This document shows positions 1 through 64,000 of a stretch of DNA of 64,000 nt, one piece after another. This DNA comes from an uncultured Dokdonia sp. (GTDB taxonomy: Bacteria; Bacteroidota; Bacteroidia; Flavobacteriales; Flavobacteriaceae), in the NCBI GenBank assembly GCA_947503305.1, contig CANNDF010000006.1:1-64000 (forward strand). The letters are read 5' to 3'. The notes below the pieces were generated by a model. The model saw nothing but the letters and a program-made list of their open reading frames with translations. It searched no databases and was not told where the DNA came from. Within the stretch, counting starts at the first letter, position 1. Every line of letters begins with the position of its first letter. The translations under genes were made by a program, and so were the position numbers.

Positions 1-402
1 CATTTTGATGAGAGTAATAACTCAAGTTCTGTGAGTTTGGTTGCTGAGGAGCGTATTAACTATTACGGGATATTAGGGTATACATTTGATCTTAGTGATC
101 AATTAAAGTTTAAGCCTAGTACGTTGATTAAGGCAGTAGCAGGAGCTCCATTACAAGTAGATTTAACGGCCAATTTTTTAATACTTGAGAAGCTTCACTT
201 AGGAGCGGCATATAGGTGGAGTGCAGCTTTCAGTGGTTTGGCAGGATTTCAGGTTTCTGATAGTATGTTGATAGGAATTGCTTATGATAGAGAGAGTACA
301 GATCTAGGAGATACCACTTTTAATGATGGTAGTTTTGAAGTTTTTCTTAGATTTGAGCTTTTTAACGAGTACGACAGGCTATTGACCCCCCGCTTCTTTT
401 AG
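1..402 (+). CDS. PorP/SprF family type IX secretion-associated membrane protein, 5'-truncated
   Basis: The reading frame is open from the first base, so this is the C-terminal part of a gene that starts outside the window; the GTG at 31 is not a start. The roughly 133 visible residues alternate short beta-strands with turns and end in an aromatic-rich tail (RFELFNEYDRLLTPRFF), as in the outer-membrane barrel of the PorP/SprF family. These proteins help type IX secretion and attach secreted adhesins to the cell surface. In Bacteroidota they commonly sit directly before an OmpA/propeller protein, exactly as here (36-bp gap). The family call rests on the C-terminal pattern and the neighbour. Confidence 0.8.
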   Translation, partial: HFDESNNSSSVSLVAEERINYYGILGYTFDLSDQLKFKPSTLIKAVAGAPLQVDLTANFLILEKLHLGAAYRWSAAFSGLAGFQVSDSMLIGIAYDRESTDLGDTTFNDGSFEVFLRFELFNEYDRLLTPRFF

Positions 403-438
403 TTTGAGAAAAGTCCATAATAATTAAAAATCATTGGA

Positions 439-2391
439 ATGAAATTAAAAATCTACGTATTTACATTACTTTTTGCATTAGTTGGGAATTCATTGCTTGC
501 GCAAGAAGGGAAAATTTCAAGAGCAGATAAAAAATTCAATCAGTATGCTTTTGTAGATGCACGTAAAATTTATCTTGACGTTGCAGAGAAAGGCTATGAA
601 TCTGCAGACTTATACCAAAAAATAGCAGACTCTTATTACTTTAATGCAGAATATGCAGATGCAGAAGTATGGTATAAAAAACTCATTGACAACTTTCAGG
701 AAGATATTCAACCAGAATATTATTTTAGATACGCTCAGACATTAAGAGCTCTAAAAAATTATGATCGTGCAGATGAAATGATGACACGATTTAATGAAAT
801 TAAAGGAACAGATATTCGCGCTGAGCTTTTTAAAGAATCTCCGGATTATTTACGAACTATAATCAGTTATAAGAAAAGTAACTATACATTAGAAGATATA
901 CGTAGTATTAACTCTAGATATTCTGATTTTGCTCCAACAGAGCATGAAGGAAAATTAATTTTTGCTTCTTCGAGAGATTCAGGGGCGGGAATCAAACGTA
1001 TCCATAAATGGAATAACCAGCCCTTTTTAGATTTGTATGAAACCAAAGTAGGAGAACAAACGGGATCTTTTTCAAAACCTAAGAAGTTTAATAAACTATT
1101 AAACTCTAAATTTCACGAGAGTACCACTACCTTTACGAATGATGGAAACACCGTTTATTTTACCCGTAATAATTATACGGATGGAAAATACAAAAAGGAT
1201 AAAAACGGAACAAACAAACTAAAAATCTACAAATCGACTAGAGAAGGGAAAGGATGGACAACTCCTGTAGAAATGCCTTTTAATAGTGATGAGTATTCTA
1301 CAGCGCATCCTACTCTTAATGCTGATAATACAAAACTCTACTTTGCTTCGGATATGGAAGGGACTATAGGTCTATCGGATATTTGGGTTGTAGCTATTAA
1401 TGAAGATGGGTCTTATGGAACGCCTGTAAATATGGGGAGACCTGTAAATACAGAGGGTAGAGAAACATTCCCATTCATGAGTAAAAATGGAAATCTTTAC
1501 TTCGCTTCAGACGGTCATCCAGGTTTAGGAGGGCTAGATGTATATGTAACGACACCTCGTTTGAGTAGTAATGATGAAGAAACCGTGATTAACATAGGAG
1601 AACCTGTAAATGGATCTTATGATGATTTTACTTTTATTGTAAATGACGAAACTCAGATAGGATATTTTGCTTCAAATCGGAAACGAGGAATGGGAAGTGA
1701 CGATATCTATCGTTTTGTACAAGAAGTGATTCCTTGTGAGGTTGTACTAGATGGGAAAGTATTAGATAAAGATGATGGTACCCCTATTTCTGGAGCTACA
1801 GTACAATTAATGAATGCTACAAATGATATTGTAGCAACGGTCTTAACAGAACTTGATGGATCTTATACATTTGATACAGTAGGTTGCGAAGAGCAATATA
1901 TAGTTCGAGGTACAAAAGAAACCTATAGTGGTGATGAAGTTGTTTTCCAGACACCAGATGAGTCTAATACGATTACGAATAACTTACAGTTAGAGCTTAT
2001 AGAGAAGCCTATAGAAGTAGGAGATGATCTTACCGTATTACTAGATTTAAATCCAATTTATTTTGATTTTGACAGATTTAATATTCGACCAGATGCAGCA
2101 CTTGAGCTTGAGAAAGTAATTTCAGTAATGAAGCAATATCCAGAGATGGTTATTGATGCGCGATCTCATACAGATAGCCGCGGAAAGGATAGTTATAATT
2201 TAAGCCTCTCGGATAAGCGTGCAAAGTCTACAGTTGAGTATATCATAAATCAAGGGATTGAGAGTAGAAGAATTAGCGGAGCTGGTTATGGAGAAACTCA
2301 ACTAGTAAACGAATGTAGTAATGATGTAGAATGTTCGGAAGAAGCACATCAATTAAATAGACGATCTGAATTTATTGTTATAAAAAAATAA
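439..2391 (+). CDS. OmpA family protein with TPR, WD40-like propeller and Ig-like domains
   Basis: 650 aa. A signal peptide occupies about residues 1-21 (ends LLAQ). TPR-like helices follow at about 25-115, then a PD40-type beta-propeller at about 150-430 with repeated blades such as LYFASDMEG, LYFASDGHPG and GYFASNRKRG. A carboxypeptidase-regulatory-like beta-sandwich lies at about 435-520 (GKVLDKDDGTPISGA). The C-terminal OmpA domain at about 540-650 carries YFDFDRFNIRP and RSHTDSRGKD, which bind peptidoglycan. This order resembles PorE-like proteins that anchor type IX or gliding components to the cell wall. It is probably cotranscribed with the upstream PorP/SprF gene and ends at a hairpin terminator. 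Whether it belongs to secretion proper or to an adhesin module cannot be decided here. Confidence 0.88.
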   Translation: MKLKIYVFTLLFALVGNSLLAQEGKISRADKKFNQYAFVDARKIYLDVAEKGYESADLYQKIADSYYFNAEYADAEVWYKKLIDNFQEDIQPEYYFRYAQTLRALKNYDRADEMMTRFNEIKGTDIRAELFKESPDYLRTIISYKKSNYTLEDIRSINSRYSDFAPTEHEGKLIFASSRDSGAGIKRIHKWNNQPFLDLYETKVGEQTGSFSKPKKFNKLLNSKFHESTTTFTNDGNTVYFTRNNYTDGKYKKDKNGTNKLKIYKSTREGKGWTTPVEMPFNSDEYSTAHPTLNADNTKLYFASDMEGTIGLSDIWVVAINEDGSYGTPVNMGRPVNTEGRETFPFMSKNGNLYFASDGHPGLGGLDVYVTTPRLSSNDEETVINIGEPVNGSYDDFTFIVNDETQIGYFASNRKRGMGSDDIYRFVQEVIPCEVVLDGKVLDKDDGTPISGATVQLMNATNDIVATVLTELDGSYTFDTVGCEEQYIVRGTKETYSGDEVVFQTPDESNTITNNLQLELIEKPIEVGDDLTVLLDLNPIYFDFDRFNIRPDAALELEKVISVMKQYPEMVIDARSHTDSRGKDSYNLSLSDKRAKSTVEYIINQGIESRRISGAGYGETQLVNECSNDVECSEEAHQLNRRSEFIVIKK

Positions 2392-2410
2392 AAAATACGA
2401 TCATTATATA

Positions 2411-2438
2411 AAAGCCCCTTAATCTTTAGGGGTTTTTT
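2411..2438 (+). terminator. Rho-independent terminator after the OmpA-family gene
   Basis: CCCCT and AGGGG arms flank a short AT-rich loop, with A/T extension of the stem and a run of T residues. It lies 20 bp after the OmpA-family stop and immediately before the first copy of the 14-bp palindrome. Confidence 0.8.
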
Positions 2439-2440
2439 AT

Positions 2441-2454
2441 GCTTTCGCGAAAGC
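2441..2454. repeat. Dispersed 14-bp palindrome, copy 1 (intergenic)
   Basis: Perfect GCTTTCGCGAAAGC. Flanks AT and GT extend it to a near-palindrome. It sits directly behind the terminator, between two convergent genes. Confidence 0.95.
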
Positions 2455-2476
2455 GTATACCTCGATAACCTCTATT

Positions 2477-2986
2477 TTAACCCCAGTTAAAAAGAACATC
2501 CCTATACTCAATGACTTTATAGAGGTAAAGGAATAAGAAAATAATAGTAACCACAAATTTCATAAATGTGGAAGCTAGAAACCCTAAAAAAGAACCTATA
2601 GCAGCTTTAAAGGCAGTTTTTGAATCACTGTGATTAAATACCAATTCTCCGATAAGAGCACCCACAAAAGGACCTATAAGAATCCCAAAAGGGATAGGAG
2701 AGAAGATCCCAACAAATAACCCGATCATTGTACCAATAGCTCCTGCACGACTTCCTCCAAAACGTTTAGTACCCACTGAAGGGATAATATAGTCAAGTAA
2801 AAAAATGAGAATGGCGACAAAAAGTGTAACACCTAAAAAGGTATAATTTGTAGGTATTGCTTCTGTAAAATGAAGTACAAGAAGCCCTAACCAACTCACA
2901 GGAGGTCCAGGTAAAACAGGAATAAAACTTCCTACGATACCAATTAGAATTAATAAAAAGCCTAATAGAACAAGTACTAGATCCAT
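2477..2986 (-). CDS. DUF456 family membrane protein
   Basis: 169 aa, almost entirely hydrophobic. It has the DUF456 glycine/proline pattern: an N-terminal helix ending in PVLPGPPVSWLG, a middle GTKRFGGSRAGAIGTMIG loop and repeated GxxxG membrane helices. It should be an inner-membrane protein of about five or six helices. The family has no established function. It is transcribed convergently with the OmpA-family gene and divergently from the BlaI-M56 operon. Confidence 0.85.
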   Translation of the reverse strand: MDLVLVLLGFLLILIGIVGSFIPVLPGPPVSWLGLLVLHFTEAIPTNYTFLGVTLFVAILIFLLDYIIPSVGTKRFGGSRAGAIGTMIGLFVGIFSPIPFGILIGPFVGALIGELVFNHSDSKTAFKAAIGSFLGFLASTFMKFVVTIIFLFLYLYKVIEYRDVLFNWG

Positions 2987-3044
2987 ATAAAATATAGGGG
3001 TTACAGCTCATAAGACGATAAAAACTAGTAGATGTTACATATTT

Positions 3045-3084
3045 TATAACTAAAAAATTAGTTTAAACTAATTTTTTAGTTATA
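3045..3084. promoter_or_regulatory. 40-bp perfect palindrome, probable BlaI operator/promoter
   Basis: Each base from 3045 to 3064 pairs with its mirror position up to 3084, centred on GTTTAAAC (3061-3068). It can be read as two abutting dyads of the form ACTA-N6-TAGT. It lies 58 bp before the start of a BlaI-family repressor gene, and its right edge runs into TATATTAG, a possible -7 element. BlaI/MecI repressors bind short dyads in their own promoter, so autoregulation is the natural reading. The dyad differs from the TACA-N2-TGTA form found at the second BlaI gene of this window. Confidence 0.75.
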
Positions 3085-3141
3085 TTAGCACCGTTAAAAA
3101 TAGTTATCTCAAATTATTTATATAAATATAGATACATCCGT

Positions 3142-3507
3142 ATGAAACAATTAACAAAAGCCGAAGAAGATATTATGCAAATTTTATGGAACCTAGGAGA
3201 AGGTAATGTGGCATCTATTGTAGAAGAGTTTCCAGATCCAAAACCCGCATATAATACCGTTTCTACCATCGTACGTATTCTAGAGAACAAAGAATTTGTA
3301 GACTATAGAAAAGAAGGGAGAGGGCATATCTATTTTCCTAGAATAAAAAAAACAGATTATAGTAACCAGACACTTACCAAAGTGATGGATGGCTATTTTC
3401 AAGGTTCTTTTAAGAGTATGGTTTCTTTTTTTATGAAGAAAAATGATATCAGTATTTCAGAAATGGAAGCGATTATGCAGGAGATCAATAAAGAAGACAC
3501 AAAATGA
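3142..3507 (+). CDS. BlaI/MecI/CopY family transcriptional repressor
   Basis: 121 aa, normal family length. The N-terminal winged helix begins LTKAEEDIMQILW and continues with PAYNTVSTIVRILENKEFVDY (recognition helix and wing), both hallmarks of BlaI. The C-terminal part should dimerise. The gene overlaps the following M56 metallopeptidase start by 4 bp, so the two are translationally coupled as a repressor-sensor pair. In the known systems the sensor triggers cleavage or release of the repressor. The inducing signal here is unknown. Confidence 0.93.
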   Translation: MKQLTKAEEDIMQILWNLGEGNVASIVEEFPDPKPAYNTVSTIVRILENKEFVDYRKEGRGHIYFPRIKKTDYSNQTLTKVMDGYFQGSFKSMVSFFMKKNDISISEMEAIMQEINKEDTK

Positions 3508-4952
3508 TACACTATATCATACAAATAGTTGCTTTTCAGTTATTATTTATAATACTGTATGATCTTTTTTTAAACAAGGAAACATTTTTTACCTGGAATA
3601 GATTGTATCTTTTAATAACTCCTATTCTTAGCTTTGTTCTTCCGTTATTGAAAATAAAAGCGATACAAGAAACCATCCCAGAAGGTTATTTTATAGAACT
3701 ACCTGCCGTACTCCTTAACGGATATTCACAAGACACAGCCTTTGATGGCGGGACCTTACAAGAAGTTGTTATTATAGGGACTCAACCTATAAACTTAGTT
3801 AGCTTATTATTGAATATATGGATTATAGGAGTAGGTATAAGTTTAGGGTTATTTATTTTTAAAATGATCAAAATACAACGACTTAAACGTTCTGGGACGA
3901 TAAAGAGATTTAATGGAATTAAGATAGTTACCTTACCCAATACAGATACAGCATTTTCGTTTTTTAATACAATGTTTATAGGTGAAAATCTTTCAGAGAA
4001 TCAGCGTACTAGTATTCTTCTTCATGAAAACATACATATCAAACAATATCATTCTTTAGATCTTTTATTTTTTGAAATACAACGTATCATATGTTGGTTC
4101 AATCCATTAGTCTATATCTATCAAAATAAGATGATGATGCTTCAAGAATATACTGCAGATGCTAAGGCGGTATATCAAAGTGATAAGAAGTCTTATTATC
4201 AAGATCTACTAGCACAAGTCTTTCAGACAGAAAACATTTCATTTATCAATACATTTTTCAATCATTCATTAATTAAAAAACGAATTATTATGTTACAAAA
4301 ATCAAAATCAAAACAAATTGCCAAAATTAAATACCTATTTCTCTTACCAGTCATAGCCATCATGTTATTTTATACTGCCTGTACCAGTGAAGCAGTAAAT
4401 GCTCAAGAGACAGCAGATAGTGTCACTTCTACAGATAGTGAAGTGTTACAAAGTATTCAAGACTTAAAAGAAGTGATTGCTCGTCAAGGAACAATTACTG
4501 AAGAAGAACAAAAAGCATTAAAAAGCGTATTACAATTAACAACATCAAAAGGCTCAGGAGATCTTCATTTTGAGGATAAACTCGAACGCGAAGAAGTTCC
4601 ATTTGCTGTTATAGAACGAGTTCCTACATTTCCAGGATGCTCAGGTTTAGAATCCAATGATGAGCTTAAGAAGTGTATGTCTTCTAAGATATCACAACAC
4701 GTAGGAAAAGAATTTGATGCATCTGTTAGTAAAGAATCTGGACTTACAGGCGATATTAAAATTTTCGTATCATTTAAGATCGACAAGAAAGGAGATGTTG
4801 TTAATATAAGATCAAGAGCACCAAGTCCTAGTTTACAAAAAGAAGCTATTCGTGTTATAGAGACATTACCTAGAATGATACCTGGAGAACAAAAAGGAAA
4901 AGCTGTAGGTGTTTTATATAGCCTACCTATCTTATTTAAAATAGAAGAATAA
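3504..4952 (+). CDS. M56 (BlaR1-like) membrane metallopeptidase with TonB-like C-terminal domain
   Basis: 482 aa. Hydrophobic helices at the N-terminus (about 5-50) and about 100-120 are followed by a zinc site LLHENIHIKQYHSLD (HExxH form HENIH) at about residue 170, then another membrane helix near 275-292 ending in a Cys (YTACTS). The periplasmic tail at about 370-482 has a TonB C-terminal pattern (VPTFPGC and IDKKGDVVNI, ending PILFKIEE). Such M56-TonB proteins are common in Bacteroidota beside BlaI repressors. It probably senses an envelope condition and inactivates the BlaI partner; no beta-lactam sensor domain is visible. Confidence 0.88.
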   Translation: MIHYIIQIVAFQLLFIILYDLFLNKETFFTWNRLYLLITPILSFVLPLLKIKAIQETIPEGYFIELPAVLLNGYSQDTAFDGGTLQEVVIIGTQPINLVSLLLNIWIIGVGISLGLFIFKMIKIQRLKRSGTIKRFNGIKIVTLPNTDTAFSFFNTMFIGENLSENQRTSILLHENIHIKQYHSLDLLFFEIQRIICWFNPLVYIYQNKMMMLQEYTADAKAVYQSDKKSYYQDLLAQVFQTENISFINTFFNHSLIKKRIIMLQKSKSKQIAKIKYLFLLPVIAIMLFYTACTSEAVNAQETADSVTSTDSEVLQSIQDLKEVIARQGTITEEEQKALKSVLQLTTSKGSGDLHFEDKLEREEVPFAVIERVPTFPGCSGLESNDELKKCMSSKISQHVGKEFDASVSKESGLTGDIKIFVSFKIDKKGDVVNIRSRAPSPSLQKEAIRVIETLPRMIPGEQKGKAVGVLYSLPILFKIEE

Positions 4953-4955
4953 TTT

Positions 4956-6149
4956 ATGAAGTATTGCATAGGCATACTATGTATTGTAAGCATTCTTAAA
5001 GCCGAAGCGCAGTCTTCGGCTTTAGTTATTGCAGATAGTTTATATGCTGTTGGAAATTACACCAAGGCTATCGAAAATTATCGGTCATTAGATACACAAA
5101 ATGCAATGACACATTTGCAAGTAGCCCGGTCCTATAAAGCAATGGGGAATCATACATTGGCTTTGGAATCTTATAAGTTGTCTTTAGTTGAAATGCCAGA
5201 CCAACCTATCGCAGCTACAGAATATGGAAAACTATTGATTACAAAAGGACAATTTGTAAGGGCCGACACTATATTTAGTAAACTTTCAAAAGCATATCCA
5301 GACAACCCAGAATATTTTTACCAATGGGGAAGAGCTTTAAAACGGATCAAAGGAAGAAATGGTGCCGAAGTACATCATTCTGATACGATTACGATGCCTT
5401 ATGAGAAAGCTTTTGCAAAAGCGGTACAACTAGACTCTACACATCAAAGAGCACTTTTTCAATTAGGACTACATTACTTAAAAGAAAGTGAATATGGATG
5501 GGTTGAAAAAATATGTTTTAAAGCCTTAGAGAGCGATCCAGAAAATGTGGAAATCATTAATATTCTTGCTCAGAATTTTCATAATAGAGGCTTTTATACA
5601 GAAGCTATTACATGGTTTGAAAAGCTTCTAGCATTAGGACAATCTAACCTTTTTATACACGATAAACTTGGATACAACTACTATCAAGAAAATATGTATG
5701 AACTGGCTATTGAGCATTATAATATAGTTCTAAATTATAATGATGAAGATTATGGAGTGCATTTAACATTGGCCAAGTTATATGGATTCTTAAAAGATAT
5801 AGAGAAGGCTGAGTATCATGCAAAGCAGGCATTGATATTAAAAGATCTGCCGTTAGATGATGTACATTATACCTTAGGGAGAACATATCAGATAAATAAA
5901 AAATATGAGAAGGCAGTAACAGAATACAAACGAGCTATCAATGAAAATCCTACTCATATACATGCACATCATGGGATTGTTGTATGTGCAGATAATTATT
6001 ATGAAGATAAAAAAGCGGTGATAGTGTTGTATGAACGTTTTATCCAGAAATTTGAAGGAAATATAAAAGCAACTGGATTTATATACCTTTCTAAAGAACG
6101 TATAAAAAAGCTCAAGAAAGAAGTATTCTTGGCTGAAGAAAAGGAGTGA
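4956..6149 (+). CDS. Secreted or periplasmic TPR protein
   Basis: 397 aa, with a signal peptide at residues 1-19 (ends KAEAQS) and then tetratricopeptide repeats over most of the length, for example GNYTKAIENYRSL, GNHTLALESYKLSL, YTEAITWFEKLLALG, YELAIEHYNIVL and YEKAVTEYKRAI. It starts 3 bp after the M56 gene stop, so it belongs to the BlaI-M56 operon. It probably acts as a periplasmic protein-protein scaffold for the sensor system. Residues 149-153 (AFAKA) are encoded by GCTTTTGCAAAAGC, a variant of the dispersed palindrome. Confidence 0.82.
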   Translation: MKYCIGILCIVSILKAEAQSSALVIADSLYAVGNYTKAIENYRSLDTQNAMTHLQVARSYKAMGNHTLALESYKLSLVEMPDQPIAATEYGKLLITKGQFVRADTIFSKLSKAYPDNPEYFYQWGRALKRIKGRNGAEVHHSDTITMPYEKAFAKAVQLDSTHQRALFQLGLHYLKESEYGWVEKICFKALESDPENVEIINILAQNFHNRGFYTEAITWFEKLLALGQSNLFIHDKLGYNYYQENMYELAIEHYNIVLNYNDEDYGVHLTLAKLYGFLKDIEKAEYHAKQALILKDLPLDDVHYTLGRTYQINKKYEKAVTEYKRAINENPTHIHAHHGIVVCADNYYEDKKAVIVLYERFIQKFEGNIKATGFIYLSKERIKKLKKEVFLAEEKE

Positions 6150-6209
6150 TTCTTATACTTTGGGAGACCGCATATAAAATTGTAATTTCCCTCCATAAAT
6201 TTTAAATAT

Positions 6210-6692
6210 ATGAATCTCCGAATAATAGCTATATTTTGCTGTGTTGTTCTGATATCCTGTTCAGAATGGGAGACCAAAAAAATTCCTGCCAAAGACTTTC
6301 TTGAGCAAGAATGGAAAACCATAGATATTACAGAGGTGGATGTATATCCTAGCTTTACTAGTTGTGATTCTCTATCGGATCGAATGGAAGTAAAACGATG
6401 TTTTGAAGATCATATTACAACTTCTTTTTATGAACAATTGAGTAAACATACGATGATCGTTCAAGAAACTGTAGACGAAACCGTTTGGATCGATTTTATA
6501 GTTAATGAAAAAGGGAAAATATGTTTAGATAGTATTCACTTGACACCTGCAATCCGTAAAGAAATTCCTAATCTATCATTATGGATCAATGATGCAACTG
6601 CATTATTACCAATTTCATACCCTGCAACAAAGAGAGGAATTCCTGTTAAAACTAGTTTTAAAATCCCAGTTGTATTAAAAGTAGAAGAATAG
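6210..6692 (+). CDS. Small lipoprotein with TonB-like C-terminal domain
   Basis: 160 aa. The N-terminus is a lipoprotein signal (FCCVVLISC, lipobox Cys about residue 17). The rest resembles the tail of the M56 sensor upstream: VYPSFTSCDSLSDRMEVKRCF parallels VPTFPGCSGLESNDELKKC, and both end in P-V/I-L-x-K-V/I-E-E. It therefore looks like a free-standing paralogue of the sensor's periplasmic domain. It is the last gene in the same direction, 60 bp after the TPR gene. Function unknown; it may be a co-sensor or a decoy. Confidence 0.65.
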   Translation: MNLRIIAIFCCVVLISCSEWETKKIPAKDFLEQEWKTIDITEVDVYPSFTSCDSLSDRMEVKRCFEDHITTSFYEQLSKHTMIVQETVDETVWIDFIVNEKGKICLDSIHLTPAIRKEIPNLSLWINDATALLPISYPATKRGIPVKTSFKIPVVLKVEE

Positions 6693-6711
6693 TACAGGAA
6701 ATTTTAGAGTT

Positions 6712-7590
6712 CTATAAAACAAACTTATACCCAATACTAATATCTACAGGAAACTCTCCATTATCATCTATAACAAAAGAATAAGCATCGTTATAGTTGA
6801 GGGAGAGATAACCGTTCCCGAGTTTGATATCGGCGCCTAATCCAAAAATAAGAGGTCCTTGTAAATTAGAACCTGTTTGCTCAGTGAGGGAAACTTGATC
6901 CCCTTCTATAAAAAGGATATCACCGCGCCTTGTGAATGTATAGGTTACAAGTTTTGTATTAAGAAATATTTGTATGGTAGGTGTTTTGATAAATTTAAAA
7001 CGATGATTGATAGAAAATTGCGAAGCACTATAATCAAAATCATCACTACTAAGTGTTTGCTTATATTGAACAACAATGGCATGGCTGGGTAAAGAAACGG
7101 CATCATAAAGTTCAAAATCAATCCCAAATTGAAAATTAGAGATGTTTTCTCGGTTTTGCACAAAAACACTATTGGTAGAACCTAGAAAACCTCCTAGACG
7201 GTATTCAATATTTGTCAGTAGGCTATTCTCAACATATGAAGCGTCTACTTTTTTGTTATAATCATTAAAAAACCTTCGTAAACTAGACAAGGTAAGTTTT
7301 ACTTTTTGAGTAACTACAGAAGAGCCTGCCGTAAGCTCTTGTAATTGCTTTTTATATTCTTCTTGATACCCATTCTTATTTTTGGTATTTGTCAATTCTA
7401 TAAGGGTATTCTCTTTTTTTGCAAAATAACGATACTCTTGATCGATCACATTCCAAAGTAATGTGATCGTACCATTAACATCTGTTTGGAGTTGGTAAGA
7501 TTGTCCGTCAATCGTATAAGAATCTGTTTGCGCGCTGCCCATAGTAATGCAGAGGACGAGTCCACAGTAAAGTAGTATTAAACGTTTCAT
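6712..7590 (-). CDS. Putative outer-membrane beta-barrel protein, unknown function
   Basis: 292 aa. A signal peptide lies at about 1-20 (ends GSAQT). A small beta domain is followed by a stretch of alternating amphipathic strands from about residue 125 to the end, with a terminal strand VDISIGYKFVL typical of outer-membrane barrels. I do not recognise the family. It is transcribed convergently with the lipoprotein gene and stands alone. Confidence 0.55.
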   Translation of the reverse strand: MKRLILLYCGLVLCITMGSAQTDSYTIDGQSYQLQTDVNGTITLLWNVIDQEYRYFAKKENTLIELTNTKNKNGYQEEYKKQLQELTAGSSVVTQKVKLTLSSLRRFFNDYNKKVDASYVENSLLTNIEYRLGGFLGSTNSVFVQNRENISNFQFGIDFELYDAVSLPSHAIVVQYKQTLSSDDFDYSASQFSINHRFKFIKTPTIQIFLNTKLVTYTFTRRGDILFIEGDQVSLTEQTGSNLQGPLIFGLGADIKLGNGYLSLNYNDAYSFVIDDNGEFPVDISIGYKFVL

Positions 7591-7627
7591 ATCATGTAAT
7601 TTGGGAAACTAAAGGTAACAAAAAAAC

Positions 7628-8791
7628 TTATCTCTTAAAGGATCTGCCTTTCCAAGTAAAACCGCCTTTTAATGAACTTAAAGCAATATAGCTGCTTATA
7701 AATGGATAAGATAGACTAGCAAGTAGATACCAGAAAAAATGTTGTTTTATTTTAAAAAATATTGCCGTTTTAAAGATGAGAATTCCATCAATACTAAGTT
7801 TAAGTAAAATAGTGAGATACCATAAAATAATATAAAATGAAGTGCTATGTGATATGTTTATGGGGAATAACGCTTTCGCGAAAGCGTAGACAAAAAAGAG
7901 GGACAACACCAAATTTGCAATCAAAACAATAATACCCACAACTTTGGTAAAAGGATTTGTATACCCAATCGCTTTTGAAGCCCATCGTTTGCGTTGGGAT
8001 AAAAAAGTTTGCCAATTCTTTTGAGCAGTTGTCGTAATAATGGCCTCTTGTGATTTTAAATATTGAATGTCTTTTGGGTACGTTTTGATAAATTTTTCCA
8101 ATAAAAAATGATCATCACCACTTGCGATATGATTATTTCCTTCGTATCCTTTTACATGGGAAAAGGCATTTTTCTCATAAATTAAATTTGCGCCATTGCA
8201 CAAAAAAGGGCTATTAACCCCAAAACCACCCATAGTTGCTCCCTGTAAACTGAGCGTATCCATTATTTCATAAACGGTAAGAAATGAATGCTTTTTCTTT
8301 TTAAGCATAACGGGTCCAGCAATTAACTTAGGTTTTTTTTTCTGTATAAATGCATCAATACTTTTGAGCCATAATGGAGGCACTTCACAGTCTGCATCTG
8401 TCGTTATGATCCATTCATAATGTGATTGATGAATGGCCGTTTGAATAGCATCTTTTTTGGGAGAATGAGATTGTCTGTTATTAGAAATGACTTTTATATC
8501 AAAGTCAGAATTTGATTGTACAAATGCTTTGATAATAGCCACAGAATCATCTACAGAGCTATCGTTTATTAATAAAATTTCAAAAAGGGATATTGGATAT
8601 TCTAGTGCTCTTATGCTATGGAGTAATGATGGTAAATGTATTTCTTCATTCCTAAATGGGATGAGTATAGAAAATCTAGTTTTGGGAGATATAGAAGTTT
8701 GTTCAAACTTAGGTAATTTATAAAAACCTATACAGAGGACAATTATTAAAACAAGATAAGCCCCAATACTTATTGCAAGTAAAATCCCCAT
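7628..8791 (-). CDS. Family 2 glycosyltransferase, membrane-bound
   Basis: 387 aa. An N-terminal membrane helix (1-22) precedes a GT-A domain with FSILIPFRNEE, a DxD-type motif ITTDADCEVP and a processive-type SQRKRWASKA motif. Three or four C-terminal membrane helices follow at about 285-375. The layout fits enzymes that extend a lipid- or membrane-linked glycan. It starts 1 bp after the upstream gene's stop, so the two form an operon. One dispersed palindrome (7872-7885) encodes AFAKA inside a membrane helix. Confidence 0.85.
   Translation of the reverse strand: MGILLAISIGAYLVLIIVLCIGFYKLPKFEQTSISPKTRFSILIPFRNEEIHLPSLLHSIRALEYPISLFEILLINDSSVDDSVAIIKAFVQSNSDFDIKVISNNRQSHSPKKDAIQTAIHQSHYEWIITTDADCEVPPLWLKSIDAFIQKKKPKLIAGPVMLKKKKHSFLTVYEIMDTLSLQGATMGGFGVNSPFLCNGANLIYEKNAFSHVKGYEGNNHIASGDDHFLLEKFIKTYPKDIQYLKSQEAIITTTAQKNWQTFLSQRKRWASKAIGYTNPFTKVVGIIVLIANLVLSLFFVYAFAKALFPINISHSTSFYIILWYLTILLKLSIDGILIFKTAIFFKIKQHFFWYLLASLSYPFISSYIALSSLKGGFTWKGRSFKR
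7872..7885. repeat. Dispersed 14-bp palindrome, copy 2 (in glycosyltransferase gene)
   Basis: Perfect GCTTTCGCGAAAGC, read on the minus strand as AFAKA within a predicted membrane helix of the GT2 protein. Confidence 0.95.
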
Positions 8792-8792
8792 A

Positions 8793-9770
8793 TCAAGAAG
8801 TCATTAGTGTTTTGCTATTGACAAGTTTATGGGTAATCCAAAAATAACTAGCAGGGATCATAGGGATTACAATGTTTAAAAACCACATAAGGCTTGTAAT
8901 GAGTAGAATAGTAAACTCATTTGCACCTACAATTCTAAAAACAACAATAGCAACACCCCCTTTAATAACAACATCAAAAAACTGTAACATAGGTAATAGC
9001 GAGCTAATAAGATAAATCGTTGTTATGAGTGCCATACCCATTTCATATGAAATAGGTACATTAAATAATGTAAGCATAAAATAGAACTGATGCGAAAAAA
9101 TAAGATATCTTATCAAAGAAAATAACAAAGCTTTTGTTTTGATAGTTGTGGATATGGATCCCAAAAAAGCAGTTAATCGTTGCCATGAATATCCTTTATA
9201 ATTCAGAGATGACCTAGCAGTGACCAAATGAAGTATAATTATTATAAGTATCCCAGTAATGAGTATGATCAAATAATAGGGAAGGTATTCTTGAAATTGA
9301 ACAGCAATAAGTAAACCCATACCTATAACACCAAAAATGGTAGTGATCATCATTTGTAGCATATTGCCTAAAAAATTTAGAAAAACAATCTGTTTTCGTT
9401 TTTGTGATGGATAGCACATTGCTTTTGCACCATACTCTCCTATTTTGGCTGGTGTGACAAATGCAGTAAGATGTCCTTTTAGTACCTGTATACTGCTACT
9501 TTTTAAAGTTAATTTACGGCAATGACTCACGAGAGTTTGCCATTTTAAAATTTCAAAAAACCAATTAAAAAAAGACAATAATAGTAATATTGCAATATTA
9601 CTATACGATAAAATAAAATGTATATTTGCCTTATAGCCTGCAAAAAGAATATCAAAATCTTTGGTGATTTGTTGCCAGATAATAAAGAAAGCAATAATCA
9701 AAACTAAAAGTTTGATACCAAAGCTCAGGAATTGTTTAGATTTGTGGGACAGGGCTTCCATTTGTAACAA
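8793..9770 (-). CDS. Lysylphosphatidylglycerol synthase/UPF0104-type integral membrane protein
   Basis: 325 aa with about eight hydrophobic helices. It contains the family's flippase-like pattern: a loop with LKGHLTAFVTPAKIGEYGAKA and a late SLLPMLQFFDVVIKGG. It is coupled to the GT2 gene, which suggests joint work on a membrane glycan or glycolipid. Lipid or glycan transport is an inference from the family. Confidence 0.75.
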   Translation of the reverse strand: MLQMEALSHKSKQFLSFGIKLLVLIIAFFIIWQQITKDFDILFAGYKANIHFILSYSNIAILLLLSFFNWFFEILKWQTLVSHCRKLTLKSSSIQVLKGHLTAFVTPAKIGEYGAKAMCYPSQKRKQIVFLNFLGNMLQMMITTIFGVIGMGLLIAVQFQEYLPYYLIILITGILIIIILHLVTARSSLNYKGYSWQRLTAFLGSISTTIKTKALLFSLIRYLIFSHQFYFMLTLFNVPISYEMGMALITTIYLISSLLPMLQFFDVVIKGGVAIVVFRIVGANEFTILLITSLMWFLNIVIPMIPASYFWITHKLVNSKTLMTS

Positions 9771-9808
9771 AGTAACAAATAAACCTATATAAAACCATAA
9801 CTCTTCTT

Positions 9809-10363
9809 TTGAAACCAGAAAGAATCATATTAGGAATTGATCCAGGAACAACCATTATGGGCTTTGGACTCATAAAAGTGGTAGGAAAACAAATGGAGTT
9901 TATACAGCTTAATGAGTTGTTATTGTCAAAATATAATGATCCTTACGTGAAATTAAAGCTCATTTTCGAACGTACCATAGAGTTGATAGACAACTATCAC
10001 CCTGATGAAATTGCCATAGAAGCTCCTTTTTTTGGTAAAAATGTTCAGAGTATGCTTAAACTGGGTAGAGCACAGGGAGTTGCCATGGCTGCTGGATTGA
10101 GTAGAGAAATTCCAATTACAGAATACCTGCCTAAAAAAATAAAAATGGCCATTACAGGAAACGGAAATGCAAGTAAAGAGCAGGTCGCAAAAATGCTACA
10201 ATCCCTTCTTAAATTAAAGACTCTTCCTAAAAACTTAGACAGTACAGATGGACTTGCAGCTGCAGTATGTCATTTTTACAACTCAGGAAAAATAACATCA
10301 GGAAAACACTATACAGGTTGGGAAGCGTTTGTAAAACAGAACGAAAAAAGAGTGAAGAAATAA
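9809..10363 (+). CDS. ruvC: Holliday junction endonuclease RuvC
   Basis: 184 aa, close to the usual length. RuvC resolves Holliday junctions during recombination with RuvAB. The acidic active-site signature is complete: GIDPGT near residue 11, IAIEAPFF near 70, and DSTDGLAAAVCH towards the C-terminus. The start is TTG at 9809; it places the first motif at the usual distance and no suitable ATG exists. It is followed 21 bp later by hemW. Confidence 0.95.
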   Translation: MKPERIILGIDPGTTIMGFGLIKVVGKQMEFIQLNELLLSKYNDPYVKLKLIFERTIELIDNYHPDEIAIEAPFFGKNVQSMLKLGRAQGVAMAAGLSREIPITEYLPKKIKMAITGNGNASKEQVAKMLQSLLKLKTLPKNLDSTDGLAAAVCHFYNSGKITSGKHYTGWEAFVKQNEKRVKK

Positions 10364-10384
10364 TTCTGTACTCTACTATGATCA

Positions 10385-11518
10385 ATGGCAAGTATTTATA
10401 TCCATATTCCATTTTGTAAACAAGCCTGCCATTATTGTGACTTCCATTTTTCGACGTCTATGGGTAAAAAAGAAGCGATGATACAAGCTCTTATACATGA
10501 ACTCGAACTTCGGAAAGAAGAATTTAAAAATAAAACGGTTGATTGTATTTATTTTGGAGGAGGGACACCTTCTGTGTTAGAAACAGAAGAAATAAATCTT
10601 CTCATACAAAATGTATATCGTCATTATCAAATGAGTAAGACTCCTGAGATTACGCTAGAAGCAAATCCTGATGATCTTTCAGAAACTAAAATAATCACAT
10701 TGCATGATTCTGAGATTAATCGATTAAGTATTGGAGTGCAATCTTTTTTTGAGAAGGATTTAAGACTAATGAATCGTGCTCATACTGCTACAGAAGCACT
10801 TACTTCTATACAACTAGCGACAAACTATTTTACAAATTGTACGATAGATCTGATTTATGGAATCCCAGGCATGGATGCCTCTCGATGGATAGAAAATATA
10901 GAACAGGCATTGCAGTTAGGGGTACCTCATATTTCTGCATATGCACTCACGGTAGAGCCCAAAACAGCACTCGAAAAATTTATAAGAGAAGGAAGCATTG
11001 CTCCTGTAGAAGATGAAGTAGCACAAGAACATCATGCAATTCTTGTTCAGAAAATGGAAGCAGCGGGGTATGAGAATTATGAGTTTAGTAATTTTGGAAA
11101 ACCTGGATTTCATTCTAAGAATAATATGTCTTATTGGGAAGGTAAGAGTTATATAGGTATTGGTCCTGGAGCGCATAGCTATGATGGCAAACGTCGCGCA
11201 TGGAATGTAAGCAACAACCCCAAATACATACAATCTATTACTAAGGGTGTACTCCCTCAAGAAGTAGAAGTACTCAGTACTACAGATAGGTATAATGAAT
11301 ATGTGATGACCCGATTACGTACAAAGCGGGGAGTATCTCTTGTAGAAGTAAAATCAGATTATGGAGATAGCTTTCATGATTATTTAGTAAATCAAGCCCA
11401 AAAACATATAGAAGATCATTTTTTGTTTTTAGATGGAGACAGACTTTATGTGACAAAAAAAGGAAAATTCCTTAGTGATGGCCTTGCATCCGATTTATTC
11501 TTGTTAAATTTAGGGTAA
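10385..11518 (+). CDS. hemW: Radical SAM haem chaperone HemW
   Basis: 377 aa. The N-terminal iron-sulphur motif is IPFCKQACHYCDFHF (Cys 11, 15, 18), followed by YFGGGTPS, EANPDDL, SIGVQSF and the late GIGPGAHSYDG. It ends with a winged-helix-like domain (YNEYVMTRLRTKRGVS). The CDF form and the length fit HemW rather than the true coproporphyrinogen oxidase HemN. HemW carries haem and hands it to haem proteins. Chromosomal order ruvC-hemW is otherwise unremarkable. Confidence 0.92.
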   Translation: MASIYIHIPFCKQACHYCDFHFSTSMGKKEAMIQALIHELELRKEEFKNKTVDCIYFGGGTPSVLETEEINLLIQNVYRHYQMSKTPEITLEANPDDLSETKIITLHDSEINRLSIGVQSFFEKDLRLMNRAHTATEALTSIQLATNYFTNCTIDLIYGIPGMDASRWIENIEQALQLGVPHISAYALTVEPKTALEKFIREGSIAPVEDEVAQEHHAILVQKMEAAGYENYEFSNFGKPGFHSKNNMSYWEGKSYIGIGPGAHSYDGKRRAWNVSNNPKYIQSITKGVLPQEVEVLSTTDRYNEYVMTRLRTKRGVSLVEVKSDYGDSFHDYLVNQAQKHIEDHFLFLDGDRLYVTKKGKFLSDGLASDLFLLNLG

Positions 11519-11533
11519 AATCAAGCCCATTTT

Positions 11534-12283
11534 TTGAAAGCACATATCACTCATAATAATCAGACATTTACAGTAGATTTTTCAATGCCCATAGACCTTT
11601 CTATCCCATTATGTGATGGAAGCACAAATCCAGTTGCATGGTATCTGGACAGACCTAAGATTACACCTGTAAAAACCGACAATTGGATAGGTAGTGTAAG
11701 TGAGGGAGGAGATGTAAATTTTAATACTATTACGTTCAATCCTCATGCACACGGAACCCATACAGAGAGCGTAGGACATATTACAGAAAAAGTCCATAGT
11801 ATCAATAAAAGTCTTACGCAATTTTTCTTTTTGGCAGAAGTAATTACAGTGGCTCCAGAACAGCGAGGTGAAGATTATGTAATTTCAAAAAAGCAAATTG
11901 ACTATGATCTTAAAGGGAAATCTCCCGAAGCATTAATCATAAGGACATTACCCAATACGAGTGATAAAAAATCGAAGGAATGGTCACATACCAATTGGCC
12001 ATATATAGAAGAAGAAGCAATGGTACGCTTTCGCGAAAGCGGTATCAAGCACCTCCTTATTGATCTTCCAAGTGTCGATCGGGAAAAAGATGACGGAGAA
12101 CTTAAAGCACATCGCGCTTTTTGGGATGTAGACGGTTCTATCCGAATGGACGCTACGATTACAGAAATGATTTATGTTCCTCATAAAATAATAGACGGAA
12201 CATACCTTCTTAATCTTCAAATTGCACCCTTTGAAAACGATGCTACACCAAGTAAGCCTATTCTATATAAAATAGAAGGATAA
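11534..12283 (+). CDS. Cyclase family protein (kynurenine formamidase-like)
   Basis: 249 aa. The metal site of the cyclase/formamidase fold is visible as NPHAHGTHTES, with Glu in place of the commoner Asp. The C-terminal part has IDLPSVDREKDDGELKAHRAFW. The start is TTG at 11534, 15 bp after the hemW stop. Substrate unknown; no tryptophan-degradation genes are next to it. The third palindrome copy (12027) encodes RFRES. Confidence 0.8.
   Translation: MKAHITHNNQTFTVDFSMPIDLSIPLCDGSTNPVAWYLDRPKITPVKTDNWIGSVSEGGDVNFNTITFNPHAHGTHTESVGHITEKVHSINKSLTQFFFLAEVITVAPEQRGEDYVISKKQIDYDLKGKSPEALIIRTLPNTSDKKSKEWSHTNWPYIEEEAMVRFRESGIKHLLIDLPSVDREKDDGELKAHRAFWDVDGSIRMDATITEMIYVPHKIIDGTYLLNLQIAPFENDATPSKPILYKIEG
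12027..12040. repeat. Dispersed 14-bp palindrome, copy 3 (in cyclase gene)
   Basis: Perfect GCTTTCGCGAAAGC, read in the frame giving RFRES. Confidence 0.95.
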
Positions 12284-12310
12284 GCTTACTTTTTATAACT
12301 AAAAAAGTAT

Positions 12311-12655
12311 ATGAAAACAACATTAAAACTTGAAGAAATAGCTCAGTTTGTTTTTGGGATATACTTGTTTAGTACATTACCTTATGCTTGGTGGTGGTTT
12401 TTAGTACTATTGCTTACTCCCGATATTGGAATGATAGGGTACCTTTTTGGGAATAAAACGGGGGCATTGTTATATAACAGCTTTCATCATAAAGGAATTG
12501 CCATATCGTTATATTTATTAGGCATCTATATTCAAGAAAATAGCATTCAGTTAGTCGGAGTTATTCTTTTTACACATGCAGCATTTGATAGAATACTGGG
12601 CTATGGATTAAAGTATGAAAAGGGATTTAAATTTACACATCTAGACGATTTATAA
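12311..12655 (+). CDS. DUF4260 family membrane protein
   Basis: 114 aa with three or four hydrophobic helices. Family landmarks are LLTPDIGMIGYLFGNKTGALLYN and the C-terminal THAAFDRILGYGLKY. It is an inner-membrane protein of unknown function, 27 bp after the cyclase gene. Confidence 0.85.
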   Translation: MKTTLKLEEIAQFVFGIYLFSTLPYAWWWFLVLLLTPDIGMIGYLFGNKTGALLYNSFHHKGIAISLYLLGIYIQENSIQLVGVILFTHAAFDRILGYGLKYEKGFKFTHLDDL

Positions 12656-12705
12656 AAAGAGAAACCTTCTTCCAAACGCCAAAGGGGATTTAGTATATTT
12701 ACAAT

Positions 12706-13323
12706 ATGGAGTTTTTATTTATAGGACTTGCCGCTGGAGGTATCATCGCTTATTTTTTGTACAGTCGCTTTACAAAATTTGGGACTAAGAAAGCCACGCA
12801 ATCACAATCTGTTGTTTTGATGGAGCGTATACGTAGTGTATGTAAGTTTATAACTGTGGAAGGAGATTTTGCAGAGATATACCATTATGAAAACCTTAAA
12901 ACAAAGTGGATAGAAAAATTATTAGGGACTAAAAAAGCATTAGTACTTATAGATGCAAAAGCGCATATAGGTTTTGATCTTACAAAGATTAAAATGGATG
13001 CAAATGTAGAGACCAAAACCATACGCTTATATGATTTTCCAAAGCCAGAACTAATGTCTATAGAAACAGATTTTAAGTTTTATGATAAGAAAGAAGGCTG
13101 GGCAAATCCCCTTACCAGTACAGACCTTACTGAAATTAATAAAGAGGCAAAACAACATATAGTAGATAAGATTCCAGAAAGCGGACTATATAAAGAAGCC
13201 TCTAGACAAGCGCTAGATACTATTGTCTTAATTCAGAAATTGGTAGAAACCATAGGTTGGCAACTTAATTATGATGCTTTGTCCGTAACATCCAGTGACA
13301 CTATAAAACAAATAGAGTCGTGA
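12706..13323 (+). CDS. DUF4230 family protein
   Basis: 205 aa. An N-terminal membrane anchor (about 1-20) is followed by the DUF4230 domain: VCKFITVEGDFAEIYHYEN and ALVLIDAKAHIGFDLTKI. The function of the family is unknown. Its stop overlaps the GTG start of the next gene, so the two are translationally coupled. Confidence 0.85.
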   Translation: MEFLFIGLAAGGIIAYFLYSRFTKFGTKKATQSQSVVLMERIRSVCKFITVEGDFAEIYHYENLKTKWIEKLLGTKKALVLIDAKAHIGFDLTKIKMDANVETKTIRLYDFPKPELMSIETDFKFYDKKEGWANPLTSTDLTEINKEAKQHIVDKIPESGLYKEASRQALDTIVLIQKLVETIGWQLNYDALSVTSSDTIKQIES

Positions 13324-13814
13324 TACATTTTATATTTGGAAATACAGGAGCTGGTAAAACTACCTATGCCCTTGCATTAAAAGAACAAGAGCAAGGCATT
13401 ATTTTTTCTATAGATCATTGGAACAAAACCCTTTTTTTAGAGGATAAGACTCCTGGAGATGGTGTTGATTGGTTTTTAGAGCGTATTCGGCGATCAGATA
13501 CAATGATACAATCATTAGTAACTCAACTGGCAGGAGTAGGAACCCCTGCAATTCTGGATTTAGGATTTGCAAAAAGAAAACGACGAGAAGAATTTTATAA
13601 GTATGCAAGAGAAAATAAGATCCCATACCAACTTCATTTTTTAGATATTCCTAAAAGCATTAGAAGAGAACGTGTTCATTCTCGTAATAAAACGAAAGGA
13701 GAAACATTTCAATTTGAAGTATCAGATAGTGATTTTGAATTTATGGAAGATTGGTTTGAAACCCTTACCCCAGCAGAATTAAAAATAGCAATCCATATAA
13801 CAGACAGATCATGA
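13320..13814 (+). CDS. P-loop ATPase/kinase-like protein
   Basis: 164 aa. A Walker A motif is at residues 7-15 (GNTGAGKTT). A DLGF and an Arg-rich lid (SIRRERVHSRN) follow, as in small AAA/zeta-toxin-like phosphotransferases. The start is GTG at 13320, overlapping the previous stop; its stop overlaps the next ATG. It is the middle gene of a tight operon. No antitoxin partner is apparent, so a housekeeping kinase is likelier than a toxin. Confidence 0.75.
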   Translation: MIHFIFGNTGAGKTTYALALKEQEQGIIFSIDHWNKTLFLEDKTPGDGVDWFLERIRRSDTMIQSLVTQLAGVGTPAILDLGFAKRKRREEFYKYARENKIPYQLHFLDIPKSIRRERVHSRNKTKGETFQFEVSDSDFEFMEDWFETLTPAELKIAIHITDRS

Positions 13815-14746
13815 TACAGCGCCTCTTTTTTATATGGATTTTTTGTAGTACACTCATGTTATATAGCCAAAACTATAATCATGTAGATGCTACAATTTCA
13901 TTTTACCCTAGTACTTTTCCGAATGCCCAAAGTCTGGCCTCTAAAATTGCAACTGATTTTTCAGAACCTATGGAGCAACTACGTGCAGGGTATTCCTGGT
14001 TAATTCATAATGTAGCCTACGATCCCCAAGAGTATTATACGTACCAATTTCAATATCGATTATTGGAAGAGCGCAATGAAAAAATGGCCGAATCTCGTGA
14101 AGGGATCATTCAACGGACAGTCACAGAAAGCATAGCTGTATGTGAAGGATATGCACTTACATTAGAACGACTATGTGAATATCTAGGGATCAATGCATAT
14201 GTAGTACGTGGAGATACAAAAACACAACCCTCTGATATAGGGAGGCCTTTTGATAAAAATCATATGTGGATGGTAGCATTAATTGATCAAAAACCTATTC
14301 TTCTTGATCCTACTTGGGGAGCAGGAAGATATAATGGAGGGTTTATAAAATCACCCTCATATACATATTTTGATACACCTCCTTCTCAGTTTTTAAAAAA
14401 TCATTATCCAGAAGTATTCAGTGATGCGTATGTAGATGATAAGATATCAAAAGAAACATTTAGCCTTCAACCATTACTTATTAGCACAGAACTTACAATT
14501 AACGATGTATCTCCTCAAGACGGGGTGTTAAAGTCAAAGTCATTATCAAAAGGAATCGTATTTTCGTTAAAAGATTTGCAGGCAACTCAAATTTCATATA
14601 CCCTAGATGCGAGCAAAAAAATGAATGTTGACTTTAAAAATGGGTTAGGAGAAGTCCAATTTACTATCCAAAGAAAAACGAAAGCGCAGTCACTAGTCAT
14701 TTATGTAGATGATCAACCTGTTATTGGGTATAAAATTAAAAAGTAA
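13811..14746 (+). CDS. Secreted transglutaminase-like protein
   Basis: 311 aa with a signal peptide (about 1-19, ends LMLYSQ). The transglutaminase/papain-like core carries the Cys near residue 111 (AVCEGYALTLERLC), the His in DKNHMWMVALID and the Asp in LLDPTWGAGRYN, forming the expected triad. A C-terminal beta domain follows at about 225-311. It probably acts in the periplasm on peptides or peptidoglycan-linked substrates. It overlaps its neighbours on both sides. Confidence 0.85.
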   Translation: MIQRLFFIWIFCSTLMLYSQNYNHVDATISFYPSTFPNAQSLASKIATDFSEPMEQLRAGYSWLIHNVAYDPQEYYTYQFQYRLLEERNEKMAESREGIIQRTVTESIAVCEGYALTLERLCEYLGINAYVVRGDTKTQPSDIGRPFDKNHMWMVALIDQKPILLDPTWGAGRYNGGFIKSPSYTYFDTPPSQFLKNHYPEVFSDAYVDDKISKETFSLQPLLISTELTINDVSPQDGVLKSKSLSKGIVFSLKDLQATQISYTLDASKKMNVDFKNGLGEVQFTIQRKTKAQSLVIYVDDQPVIGYKIKK

Positions 14747-15102
14747 TGCATATAGAAGCCTTGAGAGAATATTGTATTTCAAAAAAAGGAGTGACAGAAG
14801 AATTTCCTTTTGATGAAGTAACATTGGTGTTTAAAGTAATGGGAAAGATGTTTGCCTTAAGTGGTCTAGAACGTATACCAGCTGCAGTAAATCTAAAGTG
14901 TGACCCAGAGCGTTCTGCAGCCCTTAGAGAAGAATATGATGGAGCAATTACAGGAGCTTTTCATATGAACAAATTGCATTGGAATACGGTCATTTTACAA
15001 GAAGTACCTCCTAAACTTATACAGGAATTGATTGATCATTCCTATGAATTAGTCGTACAGAAAATGACAAAAAAATTACGCACCGAATTAGAAAATTTAT
15101 AA
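14746..15102 (+). CDS. MmcQ/YjbR family protein
   Basis: 118 aa, usual length. Typical pattern: EYCISKKGVTEEFPFDEVTLVFKVMGKMFAL, then VNLKCDPERSAALREEY and MNKLHWNTVIL. The fold is related to double-wing DNA-binding proteins, but no role has been established. The ATG overlaps the stop of the transglutaminase gene. Confidence 0.9.
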   Translation: MHIEALREYCISKKGVTEEFPFDEVTLVFKVMGKMFALSGLERIPAAVNLKCDPERSAALREEYDGAITGAFHMNKLHWNTVILQEVPPKLIQELIDHSYELVVQKMTKKLRTELENL

Positions 15103-15157
15103 CAAGATACCAAACTACATTTCTTAAAAATACTAGGTATTACCTCACTCAATTTTA

Positions 15158-16930
15158 ATGACCGATCCTGCTCAGTTTTATAATGCCCAATTAAAAGAAC
15201 ATCAAGCAATACTGCTTACACTTAAAAATAAACTTAATCTATCTAGTACGTTACGCCTTGCTGTTTTTATAGGCATTGCTATAGGGTTGTATTTTACTTT
15301 TGGGAATTGGATTTTTTTTATGGGTATACTACTCTTAGGGATAGGAGCATTTGTAGTTCTGGTAACACGTCATAGCAAACTAAGATATGATCGAGATATC
15401 ACAGAAAAACTAATTGCTATAAATGAAACAGAATTACGAGTAAAAAATCGTGATTACCATGACCTTCCCACGGGGTCATCTTACCAAGACGGACTTCATT
15501 TTTATAGTCAGGATATTGATCTTTTTGGGAGAGGCTCCTTTTTCCAATATCTTAATAGAACAGCATTAGATAGTGGGTCTAGTGTTCTTGCAGGACTATT
15601 AAAAGAAAATGTAATTGCAGATATTTCAGAGAAACAAAAAGCGATACAAGAATTAAGTAAGTTACCAGAATGGCGTCAGCATTTTTCTGCGGTGGCATCT
15701 TTGGTACATACTGAGGTATCAGTTACAACAGTTACAAAATGGTTAGCAACGTATAAGGCATTTATTCCCAAAGGGACAAAAATAGGTACTCGAGTGTTTT
15801 CGATACTATCTATCATTGCTATTGCATTGTATTTTTTAGGATTTATTCATGGAGGGTTAGTAATAGGATGGTTTGTAATAGGGCTTGCAATTGTAGGACG
15901 GTTTGTAAAGAAAATAAATCTATTATCAAGTCATACAGGCAAGATTCAAAGCACCTTTGATCAGTATTATAAGTTACTTGCCTTACTTGAAGAGCAAGAA
16001 TTTGTAAGCAGTATGCTTTCGCGAAAGCGCACTCAAATCATTACTACATCTCAAAAAGCTTCTCAGGTAGTACATACGTTTTCAAAGCATCTGGATGCAC
16101 TGGATCAAAGGATGAATATATTGGTTGGAATTTTTACTAACGGGCTTTTTTTGAGGGACCTTGCTATTGTAAGTGATATGGAGATGTGGATAGACACACA
16201 TCATAAAGAAGTAGCACAATGGTTTGAAGTAATTGCCTTTTTTGATGCCTATAATAGTTTAGGAAATTATGGTTTTAATCATCCTTCCCATACCTATCCA
16301 GAAATTACAGATACCCAAAACACAATACAAGCAATAGGAACGACACATCCCTTACTTAACCCTGAAACGGCTATTCTTAATGATATTACTATAGATCGAG
16401 AGCAGTTTTTTATTATTACAGGAGCCAATATGGCAGGTAAGAGTACATTTTTACGTACGGTTGCTTTGCAAATTGTAATGAGTAATATAGGATTACCCGT
16501 TTGTGCAAAAAACGCTAGCTATACTCCTATTAAGTTAATTACAAGTATGCGCACTACAGACAGTCTTACAGATGATGAAAGCTATTTCTTTAGTGAATTA
16601 AAACGCCTTAAGTTTATTGTAGATGAGATCAAGAAAGATCGGTATTTTATCATTTTGGATGAGATCTTAAAAGGAACTAATAGCACGGATAAAGCGATAG
16701 GATCTCGTAAGTTTGTAGATAAATTGGTGCACTCAAAATCTACGGGTATTATTGCCACTCACGATCTCAGTTTATGTGAAGCATCTGATGATTTGCCTCA
16801 AGTAAAAAATTACTACTTTGATGCTCGTATAGAAAATGACGAGTTGTATTTTGACTATACTTTTAAGGAAGGAATTTGTCAGAATATGAATGCTAGTTTT
16901 CTATTAAAAAAGATGAAAATTGTAGATTAG
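15158..16930 (+). CDS. Membrane-anchored MutS-like ATPase
   Basis: 590 aa. Two pairs of membrane helices lie at about 30-70 and 215-250, then helical lever/clamp-like segments, then a MutS ATPase domain from about 400. Walker A is TGANMAGKSTFLRT near 421, Walker B is YFIILDEILKGTNSTDKA, and the signature MRTTDSLTDDESYFF lies between. It lacks the mismatch-recognition domains of MutS1, and the membrane helices exclude a classical repair role. Such proteins are widespread in Bacteroidota with no known function. The palindrome at 16015 encodes LSRKR. Confidence 0.85.
   Translation: MTDPAQFYNAQLKEHQAILLTLKNKLNLSSTLRLAVFIGIAIGLYFTFGNWIFFMGILLLGIGAFVVLVTRHSKLRYDRDITEKLIAINETELRVKNRDYHDLPTGSSYQDGLHFYSQDIDLFGRGSFFQYLNRTALDSGSSVLAGLLKENVIADISEKQKAIQELSKLPEWRQHFSAVASLVHTEVSVTTVTKWLATYKAFIPKGTKIGTRVFSILSIIAIALYFLGFIHGGLVIGWFVIGLAIVGRFVKKINLLSSHTGKIQSTFDQYYKLLALLEEQEFVSSMLSRKRTQIITTSQKASQVVHTFSKHLDALDQRMNILVGIFTNGLFLRDLAIVSDMEMWIDTHHKEVAQWFEVIAFFDAYNSLGNYGFNHPSHTYPEITDTQNTIQAIGTTHPLLNPETAILNDITIDREQFFIITGANMAGKSTFLRTVALQIVMSNIGLPVCAKNASYTPIKLITSMRTTDSLTDDESYFFSELKRLKFIVDEIKKDRYFIILDEILKGTNSTDKAIGSRKFVDKLVHSKSTGIIATHDLSLCEASDDLPQVKNYYFDARIENDELYFDYTFKEGICQNMNASFLLKKMKIVD
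16015..16028. repeat. Dispersed 14-bp palindrome, copy 4 (in MutS-like gene)
   Basis: Perfect GCTTTCGCGAAAGC, read as LSRK in the lever region. Confidence 0.95.
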
Positions 16931-16955
16931 TACTTTAATTATAAAACCAATTCAT

Positions 16956-17327
16956 ATGAAATTAGGAGCATTTTCGGCAAGTCTTAGTGTCAAGGATATT
17001 CACGCATCAAAAACTTTTTATGAATATCTGGGTTTTGAAGTATTTGCTGGGGATATAGAGCGTAACTATTTGATTATGAAAAATGGGAATGCGCTCATAG
17101 GTCTTTTTCAAGGAATGTTTGAAAATAACATACTAACCTTTAACCCTGGATGGGATGAAAATGCAAGTAAACTAGATTCTTTTGATGATGTACGCGCTAT
17201 CCAAAAAAAGCTACAATCAAAAGGAGTATCCCTCCTTTCGGAAGCAGATGAAACAACCTCAGGTCCTGCAAGTTGTATGTTGACCGACCCTGATGGAAAT
17301 ACAATTCTTATTGACCAACATGTATAA
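16956..17327 (+). CDS. VOC (glyoxalase-like) family protein
   Basis: 123 aa. The fold signature is LGAFSASLSVKDIHASKTFY at the start and ASCMLTDPDGNTILIDQH at the end, as in vicinal-oxygen-chelate proteins. Substrate unknown. Confidence 0.88.
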   Translation: MKLGAFSASLSVKDIHASKTFYEYLGFEVFAGDIERNYLIMKNGNALIGLFQGMFENNILTFNPGWDENASKLDSFDDVRAIQKKLQSKGVSLLSEADETTSGPASCMLTDPDGNTILIDQHV

Positions 17328-17338
17328 TATAGATTCTA

Positions 17339-18340
17339 TTGGATAGTTTAACACAGATTGTACTAGGAGCGGCCGTAGGAGAAGCAGTACTTGGGAAAAA
17401 AGTAGGAAATAAAGCAATGCTTTGGGGAGCTATAGCGGGTACAATTCCAGATCTTGATGTGATTGCTCGATTTCTTACAGATACCATTACAGCAACAGAA
17501 ATGCATCGTGGTTTTAGTCATTCCATTATATTTTCAATAGTCATGGCACCTATTTTTGGGTGGCTCGTGACAAAAATCTATAAGCGCTTAGAGGTAGGGT
17601 GGCGTGACTGGACAAAACTTTTTTTCTGGGGGTTGTTTACACATCCCTTACTAGATGCTTTTACCACCTGGGGCACTCAATTATTCTGGCCATGGGATTG
17701 GAGACTAGCCTTCAATAGTATTTTTGTTATCGATCCTTTTTATACAGTTCCGTTTTTGATATGTGTAGTTTGGGCTATGTTTTACAAACGAAACAATCCC
17801 ATACGATCAAAAATAAACCGCTGGGGAATCTACTTAAGTACCACCTATTTATTGCTTACTGTTGTTATAAAATATTTTGCACACCAGTCGTTTTCTCGAG
17901 CTCTAGAATCTCAAAATATCAACTATACTCAAATATCTACCCGACCAGCGCCCTTAAATACAATTGTATGGAATGCTAATGTAGATGCAGGAGATCGATA
18001 CCTCATAGGGGATTATTCGTTTTTTGATACCCAGCCTATTACTTTTAAAAGCTACCCCAAGAAGAGAACCATTTCTAAGACACTTGCATCGAGAGATGAG
18101 GTGCAACGATTGATAACAATTTCCGAAGGATGGTATATTCTTGACCAAGAAGAAGGACAATGGGTATATAGTGATTTACGTTTTGGGCTAATTTCCATAG
18201 ATCCAGAAAAACCTCAGTTTGTATTTAGATATCTACTAGACGAAAAAGACGGAACAATCATAGCAACTGAAGATCGCCCACAACCTGAAAGTGCGGGAGC
18301 TGTTTTTGGAACTCTCTGGCAACGGATACTAGGGAATTAA
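17339..18340 (+). CDS. YdjM-like membrane-bound metal-dependent hydrolase
   Basis: 333 aa. The N-terminus is diagnostic: MDSLTQIVLGAAVGEAVLGKK, GTIPDLDVI and the metal-site MHRGFSHSIIF, followed by THPLLDAFTTWGTQLF. Several membrane helices are followed by a C-terminal soluble domain. The start is TTG at 17339, 11 bp after the VOC gene; no ATG fits. Activity unknown. Confidence 0.85.
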   Translation: MDSLTQIVLGAAVGEAVLGKKVGNKAMLWGAIAGTIPDLDVIARFLTDTITATEMHRGFSHSIIFSIVMAPIFGWLVTKIYKRLEVGWRDWTKLFFWGLFTHPLLDAFTTWGTQLFWPWDWRLAFNSIFVIDPFYTVPFLICVVWAMFYKRNNPIRSKINRWGIYLSTTYLLLTVVIKYFAHQSFSRALESQNINYTQISTRPAPLNTIVWNANVDAGDRYLIGDYSFFDTQPITFKSYPKKRTISKTLASRDEVQRLITISEGWYILDQEEGQWVYSDLRFGLISIDPEKPQFVFRYLLDEKDGTIIATEDRPQPESAGAVFGTLWQRILGN

Positions 18341-18363
18341 TAAAAATACATTTTGCAATAACT

Positions 18364-19191
18364 TTATCGTAATAAGCGATATTCTCTGGGAGTTCTATTT
18401 TTATAATGTCTAAACTTTCTGTTAAAATGAGATAGTGTTTGAAAACCTGAATTTTCAGCAACGATCGCTATAGGCATTTCTGGAGATTCTTTTAAGAGTT
18501 TACAAGCATGCGCAATACGCAACTCTGTCAAAAACTGAGTATAAGATTTTTGAGTTCGTTTTTTAAAATACTTACAAAAGGCATTAGGGGTCATTGTCGC
18601 TATTTCTGCAATTGTTATAAGAGATATAGGAGACGTAAAATGATCTAGCGAAAATTCATAAATATTTTGCATCTTTTTCCCATCTACTTCTGAGAAAGCT
18701 TTGGTGTATATAATATTTGAAAGTGGAGCGCTATTGGCCACGTTGAGTATGGTAATAAGTTGTAAAAAATGAGCAAGTTTATAGAGTCCCTGAGCAGATT
18801 GTATACTTTGAAATAAAGTAGTAATACTAGGAGTAGCCGTTATTTTAAGTCCCGCTTTTGTGAAAGTATAAAAATCCTTTAAGCCCTTTCCTTCTTCTAA
18901 GTCAAGAAATGAGTTCCCAAAGGAATATGGGCTAAAAAATATCGTATGCATTTCTGCCTTCGAATCTATATTATAAAAAACATGAGGCTGTTTCCCTCCT
19001 AAAATAAAAAGATCCCCTTGTTCAAAGCTATGAACAGTATCTGCAACTACCAATGTGCCTTTCCCTTCTTTAATAATACTTATTTGCACTTCTTCATGTT
19101 GATGTAATTGTCCATAAAGCATTCCAGAATCTACCTGAAATACAATAGCTGTGTTACTGGGTTTTGGGATTTTAAAAGGTAATACTTTCAT
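18364..19191 (-). CDS. AraC family regulator of the hydroxyproline cluster
   Basis: 275 aa from the ATG at 19191 (MKVLPFKI). Longer readings would run into the divergent gene and add hydrophobic nonsense, so I reject them. The N-terminal cupin (residues about 20-110: HQHEEVQISIIKEGKGTLVV) probably binds the ligand. The C-terminal double helix-turn-helix (about 175-275) has ATMTPNAFCKYFKKRTQKSY and ENSGFQTLSHFNRKFR. It is divergent from the dehydratase/deaminase gene, 136 bp apart, and probably controls the catabolic operon. Confidence 0.88.
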   Translation of the reverse strand: MKVLPFKIPKPSNTAIVFQVDSGMLYGQLHQHEEVQISIIKEGKGTLVVADTVHSFEQGDLFILGGKQPHVFYNIDSKAEMHTIFFSPYSFGNSFLDLEEGKGLKDFYTFTKAGLKITATPSITTLFQSIQSAQGLYKLAHFLQLITILNVANSAPLSNIIYTKAFSEVDGKKMQNIYEFSLDHFTSPISLITIAEIATMTPNAFCKYFKKRTQKSYTQFLTELRIAHACKLLKESPEMPIAIVAENSGFQTLSHFNRKFRHYKNRTPREYRLLR

Positions 19192-19327
19192 TATGCAAAG
19201 ATACTTTATTGGTGTAAATAGCATAATTAATTTGTAAATAAGGATAATATAAGCATAGTTTTGGATAATTTGCGCGTGTAATTCTATATAGCGATCCAGT
19301 AACTTTGGGATCAAATTTATAATCACT

Positions 19328-20242
19328 ATGTCTATAACCTGGAAAGGCGTTATGCCAGCAGTAACTACAAAGTTTACTGAAAATGATGAACTAGATCTCG
19401 ATATGTTTGCAGTAAACATAGATGCACAACTAGATGCAGGAGTTCATGGAATTGTCCTCGGAGGAACATTAGGAGAAGCTAGTACTTTAGAAGATCATGA
19501 AAAACGGATTCTTACACAAGAGACGGTTCGCCTTGTAAAAGGGAAGGTTCCGGTACTTATGAATATTGCAGAGCAAACGACTAAAGGAGCGGTTATAGCT
19601 GCTCAAAAAGCAGAAGAAGATGGCGCTTCGGCACTGATGATGTTGCCCCCTATGCGATACAAGGCAGGAGATGCAGAGGTAGTGACGTACTTTGGAACTG
19701 TTGCTCGAAATACAGGATTACCTATTATGGTATATAACAATCCTGTAGACTATAAAATAGAAGTGACACTGGATATGTTTGAGCAATTACTCAAATATGA
19801 TAGGATTCAAGCGGTAAAAGAATCTACACGAGATATCTCAAATGTGACACGTATAAAAAATGCATTTGGGGATCGTCTTCGTATTATGTGTGGGGTAGAT
19901 ACACTGGCATTAGAATCATTATTGATGGGAGCCGATGGATGGATTGCAGGACTCGTAGATGCCTTCCCTGCAGAAACAGTAGCTATCTATGAATTACAAA
20001 AAGCAGGACGCATTCAAGAGGCAATTGAAATCTATCGTTGGTTTTTACCCTTGTTGGAGTTAGATATAAACCCGAAATTAGTACAAAATATCAAACTTGC
20101 AGAAGTGCATACAGGTATAGGTACTGAACACGTACGAGCTCCTAGACTCCCTTTATTTGGAGAAGAACGAGCACATGTGCTCCAAGTGATAAAAAATGGA
20201 ATAGAAACAAGGCCTCAATTACCAGACTATAAAAATGTATAA
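19328..20242 (+). CDS. DapA-family deaminase/dehydratase (probable cis-4-hydroxyproline pathway deaminase)
   Basis: 304 aa TIM barrel of the DapA/NAL family. The phosphate-type loop GGTLGEAST is at residues 45-53, the active-site Tyr136 is in VYNNP, and the Schiff-base Lys164 is in AVKEST. Between an aldehyde dehydrogenase and a 4-hydroxyproline epimerase it most likely converts delta-1-pyrroline-4-hydroxy-2-carboxylate to alpha-ketoglutarate semialdehyde. The specificity is inferred from the cluster. Confidence 0.82.
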   Translation: MSITWKGVMPAVTTKFTENDELDLDMFAVNIDAQLDAGVHGIVLGGTLGEASTLEDHEKRILTQETVRLVKGKVPVLMNIAEQTTKGAVIAAQKAEEDGASALMMLPPMRYKAGDAEVVTYFGTVARNTGLPIMVYNNPVDYKIEVTLDMFEQLLKYDRIQAVKESTRDISNVTRIKNAFGDRLRIMCGVDTLALESLLMGADGWIAGLVDAFPAETVAIYELQKAGRIQEAIEIYRWFLPLLELDINPKLVQNIKLAEVHTGIGTEHVRAPRLPLFGEERAHVLQVIKNGIETRPQLPDYKNV

Positions 20243-20247
20243 TTACT

Positions 20248-20523
20248 ATGTTAGATATACGACCTTCATGTGAACATTGTGATAAAGATTTGCCATATGA
20301 TGCTCCCGACGCAATGATTTGTACATTTGAATGTACGTTTTGTAGAGATTGTGTAGAAAATGTACTAGATCATATCTGCCCTAATTGTGGAGGTAATTTT
20401 GAAAAAAGACCGATCCGCCCCAGTAGCGCATTAAAAAAATATCCCGTTTCTGAGAAACGCATTCACAAACCCGTAGACCTTGAAGCGCATAAGAAACGTA
20501 TCCAAACTTTGCTTAGAAAATGA
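20248..20523 (+). CDS. DUF1272 zinc-ribbon protein
   Basis: 91 aa. Four pairs of Cys form a likely double zinc site: SCEHC, CTFECTFCRDC and CPNCGG, as in DUF1272. The C-terminal part is basic. It lies between two pathway genes and overlaps the next start by 4 bp (ATGA), so it is part of the operon. Its role in the pathway is unknown. Confidence 0.85.
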   Translation: MLDIRPSCEHCDKDLPYDAPDAMICTFECTFCRDCVENVLDHICPNCGGNFEKRPIRPSSALKKYPVSEKRIHKPVDLEAHKKRIQTLLRK

Positions 20524-22019
20524 TAACAGGAAAAAACTATATAGGAAATACGCTTAGTAATAAAGGAACGGTTACCTATCAGACATTGAACCCAAAAAAC
20601 AATATAGTAAATGAGCCTATTTTTTATGAAGCAACTTCAGAAGAGATAGACCAGGCAGTAGCGTTAGCTTCAAAAGCCTTTCATAAATTTCGGGATATGC
20701 CGGGATCTGAAAGAGCTTTTTTTATTGCGACAATTGCAGATGAGATAGAAGCATTAGGAGATACACTTATCCATACCTATATGTCTGAAAGCGGACTTCC
20801 AGAAGGGCGTGCCAAAGGGGAACGTGGCCGTACTTTAGGTCAGTTACGTATGTTTGCAAACCTTATCAAAACCGAACATTGGCGCAACCCAACAATATCT
20901 GGAGACCATAAAGAAATACGTCAGGCGTTGATTCCTTTAGGACCTGTAGTAGTTTTTGGAGCAAGTAATTTTCCGCTAGCCTATTCTACAGCAGGAGGAG
21001 ATACTGCCAGTGCTTTGGCTGCAGGGTGTCCAGTGATTGTAAAATCACATCCTATGCATGCGGGAACAGGAGAATTGGTAGCAAGTGCAATTATCAAAGC
21101 AGCAGAAAAGACAGGAATGCCAGATGGTGTATTCTCAAACCTCAATAGCTCAGGGATAGAAGTAGGTGTACAACTAGTAAAAGATCCTCGCGTAAAAGCT
21201 GTAGGATTTACGGGAAGTATCCGTGGAGGGCGAGCCCTTTATGACCATGCAGGACAACGTGAAGAACCTATTCCAGTATTTGCCGAAATGGGAAGTATTA
21301 ATCCTGTCATTATTACTCAAAAAGCATTGGAAATACGGGGAGAAGAGATTGCACAAACCTATGCAGATTCTATTACACTTGGAGTAGGACAATTCTGTAC
21401 AAATCCAGGACTTATTATAGGAATCAAAAGCCAAGAACTTACTAGTTTTGTAGATGATTTAGGAGAAAAAACAGCAACAATAGATGCATACTGTATGTTA
21501 CATCCTTCAATTCATACAGCCTATGAACGTAATGGTAATGAAGTAATCAATCAAAAAGAAACAACACTTGTTGCCGAACATACAACTACTGTAGCGACTA
21601 ACTATGCACAGGCCAAAATTGTTACGGTTTCTGGTGATGCCTTTTTACAAAACAAAACCCTTCATCAAGAAGTGTTCGGGCCTTTTTCTATGGTCGTTCA
21701 ATGTGAGGATCAAACACAATTACTACAAATTATTGATCAGTTAGAAGGACAACTTACAGGTACTATCCTAGCCGAAAAAGAAGAGTACCCTCACCTTGCG
21801 TCTATTGTAAAAAGTTTACAGAATCGGGTGGGGCGTATTGTATTTAACGGAGTACCTACTGGAGTTGCCGTAGTAGATGCGATGACACATGGAGGGCCTT
21901 ATCCGGCATCTACCGATAGTCGTTTTACAGCTGTGGGTAATCAGGCTATTAAACGCTGGGTACGCCCTTTTAGTTATCAGGATTTTCCAGAAGAGCTGTT
22001 GCCAGAATTTTTGAAATAA
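20520..22019 (+). CDS. Alpha-ketoglutarate semialdehyde (2,5-dioxovalerate) dehydrogenase
   Basis: 499 aa aldehyde dehydrogenase. It has the cofactor motif FGASNFPLAYS, FTGS, the general-base region FAEMGSINPV (Glu near 256) and the catalytic Cys near 293 in GQFCTNPG. The AGGDTASALAAGCPVIVK segment and long C-terminus match the NADP-dependent 2,5-dioxovalerate dehydrogenase branch. It would oxidise the semialdehyde to 2-oxoglutarate, the last step of hydroxyproline breakdown. Confidence 0.88.
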   Translation: MITGKNYIGNTLSNKGTVTYQTLNPKNNIVNEPIFYEATSEEIDQAVALASKAFHKFRDMPGSERAFFIATIADEIEALGDTLIHTYMSESGLPEGRAKGERGRTLGQLRMFANLIKTEHWRNPTISGDHKEIRQALIPLGPVVVFGASNFPLAYSTAGGDTASALAAGCPVIVKSHPMHAGTGELVASAIIKAAEKTGMPDGVFSNLNSSGIEVGVQLVKDPRVKAVGFTGSIRGGRALYDHAGQREEPIPVFAEMGSINPVIITQKALEIRGEEIAQTYADSITLGVGQFCTNPGLIIGIKSQELTSFVDDLGEKTATIDAYCMLHPSIHTAYERNGNEVINQKETTLVAEHTTTVATNYAQAKIVTVSGDAFLQNKTLHQEVFGPFSMVVQCEDQTQLLQIIDQLEGQLTGTILAEKEEYPHLASIVKSLQNRVGRIVFNGVPTGVAVVDAMTHGGPYPASTDSRFTAVGNQAIKRWVRPFSYQDFPEELLPEFLK

Positions 22020-22029
22020 TCGATACGAT

Positions 22030-23733
22030 ATGAAATATACATTGATCTTTTTTCTGTTTGGTATTTTATCATGGGGGCAATCTCCTTCAGAAAGTTTGCA
22101 TGCTATAATTAAAGACGTTCAAGAGCACAAAGGATATGATAACGATGTATATCCTATGGGATTGTTTACAAAAGAATATTTTGGTAAGGAGGCCGCTTTC
22201 GCGAAAGCGCAATTAGAAAAACTATCGGCTATCTCCATAAGCGAACTTTATGATACAGATATGATTTCGCTGGAATTATTGAAATACAAACTCCAAGAAA
22301 CGATAGACTATAACACCTATGAACGGTATTTAAATCCATTGCTATCGGATTCAGGATTTCATAGTAGTTGGAACTATATGGTACGACCTATTACCAGCTA
22401 TAAAACAGCAATATCCTATTTAAATAGATTAAATGCACTTCCAGATGTAGTAGATCAATACCTGCCTTTGTTACGTGAAGGATTAAAGAAAGGAGTATCA
22501 CAGCCACGTGTTATTTTTAATGGCTATGAAAGCACATATGACTCACAGATCGTAACCGATTATAAAGAGAGTTTTTATTATAAGCCCTTTGTAAATCTAC
22601 CCAGCAGACTTACAAAAACACAAAAAGATTCACTCCTTAATGCTGCAAAAATAGCTATTAAAGAAAAAGTAATCCCTTCTTTTAAAAGAGTCAAAACTTT
22701 TTTTGAAGAAGAATATTTTCCTACGACCAGAAGGACTATAGGTGTGTCAGAAACCCCTAATGGAGAGGCATATTATCAAAATAGGATTCAGTATTATACA
22801 ACCTTAGATCTTACAGCAGATCAAATTCATCAAAGAGGATTGCAAGAAGTTGCTCGTATAAAATCTGAGATGGAAAAGATCATTGCTGAGGTTAACTTTA
22901 AAGGGTCTTTTACAGATTTTCTACAATTTTTGCGTACTGATGAACAATTCTATGCAAAAACTCCAGAACAATTATTGATGATTGCGCGTGATATGGCAAA
23001 ACGAGCCGATGCACAACTACCTCGGTTTTTTAAAACCCTTCCTAGAAAACCCTATGGTGTCGCTCCCGTACCCGACGCGATTGCTCCAAAATATACTACT
23101 GGACGTTATGTAGGAAGTGCAAAGGGGAGTACAGATCCAGGTTATTATTGGGTAAATACGTATGATTTACCTAGTCGACCACTATATGTATTACCCTCAC
23201 TTACTGTACACGAAGCCGTACCAGGACATCATTTACAAGGAAGCCTAAATCAAGAATTAGGAGATGATATTCCACAGTTCAGAAAGAATATGTATCTCTC
23301 TGCCTATGGAGAAGGGTGGGGTTTGTATTGTGAGTATCTTGCAGATGAAATGGGGATGTATACTACCCCTTATGAACGTTTTGGACAACTCACCTATGAA
23401 ATGTGGCGTGCCTGTAGGCTTGTAGTAGATACAGGAATTCATGCCAAAGGATGGACACGGGAAGAAGTAGTCGACTATATGTCTAAAAATACAGCCCTAT
23501 CTATACACGAGATAAATACCGAAACAGATCGTTATATCTCATGGCCTGGACAGGCGCTATCCTATAAAATAGGCGAGCTTAAAATACGAGAATTACGTGC
23601 TGATGCCGAAAGTGCTTTAGGTGCCAATTTTAATATTCGTGAATTTCATGAAGTAATTTTAGAACAAGGAACGGTGACCTTAGAAATTTTAGGAAAACGA
23701 ATTCGTACATGGATTGAAAAAAATAAAGATTAA
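22030..23733 (+). CDS. DUF885 family secreted metallopeptidase-like protein
   Basis: 567 aa with a short N-terminal signal (about 1-17, ends LSWGQ). The putative zinc motif is TVHEAVPGHHLQ, followed by AYGEGWGLYCEYLADE, both hallmarks of DUF885 carboxypeptidase-like proteins. In this operon it could release proline- or hydroxyproline-rich peptides (for instance from collagen) for the pathway; that is an inference from position. A palindrome copy (22195) encodes AFAKA near residue 57. Confidence 0.8.
   Translation: MKYTLIFFLFGILSWGQSPSESLHAIIKDVQEHKGYDNDVYPMGLFTKEYFGKEAAFAKAQLEKLSAISISELYDTDMISLELLKYKLQETIDYNTYERYLNPLLSDSGFHSSWNYMVRPITSYKTAISYLNRLNALPDVVDQYLPLLREGLKKGVSQPRVIFNGYESTYDSQIVTDYKESFYYKPFVNLPSRLTKTQKDSLLNAAKIAIKEKVIPSFKRVKTFFEEEYFPTTRRTIGVSETPNGEAYYQNRIQYYTTLDLTADQIHQRGLQEVARIKSEMEKIIAEVNFKGSFTDFLQFLRTDEQFYAKTPEQLLMIARDMAKRADAQLPRFFKTLPRKPYGVAPVPDAIAPKYTTGRYVGSAKGSTDPGYYWVNTYDLPSRPLYVLPSLTVHEAVPGHHLQGSLNQELGDDIPQFRKNMYLSAYGEGWGLYCEYLADEMGMYTTPYERFGQLTYEMWRACRLVVDTGIHAKGWTREEVVDYMSKNTALSIHEINTETDRYISWPGQALSYKIGELKIRELRADAESALGANFNIREFHEVILEQGTVTLEILGKRIRTWIEKNKD
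22195..22208. repeat. Dispersed 14-bp palindrome, copy 5 (in DUF885 gene)
   Basis: Perfect GCTTTCGCGAAAGC, read as AFAKA. Confidence 0.95.
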
Positions 23734-23736
23734 AAA

Positions 23737-24741
23737 ATGACTCATAAATTCACCTGTATAGATGCCCACACCTGTGGAAATCCTGTCCGATTGGTAGCTC
23801 AAGGAGGTCCAGAACTTGTAGGAATGAGTATGAGTGAAAAACGACAACATTTTATAAAAGAATATGATTGGATTCGTAAAGGGTTGATGTTTGAACCCAG
23901 AGGTCATGATATGATGAGTGGAAGTATTTTATATGCTCCTCATCATCCAGAAAATGATGTTGCTGTATTATTTATAGAAACCTCTGGATGCCTTCCTATG
24001 TGTGGTCATGGAACTATTGGGACCATCACAATTGCAATAGAAGAGGGACTACTAACTCCAAAAACTCATGGAAAAGTGAGAATGGAAGCTCCTGCAGGAT
24101 TGGTAGAAATTGATTACCAACAGACAGGAACCAAAGTAGATTGGGTAAAACTTACTAATGTTGCTTCTTATCTAGCTGCTCAAAACCTTACTATTGATTG
24201 TCCTGACTTAGGAGAAATTACGTTTGACGTTGCCTATGGAGGAAATTATTATGCGATTGTAGATCCGCAAGAAAATTTTTCAGGAGTACATGATTTTACA
24301 GCTAGTCAGATTATACAGTATAGTCAGATACTACGAGAACGTATTCAAGAAAAATACCCAGATTTTTTTATTCATCCAGAAAATGAAACCATACGTGATG
24401 TCACTCATATGCTATGGACAGGAGACCCTTTAGATCCTACATCGTCTGGGAGGAATGCAGTGTTTTATGGAGACAAGGCGATAGATAGAAGTCCTTGTGG
24501 TACAGGGACTTCTGCAAGATTAGCACAGCTCTATATAAAAGAAAAATTGAAAGTAGGAGAACCTTATATTCATGAGAGTTTTATTGGTTCCAAATTTATA
24601 GGCCGTGTTGAACAAGAAACCACTATAGGAGAATACAAAGCAATTATCCCTAGTATTCAGGGCTGGGCTCGTATCTATGGACATAACACAATTACTATAG
24701 ATGAAGACGATCCATATGCATTTGGGTTTAGTGTAATTTAA
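23737..24741 (+). CDS. 4-hydroxyproline 2-epimerase (proline racemase family)
   Basis: 334 aa. Both catalytic cysteines of the two-base mechanism are present: Cys89 in PMCGHGTIGT and Cys254 in RSPCGTGTSARL. Enzymes with Thr at the second position are dehydratases, so the Cys/Cys pair supports an epimerase or racemase. The neighbours point to trans-4-hydroxy-L-proline to cis-4-hydroxy-D-proline, the first pathway step. The gene starts 3 bp after the DUF885 stop. Confidence 0.88.
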   Translation: MTHKFTCIDAHTCGNPVRLVAQGGPELVGMSMSEKRQHFIKEYDWIRKGLMFEPRGHDMMSGSILYAPHHPENDVAVLFIETSGCLPMCGHGTIGTITIAIEEGLLTPKTHGKVRMEAPAGLVEIDYQQTGTKVDWVKLTNVASYLAAQNLTIDCPDLGEITFDVAYGGNYYAIVDPQENFSGVHDFTASQIIQYSQILRERIQEKYPDFFIHPENETIRDVTHMLWTGDPLDPTSSGRNAVFYGDKAIDRSPCGTGTSARLAQLYIKEKLKVGEPYIHESFIGSKFIGRVEQETTIGEYKAIIPSIQGWARIYGHNTITIDEDDPYAFGFSVI

Positions 24742-24744
24742 AAA

Positions 24745-27315
24745 TTAATCCCTATAATACTCATTTAGTAATAGACCTAATGCAGCAAATCGATGTCCTT
24801 GAGAGCTATTAATACTCATATTTTCAGCACCTAATGCAAGTTTATTAAGTGTATCTTCTAAATCAGATATATCTAAATATGTATATGCATTTAGTACAGC
24901 TTCTAATGGAAAATTATCTTCGGTTTGATCTTCTTTCCCTGGAAATCTAATGAGCTTTCCTTTAGATCTTTGGCTTTTAATAATATGATTAATAGCCTTA
25001 TACATTGCATGCCTAACTGCTTCTTTTTTAGGGTGATTATCTGGCATTACTCTATATAAATTTACAATTCCTCGAGTAATAATTCCATGATAATGAATAA
25101 GTTGATTATGTGCGTCTGACCACATCCCATTGTCCAATTGAAATTCATGGAGTCTTTCAAAATAATCTAAAGCTTTTTTAAGGTATTCTTCTTTTTCTTG
25201 AGGAGCAATAGCATTATATTCTGCCAAGGCCCATATAGCAAAACCATTAAAGTTTGCATTTGTACTAGGAGGGATATTCTGTACCATATAGTCACACATA
25301 CTTTCAGCACTTTCTATATATTTCTTAGGATGGTTAGGTAATAAACGGTACCCTGTTAATAAAGCAACTGTAGCAATACTTCCTTCATACATCACGGATC
25401 CATGATCATATGTAGCATCTTTACAGTTTGAGAGTCTATGAAGACCAAAACTGCCATTTTCTTGTTGATCTTTAAGTAAAAATTGTAATGCATCTTTAGC
25501 TCGTTTTACATACATTTTATTTGGAATTGCCTCATTAGCATTTAGGTACCCTATACTAGCATTTGCAGATAATCGAACCCATGGACAACCGTATGGATTT
25601 TTCCAGGTACCAGATGTTTCTTTATTATATATCTTTTCCATTTTAATATGAAAATTGGAAAATTGAGCACTCAGGTTTTGTATGGGACGCTTACCTACTT
25701 GTTGACCATACCCCTTTTCAAAGGAGTCAATAGATACATCTGCATGATACCACTGTGAATAAGTATTTGACAGCTGTAAATCATCAAACCATGCTTTTCC
25801 AGAGCTTCCTGAATATTCAATTCTATACTCCATAGAATTATAGCCTTCTGGCACAGTAACTTTGATAGTTTCTTTTGTCCAATTTGTATGGCAAAACCAA
25901 TGAGAATTCGACCTAAGGACAGTATCTTCTCCGTTAAAAAACAGTAGTGATATTCTAACTCCTTTACCTATGATATTTTCGGTTTTTAAATGAGCACTTA
26001 ATTGATAGGTTTCTCCTGGATTTACTGGAATATGATTTATAGTTTTTTCAGAAGCATTGTAAGGCCCAGAATAGTATGCAATATTTTGAATGCCAGTATT
26101 ATTTTTAAAAGTGGCAGATTTTTTTCCTGTACTAAAAACTAAAGAAGGATTCATCTCTACGCCACTAATAGTATATGCCTTACCCATACGTGGATACCAA
26201 AAATCAGGTACATTCTTGTCCTCTGTAGTTGCTTCAAACCCTGAGTTTTTTATTAAATTTTTTTGTTTAAAATTTAAATTATCAAACCAAGATTTACCTT
26301 CTCCGTTAGCCTCTATACGATAGGATATACCGTCTACATTTGCTGGGATTCTTATAGAATCTATCGCTATTTTGCTCCATTTTTTTTGATTGCCATATAA
26401 TGAATTCTGAATATGAATAATTTCTTTTTCTTTATTGTAGAGTAGAATAGAAAGACGGATTCCTTTTCCCTTAAAGTTATCGTCGACTCTATAAAAACCA
26501 GAGATGGTATATAGGTCATTTGGAGATACTGTGATTATTTCTGTGTCATATGAATTATTAGTATCTGTATAGTATACTAGTTTATCCTTAGAAGAATTTT
26601 TAAATGCAAGTGATCTCAATCCTTTATAGGATAAGCTTTGGGACTTTTCAATATGTAATAATTCTTTACTAGTAACTAGTTTTTTTTGAGGATCAATTTT
26701 AATAATACTATCCGTTTCAAAACTAGTTGTATTAACAATGGAGCTACTAACTAATTTTAGGGAGATGTCGTCAATCCATGCAGGTCCTTTTCCTCTATAG
26801 AAAATTCCAGCTGCAATTTTAGAAATATTAGAAGTTATAGTGGTTGAAAAAGTTACTTTTCTCCATGTATCATAATTCTCTATTGAAGAGAAAGTAGGTT
26901 CATTTTCATCAAATCCTATAGTCACATCATTTTTATCTTTAAAAGAAAATTGACCATAAACCCCTCTATTTACACCTGGTTTAAAATTTGATGATGTTTT
27001 AAAGTAAAAACTTAGCTCGTATTTCTGACCTTCTTTTACAGGGATATATTCAAGATCAATTCCATTGCGAGCTCTGTTTCCATAGAAATATAATGTTTTA
27101 ATCCCATCTCCAGTATAGTTAAATTTTGCCGATTGCTTTCCAGATCGCTTTACTAGTGTATCTATACTTTGGTAATTTTTATCTTTATATATATAATGAG
27201 ATAGCCTTGATGAATCATTTAATTTTTCAACCCCTCCATTAGGAATAAGTTGTCCATAACAGAGAATAGGAAATATGATGAATATTAATGTGTAGCTTTT
27301 TTTGGTAAAAAACAT
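24745..27315 (-). CDS. Large secreted protein: three carbohydrate-binding-like repeats plus alpha/alpha-toroid domain
   Basis: 856 aa with a signal peptide (about 1-21, ends LCYGQ). Three similar beta-sandwich modules (about 25-190, 195-350, 355-520) share motifs such as SGKQSAKFNYTG, SYKGLRSLAFKN and GKKSATFKNNTG at the start and PAWIDDISL, KSWFDNLNF and KAWFDDLQL at the end; they look like carbohydrate-binding modules. The C-terminal ~320 residues are helical with repeated NGSFG, NGMWSDAH and GYRLLP-type turns, as in toroid-fold glycosidases, lyases or epimerases. I cannot name the activity. It is antisense to, and interrupts, the hydroxyproline cluster. Confidence 0.65.
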   Translation of the reverse strand: MFFTKKSYTLIFIIFPILCYGQLIPNGGVEKLNDSSRLSHYIYKDKNYQSIDTLVKRSGKQSAKFNYTGDGIKTLYFYGNRARNGIDLEYIPVKEGQKYELSFYFKTSSNFKPGVNRGVYGQFSFKDKNDVTIGFDENEPTFSSIENYDTWRKVTFSTTITSNISKIAAGIFYRGKGPAWIDDISLKLVSSSIVNTTSFETDSIIKIDPQKKLVTSKELLHIEKSQSLSYKGLRSLAFKNSSKDKLVYYTDTNNSYDTEIITVSPNDLYTISGFYRVDDNFKGKGIRLSILLYNKEKEIIHIQNSLYGNQKKWSKIAIDSIRIPANVDGISYRIEANGEGKSWFDNLNFKQKNLIKNSGFEATTEDKNVPDFWYPRMGKAYTISGVEMNPSLVFSTGKKSATFKNNTGIQNIAYYSGPYNASEKTINHIPVNPGETYQLSAHLKTENIIGKGVRISLLFFNGEDTVLRSNSHWFCHTNWTKETIKVTVPEGYNSMEYRIEYSGSSGKAWFDDLQLSNTYSQWYHADVSIDSFEKGYGQQVGKRPIQNLSAQFSNFHIKMEKIYNKETSGTWKNPYGCPWVRLSANASIGYLNANEAIPNKMYVKRAKDALQFLLKDQQENGSFGLHRLSNCKDATYDHGSVMYEGSIATVALLTGYRLLPNHPKKYIESAESMCDYMVQNIPPSTNANFNGFAIWALAEYNAIAPQEKEEYLKKALDYFERLHEFQLDNGMWSDAHNQLIHYHGIITRGIVNLYRVMPDNHPKKEAVRHAMYKAINHIIKSQRSKGKLIRFPGKEDQTEDNFPLEAVLNAYTYLDISDLEDTLNKLALGAENMSINSSQGHRFAALGLLLNEYYRD

Positions 27316-27552
27316 ATTAGAAATCTGTTTAGATATTACTGTATATGGATATATAGCACAATATTTTTATAAGTAGTAGCTATGGAATATACTAATAAAA
27401 AAATTATAATGACTTTCATTATTCGAGAGGAATAATATCTTATAATGGGCTATGTGATTACTGTAAATAAATACAATTTTATACATTTGATTTTAAAGTA
27501 ATTTAAAACTTTATTTAGTTATTATATTAGTACCTTAGATAAAAATTACGGT

Positions 27553-28422
27553 ATGAAAAAGCGATGGCTTCTAATGATGTTTTTATGCTCATTTATTGTC
27601 AATGCACAAGAATTTATATCCATTTTACAAGGAGATAATGAATGGGGAATTGATTTCTGGGGAGCAGAGTTTGATACCGGAACGATTAGTATTACCTCAA
27701 CTCCAGTAACTCTTACAGATGAGGTAATATTTAATGGAATAACGTACAAAAGATTAAGGAATGTAGTTGGCGAAGGAATCTCAATTCAGTGTCTTTTGAG
27801 AGAGGAAGAAGGAGTCTTATATCAATATGTAGAAGGAGGGAGCGAAATCGTATTACTTGATTTTACTCTTGAAGTGGGAGACACCTTTCAAATAGGAGTA
27901 GACACTTGTTTTGCTTTTTTTTCTGAGGCTTATGAAATTACAGTTATAGATGTTTATGAAGAATTTTTTGCTGGCGAAACCAGGAAGTTCATCGTTTTTG
28001 ATGTAGGAGAAGAAGAAGAGACATGGATAGAAGGTATAGGTTCTACAAACGGGTTAATACCTGGATTTGAAGATCCAGACTCAGGAACATATCTTGCCTG
28101 CTTTACAAGAAATGGAGAGACTTCTTTCTTTAACAATATGACCTCTTGTACTAATACAACATTATCAATTGATGAGACTAGATTGAGTGGTATAAATTTC
28201 TATCCAAACCCTGTATCAAATATATCTACCATATATATTCCTAACAGATTCAATATAGATACAATTAAGATCTATGATATTTCAGGAAGACTTATTAAAA
28301 ATATAGACATAACTACAGAAGCGTATTTAATCCATAAAACTGATTTTAAGTCAGGAATATATATCTATCAACTATTTTCAAAAGATCAAGTACTGGCTTC
28401 TGAGCAATTTGTAGTGAAGTAA
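27553..28422 (+). CDS. Secreted protein with T9SS C-terminal sorting domain
   Basis: 289 aa with a signal peptide (about 1-18, ends FIVNAQ). The central part is beta-rich and unrecognised. The last ~75 residues form a type A sorting domain: ISFYPNP-like GINFYPNPVSN, then IKIYDISGRLIKN, ending SGIYIYQLFS...EQFVVK. It should cross the outer membrane by the type IX system. It stands alone with its own 237-bp upstream region. Confidence 0.82.
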   Translation: MKKRWLLMMFLCSFIVNAQEFISILQGDNEWGIDFWGAEFDTGTISITSTPVTLTDEVIFNGITYKRLRNVVGEGISIQCLLREEEGVLYQYVEGGSEIVLLDFTLEVGDTFQIGVDTCFAFFSEAYEITVIDVYEEFFAGETRKFIVFDVGEEEETWIEGIGSTNGLIPGFEDPDSGTYLACFTRNGETSFFNNMTSCTNTTLSIDETRLSGINFYPNPVSNISTIYIPNRFNIDTIKIYDISGRLIKNIDITTEAYLIHKTDFKSGIYIYQLFSKDQVLASEQFVVK

Positions 28423-28503
28423 TAGCATTTATAATAATGATTTATGTGATTTTTTGAATATAGAACACGAATTATATTGTCAAACCTTTTTTAAAATAAA
28501 TTA

Positions 28504-29760
28504 GTGGCAAATAAGCATATCATCATCATTGGAGGAGGAATTATAGGATTATCTTGTGCCTATTTTCTTCACAAGTCAGGACATCAGGTCACCATACTAG
28601 ATCAATCTAAAATGGATGGTGGCGCTTCCTATGTAAATGCAGGATATCTGGCTCCTAGTCATTTGATACCATTAGCAGCACCAGGGGTTATGAAGCAAGG
28701 ACTTAAATGGATGCTAGATAAAAAGAGTCCTTTATATATAAAACCCAGATTAAATACAGACTTCATAAAATGGACTTGGGCTTTTAACAAGTCTTGTACA
28801 TCGCAACATGTTGAACAATCGGTTCCTGTTATGCGTGAAATTGCAGTTATGGGACGTGACTTATATGATCAAATTAAACAAGAAGAAGGATTTAATTTTC
28901 AATTAGAAAAAAAAGGATTATTGATGCTTTGTCAGACTGATCAAACACTTCATCATGAAGAAGAATTGGTGAAGATTGCCCAGAACGAAGGCTTAGGTGC
29001 TCAGATACTTTCTAAAGATGAGGTTCAAAAAATGATGCCTGATACCTCACTAGATATCGTAGGTGCTACTTATTTTGAGTGTGATCATCACACGACCCCT
29101 GGAGAGTTTATGAATGATCTCAAAACCTATTTAGTAGATGCAGGCGTTGTAATTCTAAAGGAAGAAAAAGTAATCGATATAATTGCTCATAATAAAAGAA
29201 TTACATCTATAAAAACAGAGAAACAAACTCTTACAGCAGATGAATATGTACTTGCTGCAGGGTCATGGACCAGTACGCTTTCGCGAAAGCTAAACATCAA
29301 CCTATTAGTACAGGCAGGAAAAGGATATCGTGTACAAACCACAACTTCTACTGGAATTACATACCCATCTATTCTCGCTGAAGCCAAAATTGCAATCACA
29401 CCAATGAATGGGTTTACGCGGTTTGCAGGCACCATGGAAATTGCTGGCATCAATCACCGCATCCATACCCATAGGATAGATGCTATAGCCGAAGGAGTGC
29501 ACCGATATTTCCCTCAAGTACGCATTACAAAACAAGAAAAGGATGCTGCTGAGTGTGGCTTACGTCCTGTATCTCCAGATGGAATGCCTTATATCGGAAA
29601 AAGCTCAAAATGTGATAATCTTACACTGGCTACTGGCCATGCAATGATGGGATGGAGTTTAGGCCCTTCCACAGGAAAGTTGGTTCAAGAAATTATAGAT
29701 AATAAAACCCCGTCTATGCCTATGGAAATGTTTCATCCTGATCGTAAATTTGGAACCTAA
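28504..29760 (+). CDS. FAD-dependent D-amino-acid (cis-4-hydroxy-D-proline) oxidase/dehydrogenase
   Basis: 418 aa of the DadA/DAO family. The dinucleotide site is IIIIGGGIIGLSCAYFL near the N-terminus, and the C-terminal CGLRPVSPDGMPYIG and TGHAMMGWSLGPSTG segments match the family. The start is GTG at 28504. In context it should oxidise cis-4-hydroxy-D-proline to the pyrroline substrate of the DapA-type enzyme. It is separated from the rest of the pathway by the two secreted-protein genes. A palindrome (29277) encodes LSRK. Confidence 0.85.
   Translation: MANKHIIIIGGGIIGLSCAYFLHKSGHQVTILDQSKMDGGASYVNAGYLAPSHLIPLAAPGVMKQGLKWMLDKKSPLYIKPRLNTDFIKWTWAFNKSCTSQHVEQSVPVMREIAVMGRDLYDQIKQEEGFNFQLEKKGLLMLCQTDQTLHHEEELVKIAQNEGLGAQILSKDEVQKMMPDTSLDIVGATYFECDHHTTPGEFMNDLKTYLVDAGVVILKEEKVIDIIAHNKRITSIKTEKQTLTADEYVLAAGSWTSTLSRKLNINLLVQAGKGYRVQTTTSTGITYPSILAEAKIAITPMNGFTRFAGTMEIAGINHRIHTHRIDAIAEGVHRYFPQVRITKQEKDAAECGLRPVSPDGMPYIGKSSKCDNLTLATGHAMMGWSLGPSTGKLVQEIIDNKTPSMPMEMFHPDRKFGT
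29277..29290. repeat. Dispersed 14-bp palindrome, copy 6 (in FAD oxidase gene)
   Basis: Perfect GCTTTCGCGAAAGC, read as LSRK. Confidence 0.95.
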
Positions 29761-29795
29761 ACTTGCTCATTTTTTTAATTCTTTTCATATAGACT

Positions 29796-30686
29796 ATGAC
29801 AGATATCACAATACTTACGCAAAAGGCATATTTGAACCCTAAAAAAGTATCGCCTTATATTCAAAACATTCTGGATGAAAGAGTCTATTTACAACAAGCT
29901 CTTGAAAAAAAAGGATTGAGCGTGGATTGTGCATCTTGGGATGATCCTCATTATGATTGGTCACAAACAAGAGGGATTGTTTTTAGAACTATCTGGGATT
30001 ATTTTGAGCGGTATGAGGAGTTTTCGAGATGGTTAGATATGGTTCATACAAAAACGCAATTGATCAACCCTAAATCTCTTGTCGATTGGAATATAGATAA
30101 GCATTACTTAGCAGATCTGGAAGCTAGAGGTATTGCTATTGTTCCTACCGCTTTTGTAGATACAAGTGCTTATCGTTCTATAGAAGATGTTTGTAAAGAA
30201 AAAGGATGGACAGATGTCGTGATCAAACCTGCTATTGCAGGTGGCGCTTTTCATACGCATAAAGTATTACAATCTGAACGTAAGAACTATGAAAATCTTT
30301 TTAAAGAGCTAGTGGCTCAAAGAGATATGTTAATACAACCTTTTCAAGAGACGATACTATCATTAGGGGAAGCTTCTCTAATGGTTTTTAATGGAAAATA
30401 TACACACGCTATTCTTAAGAAAGCCAAGGCAGGCGACTATCGAGTACAAGATGATTTTGGAGGAACCGTACATGATTATAAAGCAAGTCCAGAGGAAATC
30501 ATCTTTGCAGAAAAAGTATTTAATGCATGTGAAACAATGCCTGCTTATGGAAGAGCTGATATTATATGGGATACAGAAGGTAATATTCTTTTGGGAGAAC
30601 TGGAAATTATAGAGCCAGAGCTATGGGTACGTAATTATCCAGAAAGTGCGCACGATTTTGCAGAGGGGATCATGACCTATTTATAA
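29796..30686 (+). CDS. ATP-grasp domain protein
   Basis: 296 aa. The pattern resembles RimK/glutathione-synthetase-like and DcsG-like ATP-grasp proteins: FRTIWDYFERYEEF, DVVIKPAIAGGAFHTH, MLIQPFQETI, and a metal-site end GRADIIWDTEGNILLGELEIIEPELW. It should join a carboxylate to an amine using ATP. The substrate is unknown. It follows the FAD oxidase by 35 bp and may be cotranscribed. Confidence 0.82.
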   Translation: MTDITILTQKAYLNPKKVSPYIQNILDERVYLQQALEKKGLSVDCASWDDPHYDWSQTRGIVFRTIWDYFERYEEFSRWLDMVHTKTQLINPKSLVDWNIDKHYLADLEARGIAIVPTAFVDTSAYRSIEDVCKEKGWTDVVIKPAIAGGAFHTHKVLQSERKNYENLFKELVAQRDMLIQPFQETILSLGEASLMVFNGKYTHAILKKAKAGDYRVQDDFGGTVHDYKASPEEIIFAEKVFNACETMPAYGRADIIWDTEGNILLGELEIIEPELWVRNYPESAHDFAEGIMTYL

Positions 30687-30798
30687 TTATTGGTCGAAAT
30701 TTAAAAACCATTCGTCGACACATAACCGTCATTCACCTACACTAAAAAACCATTAAACTAAAGAAAGCGGGTATATACAGTATAAATAATCATTTTTG
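30686..30798 (+). promoter_or_regulatory. LytTR-type promoter P1 of the H-NOX operon
   Basis: Similar 9-mers occur at exact 21-bp steps: CATTCGTCG (30709), CATTCACCT (30730) and CATTAAACT (30751), plus a weaker TATTGGTCG at 30688. A -7-like CATTTTTG begins at 30791, 40 bp after the last box. The 21-bp step equals the 9-bp half-site plus 12-bp spacer known for LytTR-domain regulators. It should drive the five-gene phosphorelay, including its own LytTR regulator. Confidence 0.78.
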
Positions 30799-30819
30799 TA
30801 TATTCTAAAAAATGGGGCA

Positions 30820-31239
30820 TTGAAATCAAATACATTAAAAATACTTCTTATTGAAGACGACCTTATTGAAGTCATGAAACTTAAAAGAGTAATCAAAACT
30901 TTAGAGTTATCACATACACTTATAGAGGCACAAAATGGAGAAGATGCTATAGAAATGCTACAGGATAGAGACAGTATAAGGCCTGATATTATTTTTTTAG
31001 ACCTTAACATGCCTAAGATTAATGGGATTGAATTTCTTAAGATAGTCAAGAGTGATGAATCTCTCAAATATATCCCTACGATTATCCTTACTACAAGTAA
31101 TAATAAAAAAGACCTTATAGAATGCTATAAAATAGGAATTGCAGGGTATATACTTAAACCTCTTAAGTATGAAATGTATCTAGATAAAATAGAAAAAACA
31201 CTCGCTTATTGGAGTGAAAACGAACTAATAAAAGTATAG
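30820..31239 (+). CDS. Single-domain response regulator (REC), first gene of H-NOX operon
   Basis: 139 aa from TTG at 30820. A TTG at 30796 would lie within the predicted -7 element, so I prefer the later one. Receiver features: acidic pair IEDD (residues 11-14), phosphoacceptor Asp61 in IIFLDLNMP, Thr in ILTTSNN and Lys in YILKPLK. There is no output domain, so it should act as an intermediate that passes phosphate on, or as a phosphate sink. The H-NOX gene starts directly after its stop codon. Confidence 0.9.
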   Translation: MKSNTLKILLIEDDLIEVMKLKRVIKTLELSHTLIEAQNGEDAIEMLQDRDSIRPDIIFLDLNMPKINGIEFLKIVKSDESLKYIPTIILTTSNNKKDLIECYKIGIAGYILKPLKYEMYLDKIEKTLAYWSENELIKV

Positions 31240-31782
31240 ATGAAAGGAATTGTATTTACAGAATTTTTAGAATTAGTAGAAGATAAATTTGGTCTAGAAA
31301 TGGCAGATACTATAATTCAAGAATCTAATCTTGAGTCAGGAGGAATTTATACAGCTATCGGTACTTATGATTTTTCTGAAATGCTTAACCTCCTCACAAG
31401 CCTAAGTAAGCATACAGATCTCTCTATAGATAATTTATTACTAGTGTATGCAGAGCATTTTTTTGGAGTGATAAAAAAGAGCTATCCGGGATTTTTAGAA
31501 CAGTATGATGACCCTATAGAAATGCTATCTTCTATAGAAAATCATATTCATGTAGAAGTACGTAAAATATATCCAGATGCAGAGCTACCTACATTTACAA
31601 CAGTAGAAAAAACAGAAAATACACTTGTAATGATTTATAGGTCTTCTAGGGCCATGTATAGTTTTGGAAGAGGGTTAATGAATAAAACTTTTGAGTATTT
31701 TAATGCAAAAGCCACTATCTTAGTTGAGAAACTAAAAGAAGATGGTACCGAAGTTAAGTTCAGTATAACCAGAGATGAGTGA
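31240..31782 (+). CDS. H-NOX haem-binding nitric oxide sensor
   Basis: 180 aa, standard length for a stand-alone bacterial H-NOX protein. It begins MKGIVFTEFLELVEDKFG, typical of the fold. The proximal haem ligand aligns with His104 in IHVEVRKIYPDAELP, and Pro117 follows. The haem-propionate clamp YxSxR is complete as YRSSR (Tyr133, Ser135, Arg137). H-NOX proteins bind NO through haem and modulate a partner kinase or cyclase. The start abuts the receiver stop, and its end overlaps the kinase start by 8 bp, so kinase regulation is very likely. Whether it also binds oxygen cannot be read from the sequence. Confidence 0.93.
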   Translation: MKGIVFTEFLELVEDKFGLEMADTIIQESNLESGGIYTAIGTYDFSEMLNLLTSLSKHTDLSIDNLLLVYAEHFFGVIKKSYPGFLEQYDDPIEMLSSIENHIHVEVRKIYPDAELPTFTTVEKTENTLVMIYRSSRAMYSFGRGLMNKTFEYFNAKATILVEKLKEDGTEVKFSITRDE

Positions 31783-33370
31783 TGACAAACTAAAAATCTA
31801 TGAACGTGCACTCGCACGTGAAAAAGCAGCCAGAAAACAAGCTGAAGAAATCTTAGAAGAAAAATCTAGAGAATTATTTTTCCTTGCCCAAGAGCTAAAA
31901 AAATCTAATGATAAACTAGAAAAACTTTTTAAGGAAACCACCTCAGAACTCAAAGGTGTTTTTGAAAACATTATAGATGCCTATGTCGTTATGAATCTCA
32001 ATGGGGAGGTTCTTAAAATGAATGAAGCTGCAGAAGTTTTATTTGGATATGATATTAAAAAGGAAAGCTTAAATGTGGTTTCCCTTATCCATAAAAAAGA
32101 TATTGCATATGCTATGCAATCGTATGAAGAACTTCTTAAAGAAGGTTTTTTTACAGATTATAAAGCACGAATATTTACAAAAAATAAAGAAGTGAAATGG
32201 GTACATATCAATGCAAGTTTAGTCTATAATGATGGAGGCATTCCTATAGCGGCTCAAGGAATTGTAAGAGACATAACAGAAGAAGAAGCCGATGCAGAAT
32301 TGATCAGAGAACAGCAAATAAAACTCTCTGCCATTGTAGACTATTCTAGTTTAGGAATTGTACTTACCCAAAATGGTAAAATATTACAAACCAATAAGGC
32401 AATACAGGAATTACTAGAATATTCTGAAGAAGAGCTATTGACAAAATCAGTGCAAGATATTTCTGTTAAAGAAGACTATCCAGCATCAAAAGTATATATG
32501 GATCAAATGAATAACAATACACTTGATCATTTTGTCATGAAAAAACGATATAAGAAAAAAAATGGAGCTGTCGTCTGGGCAAAAACAAATGTAACTGCTG
32601 TGCGTAATGAAGATACATCAATACGATATCAAGTAGCTCTTGTAGAGGATATTACAATTCAGCTAAAAAGCGAAAAAGAACGTAAATCATTACTCAAAAA
32701 ACTTGAAAAAAGTAATGAAGAATTACAAGAGTATGCGCATATTGTATCTCATGATTTAAAATCTCCTTTACGAAGTATCAATGCTCTTGTAAACTGGATA
32801 CAAGATGATAATAAAGACACACTTTCTGAAGATTCCAAACAATACTTAACCCTTATAGAAACTACTCTGGAAAAAATGGAACGCCTTATATCAGATGTAT
32901 TAGAGTATTCTAGTGTGACTTCAGAAAAAACAGATGAGCAAGAAGTAGATGTACATGAACTTATCAAAGATATACAGCAGTTGCTATATATTCCTGAACA
33001 TATCATATGTGTTGTCAAGCGTCAATTGCCTGTAATTAAATCAGATAGAGTAAGAGTGCAACAACTCTTTCAGAATATCATGAGTAATGCTGTGCGCTAT
33101 ATAGATAAAGAAAAAGGATTGATTGAAATAGATGTAGTTGAAAAAAGATCATTCTATCAATTTTCTGTAAGTGATAATGGAATAGGAATTGCAAAAGAAT
33201 ATTATGATAAGATATTCAAGATTTTTCAATCTTTAAACCAAAATAAAGCGTCTTCTGGGATAGGGCTTTCTATTGTAAAAAAAATCGTAGATTCCTATGG
33301 AGGTGATATATGGTTAAGTAGTAAAGAAGGTATAGGTACAACATTTTATTTTACCCTTCCCAAAAAGTAA
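31775..33370 (+). CDS. PAS-PAS histidine kinase, partner of H-NOX
   Basis: 531 aa, soluble. A charged coiled coil (about 5-60, EREKAARKQAEEILEEKS-like) precedes two PAS domains (about 65-180 and 185-300). The H-box is VSHDLKSPLRSI (His about 327), with N-box FQNIMSNAVRYI, VSDNGIGI and SSGIGLSIVKK. It has no membrane helix and no receiver, so it should respond to the cytosolic H-NOX protein and pass phosphate to the separate receiver or LytTR regulator. Confidence 0.93.
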   Translation: MSDDKLKIYERALAREKAARKQAEEILEEKSRELFFLAQELKKSNDKLEKLFKETTSELKGVFENIIDAYVVMNLNGEVLKMNEAAEVLFGYDIKKESLNVVSLIHKKDIAYAMQSYEELLKEGFFTDYKARIFTKNKEVKWVHINASLVYNDGGIPIAAQGIVRDITEEEADAELIREQQIKLSAIVDYSSLGIVLTQNGKILQTNKAIQELLEYSEEELLTKSVQDISVKEDYPASKVYMDQMNNNTLDHFVMKKRYKKKNGAVVWAKTNVTAVRNEDTSIRYQVALVEDITIQLKSEKERKSLLKKLEKSNEELQEYAHIVSHDLKSPLRSINALVNWIQDDNKDTLSEDSKQYLTLIETTLEKMERLISDVLEYSSVTSEKTDEQEVDVHELIKDIQQLLYIPEHIICVVKRQLPVIKSDRVRVQQLFQNIMSNAVRYIDKEKGLIEIDVVEKRSFYQFSVSDNGIGIAKEYYDKIFKIFQSLNQNKASSGIGLSIVKKIVDSYGGDIWLSSKEGIGTTFYFTLPKK

Positions 33371-33403
33371 TTATAGGTGATTTATAAACCCAATAGATAA
33401 AAG

Positions 33404-33721
33404 ATGGAAATCCCTAATACAACATATATAGATCAGTTAGCAGGTGATGATCACGTGTTTAAAGAAAAGCTTATCAAGATCTTAAAAAAAGAATTCCCTC
33501 AGGAAATATTGAACTATGAAAATAATATAAAAGCAAAAGCTTTTATAAAAGCCGCAAAAAATGTTCATAAACTTAAACATAAATTTGGTATTTTAGGACT
33601 TGAAAAGGGGTATACTATTGCCATAGAATATGAAGAAAATCTAAAAATAGCATCGACCCAATTACAATCAGAATTTGATGATATTCTCCAACGTGCAAAT
33701 ACATTTGTACAAAGCTTATAA
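33404..33721 (+). CDS. Histidine phosphotransfer (Hpt) protein
   Basis: 105 aa, all-helical. The phosphotransfer motif is VHKLKHKFGILGLE, aligned to the usual HxLKGxAxxxG, giving His55 as the acceptor. It lies between the kinase and the LytTR regulator and supplies the intermediate step of a multi-step relay. Confidence 0.88.
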   Translation: MEIPNTTYIDQLAGDDHVFKEKLIKILKKEFPQEILNYENNIKAKAFIKAAKNVHKLKHKFGILGLEKGYTIAIEYEENLKIASTQLQSEFDDILQRANTFVQSL

Positions 33722-33742
33722 CTAACCTATAAAAACTAAAGT

Positions 33743-34459
33743 TTGAATTGTATACTAATTGATGATGAGGCTGCAGCTAGAGCTATTATTGCGCATTTAT
33801 GTAGTCAAGTAGAAACGATTACTGTTCTAGAAGAATTTCCAAATGCCATTGAGGCTATGAAATTTTTAAATAAAAATATGGTAGACTTAATTTTTTTAGA
33901 TATCCATATGCCTGATTTTACAGGATTTGATTTTATAGAAACCCTCAAAAATCCACCTAAAATAGTACTTACTACTTCTGATGTGAACTTTGCGATAGAA
34001 GCTTTTGAATACGAGTGTATCGTAGACTATCTTGTAAAACCTATAGGAATGCCTCGATTTATGAAAGCCATTCAAAAAGTAGAGAGCTCTGGTTTTTCAT
34101 CTTCAAAAGCAATATCAGAAAGCTCTCAAACCACATCTTCATCTTCAGAAAAAGAAATGTATGTCAATATAGATAGAAGACTTATAAAGATTGAGTTTGA
34201 AAAAATATACCTGATCGAGGCCAAAGGAGATTATATTCTCATTAAAACCGAAGACAAGAAGTATACAGTACACTCTACTCTTAAAAAAATTGAAGAAAAA
34301 TTACCAGATAGTCTTTTCTTAAAGGTACATAGATCTTATATAATTAATATCAAAAAAATCATTGATATCGAGGACAATAGTGTACTTATCGCAAGAGATG
34401 TTATTCCTATTAGTAGATCTAATCGTCCAGAGCTTATGAAGCGATTAAATCTTTTGTAA
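33743..34459 (+). CDS. LytTR family response regulator (REC-LytTR)
   Basis: 238 aa from TTG at 33743. The receiver has IDDE near the start and phosphoacceptor Asp53 in IFLDIHMPDF, then LTTS and LVKPIG. After a Ser-rich linker (about 115-135) comes a LytTR DNA-binding domain (about 138-238) with IYLIEAKGDYILIKT, FLKVHRSYIINIKKI and ISRSNRPELMKRL. It is the only LytTR gene in the window. The LytTR-type boxes found at five nearby promoters are therefore its natural targets, including the promoter of its own operon. Confidence 0.93.
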   Translation: MNCILIDDEAAARAIIAHLCSQVETITVLEEFPNAIEAMKFLNKNMVDLIFLDIHMPDFTGFDFIETLKNPPKIVLTTSDVNFAIEAFEYECIVDYLVKPIGMPRFMKAIQKVESSGFSSSKAISESSQTTSSSSEKEMYVNIDRRLIKIEFEKIYLIEAKGDYILIKTEDKKYTVHSTLKKIEEKLPDSLFLKVHRSYIINIKKIIDIEDNSVLIARDVIPISRSNRPELMKRLNLL

Positions 34460-34525
34460 GAAATTCAGTTAAAGGGATATATATGTTTTTAAGTACGCTT
34501 TTGCCAAAGCGTATCATTATCAAAA

Positions 34526-34616
34526 ACCCTTCGTCGATTCCATAATACCATTCGTCTACACATAAAAAGCACTTACCGAATTTTAAAAAATAACAGGTTT
34601 CTCCCCTCTACATTTG
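34526..34616 (+). promoter_or_regulatory. LytTR-type promoter P2 of the T9SS-secreted protein gene
   Basis: Boxes at 34528 (CCTTCGTCG), 34549 (CATTCGTCT) and 34570 (CACTTACCG) are exactly 21 bp apart. The -7 element TACATTTG (a full TAnnTTTG match) is at 34609, 39 bp after the third box. A short leader leads to the ATG at 34638. A degenerate copy of the dispersed palindrome (GCTTTTGCCAAAGC) lies just upstream at 34497. Confidence 0.8.
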
Positions 34617-34637
34617 GGGTATATAAACAAAGAGACC

Positions 34638-37187
34638 ATGAAAAAATTACTATTCTATGTTGTGCTACTAGTAACAACGATAACAAATGCTCAGGACATC
34701 CCTTTTAATTGTGATTACAGCGCTTACCTATTTCAATTTAATGATGTATATGCGATAGATCTTGCCTCAGGGAATTCATTTCTAGTAGCATCAGATGTTA
34801 CGCCAGGAAATATAAATGCAGCTGCTTATAACCCTACAGACGGTTATATCTGGGGATCTTTGACAAGCCCTGCAAAATCAATTGTACGTATAGGTAAAAA
34901 CTTTACGACGACTACGTTTTATATTGATGAATTACCTACTAGTAACAGGTATGTAGGCGGGATCAGTGCAGAAGGAGTGTATTATCTCAAAGGAGGTGGG
35001 ACTACGTACTATAAAATAGATTTAGATCCAGAATCCCCTACCTACGGAGAACATCTAGCTACGGAGAATTTATCCCAGAATATCAATAACCATGATTGGG
35101 CATTTAATGCTGTAGATGGTAACTTATACACTGTAGAAAAGAACACCAACGTATTGTATCGTGTTGATCCTTCAAATGGAATCGTACAATCCCTAGGAGA
35201 AGTACCTATATTATCAGGATTAAATTATACATATGGAGCTGTTTATTTTGATGTTTCTGGACGCTTTTATGTATCTGCAAATCAGACAGGGACTATCTAT
35301 GTAATCCAAAGTGTACAAGATTTAGATGGTACGAATGCCATGGAATCCAATTTTTTTGCTTTTGGGCCTTCAAGCTCAAGTAATGATGGAGCCCGATGTC
35401 CTACAGCATCTGTGCCTCAAGAGATTTGTGATAATGGTATCGATGATGATGGAGATGGTCTTATAGACTGTGAAGACCCTTCATGCTCTGGATACGGAGA
35501 TTGTGAAGTTATAGAAGAACCTACTTCTGGAGGGAATGACGGGGGATTAGAAAGTAATAACAGGCTCTCTGATGCCATTAATAAAAGAAACTATAATCGT
35601 GCAAAAAATAATTATACATTTAATAGAGCCACAGCAAGACGAGTTGAAAAGACCGCTGCTTATGGTCAAAAAAATGGACTTACTTCGTTTCAATTAGAAG
35701 ACTTTATTCCTCTTAATGTGATAGAAGAAGATTATGTAGTTGAGTCTACTCCAACAGACCTTGTCGCGATAACAAATGCTACCGAAGTTTATGCTGTCGA
35801 TTATATACGTAACCAGATGGGGATTGCCTCTATTCTAGCATTAAAAACCGAAGGAGGTGTATACGAACATACAAAATACATCTGTGATCGCATGCTAGGA
35901 GGGGAGTTAATAGCTGTTTCTACAATAGATATTAGAGATCAGACCTTTATAAAATCACTTATACGGAATATAGATGGTACCGTAGAATTTGTTCTGAGCC
36001 TTTCGGCGAAAGTAGTCAATGATGAGGAAAATTTTTCTGTAGAAAGCCATTGGAATCTGGATCAATATGAGAGTGGAGTTACTTTTTATAACTTCCAGAT
36101 TTGGTCAAATTCTATAGATAACTTATACGAATTAGGAGAAGAAGTCTTGGATTTATTAGAGATAGAAAAACCAATCATAGCGTATAATAACTCAAGTCCC
36201 CCTACTGTCTTTGTAAAAAAAGGCAACTATGAAAATGGCGCATTGAATTTACAAATTATAAATACTAACGGGACTCAGCAGGTTTCTTTTGATGCGGGAA
36301 TACGAGCTACAGAAACTAGTGAGATTGAAGATATGACAACTACCATTGATTTAAATGGTGATTATATCACCTATACAACAATAGATACAGGGCATTTGTT
36401 TGATATAGGGTTTAGAATAGGTGATGGAATTGCCATTCCTGATGATCTGTTTCTATCTGATGGTCCGTGGGGGATAGATGACAGCCAGGAAAATACAATC
36501 GTTCAGGAATATGCTGTGTCTCCTAATTCTATACTTTTTGAAGAAGAAGATCTTCCTATAGAAAGGAACATTGCATTAGAAGCAACAACCAGTAGTTATG
36601 TAGGGGTCTACCGTGCATTAACTCCTCGATTTCAAGCGGTAGATGTCACAGGTTATTCTTACTTTACATTAAAAGCCAAAGGAACGGGAAACCTAAACGT
36701 CACTTTTGTGAAAAAAAGTATTGATGTATGGGAAGATCAATACACTACTACTATTGCATTAACTAATGACTTTCAGGAATTCAATATCCCGATAGAAGAA
36801 GTAATTATGGATGATATAGTAACGATTGTATTTACCATGGTATCAGAAAATGGGACATTACAAACAAAGCAAATGAATCTAGAAGATCTTCGGTTTTCAA
36901 ATACAGAAACATTGTCAACAAGCTCTTTTGAAACAACAACTATAGGAGTGGTTAATTATCCAAACCCATTTACACAACATACGATAATCCGACTTCCAGA
37001 GAGTATCCAGTCAGTAATGATTAAGGTATATGATATGACGGGTCGTTTAATAGATCAACAACAACTAGAAACACAAGGGCGACAAATAGTAAGCTATAAC
37101 GCACCACAATTACGTATGGGAATATATCCATATGTAATAGAAGATAGAAATAAACAACAGTATATAGGAAGATTCATAATTCGGTAG
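34638..37187 (+). CDS. Secreted T9SS protein with beta-propeller-like N-terminus
   Basis: 849 aa from ATG 34638; the upstream TTG at 34614 overlaps the -7 element and is rejected. The signal peptide is about 1-18 (ends TNAQ). Residues ~25-260 show repeating YAIDLASGN, YKIDLDPES, YRVDPSNG units, a propeller-like domain. EICDNGIDDDGDGLIDCEDPS near 275 is a calcium-binding-type motif often seen in surface proteins. A central region of unknown type follows, then a galactose-binding-like sandwich (about 620-760) and a type A sorting domain (NYPNPFTQHT to the end). It is the first target gene after the LytTR regulator and may be a matrix or adhesion protein. Confidence 0.8.
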   Translation: MKKLLFYVVLLVTTITNAQDIPFNCDYSAYLFQFNDVYAIDLASGNSFLVASDVTPGNINAAAYNPTDGYIWGSLTSPAKSIVRIGKNFTTTTFYIDELPTSNRYVGGISAEGVYYLKGGGTTYYKIDLDPESPTYGEHLATENLSQNINNHDWAFNAVDGNLYTVEKNTNVLYRVDPSNGIVQSLGEVPILSGLNYTYGAVYFDVSGRFYVSANQTGTIYVIQSVQDLDGTNAMESNFFAFGPSSSSNDGARCPTASVPQEICDNGIDDDGDGLIDCEDPSCSGYGDCEVIEEPTSGGNDGGLESNNRLSDAINKRNYNRAKNNYTFNRATARRVEKTAAYGQKNGLTSFQLEDFIPLNVIEEDYVVESTPTDLVAITNATEVYAVDYIRNQMGIASILALKTEGGVYEHTKYICDRMLGGELIAVSTIDIRDQTFIKSLIRNIDGTVEFVLSLSAKVVNDEENFSVESHWNLDQYESGVTFYNFQIWSNSIDNLYELGEEVLDLLEIEKPIIAYNNSSPPTVFVKKGNYENGALNLQIINTNGTQQVSFDAGIRATETSEIEDMTTTIDLNGDYITYTTIDTGHLFDIGFRIGDGIAIPDDLFLSDGPWGIDDSQENTIVQEYAVSPNSILFEEEDLPIERNIALEATTSSYVGVYRALTPRFQAVDVTGYSYFTLKAKGTGNLNVTFVKKSIDVWEDQYTTTIALTNDFQEFNIPIEEVIMDDIVTIVFTMVSENGTLQTKQMNLEDLRFSNTETLSTSSFETTTIGVVNYPNPFTQHTIIRLPESIQSVMIKVYDMTGRLIDQQQLETQGRQIVSYNAPQLRMGIYPYVIEDRNKQQYIGRFIIR

Positions 37188-37221
37188 TTGATTTTTTAAG
37201 ATTGGGTAGTTTTTTTGAATG

Positions 37222-37250
37222 CCACTCTCGGAGACGGGAGTGGTTTCTTG
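37222..37250 (+). terminator. Rho-independent terminator
   Basis: CCACTCTC pairs with GGGAGTGG (one T-G pair) around the loop GGAGAC, followed by TTTCTTG. It ends the transcription unit of the T9SS protein gene. Confidence 0.8.
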
Positions 37251-37349
37251 TTTACTATATTTAAATATTCATATTGTGTGTTATTAAATTACGATGCAAC
37301 TTTTATATGTATATATGCGTCTATATAGATATAAACTAAATTTCTTGTT

Positions 37350-38447
37350 ATGTCAAAACATAAATTAATTGCTTTATTCTTAAGTACAGTTTCTATAATC
37401 TTATTTACTAAATGCTCTTCAAACCCTAGTGCATCGATATATGATTATAATGGAGTTACTATACTAAATGATTCAATAGATCGCTTTATGAACTCAAAAA
37501 TGGATGAACTTAAAATTCCTGGAGCATCTTTGGCTATGATATGTAACGGCAAAGTAGTTTATCATCAAACCTATGGATATGCAAATCTAGAATTAAAATC
37601 ACCTGTTACTAAGAAAAGCATATTTGAAGGAGCGTCCATTTCTAAATCTATATTTGCATTTTTTGTAATGACATATGTTGAAGAAGGTAAGTTAGATTTG
37701 GATAGACCTTTGTTTGAATATGTTGAATATCCTGATATTTCTTATGACAATAGGTATAAAAAAATAACAGCTCGGATGGTTATGAGCCATCGTTCGGGTT
37801 TACCTAATTGGAGAGAAAACGAAGAGGATAAAAAATTAAAAATCAAGTTTGAACCAGGAACAGATTTTGAGTACTCTGGGGAAGGGTATCAATTTTTAGC
37901 TTTAGTGTTAAAAGAAATTGAAGGAGGAGATTGGAGTGATTTGGAAAATGCATTCCAAAACAAAATAGCCAAAAATTTGGGTATGAAACATACTGTATTT
38001 ATTCAAAATCAATACTCTCGACAAAATAAGGTCGAACCATATGATAAAAATAGTAAGTGGATAGATTGGAAAAATAATTATTGGTATAAAAAAGACGATG
38101 GCATTTTTGTCTCGGCATCGTCTATTCATACAGAGCCTTTAGACTTTTCTAAATGGATGATAACAGTAATGAAGAAAGAACTTTTATCAGAAAATAGTTA
38201 TAAAGAATTGTTTAAGCATCACTCAAAACTTAATACTTCAGACTCAGGAACAACCTATTTTTATTCATTAGGGTTTATTACTGGAGATAATGATTATGAA
38301 AATGCATATTTTCATAGTGGAAGTAATGATGGCTTTACTTGTTGGTATTTCTTAGACGTAGAAAAAGATTGGGGCTTTGTTCTTTTTACAAATTCTGAAT
38401 ATGGAGATGTAGTAGGTGAAAATCTATTTGAGTATATGAGTGAATGA
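37350..38447 (+). CDS. Class C beta-lactamase-type serine hydrolase, lipoprotein
   Basis: 365 aa. The N-terminal lipoprotein signal ends LFTKCSSN (Cys about 22). The serine hydrolase motifs are SISKSIF (SxxK), a YSG in FEYSGEGYQF replacing YxN, and HSGSNDG near the C-terminus. It should be a membrane-anchored esterase or D-aminopeptidase-like enzyme. Nothing points to antibiotic resistance. I see no LytTR box upstream. Confidence 0.82.
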   Translation: MSKHKLIALFLSTVSIILFTKCSSNPSASIYDYNGVTILNDSIDRFMNSKMDELKIPGASLAMICNGKVVYHQTYGYANLELKSPVTKKSIFEGASISKSIFAFFVMTYVEEGKLDLDRPLFEYVEYPDISYDNRYKKITARMVMSHRSGLPNWRENEEDKKLKIKFEPGTDFEYSGEGYQFLALVLKEIEGGDWSDLENAFQNKIAKNLGMKHTVFIQNQYSRQNKVEPYDKNSKWIDWKNNYWYKKDDGIFVSASSIHTEPLDFSKWMITVMKKELLSENSYKELFKHHSKLNTSDSGTTYFYSLGFITGDNDYENAYFHSGSNDGFTCWYFLDVEKDWGFVLFTNSEYGDVVGENLFEYMSE

Positions 38448-38472
38448 AGAATTTAGAAGATTATTTATTACT

Positions 38473-40476
38473 TTATAATCTCCAGTTCAACTTTAATCCA
38501 AGATCCATAAACTCAAAACCAGTTGCCGTTGCAGAAGCTACATTACTATACTTTCCATAGATACCCAATTGTAATGAAGTTGCAAATTGATAGGAAAGCC
38601 TTCCTTCTAATCGAAAAGCAAATGATGAAGGATCTTCATTAACAAACTGATATCCTATAGCTGTATTTGCATAATAATTGATTTTGTGGAGTTTACCGCT
38701 TAACTCAGTAAATATTTCAATAGCGTGGTATTTTTCTGGACTAAAATATAGCGCTGGTACTTGCTCATTAAAGCTTAGGTACTGGTAATTGATACCTCCT
38801 TTAATTAGTGGTTTTTTTGTAAAATGATAATACAATGAAGTAAATAATAAATTACGAGTATTTCCATCTGTTTGGTGTGTATATGTATACCCTGTATACC
38901 AGCCTAATCCATAGGTAGTACCCATATTATAGTTTAATGAATAATTGTTAAGATATAGGGATTCATTGATGAGTGTTGCATTAAAATTTTGAAGTTCGCG
39001 CTGGTATCCTACCTTAAGATATTGTAATGCCCATGGACGTGCTGTGATTGACAGTTTTCCTGTAACACCTGTATAATCATTTTGCCCGATAGTTGCTTTT
39101 ATGAGTTGGATATCACTTTCTGCCCATGTATTGTGATGAATTCTGTAAGATGCTCCGCCTTGGAATGTTTGTGTTTTTGCCATTTCAAATGTATTCACAT
39201 TTTCTGTGGTACGATAAGCATATCCCACGCTAGCTTTGAGATGATGAGATATAGGAAATGTAGCAGATACGTGATAAGCATAGGCTTCGTTACCTCCATT
39301 ATCGGTTGTTTGATTTACAATAGATTGTAGGGTAGGTTGCAATTCGGTTTGTAAGATATTTATAAGTTGTTGAGCATCTCTCTGAGCTGGGTAATAGGTC
39401 AGTGTTTTTAATGCATATGTTTTTGCTAAGTTAGGTTGTCCTTTTGCACGATAGGCATTTGCAATTCCTAAATTTCCATCAAAAGAGGTTGAATCTTTTT
39501 GAAGGATATGTTGATAGGTTTCAATGCTTTTGGAAAATTGTCCGCGGTAAGTATATAAAGTAGCTTCTAGTGACCATACCCAAATACTGTCTAGGTATTT
39601 CAGATGTAAGGTTTTTAAAACCGTCTCTGCCTTTTTATAGTGTGCATTCCAGATGAGCGCTTGTACATAACGCTCGGAGGCTTTTATAATAGAGAGAGGG
39701 GTTGAGGACGCTTTCGCGAAAGCATATACCTTCTCAGCAATTAGTAACGCCTCTTTGTCATTAGACTGTTTATGAGCTAGCAGTGCAAGACCAGTATCTC
39801 TAGTAACTCTGTCTGTAATTGTCTCATAAGCCTGTCGTGCAAAATCTAATTGATTTGTGATGAGGTATATATTGATAAGATTCAAAAGAGAATCTTGATC
39901 ATTTGGGAAGTCCATAAAATTAGACTGAATGATGTTTATGGCCTCGTGTATCTTTCCTTCCTTTTGCCATTGAGCTGCTTGCCCTAAACGTATATATTTT
40001 CTGGAAATCAATGCATTTGTATTTACTGAATCTATAGCTAATGCCTTATGGACAACAATGAGTGCTTCTGAATATTTTTTAAGATTAGATAATGTATTTG
40101 CATATCCTAATAATGCAGAAAAACTTTCAGGTGCTGAATGGATAAGTTTTTCATAATGAGATTGCGCTTCTACAAAATCACGATTCCATAGTAAAGATTC
40201 GGCATAGTTAAGGGCAAGTTCAAAATTTTCAGGGTAGGTCTTTACCAGATCGGTAAAAATCATTTTTGCTTTTGGCGCATTGCCATTTAAACCAATGGCT
40301 CTTCCGTAACAAAGTAATGCCGTTTTATTGGTAGGATATATATGAATCACATTTTTAAAAAAACGCTCAGCTTCGGGATATCTACCTGTTTCTAAATAGG
40401 TAAACCCTTCTTGCAAATCTTGAGAAGTCGCTTTTATGAAAAGCAAACAAAATATGATAAATACAACTGTTTTCAT
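38473..40476 (-). CDS. TPR plus YaiO-type outer-membrane barrel, probable polysaccharide export protein
   Basis: 667 aa from ATG 40476 (MKTVVFIIFCLLF, signal ends KATSQ). About 20-400 is a TPR solenoid (TYLETGRYPEAERFFKNV, SKSIETYQHILQKD, GQPNLAKTYALKTL). About 405-667 is a beta-barrel of the YaiO kind, ending FMDLGLKLNWRL. TPR-plus-barrel proteins such as PgaA, BcsC and PelB export exopolysaccharide across the outer membrane, so this is a likely exporter for the neighbouring glycan genes. A palindrome copy (39710) encodes AFAKA. It is divergent from the small gene at 40808. Confidence 0.82.
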   Translation of the reverse strand: MKTVVFIIFCLLFIKATSQDLQEGFTYLETGRYPEAERFFKNVIHIYPTNKTALLCYGRAIGLNGNAPKAKMIFTDLVKTYPENFELALNYAESLLWNRDFVEAQSHYEKLIHSAPESFSALLGYANTLSNLKKYSEALIVVHKALAIDSVNTNALISRKYIRLGQAAQWQKEGKIHEAINIIQSNFMDFPNDQDSLLNLINIYLITNQLDFARQAYETITDRVTRDTGLALLAHKQSNDKEALLIAEKVYAFAKASSTPLSIIKASERYVQALIWNAHYKKAETVLKTLHLKYLDSIWVWSLEATLYTYRGQFSKSIETYQHILQKDSTSFDGNLGIANAYRAKGQPNLAKTYALKTLTYYPAQRDAQQLINILQTELQPTLQSIVNQTTDNGGNEAYAYHVSATFPISHHLKASVGYAYRTTENVNTFEMAKTQTFQGGASYRIHHNTWAESDIQLIKATIGQNDYTGVTGKLSITARPWALQYLKVGYQRELQNFNATLINESLYLNNYSLNYNMGTTYGLGWYTGYTYTHQTDGNTRNLLFTSLYYHFTKKPLIKGGINYQYLSFNEQVPALYFSPEKYHAIEIFTELSGKLHKINYYANTAIGYQFVNEDPSSFAFRLEGRLSYQFATSLQLGIYGKYSNVASATATGFEFMDLGLKLNWRL
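39710..39723. repeat. Dispersed 14-bp palindrome, copy 7 (in TPR/barrel gene)
   Basis: Perfect GCTTTCGCGAAAGC, read on the minus strand as AFAKA. Confidence 0.95.
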
Positions 40477-40807
40477 GTCCTTAATTTTATGAGTACAAGT
40501 TATGTGTGGAAGCCGCATTTTTAATCTACAGTGGTACTACCACTCATCGAAAGCAAACCGTATTTCAAGGAACTTCGAATAGGAGAAAAGGCAAATAAGT
40601 GTGTAGAGCATGATTAAAATATGGTTTATAATCCTCTAATTAGTAGTTGATTAATAGTTATTTAGTAGTGCAATGATCTTATATGAATTATTGGTTTATA
40701 GATCGAGAATGTCCATTCATCTACACTAAAAGACCGTCTATCGAAAATCAATCCAGAGGCAACCTTTCTACCCTGATATTTGTCACAGAATTAAAAACCA
40801 AACGATT
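40477..40807. promoter_or_regulatory. 331-bp divergent intergenic region with LytTR promoter P3
   Basis: No gene fits here. Rightward boxes CATTCATCT (40714) and CGTCTATCG (40735) are 21 bp apart. A -7-like GATATTTG begins at 40775, 40 bp after the second box, ahead of the gene at 40808. For the leftward exporter gene there is a perfect inverted repeat AGTGGTA-C-TACCACT (40530-40544) and, next to it, a weak box-like CACTCATCG (40541). Shared control of both directions is plausible but only the rightward side is convincing. Confidence 0.72.
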
Positions 40808-40936
40808 ATGGAATTTACAGTAATACGCAATCAAAGCTATTTAAAAGTAGTACGATCTATTAAAAAAGAAACAGTAAGTAAATCCTTAGAAGTGGTTTAT
40901 AAAAAACAGGAAACACCTGTAATATATTTAAGATAA
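40808..40936 (+). CDS. Small protein, 42 aa, first gene behind LytTR promoter P3
   Basis: An ATG at 40808 opens a 42-codon frame (MEFTVIRNQSYLKV ... TPVIYLR) ending at 40936. It lies about 18 nt after the expected transcription start of P3 and 22 bp before the next gene, so its position suits a real small gene. It is basic, without a membrane helix. I know no family. It could instead be an untranslated leader. Confidence 0.5.
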   Translation: MEFTVIRNQSYLKVVRSIKKETVSKSLEVVYKKQETPVIYLR

Positions 40937-40958
40937 ATAACTCATAAAAATAATTAAT

Positions 40959-41255
40959 ATGGCAACTTATATCAGAGAAATAGATTCTGTCTATTGTATC
41001 AAAGGGACACATCAATCCAATCAAACAAGCGCTTTACAAACACATATTTCTTATTTATTAAAACAAGAGGAACGTGTACTTATAAATCTTTGCGAACTTG
41101 ATGATGAGAACGGAGATGTACTTAGAATGTTAGAAGATTTAAAAATGACATTAGAAGATGAAGATCGCTTACATTTTTATGGATATACGCAAGAATCTGA
41201 TCCAGTAGTCATACGATCTCTTGGACATACATTTTCGTATAACCTAGCCGCATAA
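40959..41255 (+). CDS. Small STAS-like protein, tentative
   Basis: 98 aa. The layout resembles a STAS (anti-sigma antagonist) domain: an early strand SVYCIKG, a helix LQTHISYLLKQ, a strand RVLINLCELD, the loop-helix ENGDVLRMLEDLKMTL and a strand RLHFYGYTQ. The usual phospho-Ser loop (DSSG) is replaced by ENGD. The gene overlaps no neighbour but is 6 bp from the flippase start. In other bacteria STAS proteins switch exopolysaccharide production, which would suit this place. The assignment is a pattern guess. Confidence 0.45.
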   Translation: MATYIREIDSVYCIKGTHQSNQTSALQTHISYLLKQEERVLINLCELDDENGDVLRMLEDLKMTLEDEDRLHFYGYTQESDPVVIRSLGHTFSYNLAA

Positions 41256-41261
41256 TTGATT

Positions 41262-42494
41262 ATGGTAATTGCATTACAAAAGTGGAGTGAACGAATTTCT
41301 CCAGAGCAATGGTTTATGATAAGTGCCTTTGTCGTAAACGGAGGTAATTATCTATACAATCTATTACTAGGTAGGATTTTAGGGCCAGCACAATTTGCAG
41401 ATGCTGCAATATTGATCACCTTATTACTCGTGCTTTCTTTTGTAGCAATGACATTTCAACTCACGGTAGCCAAGTTTGCATTACATTTTGAAGGAGATTT
41501 TCATCATCAATTTATAAAAAGAGTATATAACCTCTCTATAGGTATAGGAATAGGGCTAGGGTGTATTGTTATTGCATGTGCTTCTAGATTACAGCATATT
41601 TTTCATACACAATCGTATGGGATATTTATCATTTTTGGAATAGCAACCCCTTTATATTTTTTAATGAGTGTCAATAGAGGAAGGTGGCAAGGTAACTCGT
41701 CTTTCACCCCGTTGTCAATGACGTATCAATTTGAAATGATTACGCGCCTTGCCATTACCCTTCTATGCATTCTTATTTTTAGAGAAACACCAACAATAGG
41801 AGTTGCAGTAGGAATGGCATGTTCTTTTATTGCAGGAATGTTTCCTTTCAAAAAGTATTCTTTCAAAAGGATTACTACAATAAAGCTTCCTGCCAAAGAT
41901 CAGAAACTACTGTTGCATTTCTTTTTATACACTGCATTTTATGAACTTACCCAGATCATATGTAACAACAGTGACATCTTATTAGTAAAGCACTTTTTTC
42001 CAGATCATGAATCAGGGTTATACGCTTCTTTAGCACTTATAGGACGTGTTGTTTACTTTGTAACATGGATGTTTGTGATGCTACTACTTCCTAAGGTAAT
42101 AGCCAAGAAAAAAAATAATGAAGACACAAATGCTGTACTGATGAAGTATTGTAGTTATGTAATTGTTTTTGCTACTGCTGTAGTTCTAGGATCTTTTCTT
42201 TTTCCAGAGATGGCTGTTAGTATGCTATTTGGAGATGCGTATATTGCTATAGCACCTCTTTTAGGATGGTATGCTCTTGCGACATCATTATTTGCGCTAT
42301 CTAATATTTTTGTCTATTACTTTCTATCGCTAGACACCTACTTGCCTGTCTATATAGGAGCATTAGGTGGGATATTACAAATAGTGCTCATTTACTTTTT
42401 TCATGAAAATTTATATCAAGTCGTATACATGCAAATCCTTGCTATGGGATTGCTGTGTATAGTGCAAACTAGTTACTACTATAAAAACGTATAA
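41262..42494 (+). CDS. Wzx-like polysaccharide flippase (MOP superfamily)
   Basis: 410 aa from ATG 41262; a TTG two codons earlier is less likely. About 10-12 membrane helices are predicted. The N-terminus FVVNGGNYLYNLLLGRILGPAQFADAA matches the polysaccharide biosynthesis/O-antigen flippase pattern, and a second half starts FYELTQIICNNSDILLVKHFF. It should move lipid-linked oligosaccharide across the inner membrane. It belongs to the P3 unit. Confidence 0.85.
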   Translation: MVIALQKWSERISPEQWFMISAFVVNGGNYLYNLLLGRILGPAQFADAAILITLLLVLSFVAMTFQLTVAKFALHFEGDFHHQFIKRVYNLSIGIGIGLGCIVIACASRLQHIFHTQSYGIFIIFGIATPLYFLMSVNRGRWQGNSSFTPLSMTYQFEMITRLAITLLCILIFRETPTIGVAVGMACSFIAGMFPFKKYSFKRITTIKLPAKDQKLLLHFFLYTAFYELTQIICNNSDILLVKHFFPDHESGLYASLALIGRVVYFVTWMFVMLLLPKVIAKKKNNEDTNAVLMKYCSYVIVFATAVVLGSFLFPEMAVSMLFGDAYIAIAPLLGWYALATSLFALSNIFVYYFLSLDTYLPVYIGALGGILQIVLIYFFHENLYQVVYMQILAMGLLCIVQTSYYYKNV

Positions 42495-42586
42495 AATGTT
42501 CATCTAACGTAAATTACCGTTCGTCTATAGTAAATTAACAATGAACGGTGTATCTCTTTTTTTGTCTGTAATGTATCTCATATTTG
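42495..42586 (+). promoter_or_regulatory. LytTR-type promoter P4 of the GT4 gene
   Basis: Two 21-mers in tandem start at 42495 and 42516; the second includes ACCGTTCGT, an exact match to the published LytTR half-site consensus. Box starts are 42497 (TGTTCATCT) and 42518 (CGTTCGTCT). An inverted half-site TGAACGGT lies at 42542-42549. The -7-like CATATTTG begins at 42579, 61 bp after the second box and 40 bp after the third register position. This is the clearest box pair of the window. Confidence 0.85.
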
Positions 42587-42612
42587 CTACAGAAATATAA
42601 AAACAACCCATT

Positions 42613-43815
42613 ATGAAACTAGCTATAGTTACCGCATATCCTCCAAGTAAAATCACATTGACTGAATATGCATATCATCTCGTAAAACATTTTAGACAAC
42701 ATCAAGAAGTCACAGAACTTATTTTACTTACAGATGTTTCTGCTGGACAAGCAGATGTTTATTTTAAAGAGCAAGGCTGTTATATCCGTGTGATACAATG
42801 TTGGAAATTCAATAATTATTTTAATGTGCTTTCTATTGCCAAAACATTGAAAAAAGTAAAAGCAGATAGTGTCTTGTATAATTTACAGTTCATGAAGTTT
42901 GGAGATAAAAAAATACCAGCAGCTTTAGGACTTTTCTCTCCATGGATCTCAAAATGCATGAAAATATCTACGGTAGTATTATTACATAATATTATGGAAA
43001 CAGTAGACCTTAGTAGTGCGGGTTTTACAAACAATAAATTAAAAAAGAAAGTATATACTGCTATTGGAGAAGTTCTTACACGTATTGTTCTAAAAGCAGA
43101 TGTAGTTGCGGTCACTATTAGTAAATATGCAGAGATTTTACGACAAAAATATGATAGTACAAACTGTGTATTAATTCCTCATGGAACGTTTGAAATTCCA
43201 GAAGAACCATCCTATGAACTTTCAGAAGGTCCTTTAAAAGTAATGACTTTTGGAAAGTTTGGAACCTATAAAAAAGTCGAGATATTAATAGAAGCCGTAG
43301 AAAAAGTAAGAGCACAGACAAGTCGTGAAATTGAGCTTGTGATAGCTGGAACTGATAACCCGAATACAAAAGGATATTTGGAACTAGTACAAAAACGATA
43401 TACACATGTTCCTGATATTACTTTTACAGGTTACGTACAAGAAGAAGATGTTGCTACTATTTTCTCAGAAAGTGCAATGGTAGTATTTCCATATACATCA
43501 ACCACAGGAAGCTCGGGAGTATTACATCAAGCTGGAAGCTATGGAAAAGCAGTGGTTATGCCTGACTTAGGTGATCTAAGTATTCTTGTAAAAGATGAGG
43601 AATATCGTGGTGAATTTTTTGAACCAGAAAATGTAAATAGCCTTGCCAAAGCAATTAAAAAACTAGTCATCGATGAGTCACATAGAACTACGATTGCCAA
43701 AGCAAATTATAAAGCCGCTACAGCATTGCCTATGAGTGTTATTACAAAGATGTACTTAGAGACATTTGAATATATAAAACAGAAAGAAAAAGAATCATTA
43801 CCAATGGTTGCCTAA
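42613..43815 (+). CDS. GT4-type glycosyltransferase
   Basis: 400 aa GT-B protein. The C-terminal donor domain has MTFGKFGTYKKVEILIEAV, LVIAGTDNPNTKGYL, ITFTGYVQEEDVATIF and the E-rich end FPYTSTTGSSGVLHQAGSYGK. The N-terminus begins KLAIVTAYPPSK. It should add a sugar to the growing repeat unit. It has its own LytTR promoter and ends 1 bp before the convergent hydrolase gene. Confidence 0.88.
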   Translation: MKLAIVTAYPPSKITLTEYAYHLVKHFRQHQEVTELILLTDVSAGQADVYFKEQGCYIRVIQCWKFNNYFNVLSIAKTLKKVKADSVLYNLQFMKFGDKKIPAALGLFSPWISKCMKISTVVLLHNIMETVDLSSAGFTNNKLKKKVYTAIGEVLTRIVLKADVVAVTISKYAEILRQKYDSTNCVLIPHGTFEIPEEPSYELSEGPLKVMTFGKFGTYKKVEILIEAVEKVRAQTSREIELVIAGTDNPNTKGYLELVQKRYTHVPDITFTGYVQEEDVATIFSESAMVVFPYTSTTGSSGVLHQAGSYGKAVVMPDLGDLSILVKDEEYRGEFFEPENVNSLAKAIKKLVIDESHRTTIAKANYKAATALPMSVITKMYLETFEYIKQKEKESLPMVA

Positions 43816-43816
43816 A

Positions 43817-45328
43817 TTATCGGTTTTTAAGAACAGAATAGGCATCGTCTTTCACCCCATGAATATCAATAAGTCCAAAATAAGCTTGTTTGTTTTTTCT
43901 CCATGGATATACCCCTGACACATTATTCGGTATTTCCCTAAAATCGTATAATGTCCAAGAGAGATAGTGTAAACTATCTCTCTTTTGTATTTCTAAAAAA
44001 TCTCGATAGTACTGCGCCTGATCTTTTTCAGAATATCCAAAAGGATTCCATAAACCACGATAACTAGACATTCCAAATTCTTCTAATACAATTTGCTTAG
44101 GAGTCTGTGCTTTGAGTTTTGTATATACTTGAGAAAGGTTTTTTAGATTCTTGTAATAATGGAAAGAAATATAGTCTACTTCTTTTTCTAGAAATAGTGC
44201 AGCATCTGGTGATGACCAACCTATTGTAATAGGGTGTTCTTGATCTATACATCTAAGCGTCGTAATAGAATGTTGTAACCAAGCAAGTACAAGATCTTCT
44301 CCTCTTTGTTTAAAATCTAGGTCAGGTTCGTTTTTAATATCCCAGGCTAATAATGCAGGATGATCTTTAATCGCAGAGACAATAGTGAGAAGATGTTTTT
44401 GTGTTCGTGTCCAATCGGAAACTTCATAATTCCCATAAAAATCAAATAGGGTAACGATTACATCAAGACCTTCTTGAGATGCTACATTAAGTAATCCAAT
44501 TAACTTTTCTAATCGGTCAGGAGACACTTGCGAATTGCCAAAATCCTCATACCCTATAAATATTCTAATGGTATTTAAGTGTAGGTCATTAATTACTTGA
44601 AAGTCTTTTTGTAGCGTTTCTGTGTCAAATTGATCTCCAAAAGTATTCCAAGGATTTTCCTGTGGATAGTAATTTATACCTGCAATAGAAGTGGCTATAT
44701 GATTAGAAGCTTGTGATGGAGTGATTTCTGAGGTAGGGCCAATTTTTTCAAGATGACGTATTCTCCAGAAACCATCTTCCAAAAGCATAATGATACGATA
44801 GTTATCTACAGATTCTCCTTGGTAATATAATTGTCCTTCTTTAAACACCCGCTGAAAAGAAGAAACATTACGATCTGTAAGTACTACCAGTGTTCCATCT
44901 GCACTATAAAATTCTAATGAAAGATCATGTGTAAGTGTCGTTCCTTCTATATAGATTTCTTGGGTATTATTCTCTTCTAGTGTTTCATAAAGTTTTTGAC
45001 GTGCTTTAGACGTATAATGATCTTCAATCCCATGATGACTTCCTGTCTTAAAGGAGATATTACGGATATACCATGCATCTAGATAATCTTTCTCTATCTT
45101 TTGTTGGTTAAAAGGCTCTAAAGGTCTTCCTGGATTTTCTATAGTTGACCAGGTAATATCGGGAGTATAATATTGGTCACTAACTACATCCAGATGTAGG
45201 ATCTGAGACCTGTCTGCACCTGTATTAAGGTATGCATATACCTGACTAATGCCATATATAACCCCTGCATTAATCACTATGAAAGCACTGAGAATAAGTA
45301 AACGATACAGGGTTTTATTCTTTTTCAA
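43817..45328 (-). CDS. Membrane-anchored clan GH-A glycoside hydrolase
   Basis: 503 aa. One membrane helix lies at about 7-30. A beta-rich domain at about 60-200 precedes a TIM barrel at about 215-503 with NTIRIFIGYEDFG, the acid/base Glu in LAWDIKNEPDLDF and the nucleophile Glu in IVLEEFGMSSYRGL, as in GH5-like enzymes. EPS operons often carry a glycosidase that trims or releases polymer, such as PelA or PslG. The substrate is not deducible. The start overlaps the upstream stop by 4 bp. Confidence 0.82.
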   Translation of the reverse strand: MKKNKTLYRLLILSAFIVINAGVIYGISQVYAYLNTGADRSQILHLDVVSDQYYTPDITWSTIENPGRPLEPFNQQKIEKDYLDAWYIRNISFKTGSHHGIEDHYTSKARQKLYETLEENNTQEIYIEGTTLTHDLSLEFYSADGTLVVLTDRNVSSFQRVFKEGQLYYQGESVDNYRIIMLLEDGFWRIRHLEKIGPTSEITPSQASNHIATSIAGINYYPQENPWNTFGDQFDTETLQKDFQVINDLHLNTIRIFIGYEDFGNSQVSPDRLEKLIGLLNVASQEGLDVIVTLFDFYGNYEVSDWTRTQKHLLTIVSAIKDHPALLAWDIKNEPDLDFKQRGEDLVLAWLQHSITTLRCIDQEHPITIGWSSPDAALFLEKEVDYISFHYYKNLKNLSQVYTKLKAQTPKQIVLEEFGMSSYRGLWNPFGYSEKDQAQYYRDFLEIQKRDSLHYLSWTLYDFREIPNNVSGVYPWRKNKQAYFGLIDIHGVKDDAYSVLKNR

Positions 45329-46566
45329 TTCAGAGATGTCTTTATAGTTTTTGTAAGACCTAATGTTTCTATACCCAGTTGTAATGGGCCTTCAGGAAAC
45401 TGCTCTTTAGGAAAAGAGAAAGATACGATTCCGTTTTCTGATAATTGCGTAATAGGCTCTTGTGATTCTTCGATATAAAGCTTGACATCGATACCATCTT
45501 GAATGATCTGGCCTAGATAACTGGTCAAAGGACCTATTGTAATCTCTCGCCCATCTTCAGAAAGTGTGGTAGGAATTTCTTGTAGAACAGATAAAAACGT
45601 AATAGTGAATTCTTCACTTTGAGCAATTCCTTCAATACTACTTTTTATAGTCCAAGTAGAAGGGATTTGAGGATGTAACGCTTTCGCGAAAGCATACCCA
45701 TTACGACTAATCCCGGTAGTTTCCCAATATCGATTATTGGAGTCTCTTATATGAAAGGTTACTAAAGTACCATCTGTAATAATATTGTCATTTTGATCTT
45801 TTATTTGTGAAGTGCCAAATGTCATAAGCTCATTTCCATCTGCAAAAGAATGGGTTCTTGTAACATCCATGGTATAGTCTGTAGCGATATCTGGAAATAT
45901 ATCAATAACTCTTTCCTTTGAAGCAATAGTTCCTAGGGTTGCTCCTGTACTTATTCTACCCGTCATAAGAGGAGCAGGAATACGTTGCCAAGCAATATTA
46001 TGAGTGATCAATTTTTTGGTATTTTGAATACGATCTCTGAATTGGGTTTTTAAAAAAACCTTAGTGCTATCTGGGATCATATTGTCAAGGTGATCAGTAG
46101 GAATACTTACCATCATACTGTAATCTCTAAGATTTGCATTAATACTTCGTGGGCCTACATAATTTTCTATAGTTCCTAAATGCGTGGTATCTGATGAGAT
46201 ATATAGACTTCCTCGATCTAATATCTCTCCATTTTGAATATGTTTCCAATCTAGATACCCTGCTCTACGGGTATATGTTTTAGGAATTATATAGATTACT
46301 TCCTCATTTTTGATAGAGGCTTCTATAAGGGTAGTTCCGTATGATCCGTGTATAAATAGTACTCCGTTTTCACTAGATGTTGTAGGTAGATCGGATACGA
46401 GTTTAAAGCGTATTTCTTGTCCAGCAAAAAGGGGACCTTTTGGAATACTAAGACGAGATACGATAGAACGCACCGCCTCGGGGGTTTTTTGAAAAGCAAC
46501 TAGGACATATGAAATGCTTAGTAAAGCCAAACAGATACTGATGATATGGATTTTTTTTAATGTCAT
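45325..46566 (-). CDS. Periplasmic Ig-like multi-domain protein, unknown function
   Basis: 413 aa. A signal or anchor helix lies at 1-25. The rest is beta-rich with several invasin/Ig-like stretches, for example AGQEIRFKLVSDLPT, LVTFHIRDSNNRYWETTG and DGIDVKLYIEES. It is held between the PTPS-related membrane protein and the hydrolase with 4-bp overlaps on both sides, so it probably works with them. I do not recognise a named family. A palindrome (45680) encodes AFAKA. Confidence 0.6.
   Translation of the reverse strand: MTLKKIHIISICLALLSISYVLVAFQKTPEAVRSIVSRLSIPKGPLFAGQEIRFKLVSDLPTTSSENGVLFIHGSYGTTLIEASIKNEEVIYIIPKTYTRRAGYLDWKHIQNGEILDRGSLYISSDTTHLGTIENYVGPRSINANLRDYSMMVSIPTDHLDNMIPDSTKVFLKTQFRDRIQNTKKLITHNIAWQRIPAPLMTGRISTGATLGTIASKERVIDIFPDIATDYTMDVTRTHSFADGNELMTFGTSQIKDQNDNIITDGTLVTFHIRDSNNRYWETTGISRNGYAFAKALHPQIPSTWTIKSSIEGIAQSEEFTITFLSVLQEIPTTLSEDGREITIGPLTSYLGQIIQDGIDVKLYIEESQEPITQLSENGIVSFSFPKEQFPEGPLQLGIETLGLTKTIKTSLN
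45680..45693. repeat. Dispersed 14-bp palindrome, copy 8 (in Ig-like protein gene)
   Basis: Perfect GCTTTCGCGAAAGC, read on the minus strand as AFAKA. Confidence 0.95.
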
Positions 46567-49500
46567 TCTAATGGATTACCAATGTACACATTTGGTTTAA
46601 TTTTAAGATATGCATATTGAGGATGTATAATTTTTATTTTGTCATAGTCTGTGATTGCCTGTTTGCGGTTGGGAATTACTTTGGAAGCAATAGCACTATT
46701 GGGAAGACCATTGACAGCTACATTTTCCAACCCTTCTGAAATCACCTTGAAAGGAGCTTTCTCAAGTATATCTATTTTAAAAAGGGTTTTATGTTGTTGA
46801 CGTACACTCGTATCTATATAGGTTGCGTCTACCCACAGAATCTCGTCAGTAGTATTGTAATAGGTGACTAGCAACTGAGGAATTGTAGCAGCTTGAATAC
46901 TGGTATTACTTAAAGTGCCAGATACTATATGATCACTAACTTCAGTCATGGAGAGACCTACGGGTTGATATAAATCTGTAGTTGCTACGTTTGCCGTTAC
47001 TTGTAAATTAAATGTGCTGGGTATCTCATCTAAAGTAACTCCTGTAAAGGCATTAGGGTCAAAACGTGTCGGCTTTTGATCAGAATTTTTTGACCAGGCA
47101 ATATCTTCAAAATTTATTCTAAAAGGGGTGGTTTCTTTAGGTAAGAGCTTATGTTTGATAATATCTTTTGCATTAAATTGAGCAAGGGAGATATCATCTT
47201 TAGTATAAAGATTTCCTGTTACAGAAATATCTGCGGGGACATTATCTACATTTTGGATTTCTCCTACAATCACATATATAGAGTCCTTTTTTAGTAACCG
47301 AGCAGATAATACCTCAACAACGGGCTGTTTAAGTACATCTTCATGATAGGTATGTCCAGAGGTGATTTTGCGTTTACCATGATTATAAAAAGAGATGCTA
47401 TTTTCTGAAAAAAATTGATCAGGCGGAATATCAGGATCTATTGCTTTGGGCTTGATATACCATTTTTTATCGATCAAGTTTAGGTCAAGAATTTCAGAAG
47501 TGGTAATTACTTTTAAAGGTGTAACCCATGTAGCGGTAATCGATGCTTTGGCTGTTATTTTTGTTTGCTCAGATATTGTAATATCCATTGCATCCAGTTT
47601 TGCATAGGAACTTAAAAGCCCATCAGATACTGAAATTTCTAACATAAACTGAGAGATGTTTTTTTGACTTGTAGGATCTATATATGCATGTGCTCTCTCA
47701 AACTCTTTATAATCCATGGCGTCATAATAAGCTTTGACCACATTTTCTGGACTAATTTGAGTGGCATTTTTTATATAAAACGTATAGAGACCATAAAAAC
47801 AAATACCTACTATAAGAAAAGCCCAGCTTATAGAGCTTGTATAAAGAAGCTTTGATTCTTTAGTAGGGTCGGGTTGAAAACGGAAATATATTGGTATATG
47901 TTTTGAAATTGATTGGAAAGATTTTGACCATAGCGATTGGAGATATATAAGAAATACACATAGTATCGTAAGCATAGGAATAATACCCCATAATAATTTT
48001 TGAAAAAGAGGAATGTCATCTTTGGGGAGTAACGTAGGTAACGGAGTAACTCCTGCTTTTTCCCAAACCATAATTCCGTTCTCCAGTTTACTTAATCGAT
48101 GCCAGCCCGTAAAGTATAAAAGAGGATCATAAAACTTATCATTTGAAAAAACGTATTTTAAGTGATATTTTTCTGGTACAGTTAGAAACTGTTGTAAAGA
48201 GCCTATCCCTTCTATTCCTCTATATTTTGAATTTTCTAGCCGTTCTACAGCCCTGGAGGTAAGCTCAGGAAGACGTCTGGCAGAATGATAATTTCCATCT
48301 ACAGTAGTCGCATTGGTTTGTGTAGAGAGCCATGCCATTTGATCTCCAAAGCCCAAAGGTAAATACCGCCATTTATCATGGTCATCTTCATTTAAAAAAT
48401 TGATGATAGGTAGCATATTAATTGCCTTAGGTTGTGAAGGTCTATACTTACCTAAAGTAATTGTAAAAATGGCGCTAAAAATAAATATACTTGCTAGAAT
48501 ACCCCCAATAATTCTATGATGATAAGGGCCCCATTTTGATTGTAAATATTTTTTGAAATCACCTTCTACAAAACGATAGCAAAATTCACCAAATACAGGT
48601 AGCGCCATAATCGATGCCCATAGTGTAAAACGATCCAGAGTCAGTATGTTAAATGCATTTTCTCCTAATAGCTTTAATGGGATGGGAGTTGTTCCTCCGG
48701 TTCCAAGAATAAATAAAAGAGTAAATGAAATTCCAAAAAATAATAACCGTTTGCTATAATATCTATAAAAAATGTAAGGCATTATAAATAAAAGGATACC
48801 CCAAGGGATGATGAAAAACACAAGTCCAGATGAGGTGACTTCTAGAAAATTATCTCTCGATCCGTGAGGTATAGGGACTTGAGTTATTGGATTCTCTTTT
48901 GTATTGATCCAATAAGGCAATATACACCCTATAATGAGAATCAGTGAAGATACCCCAAATAGTATAATGCGTAAGAGATGTTTTTTTAATGCTTTCGCGA
49001 AAGCAAAAAATGTTACTTCTCTAGAAGAAGTAACTCTCTCTCTTGCGGTATCCATAGTAACCATTCCTATAAGAGGAAAAATAAAAAAGACCATTCCAAA
49101 AATAGGAGTTACATGATGTGATGTTACAGTAACAGCAAGTAAACAAAGCCCTTTTATAAGATGAAAATGCTTACCTACTTTAATCCAAAGATAGATATCT
49201 GGTAGCGCATGCATTAAAACAGCAATGCCTATAATACTAGGGAGTTGACCAAAAATATGTAGTGTTTCTACAAATGAAGAAGAGAATACAGCAAGGATGG
49301 ATGCAAATCCAGCTATTTTTTTATTTGGAATGAGCACTTGAGTAAAACGATATACCCCAGTAATAAATAAAATGATTCCTAATAATGCCACCGTAAATAA
49401 CCCAAATTTGAGGCCTCCTATAGATGAAAGCGCTCCAATACTTTGATGTACAAGAGGGGGATATCCCATAACTGTAAACCCCGTATACCAACTATAATTC

Positions 49501-49658
49501 CAAGGTTCAAACCAACTGGTAGCGTAGTGATTTGCAAAAAACAAATGTATTAGAGCATCATATGTCTTTTCTAATGTAAAAAACATAGAGGTCCCATGGA
49601 AGATAATTCCTAATAGTACAGCTGTGATGAGATGTTTATTTGTTTTTGACTGATTCAT
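46563..49658 (-). CDS. Giant PTPS-related membrane protein, possible glycan polymerase or transferase
   Basis: 1031 aa. About 12 membrane helices lie in residues 1-420, with early HLFFANHYATSWFEPWNYSWY and VMGYPPLVHQ typical of the 6-pyruvoyl-tetrahydropterin-synthase-related membrane family, which resembles GT-C transferases. A soluble segment (about 440-560), two more helices (about 565-590 and 640-660) and a beta-rich periplasmic tail (about 670-1031) follow. It is the first of three coupled genes and divergent from a GT2 gene across promoter P5. A role as lipid-linked sugar transferase or polymerase is an inference. A palindrome (48991) encodes AFAKA. Confidence 0.75.
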   Translation of the reverse strand: MNQSKTNKHLITAVLLGIIFHGTSMFFTLEKTYDALIHLFFANHYATSWFEPWNYSWYTGFTVMGYPPLVHQSIGALSSIGGLKFGLFTVALLGIILFITGVYRFTQVLIPNKKIAGFASILAVFSSSFVETLHIFGQLPSIIGIAVLMHALPDIYLWIKVGKHFHLIKGLCLLAVTVTSHHVTPIFGMVFFIFPLIGMVTMDTARERVTSSREVTFFAFAKALKKHLLRIILFGVSSLILIIGCILPYWINTKENPITQVPIPHGSRDNFLEVTSSGLVFFIIPWGILLFIMPYIFYRYYSKRLLFFGISFTLLFILGTGGTTPIPLKLLGENAFNILTLDRFTLWASIMALPVFGEFCYRFVEGDFKKYLQSKWGPYHHRIIGGILASIFIFSAIFTITLGKYRPSQPKAINMLPIINFLNEDDHDKWRYLPLGFGDQMAWLSTQTNATTVDGNYHSARRLPELTSRAVERLENSKYRGIEGIGSLQQFLTVPEKYHLKYVFSNDKFYDPLLYFTGWHRLSKLENGIMVWEKAGVTPLPTLLPKDDIPLFQKLLWGIIPMLTILCVFLIYLQSLWSKSFQSISKHIPIYFRFQPDPTKESKLLYTSSISWAFLIVGICFYGLYTFYIKNATQISPENVVKAYYDAMDYKEFERAHAYIDPTSQKNISQFMLEISVSDGLLSSYAKLDAMDITISEQTKITAKASITATWVTPLKVITTSEILDLNLIDKKWYIKPKAIDPDIPPDQFFSENSISFYNHGKRKITSGHTYHEDVLKQPVVEVLSARLLKKDSIYVIVGEIQNVDNVPADISVTGNLYTKDDISLAQFNAKDIIKHKLLPKETTPFRINFEDIAWSKNSDQKPTRFDPNAFTGVTLDEIPSTFNLQVTANVATTDLYQPVGLSMTEVSDHIVSGTLSNTSIQAATIPQLLVTYYNTTDEILWVDATYIDTSVRQQHKTLFKIDILEKAPFKVISEGLENVAVNGLPNSAIASKVIPNRKQAITDYDKIKIIHPQYAYLKIKPNVYIGNPLE
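48991..49004. repeat. Dispersed 14-bp palindrome, copy 9 (in PTPS-related gene)
   Basis: Perfect GCTTTCGCGAAAGC, read on the minus strand as AFAKA in a cytoplasmic loop. Confidence 0.95.
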
Positions 49659-49702
49659 AATGTATTAAATCGATAATATTTCAGATCTATTCAAAGATAA
49701 TT

Positions 49703-49804
49703 CATTCGACGAATGACCCGTCCTTCGATGAATGATTCTGGTCGACACAAATCGCCCATCCGACGAAAATCAACATATTTTGATGCGTGCCAGGGATATG
49801 TTTG
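49703..49804. promoter_or_regulatory. Divergent LytTR-type promoter P5
   Basis: Rightward: box-like positions 49715, 49736 (TTCTGGTCG) and 49757 (CATCCGACG) keep the 21-bp step but are weaker. A full -7 TATGTTTG begins at 49797, 40 bp after the last box. Leftward: clear boxes CATTCATCG and CATTCGTCG read on the minus strand at 49734-49726 and 49715-49707, 19 bp apart. Both divergent glycan units could therefore answer to the same regulator. Confidence 0.68.
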
Positions 49805-49839
49805 CTGCATAATTAATAAAAACATAACTCTAAATTATC

Positions 49840-50661
49840 ATGAAAACAGGAATCATTATCCCATGCTATAACGAAGGAAAAAGACTCAATCAAGAAGCCT
49901 TTGTGTCATTTATTAGACAACACCAAGAATATCACCTATGTTTTGTAAATGACGGTAGTAAAGACAATACATTAAGTGTGTTATATGCTATGAAAAATAA
50001 GGTGCCAGAAGCAATAAGTATTGTAGATGTAAAAAGGAATTCAGGAAAAGCAACAGCTGTACGTGCAGGTGTACGATTTTTATATAATATGGAATCTATA
50101 TCCTATATTGGATTTATAGATGCCGATTTATCTACAGATTTTAGAGACTTTAAAGACCTTGTAAAAACTCTAAAATCAGATGATAAGTTATCTGTCGTCT
50201 TTGGTTCTAGAAACAAAGGAAAATCTCAGGGTACTATAAGACGTGATTTTTTTAGAAACCTATTTTCAAAAGCGATTAAGAAGTTTATTCTTTTTATTCT
50301 GGGGCTTCCTATTAGAGATACACAATGTGGGGCCAAAGTATTTACTAAGAGTATTATACCAGTGGTATATAGTGATGCATTTATAAGTAGATGGTTATTT
50401 GATGTAGAGATTTTCTTAAGGTTAAAAAAGTATTTAGGAAAGGAGAGTGTAATGCGCCAAATTTTTGAACAACCGCTTATGCGTTGGGTGCATGTAGAAG
50501 ATTCTAAGTTAGGATTAAAAGACGCCCTTATTATTCCTGCTCGGTTAGCGCATATATGGATGAACTATCGTTTTACGAAACAAGGAGACTATGCATTGAA
50601 AATGTATCCTTCCTCTATGAGTATCCAAGATGCTAAAGTATCGTTATCTATTGCAGCTTAA
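49840..50661 (+). CDS. Family 2 glycosyltransferase (dolichyl-phosphate-mannose-synthase-like)
   Basis: 273 aa GT-A protein, soluble. It begins TGIIIPCYNEGKRLN, then CFVNDGSKDNTL, IGFIDADLSTDF (DxD) and the GSRNKGKSQGTIRRDFFRN, RDTQCGAKVF and DVEIFLRLKKY segments of DPM1-type enzymes. It should transfer a sugar, possibly mannose, to polyprenyl phosphate. The neighbouring mannose-6-phosphate isomerase supports a mannose-derived donor. Confidence 0.88.
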   Translation: MKTGIIIPCYNEGKRLNQEAFVSFIRQHQEYHLCFVNDGSKDNTLSVLYAMKNKVPEAISIVDVKRNSGKATAVRAGVRFLYNMESISYIGFIDADLSTDFRDFKDLVKTLKSDDKLSVVFGSRNKGKSQGTIRRDFFRNLFSKAIKKFILFILGLPIRDTQCGAKVFTKSIIPVVYSDAFISRWLFDVEIFLRLKKYLGKESVMRQIFEQPLMRWVHVEDSKLGLKDALIIPARLAHIWMNYRFTKQGDYALKMYPSSMSIQDAKVSLSIAA

Positions 50662-50686
50662 TCCTTTCATGTAAACTTTTTTAACT

Positions 50687-51661
50687 ATGGAACCTTATCC
50701 TATAAGATTTACTCCAATATTAAAAGAAAAAATATGGGGAGGTAATAAACTTAAAACATTGTTTAATAAGCAATCTCAGAGCAAATGCATAGGCGAAAGC
50801 TGGGAAATATCGGGGGTAAATGAACACATCTCTCAAGTTTCAAATGGGATCTATAAAGACATGGCAATTAATGAAGTCATAAATACCTATAAAGATCAAT
50901 TTTTAGGAAAATCAAACTACGCTACTTATGGGAATACCTTTCCTTTATTAATTAAATATATTGATGCAAAATCAAACTTATCTGTCCAAGTGCATCCAGA
51001 TGATGCAATGGCAAAAAAATACCATGACTCGTTTGGAAAAACAGAAATGTGGTACGTTATGGATCATAATAATGATTCGGAAATTGTGATAGGATTGAAA
51101 GACAAAACCATAGCTCCCGGAATATTAGGATCTATAAGTGAATCTAACGTTAAACAAATTTTCAATACAGAAAAAGTAAAAAAAGGAGACTCCTTTTTTA
51201 TCCCTGCGGGAAAAATACATGCAATAGGAGCAGGGATTCTAGTCGCAGAGGTACAGCAAACGTCAGATATTACCTATCGAGTTTATGATTGGGAACGTAA
51301 AGATGGTCATGGTAGGACACGAGAACTACACACAGAAAAAGCAATCATGGCTACTAAGTCTATTGCAACAAAAAGTAAAAAAGAATATTCTATAAAACCT
51401 AATACTACAGCAAGTATTATCCAATGTGACTATTTTACTACAAATATTCTAGAAGTCACTAGATGTTATAAAAAGGATTATACACACTTGGATTCATTTG
51501 TTATATTAATGTGTGTAGAAGGATCATCTTCTGTGACCGTAAACGGTGTTACAGAAATCATTCAAACTGGGGAGACGCTTATGATTCCTGCAAATACATG
51601 TGATACTTTTTTCATTACAGAATATGCAAAATTCCTAGAAGTATATATAGATGCTGCTTAA
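50687..51661 (+). CDS. manA: Mannose-6-phosphate isomerase, class I
   Basis: 324 aa. Zinc ligands are visible in LSVQVHPDD and TEMWYVMD (Gln, His, Glu) and in IPAGKIHAIGAG; WGG near residue 18 and the TYRVYDWERKDG segment are also typical. It converts fructose-6-phosphate and mannose-6-phosphate, feeding GDP-mannose. It is 25 bp after the GT2 gene and so probably shares promoter P5. Confidence 0.92.
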   Translation: MEPYPIRFTPILKEKIWGGNKLKTLFNKQSQSKCIGESWEISGVNEHISQVSNGIYKDMAINEVINTYKDQFLGKSNYATYGNTFPLLIKYIDAKSNLSVQVHPDDAMAKKYHDSFGKTEMWYVMDHNNDSEIVIGLKDKTIAPGILGSISESNVKQIFNTEKVKKGDSFFIPAGKIHAIGAGILVAEVQQTSDITYRVYDWERKDGHGRTRELHTEKAIMATKSIATKSKKEYSIKPNTTASIIQCDYFTTNILEVTRCYKKDYTHLDSFVILMCVEGSSSVTVNGVTEIIQTGETLMIPANTCDTFFITEYAKFLEVYIDAA

Positions 51662-51702
51662 ATAATAACCACTATTAAGGTATGATATAAATGCCTTTGT
51701 AA

Positions 51703-52806
51703 TTATCCTAAGATTTTAGTCTGCCTTCTGTAAAAAGCATCTTGTTGTCGTTTCATAATCTCTTTGGCCATTTTCTTCTTGTAACTGTATAATTCTTCCT
51801 CATTAGCCATATCTGTATAAATTCGATCGTTTAAGATATGATCTGTTTCTGTGAGTATTTTACGCTGTGCTGCTTTTTGAGCACTCCATGCACGTATGGT
51901 AGCTTCATGGTCTGCGAGCTTAATGTCATACTCCCCCATGGGTGAGATTAATTTGGAAAAGATAGGAGCCGTTTCTATCGCCAGAAAGAGTAAGAAAATA
52001 AATAAAGACGGTAACCATGGTAGTTCTTTCATAGCATCTATACGAGCCATAAGACCATCAAAATTATTAATAACAGGTTGACTTGTACTTACTGCGGTGT
52101 TAAATTCATCTCTAAGTCTTATTTTTTCTGCTTCGGCATAAGCTATTTTTTCTGCATTGGTAGCTTTAAGAGCTGTAAGTTCTGCGAGAGCAGCATCATG
52201 TTTATCGCGTTTTTCTTGATAGACAGGACCTTTGCCTAAGAGCTCTGTGCCTGCTGTACCTTCGGCTTCGGCAATATAGATTTCATATAAATTATTGACT
52301 TCAGTCTCCTTTGTTGAAATTTCGTCTTTAAGAGCTGTTATCTCAGTATCTAGTTTATTCATTTCTGGGGAATACTGTGCAAGAATTTCTCCTTGATTTT
52401 GCACGGTATACTCATTTTTTTGACTGAGCATGACACGATCAATTTCCTTTTCAAAAATTTTAAGTTCGAGAGGTTTAGAGATAACAATTGCAATGATAAC
52501 TGCAAGAATTAATCGAGGAATTGCCATTCCAAATTCTTGCCACCAATTTTCTCTTTTTTTAAGGGTAGATACAATAAATCGATCTAAGTTGAATATGACA
52601 AATCCCCAAAGCATACCAAATAATACAGCTCTATAGACATTATCAAAAATGGTATAAAGTGCATAAGTTGCTGCAATTGCGGCAAGAATAGCTGTAAAAA
52701 ATACGGTAGCACCTATACCTGCATATTTGTTCTGTTCTCCTCTGGAACATGTGTCCAGAACATCTCTATCTGCCCCCGAGCAGAGAATAAAAAATTGTTT
52801 GATCAT
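51703..52806 (-). CDS. DUF4407 family membrane protein
   Basis: 367 aa. Three N-terminal helices (about 30-115), a long charged coiled coil (about 135-245) and a further helix (about 262-285) match DUF4407. The N-terminus FFILCSGADRDVLDTCSRGEQNKYAGIG is characteristic. No function is known. It stands alone and is convergent with manA. Confidence 0.88.
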   Translation of the reverse strand: MIKQFFILCSGADRDVLDTCSRGEQNKYAGIGATVFFTAILAAIAATYALYTIFDNVYRAVLFGMLWGFVIFNLDRFIVSTLKKRENWWQEFGMAIPRLILAVIIAIVISKPLELKIFEKEIDRVMLSQKNEYTVQNQGEILAQYSPEMNKLDTEITALKDEISTKETEVNNLYEIYIAEAEGTAGTELLGKGPVYQEKRDKHDAALAELTALKATNAEKIAYAEAEKIRLRDEFNTAVSTSQPVINNFDGLMARIDAMKELPWLPSLFIFLLFLAIETAPIFSKLISPMGEYDIKLADHEATIRAWSAQKAAQRKILTETDHILNDRIYTDMANEEELYSYKKKMAKEIMKRQQDAFYRRQTKILG

Positions 52807-52939
52807 AATGGCATTCTTTTAGTTGATTGATGTAAAGATGTACCTAAAGCAGCGTGATTGAATGATTTGTAGAATATAAGAACGCAAAAAACATATAATT
52901 GTTACAAAAAATATCGTTAAGCTTATTTAAAAATATTTT

Positions 52940-53464
52940 TTAAGCATTTAATACTGCCAAATACTGAGGCCAGGGTCCCACTTCATTTTTGTACTGTTTG
53001 GCCATCGTTCTGGATACTTGTGTGATATGACCAAGGTCATGAACTACCCATGCAGCAAGGAGATTTTCTAAGGTAACTTCACCTAGTTCGGGATGGATGC
53101 CTTTTTTTTCCAGATCTTTAGAATTGATTTCAAAATTTCTTAAAACACGTATATTTTTCTCTCTAAGTTCTGTAAATGTATTCAGTAATGTCGTGAGAGA
53201 TTCCCCTTTATTATTGGTGAATTGAGCAAAACGATCATAGGGCTCAAAAGTTTTATTAGTTTGATTACTCATTATAATATGAGTTCTGGGAATCCAATCG
53301 GTATTTTCACCATGGATAAGATGTCCGATCACATCATAGGGGCTCCATGTATCTTCTCCTTCATTGGTATGTGTCCAGTCAGTATCTAGTCCTTTTAAAA
53401 GAGTTTTTAAAACAAGGGGTGTACGCTCTAATATCGAGATAGCTTTTTCTACATCATATTTCAT
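52940..53464 (-). CDS. DinB family protein
   Basis: 174 aa four-helix protein of the DinB/YfiT metal-binding fold. Likely ligands are His in IGHLIHGENTDW and in VVHDLGHITQVSR. Related enzymes are thiol transferases; the substrate here is unknown. Confidence 0.88.
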   Translation of the reverse strand: MKYDVEKAISILERTPLVLKTLLKGLDTDWTHTNEGEDTWSPYDVIGHLIHGENTDWIPRTHIIMSNQTNKTFEPYDRFAQFTNNKGESLTTLLNTFTELREKNIRVLRNFEINSKDLEKKGIHPELGEVTLENLLAAWVVHDLGHITQVSRTMAKQYKNEVGPWPQYLAVLNA

Positions 53465-53487
53465 AATCTTCCTTCTGTTTTAAGTAT

Positions 53488-53501
53488 GCTTTCGCGAAAG
53501 C
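53488..53501. repeat. Dispersed 14-bp palindrome, copy 10 (intergenic)
   Basis: Perfect GCTTTCGCGAAAGC with AT flanks on both sides, in the 53-bp gap between the serine hydrolase and DinB genes. Confidence 0.95.
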
Positions 53502-53517
53502 ATATCAATCGTACTAG

Positions 53518-55179
53518 TTATTTTTTTACAAATTTTAAATTCTTAACACGTCCTGCAGCGAGTGTTAAACCCTTACCATCTTCATTAAAGGCTATTGTCA
53601 TATATCCTCCATATAATTGAAATATATCTTTTTTAATAGGTGTAGGTGATGCCATAGGATTCCCTTTGAGATAAATCATAAGCCCATCTTCATGAGGTTT
53701 AAAAGAATATATAATATCCAGCTCTTTGCTGTAGTAATCACCTGAATAATAAGTGATTTGTTGAGGAGTTAATTTTTCTATAGGGGTATATGCTTTATAA
53801 TTTGAAATAGTTTCTCCTGGGATATCTAGTGAGAACCCAGTTGGGCTTGTAGCATTATCGAGTGTTAATACAATAGGATTAGTAGGCCCTATCCAAAGAA
53901 ATTTAGTGGGAGATATAGGAACCATTTTTGTCTCACGACCATTTGTGCGTACATAGGTTAACGTATCATTTTTTACTTGAAGTTTTCGACTTATTTTATC
54001 GACATCGTTCCAATACACACCTTCTAACTTTTTAAGAGCGTCAGTTGTGATTATAATAGGTTTTGAGTCCGTTTGTACAGATGAAGTATCTTCATTATCT
54101 AAGCCTTCTGTATAGAGGTCTTTCAGGAATATATCTGCAACCTGATAAGCCATTCCAGATGGATTTGCATCGGAGCGATTTGCAAGGATAATCACAGAAA
54201 AGCGTTGTTCTGGAAACCGTACCATCTCGGCTCTGTATCCAACAAAAGCACCTCCATGATCAATGGTTTTTAATCCATTATGTTCATCTAGAAATAACCC
54301 TGCGGCATAGTATATTTCTTCACCATTAGTAAGAGTTGTTGTTGTAGTCATTTCTTTCCAGAAATCTCTATTTAGGACTTCAGAGTCATAAAATGCATCG
54401 TCATACTTTTTAAGGTCTTCTATAGAGGTAAATATACCTCCGTCACCTATCATATTTAATGTAGTCATACTTATAGAATACCCATTGTCCTCATTAGGTC
54501 TGTAACCAGAGGCACGATTTTTTACAATACGCGTATGGTCATTATGAAAATGAGTATTATTCATTCCGAGAGGTTTGAATATATTCTTTTCTGCATACGT
54601 TGCCATATTTTCGCCACTTACTTTATTTACAATTTGTCCTAATAGCCAGTATCCAGAATTACTATATAAATGGTCTTCTCCTGGTTGAAAATTGAGTTCT
54701 TCTTGATTGATTAACCATTTCATCAAGGTTTCATCTGTATAAAAATCATCATTCCCTAGTCCAGAAAGAGAGGCAAGGGTAAGATAGTCTCGTATTCCAC
54801 TGGTATGGTGTAATAAATGTCTAATAGTAATCTTTTTTGCATAGGAAGGAAATTTTGGGAAAAAGGTATCTAATGTAGCATCTAAGGATAATTTGTTTTG
54901 TTGTGATAATAAGACAATACATGCCGCTGTAAATTGCTTAGAAGTAGAGGCAATCCTAAAAATAGAGTTAGGAGTATTGGGGATACTATATTCTAAATTT
55001 GCCTGGCCATACCCACGTGCATAAATGAGTTTTCCATCACGTATGATGCCTAAAGATGCGCCTGGACTATCGATAGTGTCCCATGTTGCAAAAATAGAAT
55101 CTATAGCAGCAGATTGAGGAATTTGTGCTTGAATGATGGAAGTGAATACCATCAGGATGATTGCAATACTATTTTTCAT
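53518..55179 (-). CDS. Secreted class C beta-lactamase-type serine hydrolase
   Basis: 553 aa. A signal peptide (1-18, ends IIQAQ) precedes a serine hydrolase domain (about 20-360) with STSKQFTA (SxxK), YSNSGYWLL (YxN) and the late DHGGAFVGY (HxG). The C-terminal ~180 residues form a lipocalin-like beta domain (LEGVYWNDVDKISRKLQV). This is the pattern of peptidase S12 family proteins acting on D-amino-acid peptides or esters. Confidence 0.87.
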   Translation of the reverse strand: MKNSIAIILMVFTSIIQAQIPQSAAIDSIFATWDTIDSPGASLGIIRDGKLIYARGYGQANLEYSIPNTPNSIFRIASTSKQFTAACIVLLSQQNKLSLDATLDTFFPKFPSYAKKITIRHLLHHTSGIRDYLTLASLSGLGNDDFYTDETLMKWLINQEELNFQPGEDHLYSNSGYWLLGQIVNKVSGENMATYAEKNIFKPLGMNNTHFHNDHTRIVKNRASGYRPNEDNGYSISMTTLNMIGDGGIFTSIEDLKKYDDAFYDSEVLNRDFWKEMTTTTTLTNGEEIYYAAGLFLDEHNGLKTIDHGGAFVGYRAEMVRFPEQRFSVIILANRSDANPSGMAYQVADIFLKDLYTEGLDNEDTSSVQTDSKPIIITTDALKKLEGVYWNDVDKISRKLQVKNDTLTYVRTNGRETKMVPISPTKFLWIGPTNPIVLTLDNATSPTGFSLDIPGETISNYKAYTPIEKLTPQQITYYSGDYYSKELDIIYSFKPHEDGLMIYLKGNPMASPTPIKKDIFQLYGGYMTIAFNEDGKGLTLAAGRVKNLKFVKK

Positions 55180-55232
55180 AAGAGATTTGATTAATGAATG
55201 ACTAAGATACTATTTGTTAAGGTGTTCTTTAT

Positions 55233-55263
55233 AAAAAAACCCGAAGCACAAACTCCGGGTTTA
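55233..55263 (-). terminator. Rho-independent terminator of the second BlaI-M56 operon
   Basis: AAACCCG and CGGGTTT pair around a 12-nt loop. On the minus strand the stem is followed by a run of T residues, 21 bp after the M56 stop. Confidence 0.82.
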
Positions 55264-55283
55264 TAGGTATAGTAATAAAAGGA

Positions 55284-58031
55284 TTAGTTACTTCGCATAT
55301 AGACGATCGTTTTTCCGTTTTCTTCTTTAACATTTATAGTTGCTATAGCATCTGGTTTTTTTACGATTTCTTTTGCTTCTTCGGTAGAGATCTTTTTATC
55401 ATTATAATAAAAAGTAGCCCCTTTTTTAATAACCTCTCGTAAATCTATAAGGAGATCTGTTTCTTGAGAATCTTCTATAATCTCAATGACTTCTGCTCCA
55501 TGGGAAGGCTCGCCTCTTTCTATAATCTCAATGATTTCCACTTCTGATAAAGGCTCAACTGCTTCCTCTATTTCAATGATTTCGACAGTATTTACGGTAG
55601 GAGTAACCCCTACAATATCTACTGTTACAATGTCATCTTCATCAATGGTACGTTGGCCATCTTCATCTACAACGACATATTTTATTTTTTGGTTTTTAGA
55701 CTTCTTTTTATTTTTTGATTCTTTGACTTTTATAATGGTATTTCCAGGATACGATGGTGGCGGTGCTATTGCTGGATAAGGTTGTGCCTTTTTCTTTTGT
55801 TTAAGTGTCATTCTATTATAAATACGGAACATCACAGCAACTTCATCCTTTAAAATTTGACCTGTTGGATTTACATTGTATTTTTTTGCCAGTGCATTAT
55901 AGGCTTTAATCTCATCTTTAGAAGGAGGATCCGTAGGGTCTTGACTACTATCTATAACCGTTACTTCTTGATCGTAAGGAACCGCAATTACAGATTTATT
56001 ATCATCTGCAATGACATAAGAAGTTCCAGCAGGAACTCTTTGTAATGTTGCCTCTTCCTTAGTAGGGTATGCATTTTTCCCGTGTGCTTTTATAAAACCA
56101 TTATTCATAGGTGCTGAAGGCGGAGGAAGATTTGCCCCTGGAGCATTAGGTGCTGGTGGAGGTGGAGGTGGAGGAGGGACAAGACCATGTCCGTCTGGAT
56201 TTGCTTTATAAAGCTTTGTCTTTTTATACTCTTTATTGAGTTTTTTTATAAAATCTGAATCGGCATCTTGCAGCGAAATGTCCATTTTAAAAGAGGTATA
56301 CTCTTGCGCTTCCCATGGGGCAGTAATTTTATCTATAGTTTTTGCAAAATCTGCTAAGGATGTTTTTATTCCATTTACCGTTACAGAAGCTTTTGAAATC
56401 GTAATACTGAGTCCATCATTAATGACAATCTCTTTAGATATAGTCTCTTCTCCATTCTCAACGCCTTCTCTTATTGATGTAGTTCCTTTTTCAAAGGATG
56501 CCATGATATTTTTAGAACCATTTGCTTTAGAAAGATGCGTTTTATTATACGCTTTATTTACTTTTTTTAGAAAGTCATCAGTAACATTTTTTTTGTATAC
56601 AGATGGAGTAAAACCCGTATAGTCGGTCTCTTCCCAATCTTTAGTAAGAGTATTTATGTTTTTAGTAACATCTTTAAGAGCTACGTTTTCTCCGTTAATA
56701 GAAATCTTGTTATTATGTAATACAATAAGGATGGCTTTTTTTCCATTTTTATGGGCTCCTTTTATAAATTCTTTTGCATAGGAATTTGTTAGGTAATCGA
56801 CTTGCTCTTGAGCCTCCAAAGAAGTGCGATCAGCCATAGGAGTATTCCCTTTTGAACGTACAATTTCTTCATAAGGGGTGACTATTCTATGATACCCATA
56901 AGTTGTAGCAACCTTTTGTATAAATACTAAATCTTTATAGGTAATGTCTCTTTGCGAAGACACATGAATATTAACAACATTGTCACGTTGTTCTTTAGTA
57001 AGGTCTGTATGCAAAGATTCTAAAGTTTTTTGTAGATTTTTTTTAGAAGTTTTAATGTTGTCTACTTCTAAAGAAGTGTTGTCAAGTATCTTAATATCAA
57101 TACTTCTTGCATGTAAAATGACATCAGACTTTTTATAAGCTTCTAATGAGGGTTGTGCAATAATTCCTTGATTAAAGACCAATAAACAGCCTAGAATAAT
57201 AGGAATCAATAATAGCGCGCTGAGAGCGAGTCGCTTTCGATTAAATGATTGTGATAACATAAGGATTCGTTTTTTTGTTGATGAATAATTAAATGGACTC
57301 TCAAGCGTAGTATGATGAGTACTACTAGCATAGTGTAAGAGTATATGTTGATATTGATAAATATCGTGTTGTTCCTGTATAGCACCTTGATCTGCAAGGA
57401 ATTCGTGATTCAGGGTGATTGATTTTTTAGTAATCCAGAATAATGGATTAAACCAAAACACCACCTGCAAAAATTCTATAAATAAAATATCTAATGAATG
57501 TTTTTGACGTACATGAGTGGCTTCATGTGCAATTACTTCGGGTGGGATTTCTTTGTTTTCATACCGCTTTTGCGAAAGAAATATATACTTCAAAAACGAG
57601 TGTGGAATAATAGACTGTTGTAAGAGCGCCAGTGTAAAATCTCTGTGATCATGGATTTCTGCTATTGTTATTTTTCGCTTTAAGCGAATTAAATTTAATA
57701 GAAAACGCCCTCCAAAAACAAGGACACCTAATCCATAGATACTCCATAATATATAGGGTAAATAGTTTGTTTTTTCTTCTACTAAAAAGGGTTCGGAAGA
57801 TACAATGTTAGCGTCCCGTGTTTGCGCAAACTCTCCTATCCAGATTTCCTGAGGAGTTTCTGTGGTCGTGTATGTAAATGTTATTAAAGGAATTGTAAGT
57901 GAGAAAATAAGACTGACTAACAAATAATAACGTTTAAAATGATGGAGTGCTTTTGCTTCCAATACGATTTTATAAAACCCAAATAAGACGGCAAAACACA
58001 ATGTGCTTTTGATAAGATATGTGATGATCAT
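55284..58031 (-). CDS. M56 (BlaR1-like) membrane metallopeptidase with long repetitive tail
   Basis: 915 aa. N-terminal helices (about 5-25, 35-55, 90-112), the zinc motif VIAHEATHVRQKHSLD near residue 190 and a helix near 268-288 define the M56 core. The tail holds two similar ~100-residue units, one near DDFLKKVNKAYNKTHLSKAN and one near SDFIKKLNKEYKKTKLYKAN. A proline run (PPPPPPPPAP), three EIIEI-type repeats and a final VDIV/YNDKKISTEEA domain follow. It overlaps the BlaI gene by 4 bp. No TonB domain is seen here, unlike the first sensor. Confidence 0.87.
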   Translation of the reverse strand: MIITYLIKSTLCFAVLFGFYKIVLEAKALHHFKRYYLLVSLIFSLTIPLITFTYTTTETPQEIWIGEFAQTRDANIVSSEPFLVEEKTNYLPYILWSIYGLGVLVFGGRFLLNLIRLKRKITIAEIHDHRDFTLALLQQSIIPHSFLKYIFLSQKRYENKEIPPEVIAHEATHVRQKHSLDILFIEFLQVVFWFNPLFWITKKSITLNHEFLADQGAIQEQHDIYQYQHILLHYASSTHHTTLESPFNYSSTKKRILMLSQSFNRKRLALSALLLIPIILGCLLVFNQGIIAQPSLEAYKKSDVILHARSIDIKILDNTSLEVDNIKTSKKNLQKTLESLHTDLTKEQRDNVVNIHVSSQRDITYKDLVFIQKVATTYGYHRIVTPYEEIVRSKGNTPMADRTSLEAQEQVDYLTNSYAKEFIKGAHKNGKKAILIVLHNNKISINGENVALKDVTKNINTLTKDWEETDYTGFTPSVYKKNVTDDFLKKVNKAYNKTHLSKANGSKNIMASFEKGTTSIREGVENGEETISKEIVINDGLSITISKASVTVNGIKTSLADFAKTIDKITAPWEAQEYTSFKMDISLQDADSDFIKKLNKEYKKTKLYKANPDGHGLVPPPPPPPPAPNAPGANLPPPSAPMNNGFIKAHGKNAYPTKEEATLQRVPAGTSYVIADDNKSVIAVPYDQEVTVIDSSQDPTDPPSKDEIKAYNALAKKYNVNPTGQILKDEVAVMFRIYNRMTLKQKKKAQPYPAIAPPPSYPGNTIIKVKESKNKKKSKNQKIKYVVVDEDGQRTIDEDDIVTVDIVGVTPTVNTVEIIEIEEAVEPLSEVEIIEIIERGEPSHGAEVIEIIEDSQETDLLIDLREVIKKGATFYYNDKKISTEEAKEIVKKPDAIATINVKEENGKTIVYMRSN

Positions 58032-58399
58032 TGCTTTCTCTTTTTAAGTTGACTATCTATAATACTACGTAAATCTTCAAGTTCTTTTTCACTCAGATCT
58101 GTTTCTTGAGTAAAGAAAGAAGCAAACTGAGATGCCGAATCATTAAAAAAGTTTTTAATAAGACCATTTACATGTTTAGAAAAATAATCTGTCTTTTTTA
58201 CCAAAGGAAAATATTCTCTAGAACGTCCCACCTGTGCGTAGTCTACAAAATTTTTATCCTGCATTCTTTTAAGAAGGGTTGCAATAGTTGTAATTGCAGG
58301 TTTAGGATCAGGATAAGCATCTAGCAGATCTTTCATAAAGGCACGTTCCTCTTTCCATAGGAGTTGCATAAGTTGTTCTTCAGAAGCAGATAAAGACAT
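58028..58399 (-). CDS. BlaI/MecI family repressor (second copy)
   Basis: 123 aa. Winged-helix features: LSASEEQLMQLLWKEER, KPAITTIATLLKRMQDKNFVDY and the wing GRSREYFPL. It is coupled to the M56 gene. Two canonical BlaI dyads stand directly upstream, so autoregulation is well supported. Confidence 0.93.
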   Translation of the reverse strand: MSLSASEEQLMQLLWKEERAFMKDLLDAYPDPKPAITTIATLLKRMQDKNFVDYAQVGRSREYFPLVKKTDYFSKHVNGLIKNFFNDSASQFASFFTQETDLSEKELEDLRSIIDSQLKKRKQ

Positions 58400-58415
58400 A
58401 AGGCACTACATTTAT

Positions 58416-58462
58416 ATTCTACAAATGTAGAATAATATTTTAATTCTACAAGTGTAGAATTA
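58416..58462. promoter_or_regulatory. Twin BlaI operators
   Basis: Two dyads of the form TACA-N2-TGTA: an 18-bp palindrome at 58416-58433 and a 22-bp one at 58441-58462, with centres 27 bp apart. The sequence matches the known BlaI/MecI operator consensus and lies 17 bp before the repressor start on the minus strand. Confidence 0.88.
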
Positions 58463-58471
58463 AAATTTAAC

Positions 58472-58501
58472 AAAAAAAGCACATAGAGTCCATGTGCTTT
58501 T
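58472..58501 (-). terminator. Rho-independent terminator of the SDR gene
   Basis: Ten-base perfect stem AAAAGCACAT/ATGTGCTTTT around a 7-nt loop, followed on the minus strand by T residues, 20 bp after the SDR stop. Confidence 0.87.
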
Positions 58502-58521
58502 AATACGATTTTAAGAAGGGA

Positions 58522-59268
58522 CTAGTTACGTCCAGCTCTCACACCCCCATCGATATCCCAGATGGCACCGGTAACCCATGATGCTTTATCAGAAAGTAAA
58601 AATGTGATGCTCTCGGCTACATCTTCAGGAGTACCATTACGTCCTATAGGATGAAAACCATGAAACCCTTCTAAGGCTTTTTCGGCTTCATCTTTCCCCC
58701 CAAAAACACCATGATATACAGGAGTTGATACTACAGCAGGAGACACGGCATTTACTCTGATATTATGATCTGCAAGTTCCATAGCTAGATGCTGTGTGAG
58801 GGAATGCAACCCTGCTTTTTGCATAGAGTATGCAGAAGATGGGGTCGCTTTTACAGCTTGTTTTGCCCACATAGAGCCTACATTTACGATAGCACCACCC
58901 TGTGTTTCTTTCATTTTTTTTGCAGCAGCTTGTGTGATAAAGAAAAATCCTCTGTTTAGATCCTGATACGAATCATAATCTTCTTGTGTATGCTCTAAAA
59001 ATGCTTTTGGACCAAAAATCCCTGATGCATTTACTAGATAATCTAAGTTGTCCCATCCAGCAACCTTGTTTGTAAAGTTTTGTACGGCTACTGTATCAGT
59101 AATGTCAAGTTGATGTTTTACAAGATTAGGTGCATCTGCTACTTTACTGGGTGTACGTCCTGCAATATGTACCGTCGCTCCTTGTGTGAGCAAATTTTCT
59201 ACTGTAGCTAGACCGATACCGCTTGTGCCGCCTATAACTAATGCTGTTTTGTTGTTTGTTGTTTCCAT
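58522..59268 (-). CDS. Short-chain dehydrogenase/reductase
   Basis: 248 aa classical SDR. It has the cofactor motif [13 protein letters not shown], the catalytic Ser in [16 protein letters not shown] (YxxxK) and VNAVSPAVV. Substrate unknown. It lies 65 bp from a TetR gene and both promoters contain the same dyad, so the TetR protein probably controls it. Confidence 0.92.
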
Positions 59269-59299
59269 GATATATATATTTATTATAATTAATTATTGA

Positions 59300-59313
59300 A
59301 CAGACAAGTCTGT
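59300..59313. promoter_or_regulatory. TetR operator before the SDR gene
   Basis: Inverted repeat ACAGAC-AA-GTCTGT. Its AGAC-N2-GTCT core recurs upstream of the TetR gene at 59929-59938. Confidence 0.72.
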
Positions 59314-59333
59314 CTTTTTATAGATAAATTTTT

Positions 59334-59894
59334 TTAAGTAATTAGTTTTTTACAAAGACTGTGTGCTGTTTGAATAGGCCACGGGTCTTGATGTAAATGA
59401 CTTTCTGAGAGTCCACCTTCATAAAGCACATACAGTTGTCTGGCTAGTACTTTTATTGTTTCCTGATCTTTCTGAGTATCTTCGGCTACAAGTTCTTCTA
59501 TATATTGTATAAGCGTACTTTTTCCGTGTTGAATAACCTCTCGTATACGCTTGTTATCTTGTGGGATTTCTGATATGGTATTCAAGCACCAACACCCATT
59601 AAAATTGGCCCCTGCATAAAATGCAGCTAAAAAATCAAACAAGCCCAACAAACGCTCCTTTCCTTTTGGGTATGCTTCTAAAAAGGGTTTTAATTCTTCA
59701 AAAAACAATTGATCTTTGTATTGTAAATAAGCAATGCAGATATCTTCTTTTGACTTAAAATGACTATATAGTGTCGCTTTGGCAATACCAGCTTCTTTGA
59801 TAATTTCATTAATCCCTGTTAGATTGTACCCTTTCTCATAAAATAAACGAGAAGCAGTTTCAATAATAGTATGTCTAACAAGACTGTGTTTCAT
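59334..59894 (-). CDS. TetR/AcrR family repressor
   Basis: 186 aa. The N-terminal helix-turn-helix is clear: IIETASRLFYEKGYNLTGIN and IAKATLYSHFKSKEDI. The C-terminal ligand domain is of the AcrR/NemR-like type with Cys residues in FNGCWCLNT that could sense electrophiles. It lies 65 bp upstream of the SDR gene in the same direction. Confidence 0.92.
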   Translation of the reverse strand: MKHSLVRHTIIETASRLFYEKGYNLTGINEIIKEAGIAKATLYSHFKSKEDICIAYLQYKDQLFFEELKPFLEAYPKGKERLLGLFDFLAAFYAGANFNGCWCLNTISEIPQDNKRIREVIQHGKSTLIQYIEELVAEDTQKDQETIKVLARQLYVLYEGGLSESHLHQDPWPIQTAHSLCKKLIT

Positions 59895-59928
59895 AAGACA
59901 AATATAGTATAAAATCTCAAAAACAGAC

Positions 59929-59938
59929 AGACTTGTCT
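59929..59938. promoter_or_regulatory. TetR operator before its own gene
   Basis: AGAC-TT-GTCT core 35 bp upstream of the TetR start, matching the dyad at the SDR promoter; this indicates autoregulation. Confidence 0.68.
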
Positions 59939-59965
59939 ATTTTTAATATTAAATTAACTTTTGTG

Positions 59966-60856
59966 TTAGATCAGTATGCGTTGCCTTATATCATATTCTT
60001 GAGATAGGGATTTCATTTTTTTTTCAAATGCTGTTTTATAATAAGCTGGGAGTTCAGAACTATCTTGAAAATAGGTTTGATACCGTGCTTCTAGTTCTGG
60101 AAAGTGTTTTTGAATAGCTTTTAAGATGAGTGTTTTACTATCTGCTTTTCCAGACCCAAAAAGAGTTATTGAGGCGGGCATTACATAGTGAGCTTTTACT
60201 GTTTTGAAAGCTGTAAATAACACATCCAAATGCGCTGTAGTATCAGAAATAAATGGGAGTAAAGGCATCATACTAACGCCAGATAAAAACCCCTCTTGTA
60301 GGGTAGACTCCAGACTTTGTAATCGTAAGGATGGAGCAGTAGCACCTGGCTCAAATATAGCACCTATAGAATCTTCTAATGTAGAAAAAGAGTAGGATAT
60401 AATAACCCCGCGGCCTAATGGTTTTTTTAAGTCATCAGGTAAGATGGCTGTTTTGTCTATTTGATGTAAAATATCATAATCACGATTTACCAGGTCAGAC
60501 TTTGTAATGATATGTACAGGAAAACGGTATTTTGCTATTAGCTGTAATGCCTGCCTGGTCAATTCATATTTTTTTTCAATCTGGAGGTATGGATCGGTTG
60601 CAGAGGATACTACAATAATTCCATACTGCCCTTTTTTTGCTCTATTGTATAACTGACGATCTAATAACTCGATAGCATTTGTTTTTACAGAAAGAGAGGT
60701 CTCAAGATTATGTCCATATTTACTGCCTCTGATGTAACAATACAGACAGTTAAAAGAGCAACTGCTATACAGATTTATAGTATAGTCATCTAGAAACCAG
60801 GGATCACGACGTTTGGTTTTATTAAGTATGGATGTAACTTGGATTTCTCTTGGCAT
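59966..60856 (-). CDS. Radical SAM protein, spore photoproduct lyase-like family
   Basis: 296 aa. The iron-sulphur motif is YSSCSFNCLYCYIRG (CxxxCxxC). Further landmarks are IIVVSSATDPYLQIEKKYELTR and HIITKSDLVNRD, as in the SplB-like/Rv2578c group. A DNA repair or modification role is possible, but family members without sporulation are uncharacterised. Confidence 0.85.
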   Translation of the reverse strand: MPREIQVTSILNKTKRRDPWFLDDYTINLYSSCSFNCLYCYIRGSKYGHNLETSLSVKTNAIELLDRQLYNRAKKGQYGIIVVSSATDPYLQIEKKYELTRQALQLIAKYRFPVHIITKSDLVNRDYDILHQIDKTAILPDDLKKPLGRGVIISYSFSTLEDSIGAIFEPGATAPSLRLQSLESTLQEGFLSGVSMMPLLPFISDTTAHLDVLFTAFKTVKAHYVMPASITLFGSGKADSKTLILKAIQKHFPELEARYQTYFQDSSELPAYYKTAFEKKMKSLSQEYDIRQRILI

Positions 60857-60910
60857 CGTTTTTATGTATAACCTACAAGGGTATACCTTTTTTAGAATTG
60901 GGTTTTATAC

Positions 60911-60924
60911 GCTTTCGCGAAAGC
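60911..60924. repeat. Dispersed 14-bp palindrome, copy 11 (intergenic)
   Basis: Perfect GCTTTCGCGAAAGC, extended by TAC and GTA to a 20-bp palindrome (60908-60927). Confidence 0.95.
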
Positions 60925-60957
60925 GTACTATCTCTTTTATGAGTAAAACCGTGTCTT

Positions 60958-62202
60958 TTACTTATTGTAGGGTTGCTCGTTAACCCAATGAAACCCACGA
61001 TTGATTAATTCTATTTTGCTTAGATCCTTGGCGACACATTCTATAGATAATGTATCTCCATATAATATACCTTCTAAGCGTAATTTATCCTCAGACTTAG
61101 TAACTGAAAAGTTATTTTCCTGTTCCCAATCTCCTTCATACATGGTGACTGTTTTTTGTAATGAGTCTAGAGTAAATGTGTATCGCTTTATTTCTCCGTC
61201 CATCATTTTTACGGAAGCACTGTTTTTTCTATCTATCACAAGATATCGCCACCGAAGACTATCTGTGATCAGCGGAGGTAATGTATCTTTATTTTTTATA
61301 AAGGTTTGTACTTCCCATATTCCATATAATTCTGGTTTGGGGCGTTTGTCTCCATAAGAACGCTCAGAGGTATATCCTTGCCATGACATCACCGCGATGA
61401 ATCCGATGGTTGCAACTATTTTAACCCACAAAATTATTTTTTTATAGAGAACATCTTTAGAAGGGGTGTAGTATGTAAGTGCTTGTGTGGGTTGATTTGT
61501 AATAAACAGGTGTATAAATCGCTTGATATCCGAAAAGAAAATCACACAAGCCATTCCTATAAGATGTGATGAAAATAGTTTTACAGGGATATCATAAAAG
61601 AAGTTCATCATGGCTACTTGTGTCATGACGCCTATCGTAATAAATGCCCCTAAGGTTTGTGTTCTTCTAGGAATAAGTAATATCCCTCCTAACACTTCCA
61701 TACACCCTACAAATACATTAAAGCCTTCACTATGTCCCATATAGGTCCATGCCAGACCCATAGGTGACATTTCTCCTAAGGGTTGTAATAAGTCAAGTAA
61801 AGAGGGACCTATAAATTGAAGTTTGAAGATTTTTACAAATCCATAAAAAAACATGAAGGCGATCAAAAAGATTCTGAGAATGATTAAAAACCAATAAAAT
61901 AATTGATTATAAGAAGGTCTTTTTCTATCTAGAAAACTCCAAAGAGCAGTTCCTATTACAGTTATTACAACTTGTAAAAAGAGACTTATATATGACATTG
62001 TAGTATCTCCACTACCGGTGCTAAAAAATTCTAGCCTTCCTTCAGATTTAAAAATCGTTTGCCCGATCCATACAAATAATGACTCAAGCAATCTACCTCC
62101 AAACATGAGAAATATGTAGAGTATAAAGTAGAGAAAAATAAATCTAAAAAAGACTTTTCTGATTATTGACCAGTCTTTGCGAACTTCATGCGTAAGTAAC
62201 AT
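60958..62202 (-). CDS. DoxX-like membrane protein
   Basis: 414 aa with about seven helices in residues 15-290. The DoxX-like part includes MEVLGGILLIPRRTQTLGAF and IGMACVIFFSDIKRF. A C-terminal soluble beta domain (about 300-414) contains ELYGIWEVQTFIKN and could be periplasmic. The function is unknown. Confidence 0.75.
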   Translation of the reverse strand: MLLTHEVRKDWSIIRKVFFRFIFLYFILYIFLMFGGRLLESLFVWIGQTIFKSEGRLEFFSTGSGDTTMSYISLFLQVVITVIGTALWSFLDRKRPSYNQLFYWFLIILRIFLIAFMFFYGFVKIFKLQFIGPSLLDLLQPLGEMSPMGLAWTYMGHSEGFNVFVGCMEVLGGILLIPRRTQTLGAFITIGVMTQVAMMNFFYDIPVKLFSSHLIGMACVIFFSDIKRFIHLFITNQPTQALTYYTPSKDVLYKKIILWVKIVATIGFIAVMSWQGYTSERSYGDKRPKPELYGIWEVQTFIKNKDTLPPLITDSLRWRYLVIDRKNSASVKMMDGEIKRYTFTLDSLQKTVTMYEGDWEQENNFSVTKSEDKLRLEGILYGDTLSIECVAKDLSKIELINRGFHWVNEQPYNK

Positions 62203-62289
62203 ACAATAATGTGTTTTCTTTTTAAACGTAACTTAAAAAGTAACTAAGTACAATTGGTATGTGTGTATAAAAAGGTTTTTGTTACCTCT

Positions 62290-63678
62290 TTAACTATATA
62301 ATTCGGTAAAATAGCGATAAAAATATGGAATGGTTTCTATCCCTTTTAAGTAATTCCAGATCCCAAAATGCTCATTGGGAGAATGTATCGCGTCACTATC
62401 TAATCCAAATCCCATTAAAATCGTTTTACTTTTTAATTCTTTTTCAAAAAGCGCTACAATAGGAATACTTCCTCCACTACGTTGCGGAATCGGAGTTTTT
62501 CCAAAGGTTTGTTCATAGGCTTTTTCGGCAGCTTGGTATCCTATACTATCGATAGGGGTTACATATCCTTGTCCGCCATGATGTGGGGTTACTTTTACAG
62601 TAACTCCTGCAGGAGCTATACTTTCAAAATGTACTTTGAATAGATGGGTAATTTCTTCCCAATCTTGATGAGGTACTAGACGCATAGATATTTTTGCATA
62701 GGCTTTACTTGCGATGACCGTTTTTGCACCCTCTCCTATATATCCTCCCCATATCCCATTGACATCAAGGGTAGGTCGTATAGAATTTCGTTCGTTTGTT
62801 GTATATCCTTCTTCTCCATATACAGCGTCTATATGTAGTGCGTTTTTATAATTTTCTAAACTGAAAGGAGCTTCGGCCATTTTTGCGCGTTCGGTAGCTG
62901 TCAGTTCTTCTACCTTATCATAAAACCCTTTTACAGTAATGTGATTGTTCTCATCATGCAATGATGCAATCATTTTTGCAAGGATATTAATAGGGTTTGC
63001 CACGGCACCGCCATAAAGTCCAGAATGTAAATCACGATTAGGTCCCGTAACTTCAACTTCTACATAACTAAGGCCACGTAAACCGGTAGTAATACTTGGG
63101 ATATCATTTGCAATCATCCCTGTATCAGAAATTAAGATCACATCATTGGCTAGTTTTTCTTGATTACGTTCTACAAACCAGGCTAGATTTGCACTCCCTA
63201 CTTCTTCTTCACCTTCGATCATAAACTTAACGTTACATGGCAGCTGGTCATTTTCTGTCATATACTCCATCGCTTTGACATGCATGTACATTTGACCTTT
63301 GTCATCACAGGCTCCACGGGCAAAAATAGCACCATCAGGATGCTTGTCTGTCGCTTTTATTACGGGTTCAAAAGGTGGTGAATCCCAAAGATCTAGTGGA
63401 TCTGGGGGCTGTACATCATAATGTCCATATACCAATACGGTAGGTAGCTTGGGATCTATAATCTTATCTGCATATACAATAGGATAGCCAGGAGTCTCAC
63501 ATATTTGTACCTGATCACATCCTGCATTACGAAGACTTTCGGCAACAGCAGTGGCGGTTTGAGTGGTCGCTTTCGCGAAAGCGGAATCCGCACTTATACT
63601 CGGTATCTTGAGTAATTCTATAAGCTCATTGATAAAACGGTCTTTGTGAGTAGCGATGTATTTTTGTATATCTGACAT
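62290..63678 (-). CDS. M20 family dipeptidase
   Basis: 462 aa. Zinc ligands appear in order: VLVYGHYDVQPPD (His, Asp), GACDDKGQM (Asp), MIEGEEEVGS (Glu-Glu), LISDTGM and the late AIHSPNEHFG (His). The length and motifs fit the carnosinase-like dipeptidase subfamily. A palindrome (63569) encodes AFAKA just after residue 32. Confidence 0.93.
   Translation of the reverse strand: MSDIQKYIATHKDRFINELIELLKIPSISADSAFAKATTQTATAVAESLRNAGCDQVQICETPGYPIVYADKIIDPKLPTVLVYGHYDVQPPDPLDLWDSPPFEPVIKATDKHPDGAIFARGACDDKGQMYMHVKAMEYMTENDQLPCNVKFMIEGEEEVGSANLAWFVERNQEKLANDVILISDTGMIANDIPSITTGLRGLSYVEVEVTGPNRDLHSGLYGGAVANPINILAKMIASLHDENNHITVKGFYDKVEELTATERAKMAEAPFSLENYKNALHIDAVYGEEGYTTNERNSIRPTLDVNGIWGGYIGEGAKTVIASKAYAKISMRLVPHQDWEEITHLFKVHFESIAPAGVTVKVTPHHGGQGYVTPIDSIGYQAAEKAYEQTFGKTPIPQRSGGSIPIVALFEKELKSKTILMGFGLDSDAIHSPNEHFGIWNYLKGIETIPYFYRYFTELYS
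63569..63582. repeat. Dispersed 14-bp palindrome, copy 12 (in M20 dipeptidase gene)
   Basis: Perfect GCTTTCGCGAAAGC, read on the minus strand as AFAKA. Confidence 0.95.
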
Positions 63679-63740
63679 ATATCCTAGTTTATCCTCAAAA
63701 ATAATGATTTTATCACCGAATTTTTTATCTCAAAAATTAT

Positions 63741-63769
63741 TTTGCAATTGAAAACTATTCTTATATTTG
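63741..63769 (+). promoter_or_regulatory. Bacteroidota promoter of tRNA-Leu
   Basis: TTTG at 63741 and TATATTTG at 63762-63769, 17 bp apart, match the flavobacterial TTTG / TAnnTTTG consensus, 39 bp before the tRNA. Confidence 0.82.
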
Positions 63770-63808
63770 CACCCCGTTACAAAGCAATGCGTAACGATTT
63801 ATTGAAAT

Positions 63809-63890
63809 GCGGGCGTGGTGGAATTGGTAGACACGCTAGACTTAGGATCTAGTGCCGCAAGGTGTGAGAGTTCGAGTCTCTCCGCCCGTA
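63809..63890 (+). tRNA. tRNA-Leu (UAG anticodon)
   Basis: 82 nt. Acceptor arms GCGGGCG and CGCCCGT pair (one G-U). The D-arm has TTGGTAGA. The anticodon stem CTAGA/TCTAG encloses CTTAGGA, giving anticodon TAG. A variable arm TGCCGCAAGGTG and T-loop TTCGAGT follow. No CCA is encoded. Confidence 0.95.
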
Positions 63891-63896
63891 CAAAGA

Positions 63897-63927
63897 AAAA
63901 GCCGACTTTTTAAAGTCGGCTTTTTTG
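63897..63927 (+). terminator. Rho-independent terminator after tRNA-Leu
   Basis: AAAGCCGACTT pairs with AAGTCGGCTTT around a T/A loop, followed by a T run. Confidence 0.9.
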
Positions 63928-64000
63928 TTTGGGTACAACATTTATTCTTATAGATATTACTTTGATTTAATCTCAAATCATATTTATCATTACCTAAGAT

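Follow-up and report, generated by a model that had tools for sequence, protein, structure and literature searches.

Phased LytTR-type repeat arrays at five promoters as putative operators of an H-NOX-linked response regulator in a Dokdonia surface-gene cluster

Five promoters in a 64,000-nucleotide stretch of an uncultured Dokdonia sp. genome (the window, here meaning this whole stretch) carry arrays of direct repeats phased at 21 bp. With a probability of roughly 0.78, these arrays are the operators of the LytTR response regulator encoded at 33743..34459 (+), which would be the output of an H-NOX-linked relay that switches on a local surface-polysaccharide regulon. All five arrays lie a short way 5' of the core promoter, and their targets comprise the sensor-relay operon itself, a T9SS surface protein and polysaccharide-type genes.

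Each array contains a 21-bp unit in two or three copies. The consensus is close to TACCATTCRTCKACACTTAA, and a core, CATTCRTC, lies inside a nearly full-length 20-nt unit. Every 9-mer listed in a sequence-only reading of this DNA is found at its position. The array of the receiver/H-NOX operon (30709..30759, +) contains boxes at 30709 (CATTCGTCG) and 30730 (CATTCACCT) and a weak third box at 30751 (CATTAAACT), with an extra weak box 5' of it at 30688. The surface-protein gene is preceded by an array at 34528..34578 (+), with boxes at 34528 (CCTTCGTCG) and 34549 (CATTCGTCT) and a weak one at 34570 (CACTTACCG). The array at 40714..40743 (+) pairs a strong box at 40714 (CATTCATCT) with a weak one at 40735 (CGTCTATCG), while that of the group-1 glycosyltransferase gene (42497..42526, +) pairs a weak box at 42497 (TGTTCATCT) with a strong one at 42518 (CGTTCGTCT). 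A weak array precedes the 49840 promoter (49736..49765, +; boxes 49736, TTCTGGTCG, and 49757, CATCCGACG). By a unit matrix derived from relatives, the boxes at 30709, 30730, 34549, 40714 and 42518 are strong (20.4-27.6), those at 34528, 49736 and 49757 score 6.8-8.6, and those at 40735, 30751, 42497 and 34570 score 3.5, 2.4, 2.4 and -0.8, so that four promoters have one or two strong boxes each and the 49840 promoter has two weak ones only. Proximal registers in the window are mostly weak.

The presence of arrays at all five promoters is confirmed, both as above chance and as conserved in relatives. Using a matrix trained on relatives' promoters and a null of 4 Mb of first-order Markov sequence, the two-unit scores of the window arrays are 57.8, 35.4, 25.1, 20.6 and 13.6, against a null maximum of 10.7. 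The next distinct site in the window, at 40538, scores 5.1, which bears out by matrix scan the earlier by-eye impression that the window holds no further array. Because seven window boxes seeded the matrix that located the relatives' promoters, the matrix test lacks full independence. Neither the seed nor the training set included the 49840 boxes, and the three-unit score of their array (6.4) falls below the three-unit null maximum (7.6). A motif-free lag test on 75 upstream regions of relatives gives z = 6.6 at lag 21. In that test, a self-match of 15/20 occurs at lag 21 in 28 of the 75 regions and in at most one at every other lag from 9 to 45, and in at most one in each of 100 shuffles. Two further candidates were rejected. 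The single unit at 40538 (TACCACTCATCGAAAGCAAA) has an E of 0.16 as one unit and reaches only 5.1 as a pair. CATTCRTCG-like boxes on the minus strand at 49704-49735, facing the gene 46563-49658(-), have a 19 bp spacing, and in the 12 stretches of relatives with an orthologue of that gene, no minus-strand array scoring above 9 is found just upstream of it.

The arrays stand in a constant relation to TAnnTTTG-like -7 elements, all on the + strand. These lie at 30791..30798 (CATTTTTG; 40 bp after the start of the third box), 34609..34616 (TACATTTG), 40775..40782 (GATATTTG), 42579..42586 (CATATTTG; 61 bp after the box at 42518) and 49797..49804 (TATGTTTG), and among the window promoters only those at 34609 and 49797 match TAnnTTTG exactly. 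The proposed fixed distance of 39-40 bp largely stands, with values of 40, 39, 40, 40 and 40 bp from the last register, but at the 42613 promoter it requires an unlisted register at 42539 that contains no recognisable box (-17.2 by the unit matrix). In relatives, nAnnTTTG lies 39, 40, 60, 61 or 62 bp past unit 2 in 132 of 228 arrays, the range of 60-62 bp corresponding to one additional unit, and is absent at these distances in the other 96; the same count at shifted offsets averages 1.0 and never exceeds 4. The evidence for LytTR boxes in a fixed promoter geometry is strong, coming from 80 loci of relatives and from co-occurrence with a single LytTR orthologue. The suggestion that these promoters lack a normal -33 element fares less well. 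TTG is sparse there: 119 promoters have 21 copies in total when the nine offsets from -28 to -20 relative to the -7 start are counted. At TAnnTTTG sites of the same loci that have no array, which may include chance matches, it is rarer still per site, with 27 copies at 254 sites. A missing -33 element is therefore rejected as a mark of the class. The control sites have their own TTG peak at -34 (17/254).

A scatter of arrays at random sites across the genome, named beforehand as evidence against a regulatory role, is not seen in a pattern search of the host genome, where matches exceed the control only within this cluster. The tandem pattern, which misses the weak 49736 array, occurs with zero to two mismatches at four places, all in this cluster; with three mismatches it occurs at seven places outside the cluster, equal to the seven of a reversed-pattern control, and all seven have matrix scores of at most 4.0. 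Single units with up to three mismatches are found at 90 places, against 66 for the reversed control. Among the stretches scored, namely the 13 single-unit places outside the cluster with one or two mismatches and four of the seven outside tandem places, two slightly exceed the null maximum of 10.7 (L167, 12.9; L155, 11.1), and both lie inside stop-to-stop frames of 72-182 codons.

The arrays are conserved in relatives, in which common ancestry means that locus counts are not independent. An array lies 90-140 bp 5' of the receiver gene at 68 of 80 loci. The other 12 comprise two contigs that start inside the gene, three loci that lack a real receiver orthologue (26-30% identity) and seven true misses at that threshold. 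Arrays in relatives precede the operon and DUF6923-type, small-protein, flippase-like, group-1 and family-2 glycosyltransferase (GT1 and GT2) genes, with 46 arrays 5' of DUF6923-related genes when the window is included. At the GT2 orthologue, the array starts 102-109 bp upstream in 10 of 12 relatives' stretches, compared with 107 bp in the window. Sensor, regulator, repeats and surface-sugar-type genes are repeatedly found together within the family. Across 199 family genomes, 58 of 62 genomes with an array also have an orthologue of LytTR 33743 (Fisher 3e-25), leaving four without one. Of the 83 array places, 67 are no more than 25 kb from that orthologue and the other 16 are not. H-NOX accompanies the LytTR orthologue in 73 of 78 genomes (p 9e-37), and 25 of 83 LytTR-positive genomes have no array at one mismatch or fewer. 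Outside the family, the pattern matches 19 of 192 genomes against 8 of 192 for the reversed control, and a match alone is therefore not specific.

LytTR operators typically consist of 9-11 nt repeats with 11-13 nt between them, near a promoter, according to the available portions of PMC4847170, PMC6193735 and PMC11347149, which also describe three-repeat operators (RcoM1, CoxC). The window arrays fit this form, with a period of about 21 bp, and a repeat without regulatory function or a chance similarity is highly improbable. Several boxes are weak, which would suit chance, and the exact match at 42516 to the published half-site [TA][AC][CA]GTTN[AG][TG], while present as first reported, is uninformative by itself given 59 matches in the window; in relatives an A mostly stands where this pattern wants G. 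However, a chance origin is contradicted by array scores that exceed the null, by the lag test, by the constant -7 distance as compared with shifted offsets, and by conservation. Another binder, either a different LytTR protein or a non-LytTR factor, with the linkage to 33743 reflecting only a co-inherited cluster, is improbable, though less so than chance. The genome has 31 LytTR matches, and co-occurrence does not completely distinguish binding from co-inheritance. Direct repeats of about 21 bp are nonetheless the usual form of a LytTR site in the portions of PMC4847170 and PMC11347149 available, and of 30 host LytTR loci scanned 1.5 kb to each side, only that of 33743 has an array. Moreover, four genomes (G005, G062, G115 and G129; completeness 90% for G005 and 84% for G062) have an array near the LytTR orthologue and no H-NOX found, indicating that the array follows the regulator and not the sensor.

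The arrays could also be LytTR operators that act as repressor sites, with the relay lifting or imposing repression, a reading that is unlikely but the best placed of these alternatives. In aligned promoters the proximal 21-bp unit extends to about the -33 region, and in the available text of PMC11347149 the three repeats of the LytTR repressor CoxC overlap the -35 box. The proximal 9-mer, however, stops about 10 bp short of -33 on the upstream side. LRS operons are similar: their mostly 12-bp-spaced repeats, which are activating and support positive autoregulation, are usually placed 10 bp ahead of -35 (PMC6193735, as far as its available text goes). This likeness in geometry is what suggests activated promoters, as the sequence-only reading proposed, and it favours 33743 as a probable activator over a repressor.

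The genes upstream of the LytTR gene encode a sensor and relay, and the five apparently form one operon (30820-34459), judging from the sequence, with LytTR last. They encode a receiver-only response regulator (30820..31239, +; PF00072; Asp61), an H-NOX haem NO-binding protein (31240..31782, +; PF07700, 1.9e-38; His104, YxSxR 133-137), an adjoining PAS-PAS histidine kinase (31775..33370, +; His326), an Hpt-like phosphotransfer protein (33404..33721, +; His55) whose Pfam Hpt score of 23.2 bits is below the cut-off of 24.6, and the LytTR response regulator (PF04397, PF00072; Asp53), the proposed array-binding protein. Relay residues are intact in all operon proteins that bear them. Asp61 is kept in at least 95% of 78 relatives, and conservation is likewise at least 95% for His104 and for YxSxR (77 relatives), for His326 (best matches of 79 relatives) and for His55 (80 relatives). 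We take His104 to be the haem-ligand histidine, and His104 and YxSxR presumably play their H-NOX roles here.

The array-linked genes point to the cell surface. The surface protein (34638..37187, +) combines DUF6923 with a T9SS sorting tail. Behind the 40714 array come a short ORF (40808-40936, +), a small protein (40959-41255, +) and a membrane protein that is flippase-like by eye (41256-42494, +); behind the 42497 array, a group-1 glycosyltransferase recognised by Pfam (42613..43815, +); and behind the 49736 array, a family-2 glycosyltransferase (49840-50661, +) and a phosphomannose-isomerase-type protein (50687-51661, +). The small and flippase-like proteins have no NCBIfam match and, together with the 413-aa and 1031-aa proteins, no significant Pfam match even at a relaxed threshold; glycosyltransferase and export-porin NCBIfam scores are far under their cut-offs. 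The cluster product may be an exopolysaccharide. Many relatives have a receiver domain and the GT2 orthologue joined in one protein, which ties the relay to the sugar genes.

In the proposed mechanism, units two helical turns apart would place LytTR protomers on one face of the DNA. The promoter would be of sigma-A type, with a TAnnTTTG-like -7 element, and the proximal register would sit some 44-52 bp ahead of its transcription start, from where bound LytTR could recruit RNA polymerase. The regulator would activate its own operon as well as the T9SS surface protein and the polysaccharide-type cluster. Phosphotransfer would most likely run from kinase 31775 to receiver 30820, Hpt 33404 and LytTR, with the neighbouring H-NOX NO sensor modulating the kinase. 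NO may be the signal and, on the model of Vibrio fischeri, may lower output.

The available portions of the literature place this system beside several known ones. The operators of AgrA, YpdB, HdrR/BrsR, RcoM and CoxC resemble the window arrays in repeat length, spacing and promoter proximity, whereas the window arrays have a different core, CATTCRTC, a Bacteroidota-type -7 element and, compared with the LytTR operators described there, the same array at five linked promoters conserved over many species. LRS share a LytTR protein, mostly 12-bp-spaced repeats and autoregulation, here proposed (PMC6193735), but their LytTR protein is partnered by an inhibitory membrane protein (PMC11347149), in place of which this operon has a receiver-LytTR response regulator with a kinase and Hpt; its five genes (receiver, H-NOX, kinase, Hpt-like and receiver-LytTR) place it outside LRS. 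In V. fischeri, HnoX-HahK-SypF(Hpt)-SypG controls the syp polysaccharide locus (PMC8738867, PMC12369376), likewise with H-NOX beside a kinase, an Hpt step and a response regulator. Compared with syp as described there, the output regulator here is a LytTR protein, the operon encodes a receiver-only protein and a free Hpt, sensor, relay and targets share one cluster, and relatives have receiver-glycosyltransferase fusions. The host genome also differs in having no match to GGDEF (PF00990) or PilZ (PF07238) at E 0.001, although the same searches match 8 and 5 of 14 genomes, respectively; NO control of biofilm through c-di-GMP, with a GGDEF cyclase or PilZ receptor, thus finds no counterpart at that threshold.

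A more tentative reading, held at somewhat under even odds, is that a self-contained, NO-responsive relay bypasses c-di-GMP and that surface polysaccharide is controlled at two levels, by transcription through the LytTR arrays on several units of the cluster and, in relatives, by enzyme activity through the receiver-GT2 protein. On that reading, the fusion was lost or never gained in the window's species. Among the open-access matches listed, no paper covers H-NOX with LytTR control in Bacteroidota, and none covers receiver-glycosyltransferase fusions. The arrays provide a specific, conserved putative operator and promoter geometry for a Bacteroidota LytTR regulator; this operator is linked with an NO sensor and with a cluster of surface-polysaccharide type in a genome where neither GGDEF nor PilZ is matched. 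If true, the two-level relay would amount to a Bacteroidota version of the Vibrio H-NOX/syp pathway that uses other output parts.

The window genes 30820-34459 encode a receiver (30820-31239), an H-NOX protein (31240-31782), a PAS histidine kinase (31775-33370), an Hpt-like protein scoring under the Pfam cut-off (33404-33721) and a LytTR response regulator (33743-34459). Downstream lie a T9SS surface protein, a beta-lactamase-family protein, a TPR protein weakly resembling PgaA, a small protein and a flippase-like membrane protein, and the cluster also holds two glycosyltransferases, GT1 (42613-43815) and GT2 (49840-50661), and a phosphomannose-isomerase-type protein. Labels are weak for the TPR protein and both glycosyltransferases, whose NCBIfam scores fall far under cut-off, and for the small and flippase-like proteins, which have no significant family match. 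Promoters bearing 21-bp-phased arrays of LytTR-type boxes face the receiver operon, the surface protein, the small-protein/flippase-like unit, GT1, and GT2 with the isomerase. Judged computationally, as are all results here, these arrays are a genuine conserved set of putative LytTR-type operators of a local regulon.

A sequence-only reading had placed boxes upstream of 30820, 34638, 40808, 42613 and 49840, and inspection of the window bears out their positions. A two-unit matrix trained on 68 relatives' promoters, with the window left out, scores the five arrays at 57.8, 35.4, 25.1, 20.6 and 13.6; a 4-Mb Markov-1 null never exceeds 10.7. No other distinct site in the window scores above 5.1, in agreement with the earlier by-eye impression that the window holds no further array. 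Single boxes in the window score from 27.6 to -0.8 with the unit matrix. The 49840 array is the weakest of the five, since its three-unit score of 6.4 falls slightly under the null maximum of 7.6 (E 0.03 per window). Seven window boxes had seeded the matrix used to locate the training promoters, so a motif-free test was added on 75 relatives' sequences upstream of the receiver gene. Self-identity is highest at lag 21 (z = 6.6), and 28 of the 75 contain a 20-nt stretch that matches itself at this lag in 15 or more of 20 positions; no other lag between 9 and 45, and none of 100 shuffles, yields more than one such sequence. Related species are non-independent draws, and locus counts in the array tests are therefore not probabilities.

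The 80 loci that surround LytTR orthologues (66-81% identity) largely retain the gene order; most are titled as flavobacterial genera and three as Cytophagaceae or Bacteroidetes bacterium. An array lies 90-140 bp upstream of the receiver gene in 68 of them; among the other 12, two contigs start within that gene (L064, L065), three lack a genuine receiver orthologue (L085, L122, L133) and seven are true misses at the array threshold (L097, L104, L107, L111, L118, L127, L134). The unit approximates TACCATTCRTCKACACTTAA. Counting from 0, every first unit among the 68 promoters has C10 and A12; the promoter-proximal unit varies more, often with a CGAAA end.

Scanning the relatives' loci and the window gave 249 arrays scoring >10. 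These precede receiver (75), DUF6923-related (46), GT1 (25) and GT2 (3) genes, small-protein groups (28 and 10) and another small group (11), genes named by eye as flippase-like (10), lipoprotein-like (5) and UDP-sugar-dehydrogenase-like (5), and singletons (15), with no clear downstream gene for 16. The UDP-sugar-dehydrogenase-like cases (L104:13163, L108:5070(-), L111:13384, L121:5033(-), L129:5037(-)) hint at a uronic-acid-containing polymer. Where the TPR gene is inverted (L106:10873(-), L174:857(-)), the array adjoins its start but faces away, with no clear gene downstream, and may also serve the TPR gene. At 40808-41255 in the window, a 42-aa ORF, which begins as far from the 40714 array as genes after arrays usually do, is followed by a 98-aa protein, whereas many relatives have a single small protein directly after the array; the ORF may be a remnant or the real first gene. 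At 49703-49735, between two divergent genes, a CATTCGACGAATG palindrome is accompanied at 19 bp by a second minus-strand box.

Promoter geometry is also shared. Among 228 relatives' arrays, 132 have a -7-like element, nAnnTTTG, 39, 40, 60, 61 or 62 bp past the C of the second unit, and 96 have it at none of these distances; with the five offsets shifted by other amounts, counts average 1.0 and never exceed 4, and the 150 bp upstream of arrays contain 70 matches, with at most 3 at any one position. At 42613, the proposed 39-40 bp spacing holds when measured from register 42539, but no box is present there (-17.2). With the -7 element taken as -12 to -5, following a passage in PMC9723704, the proximal 9-mer register falls at about -52 to -44, close to the position reported for the repeats of LytTR Regulatory Systems, which a passage in PMC6193735 places ~10 bp upstream of -35. 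The suggestion that these promoters form a class lacking a normal -33 element fares less well. TTG is sparse in that region (21 over nine offsets in 119 array promoters), but rarer still per site at array-free TAnnTTTG sites (27 at 254), so its lack is not accepted as a distinguishing mark.

Co-occurrence points to the local regulator. Among 199 Flavobacteriaceae genomes, 62 carry the array (at most one mismatch), 83 the LytTR orthologue (E 1e-60) and 78 H-NOX; array and LytTR orthologue coincide in 58 (Fisher 3e-25), array and H-NOX in 55 (9e-23), and H-NOX and LytTR orthologue in 73 (9e-37). The LytTR orthologue was not found in 4 of the 62 array genomes, and 25 of the 83 orthologue genomes have no array at this threshold. 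Counting the window's two, 67 of 83 array places lie no more than 25 kb from the orthologue; the other 16 are more distant, sit on a different contig or come from a genome that lacks it. Four genomes with no detected H-NOX (G005, G062, G115, G129) keep an array near the orthologue. In a class-wide draw outside the family, the pattern matches 19 of 192 genomes versus 8 for a reversed control, and a match by itself is therefore not specific; a LytTR relative (1e-55, 43% identity) occurs in 2 of the 192, counted over the whole draw rather than the 19. The array/LytTR system thus seems to belong to the host family. Arrays at random genome sites had been named beforehand as evidence against the reading. 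A host-genome pattern search did not bear this out: tandem matches with at most three mismatches occur at 14 places, 7 of them in the cluster, including all four with 0-2; the 7 outside equal the reversed-control count of 7 and score at most 4.0 with the matrix. Four of five single-unit places with 0-1 mismatch also lie in the cluster. When 30 of the 31 host LytTR matches were scanned with 1.5 kb on either side, an array turned up at this locus alone.

Relay residues are strongly conserved: H-NOX His104 and Y133/S135/R137, kinase His326, Hpt His55, receiver Asp61 and LytTR Asp53 are each kept in at least 95% of 77-80 relatives. A family search of the host genome found no match to GGDEF or PilZ. 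According to passages in PMC12369376 and PMC8738867, HnoX of Vibrio fischeri inhibits HahK, and HahK controls a polysaccharide locus by way of SypF, an Hpt protein (and LuxU). By analogy, we infer that the Dokdonia circuit would resemble this HnoX-HahK-SypF pathway, differing in its LytTR output.

Orthologues of 49840 are often receiver-GT2 fusions in relatives; the window gene has no receiver domain. Among eight of the relatives' proteins, Pfam finds both domains in six, a receiver only in L190 and GT2 only in L172. Five of the six fusions are orthologous by position (L173:6920-8134, L177:828-2006, L178:17872-19071, L182:3154-4338, L184:15049-16233), and L181:4074-5216 is unsure in this respect. 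L180, L183, L185, L187 and L188 also look fused from tblastn and open-frame overlap alone, and the orthologue is unfused, as in the window, in L172, L174, L080 and L100. In 10 of 12 stretches holding the region, an array begins 102-109 bp before the orthologue (the window value is 107); the array of L174 is weak and lies at 127 bp, and L172 has none over threshold. The fusions suggest that the relay may have a second, post-translational output, with direct phospho-control of a polysaccharide enzyme through its fused receiver being possible. The individual parts are of known kinds. What is new, as predicted from sequence, is their combination: H-NOX, a receiver/Hpt relay and LytTR, with no detectable GGDEF or PilZ, joined to phased arrays at several units of the surface-polysaccharide-type cluster and to receiver-GT2 fusions in relatives.
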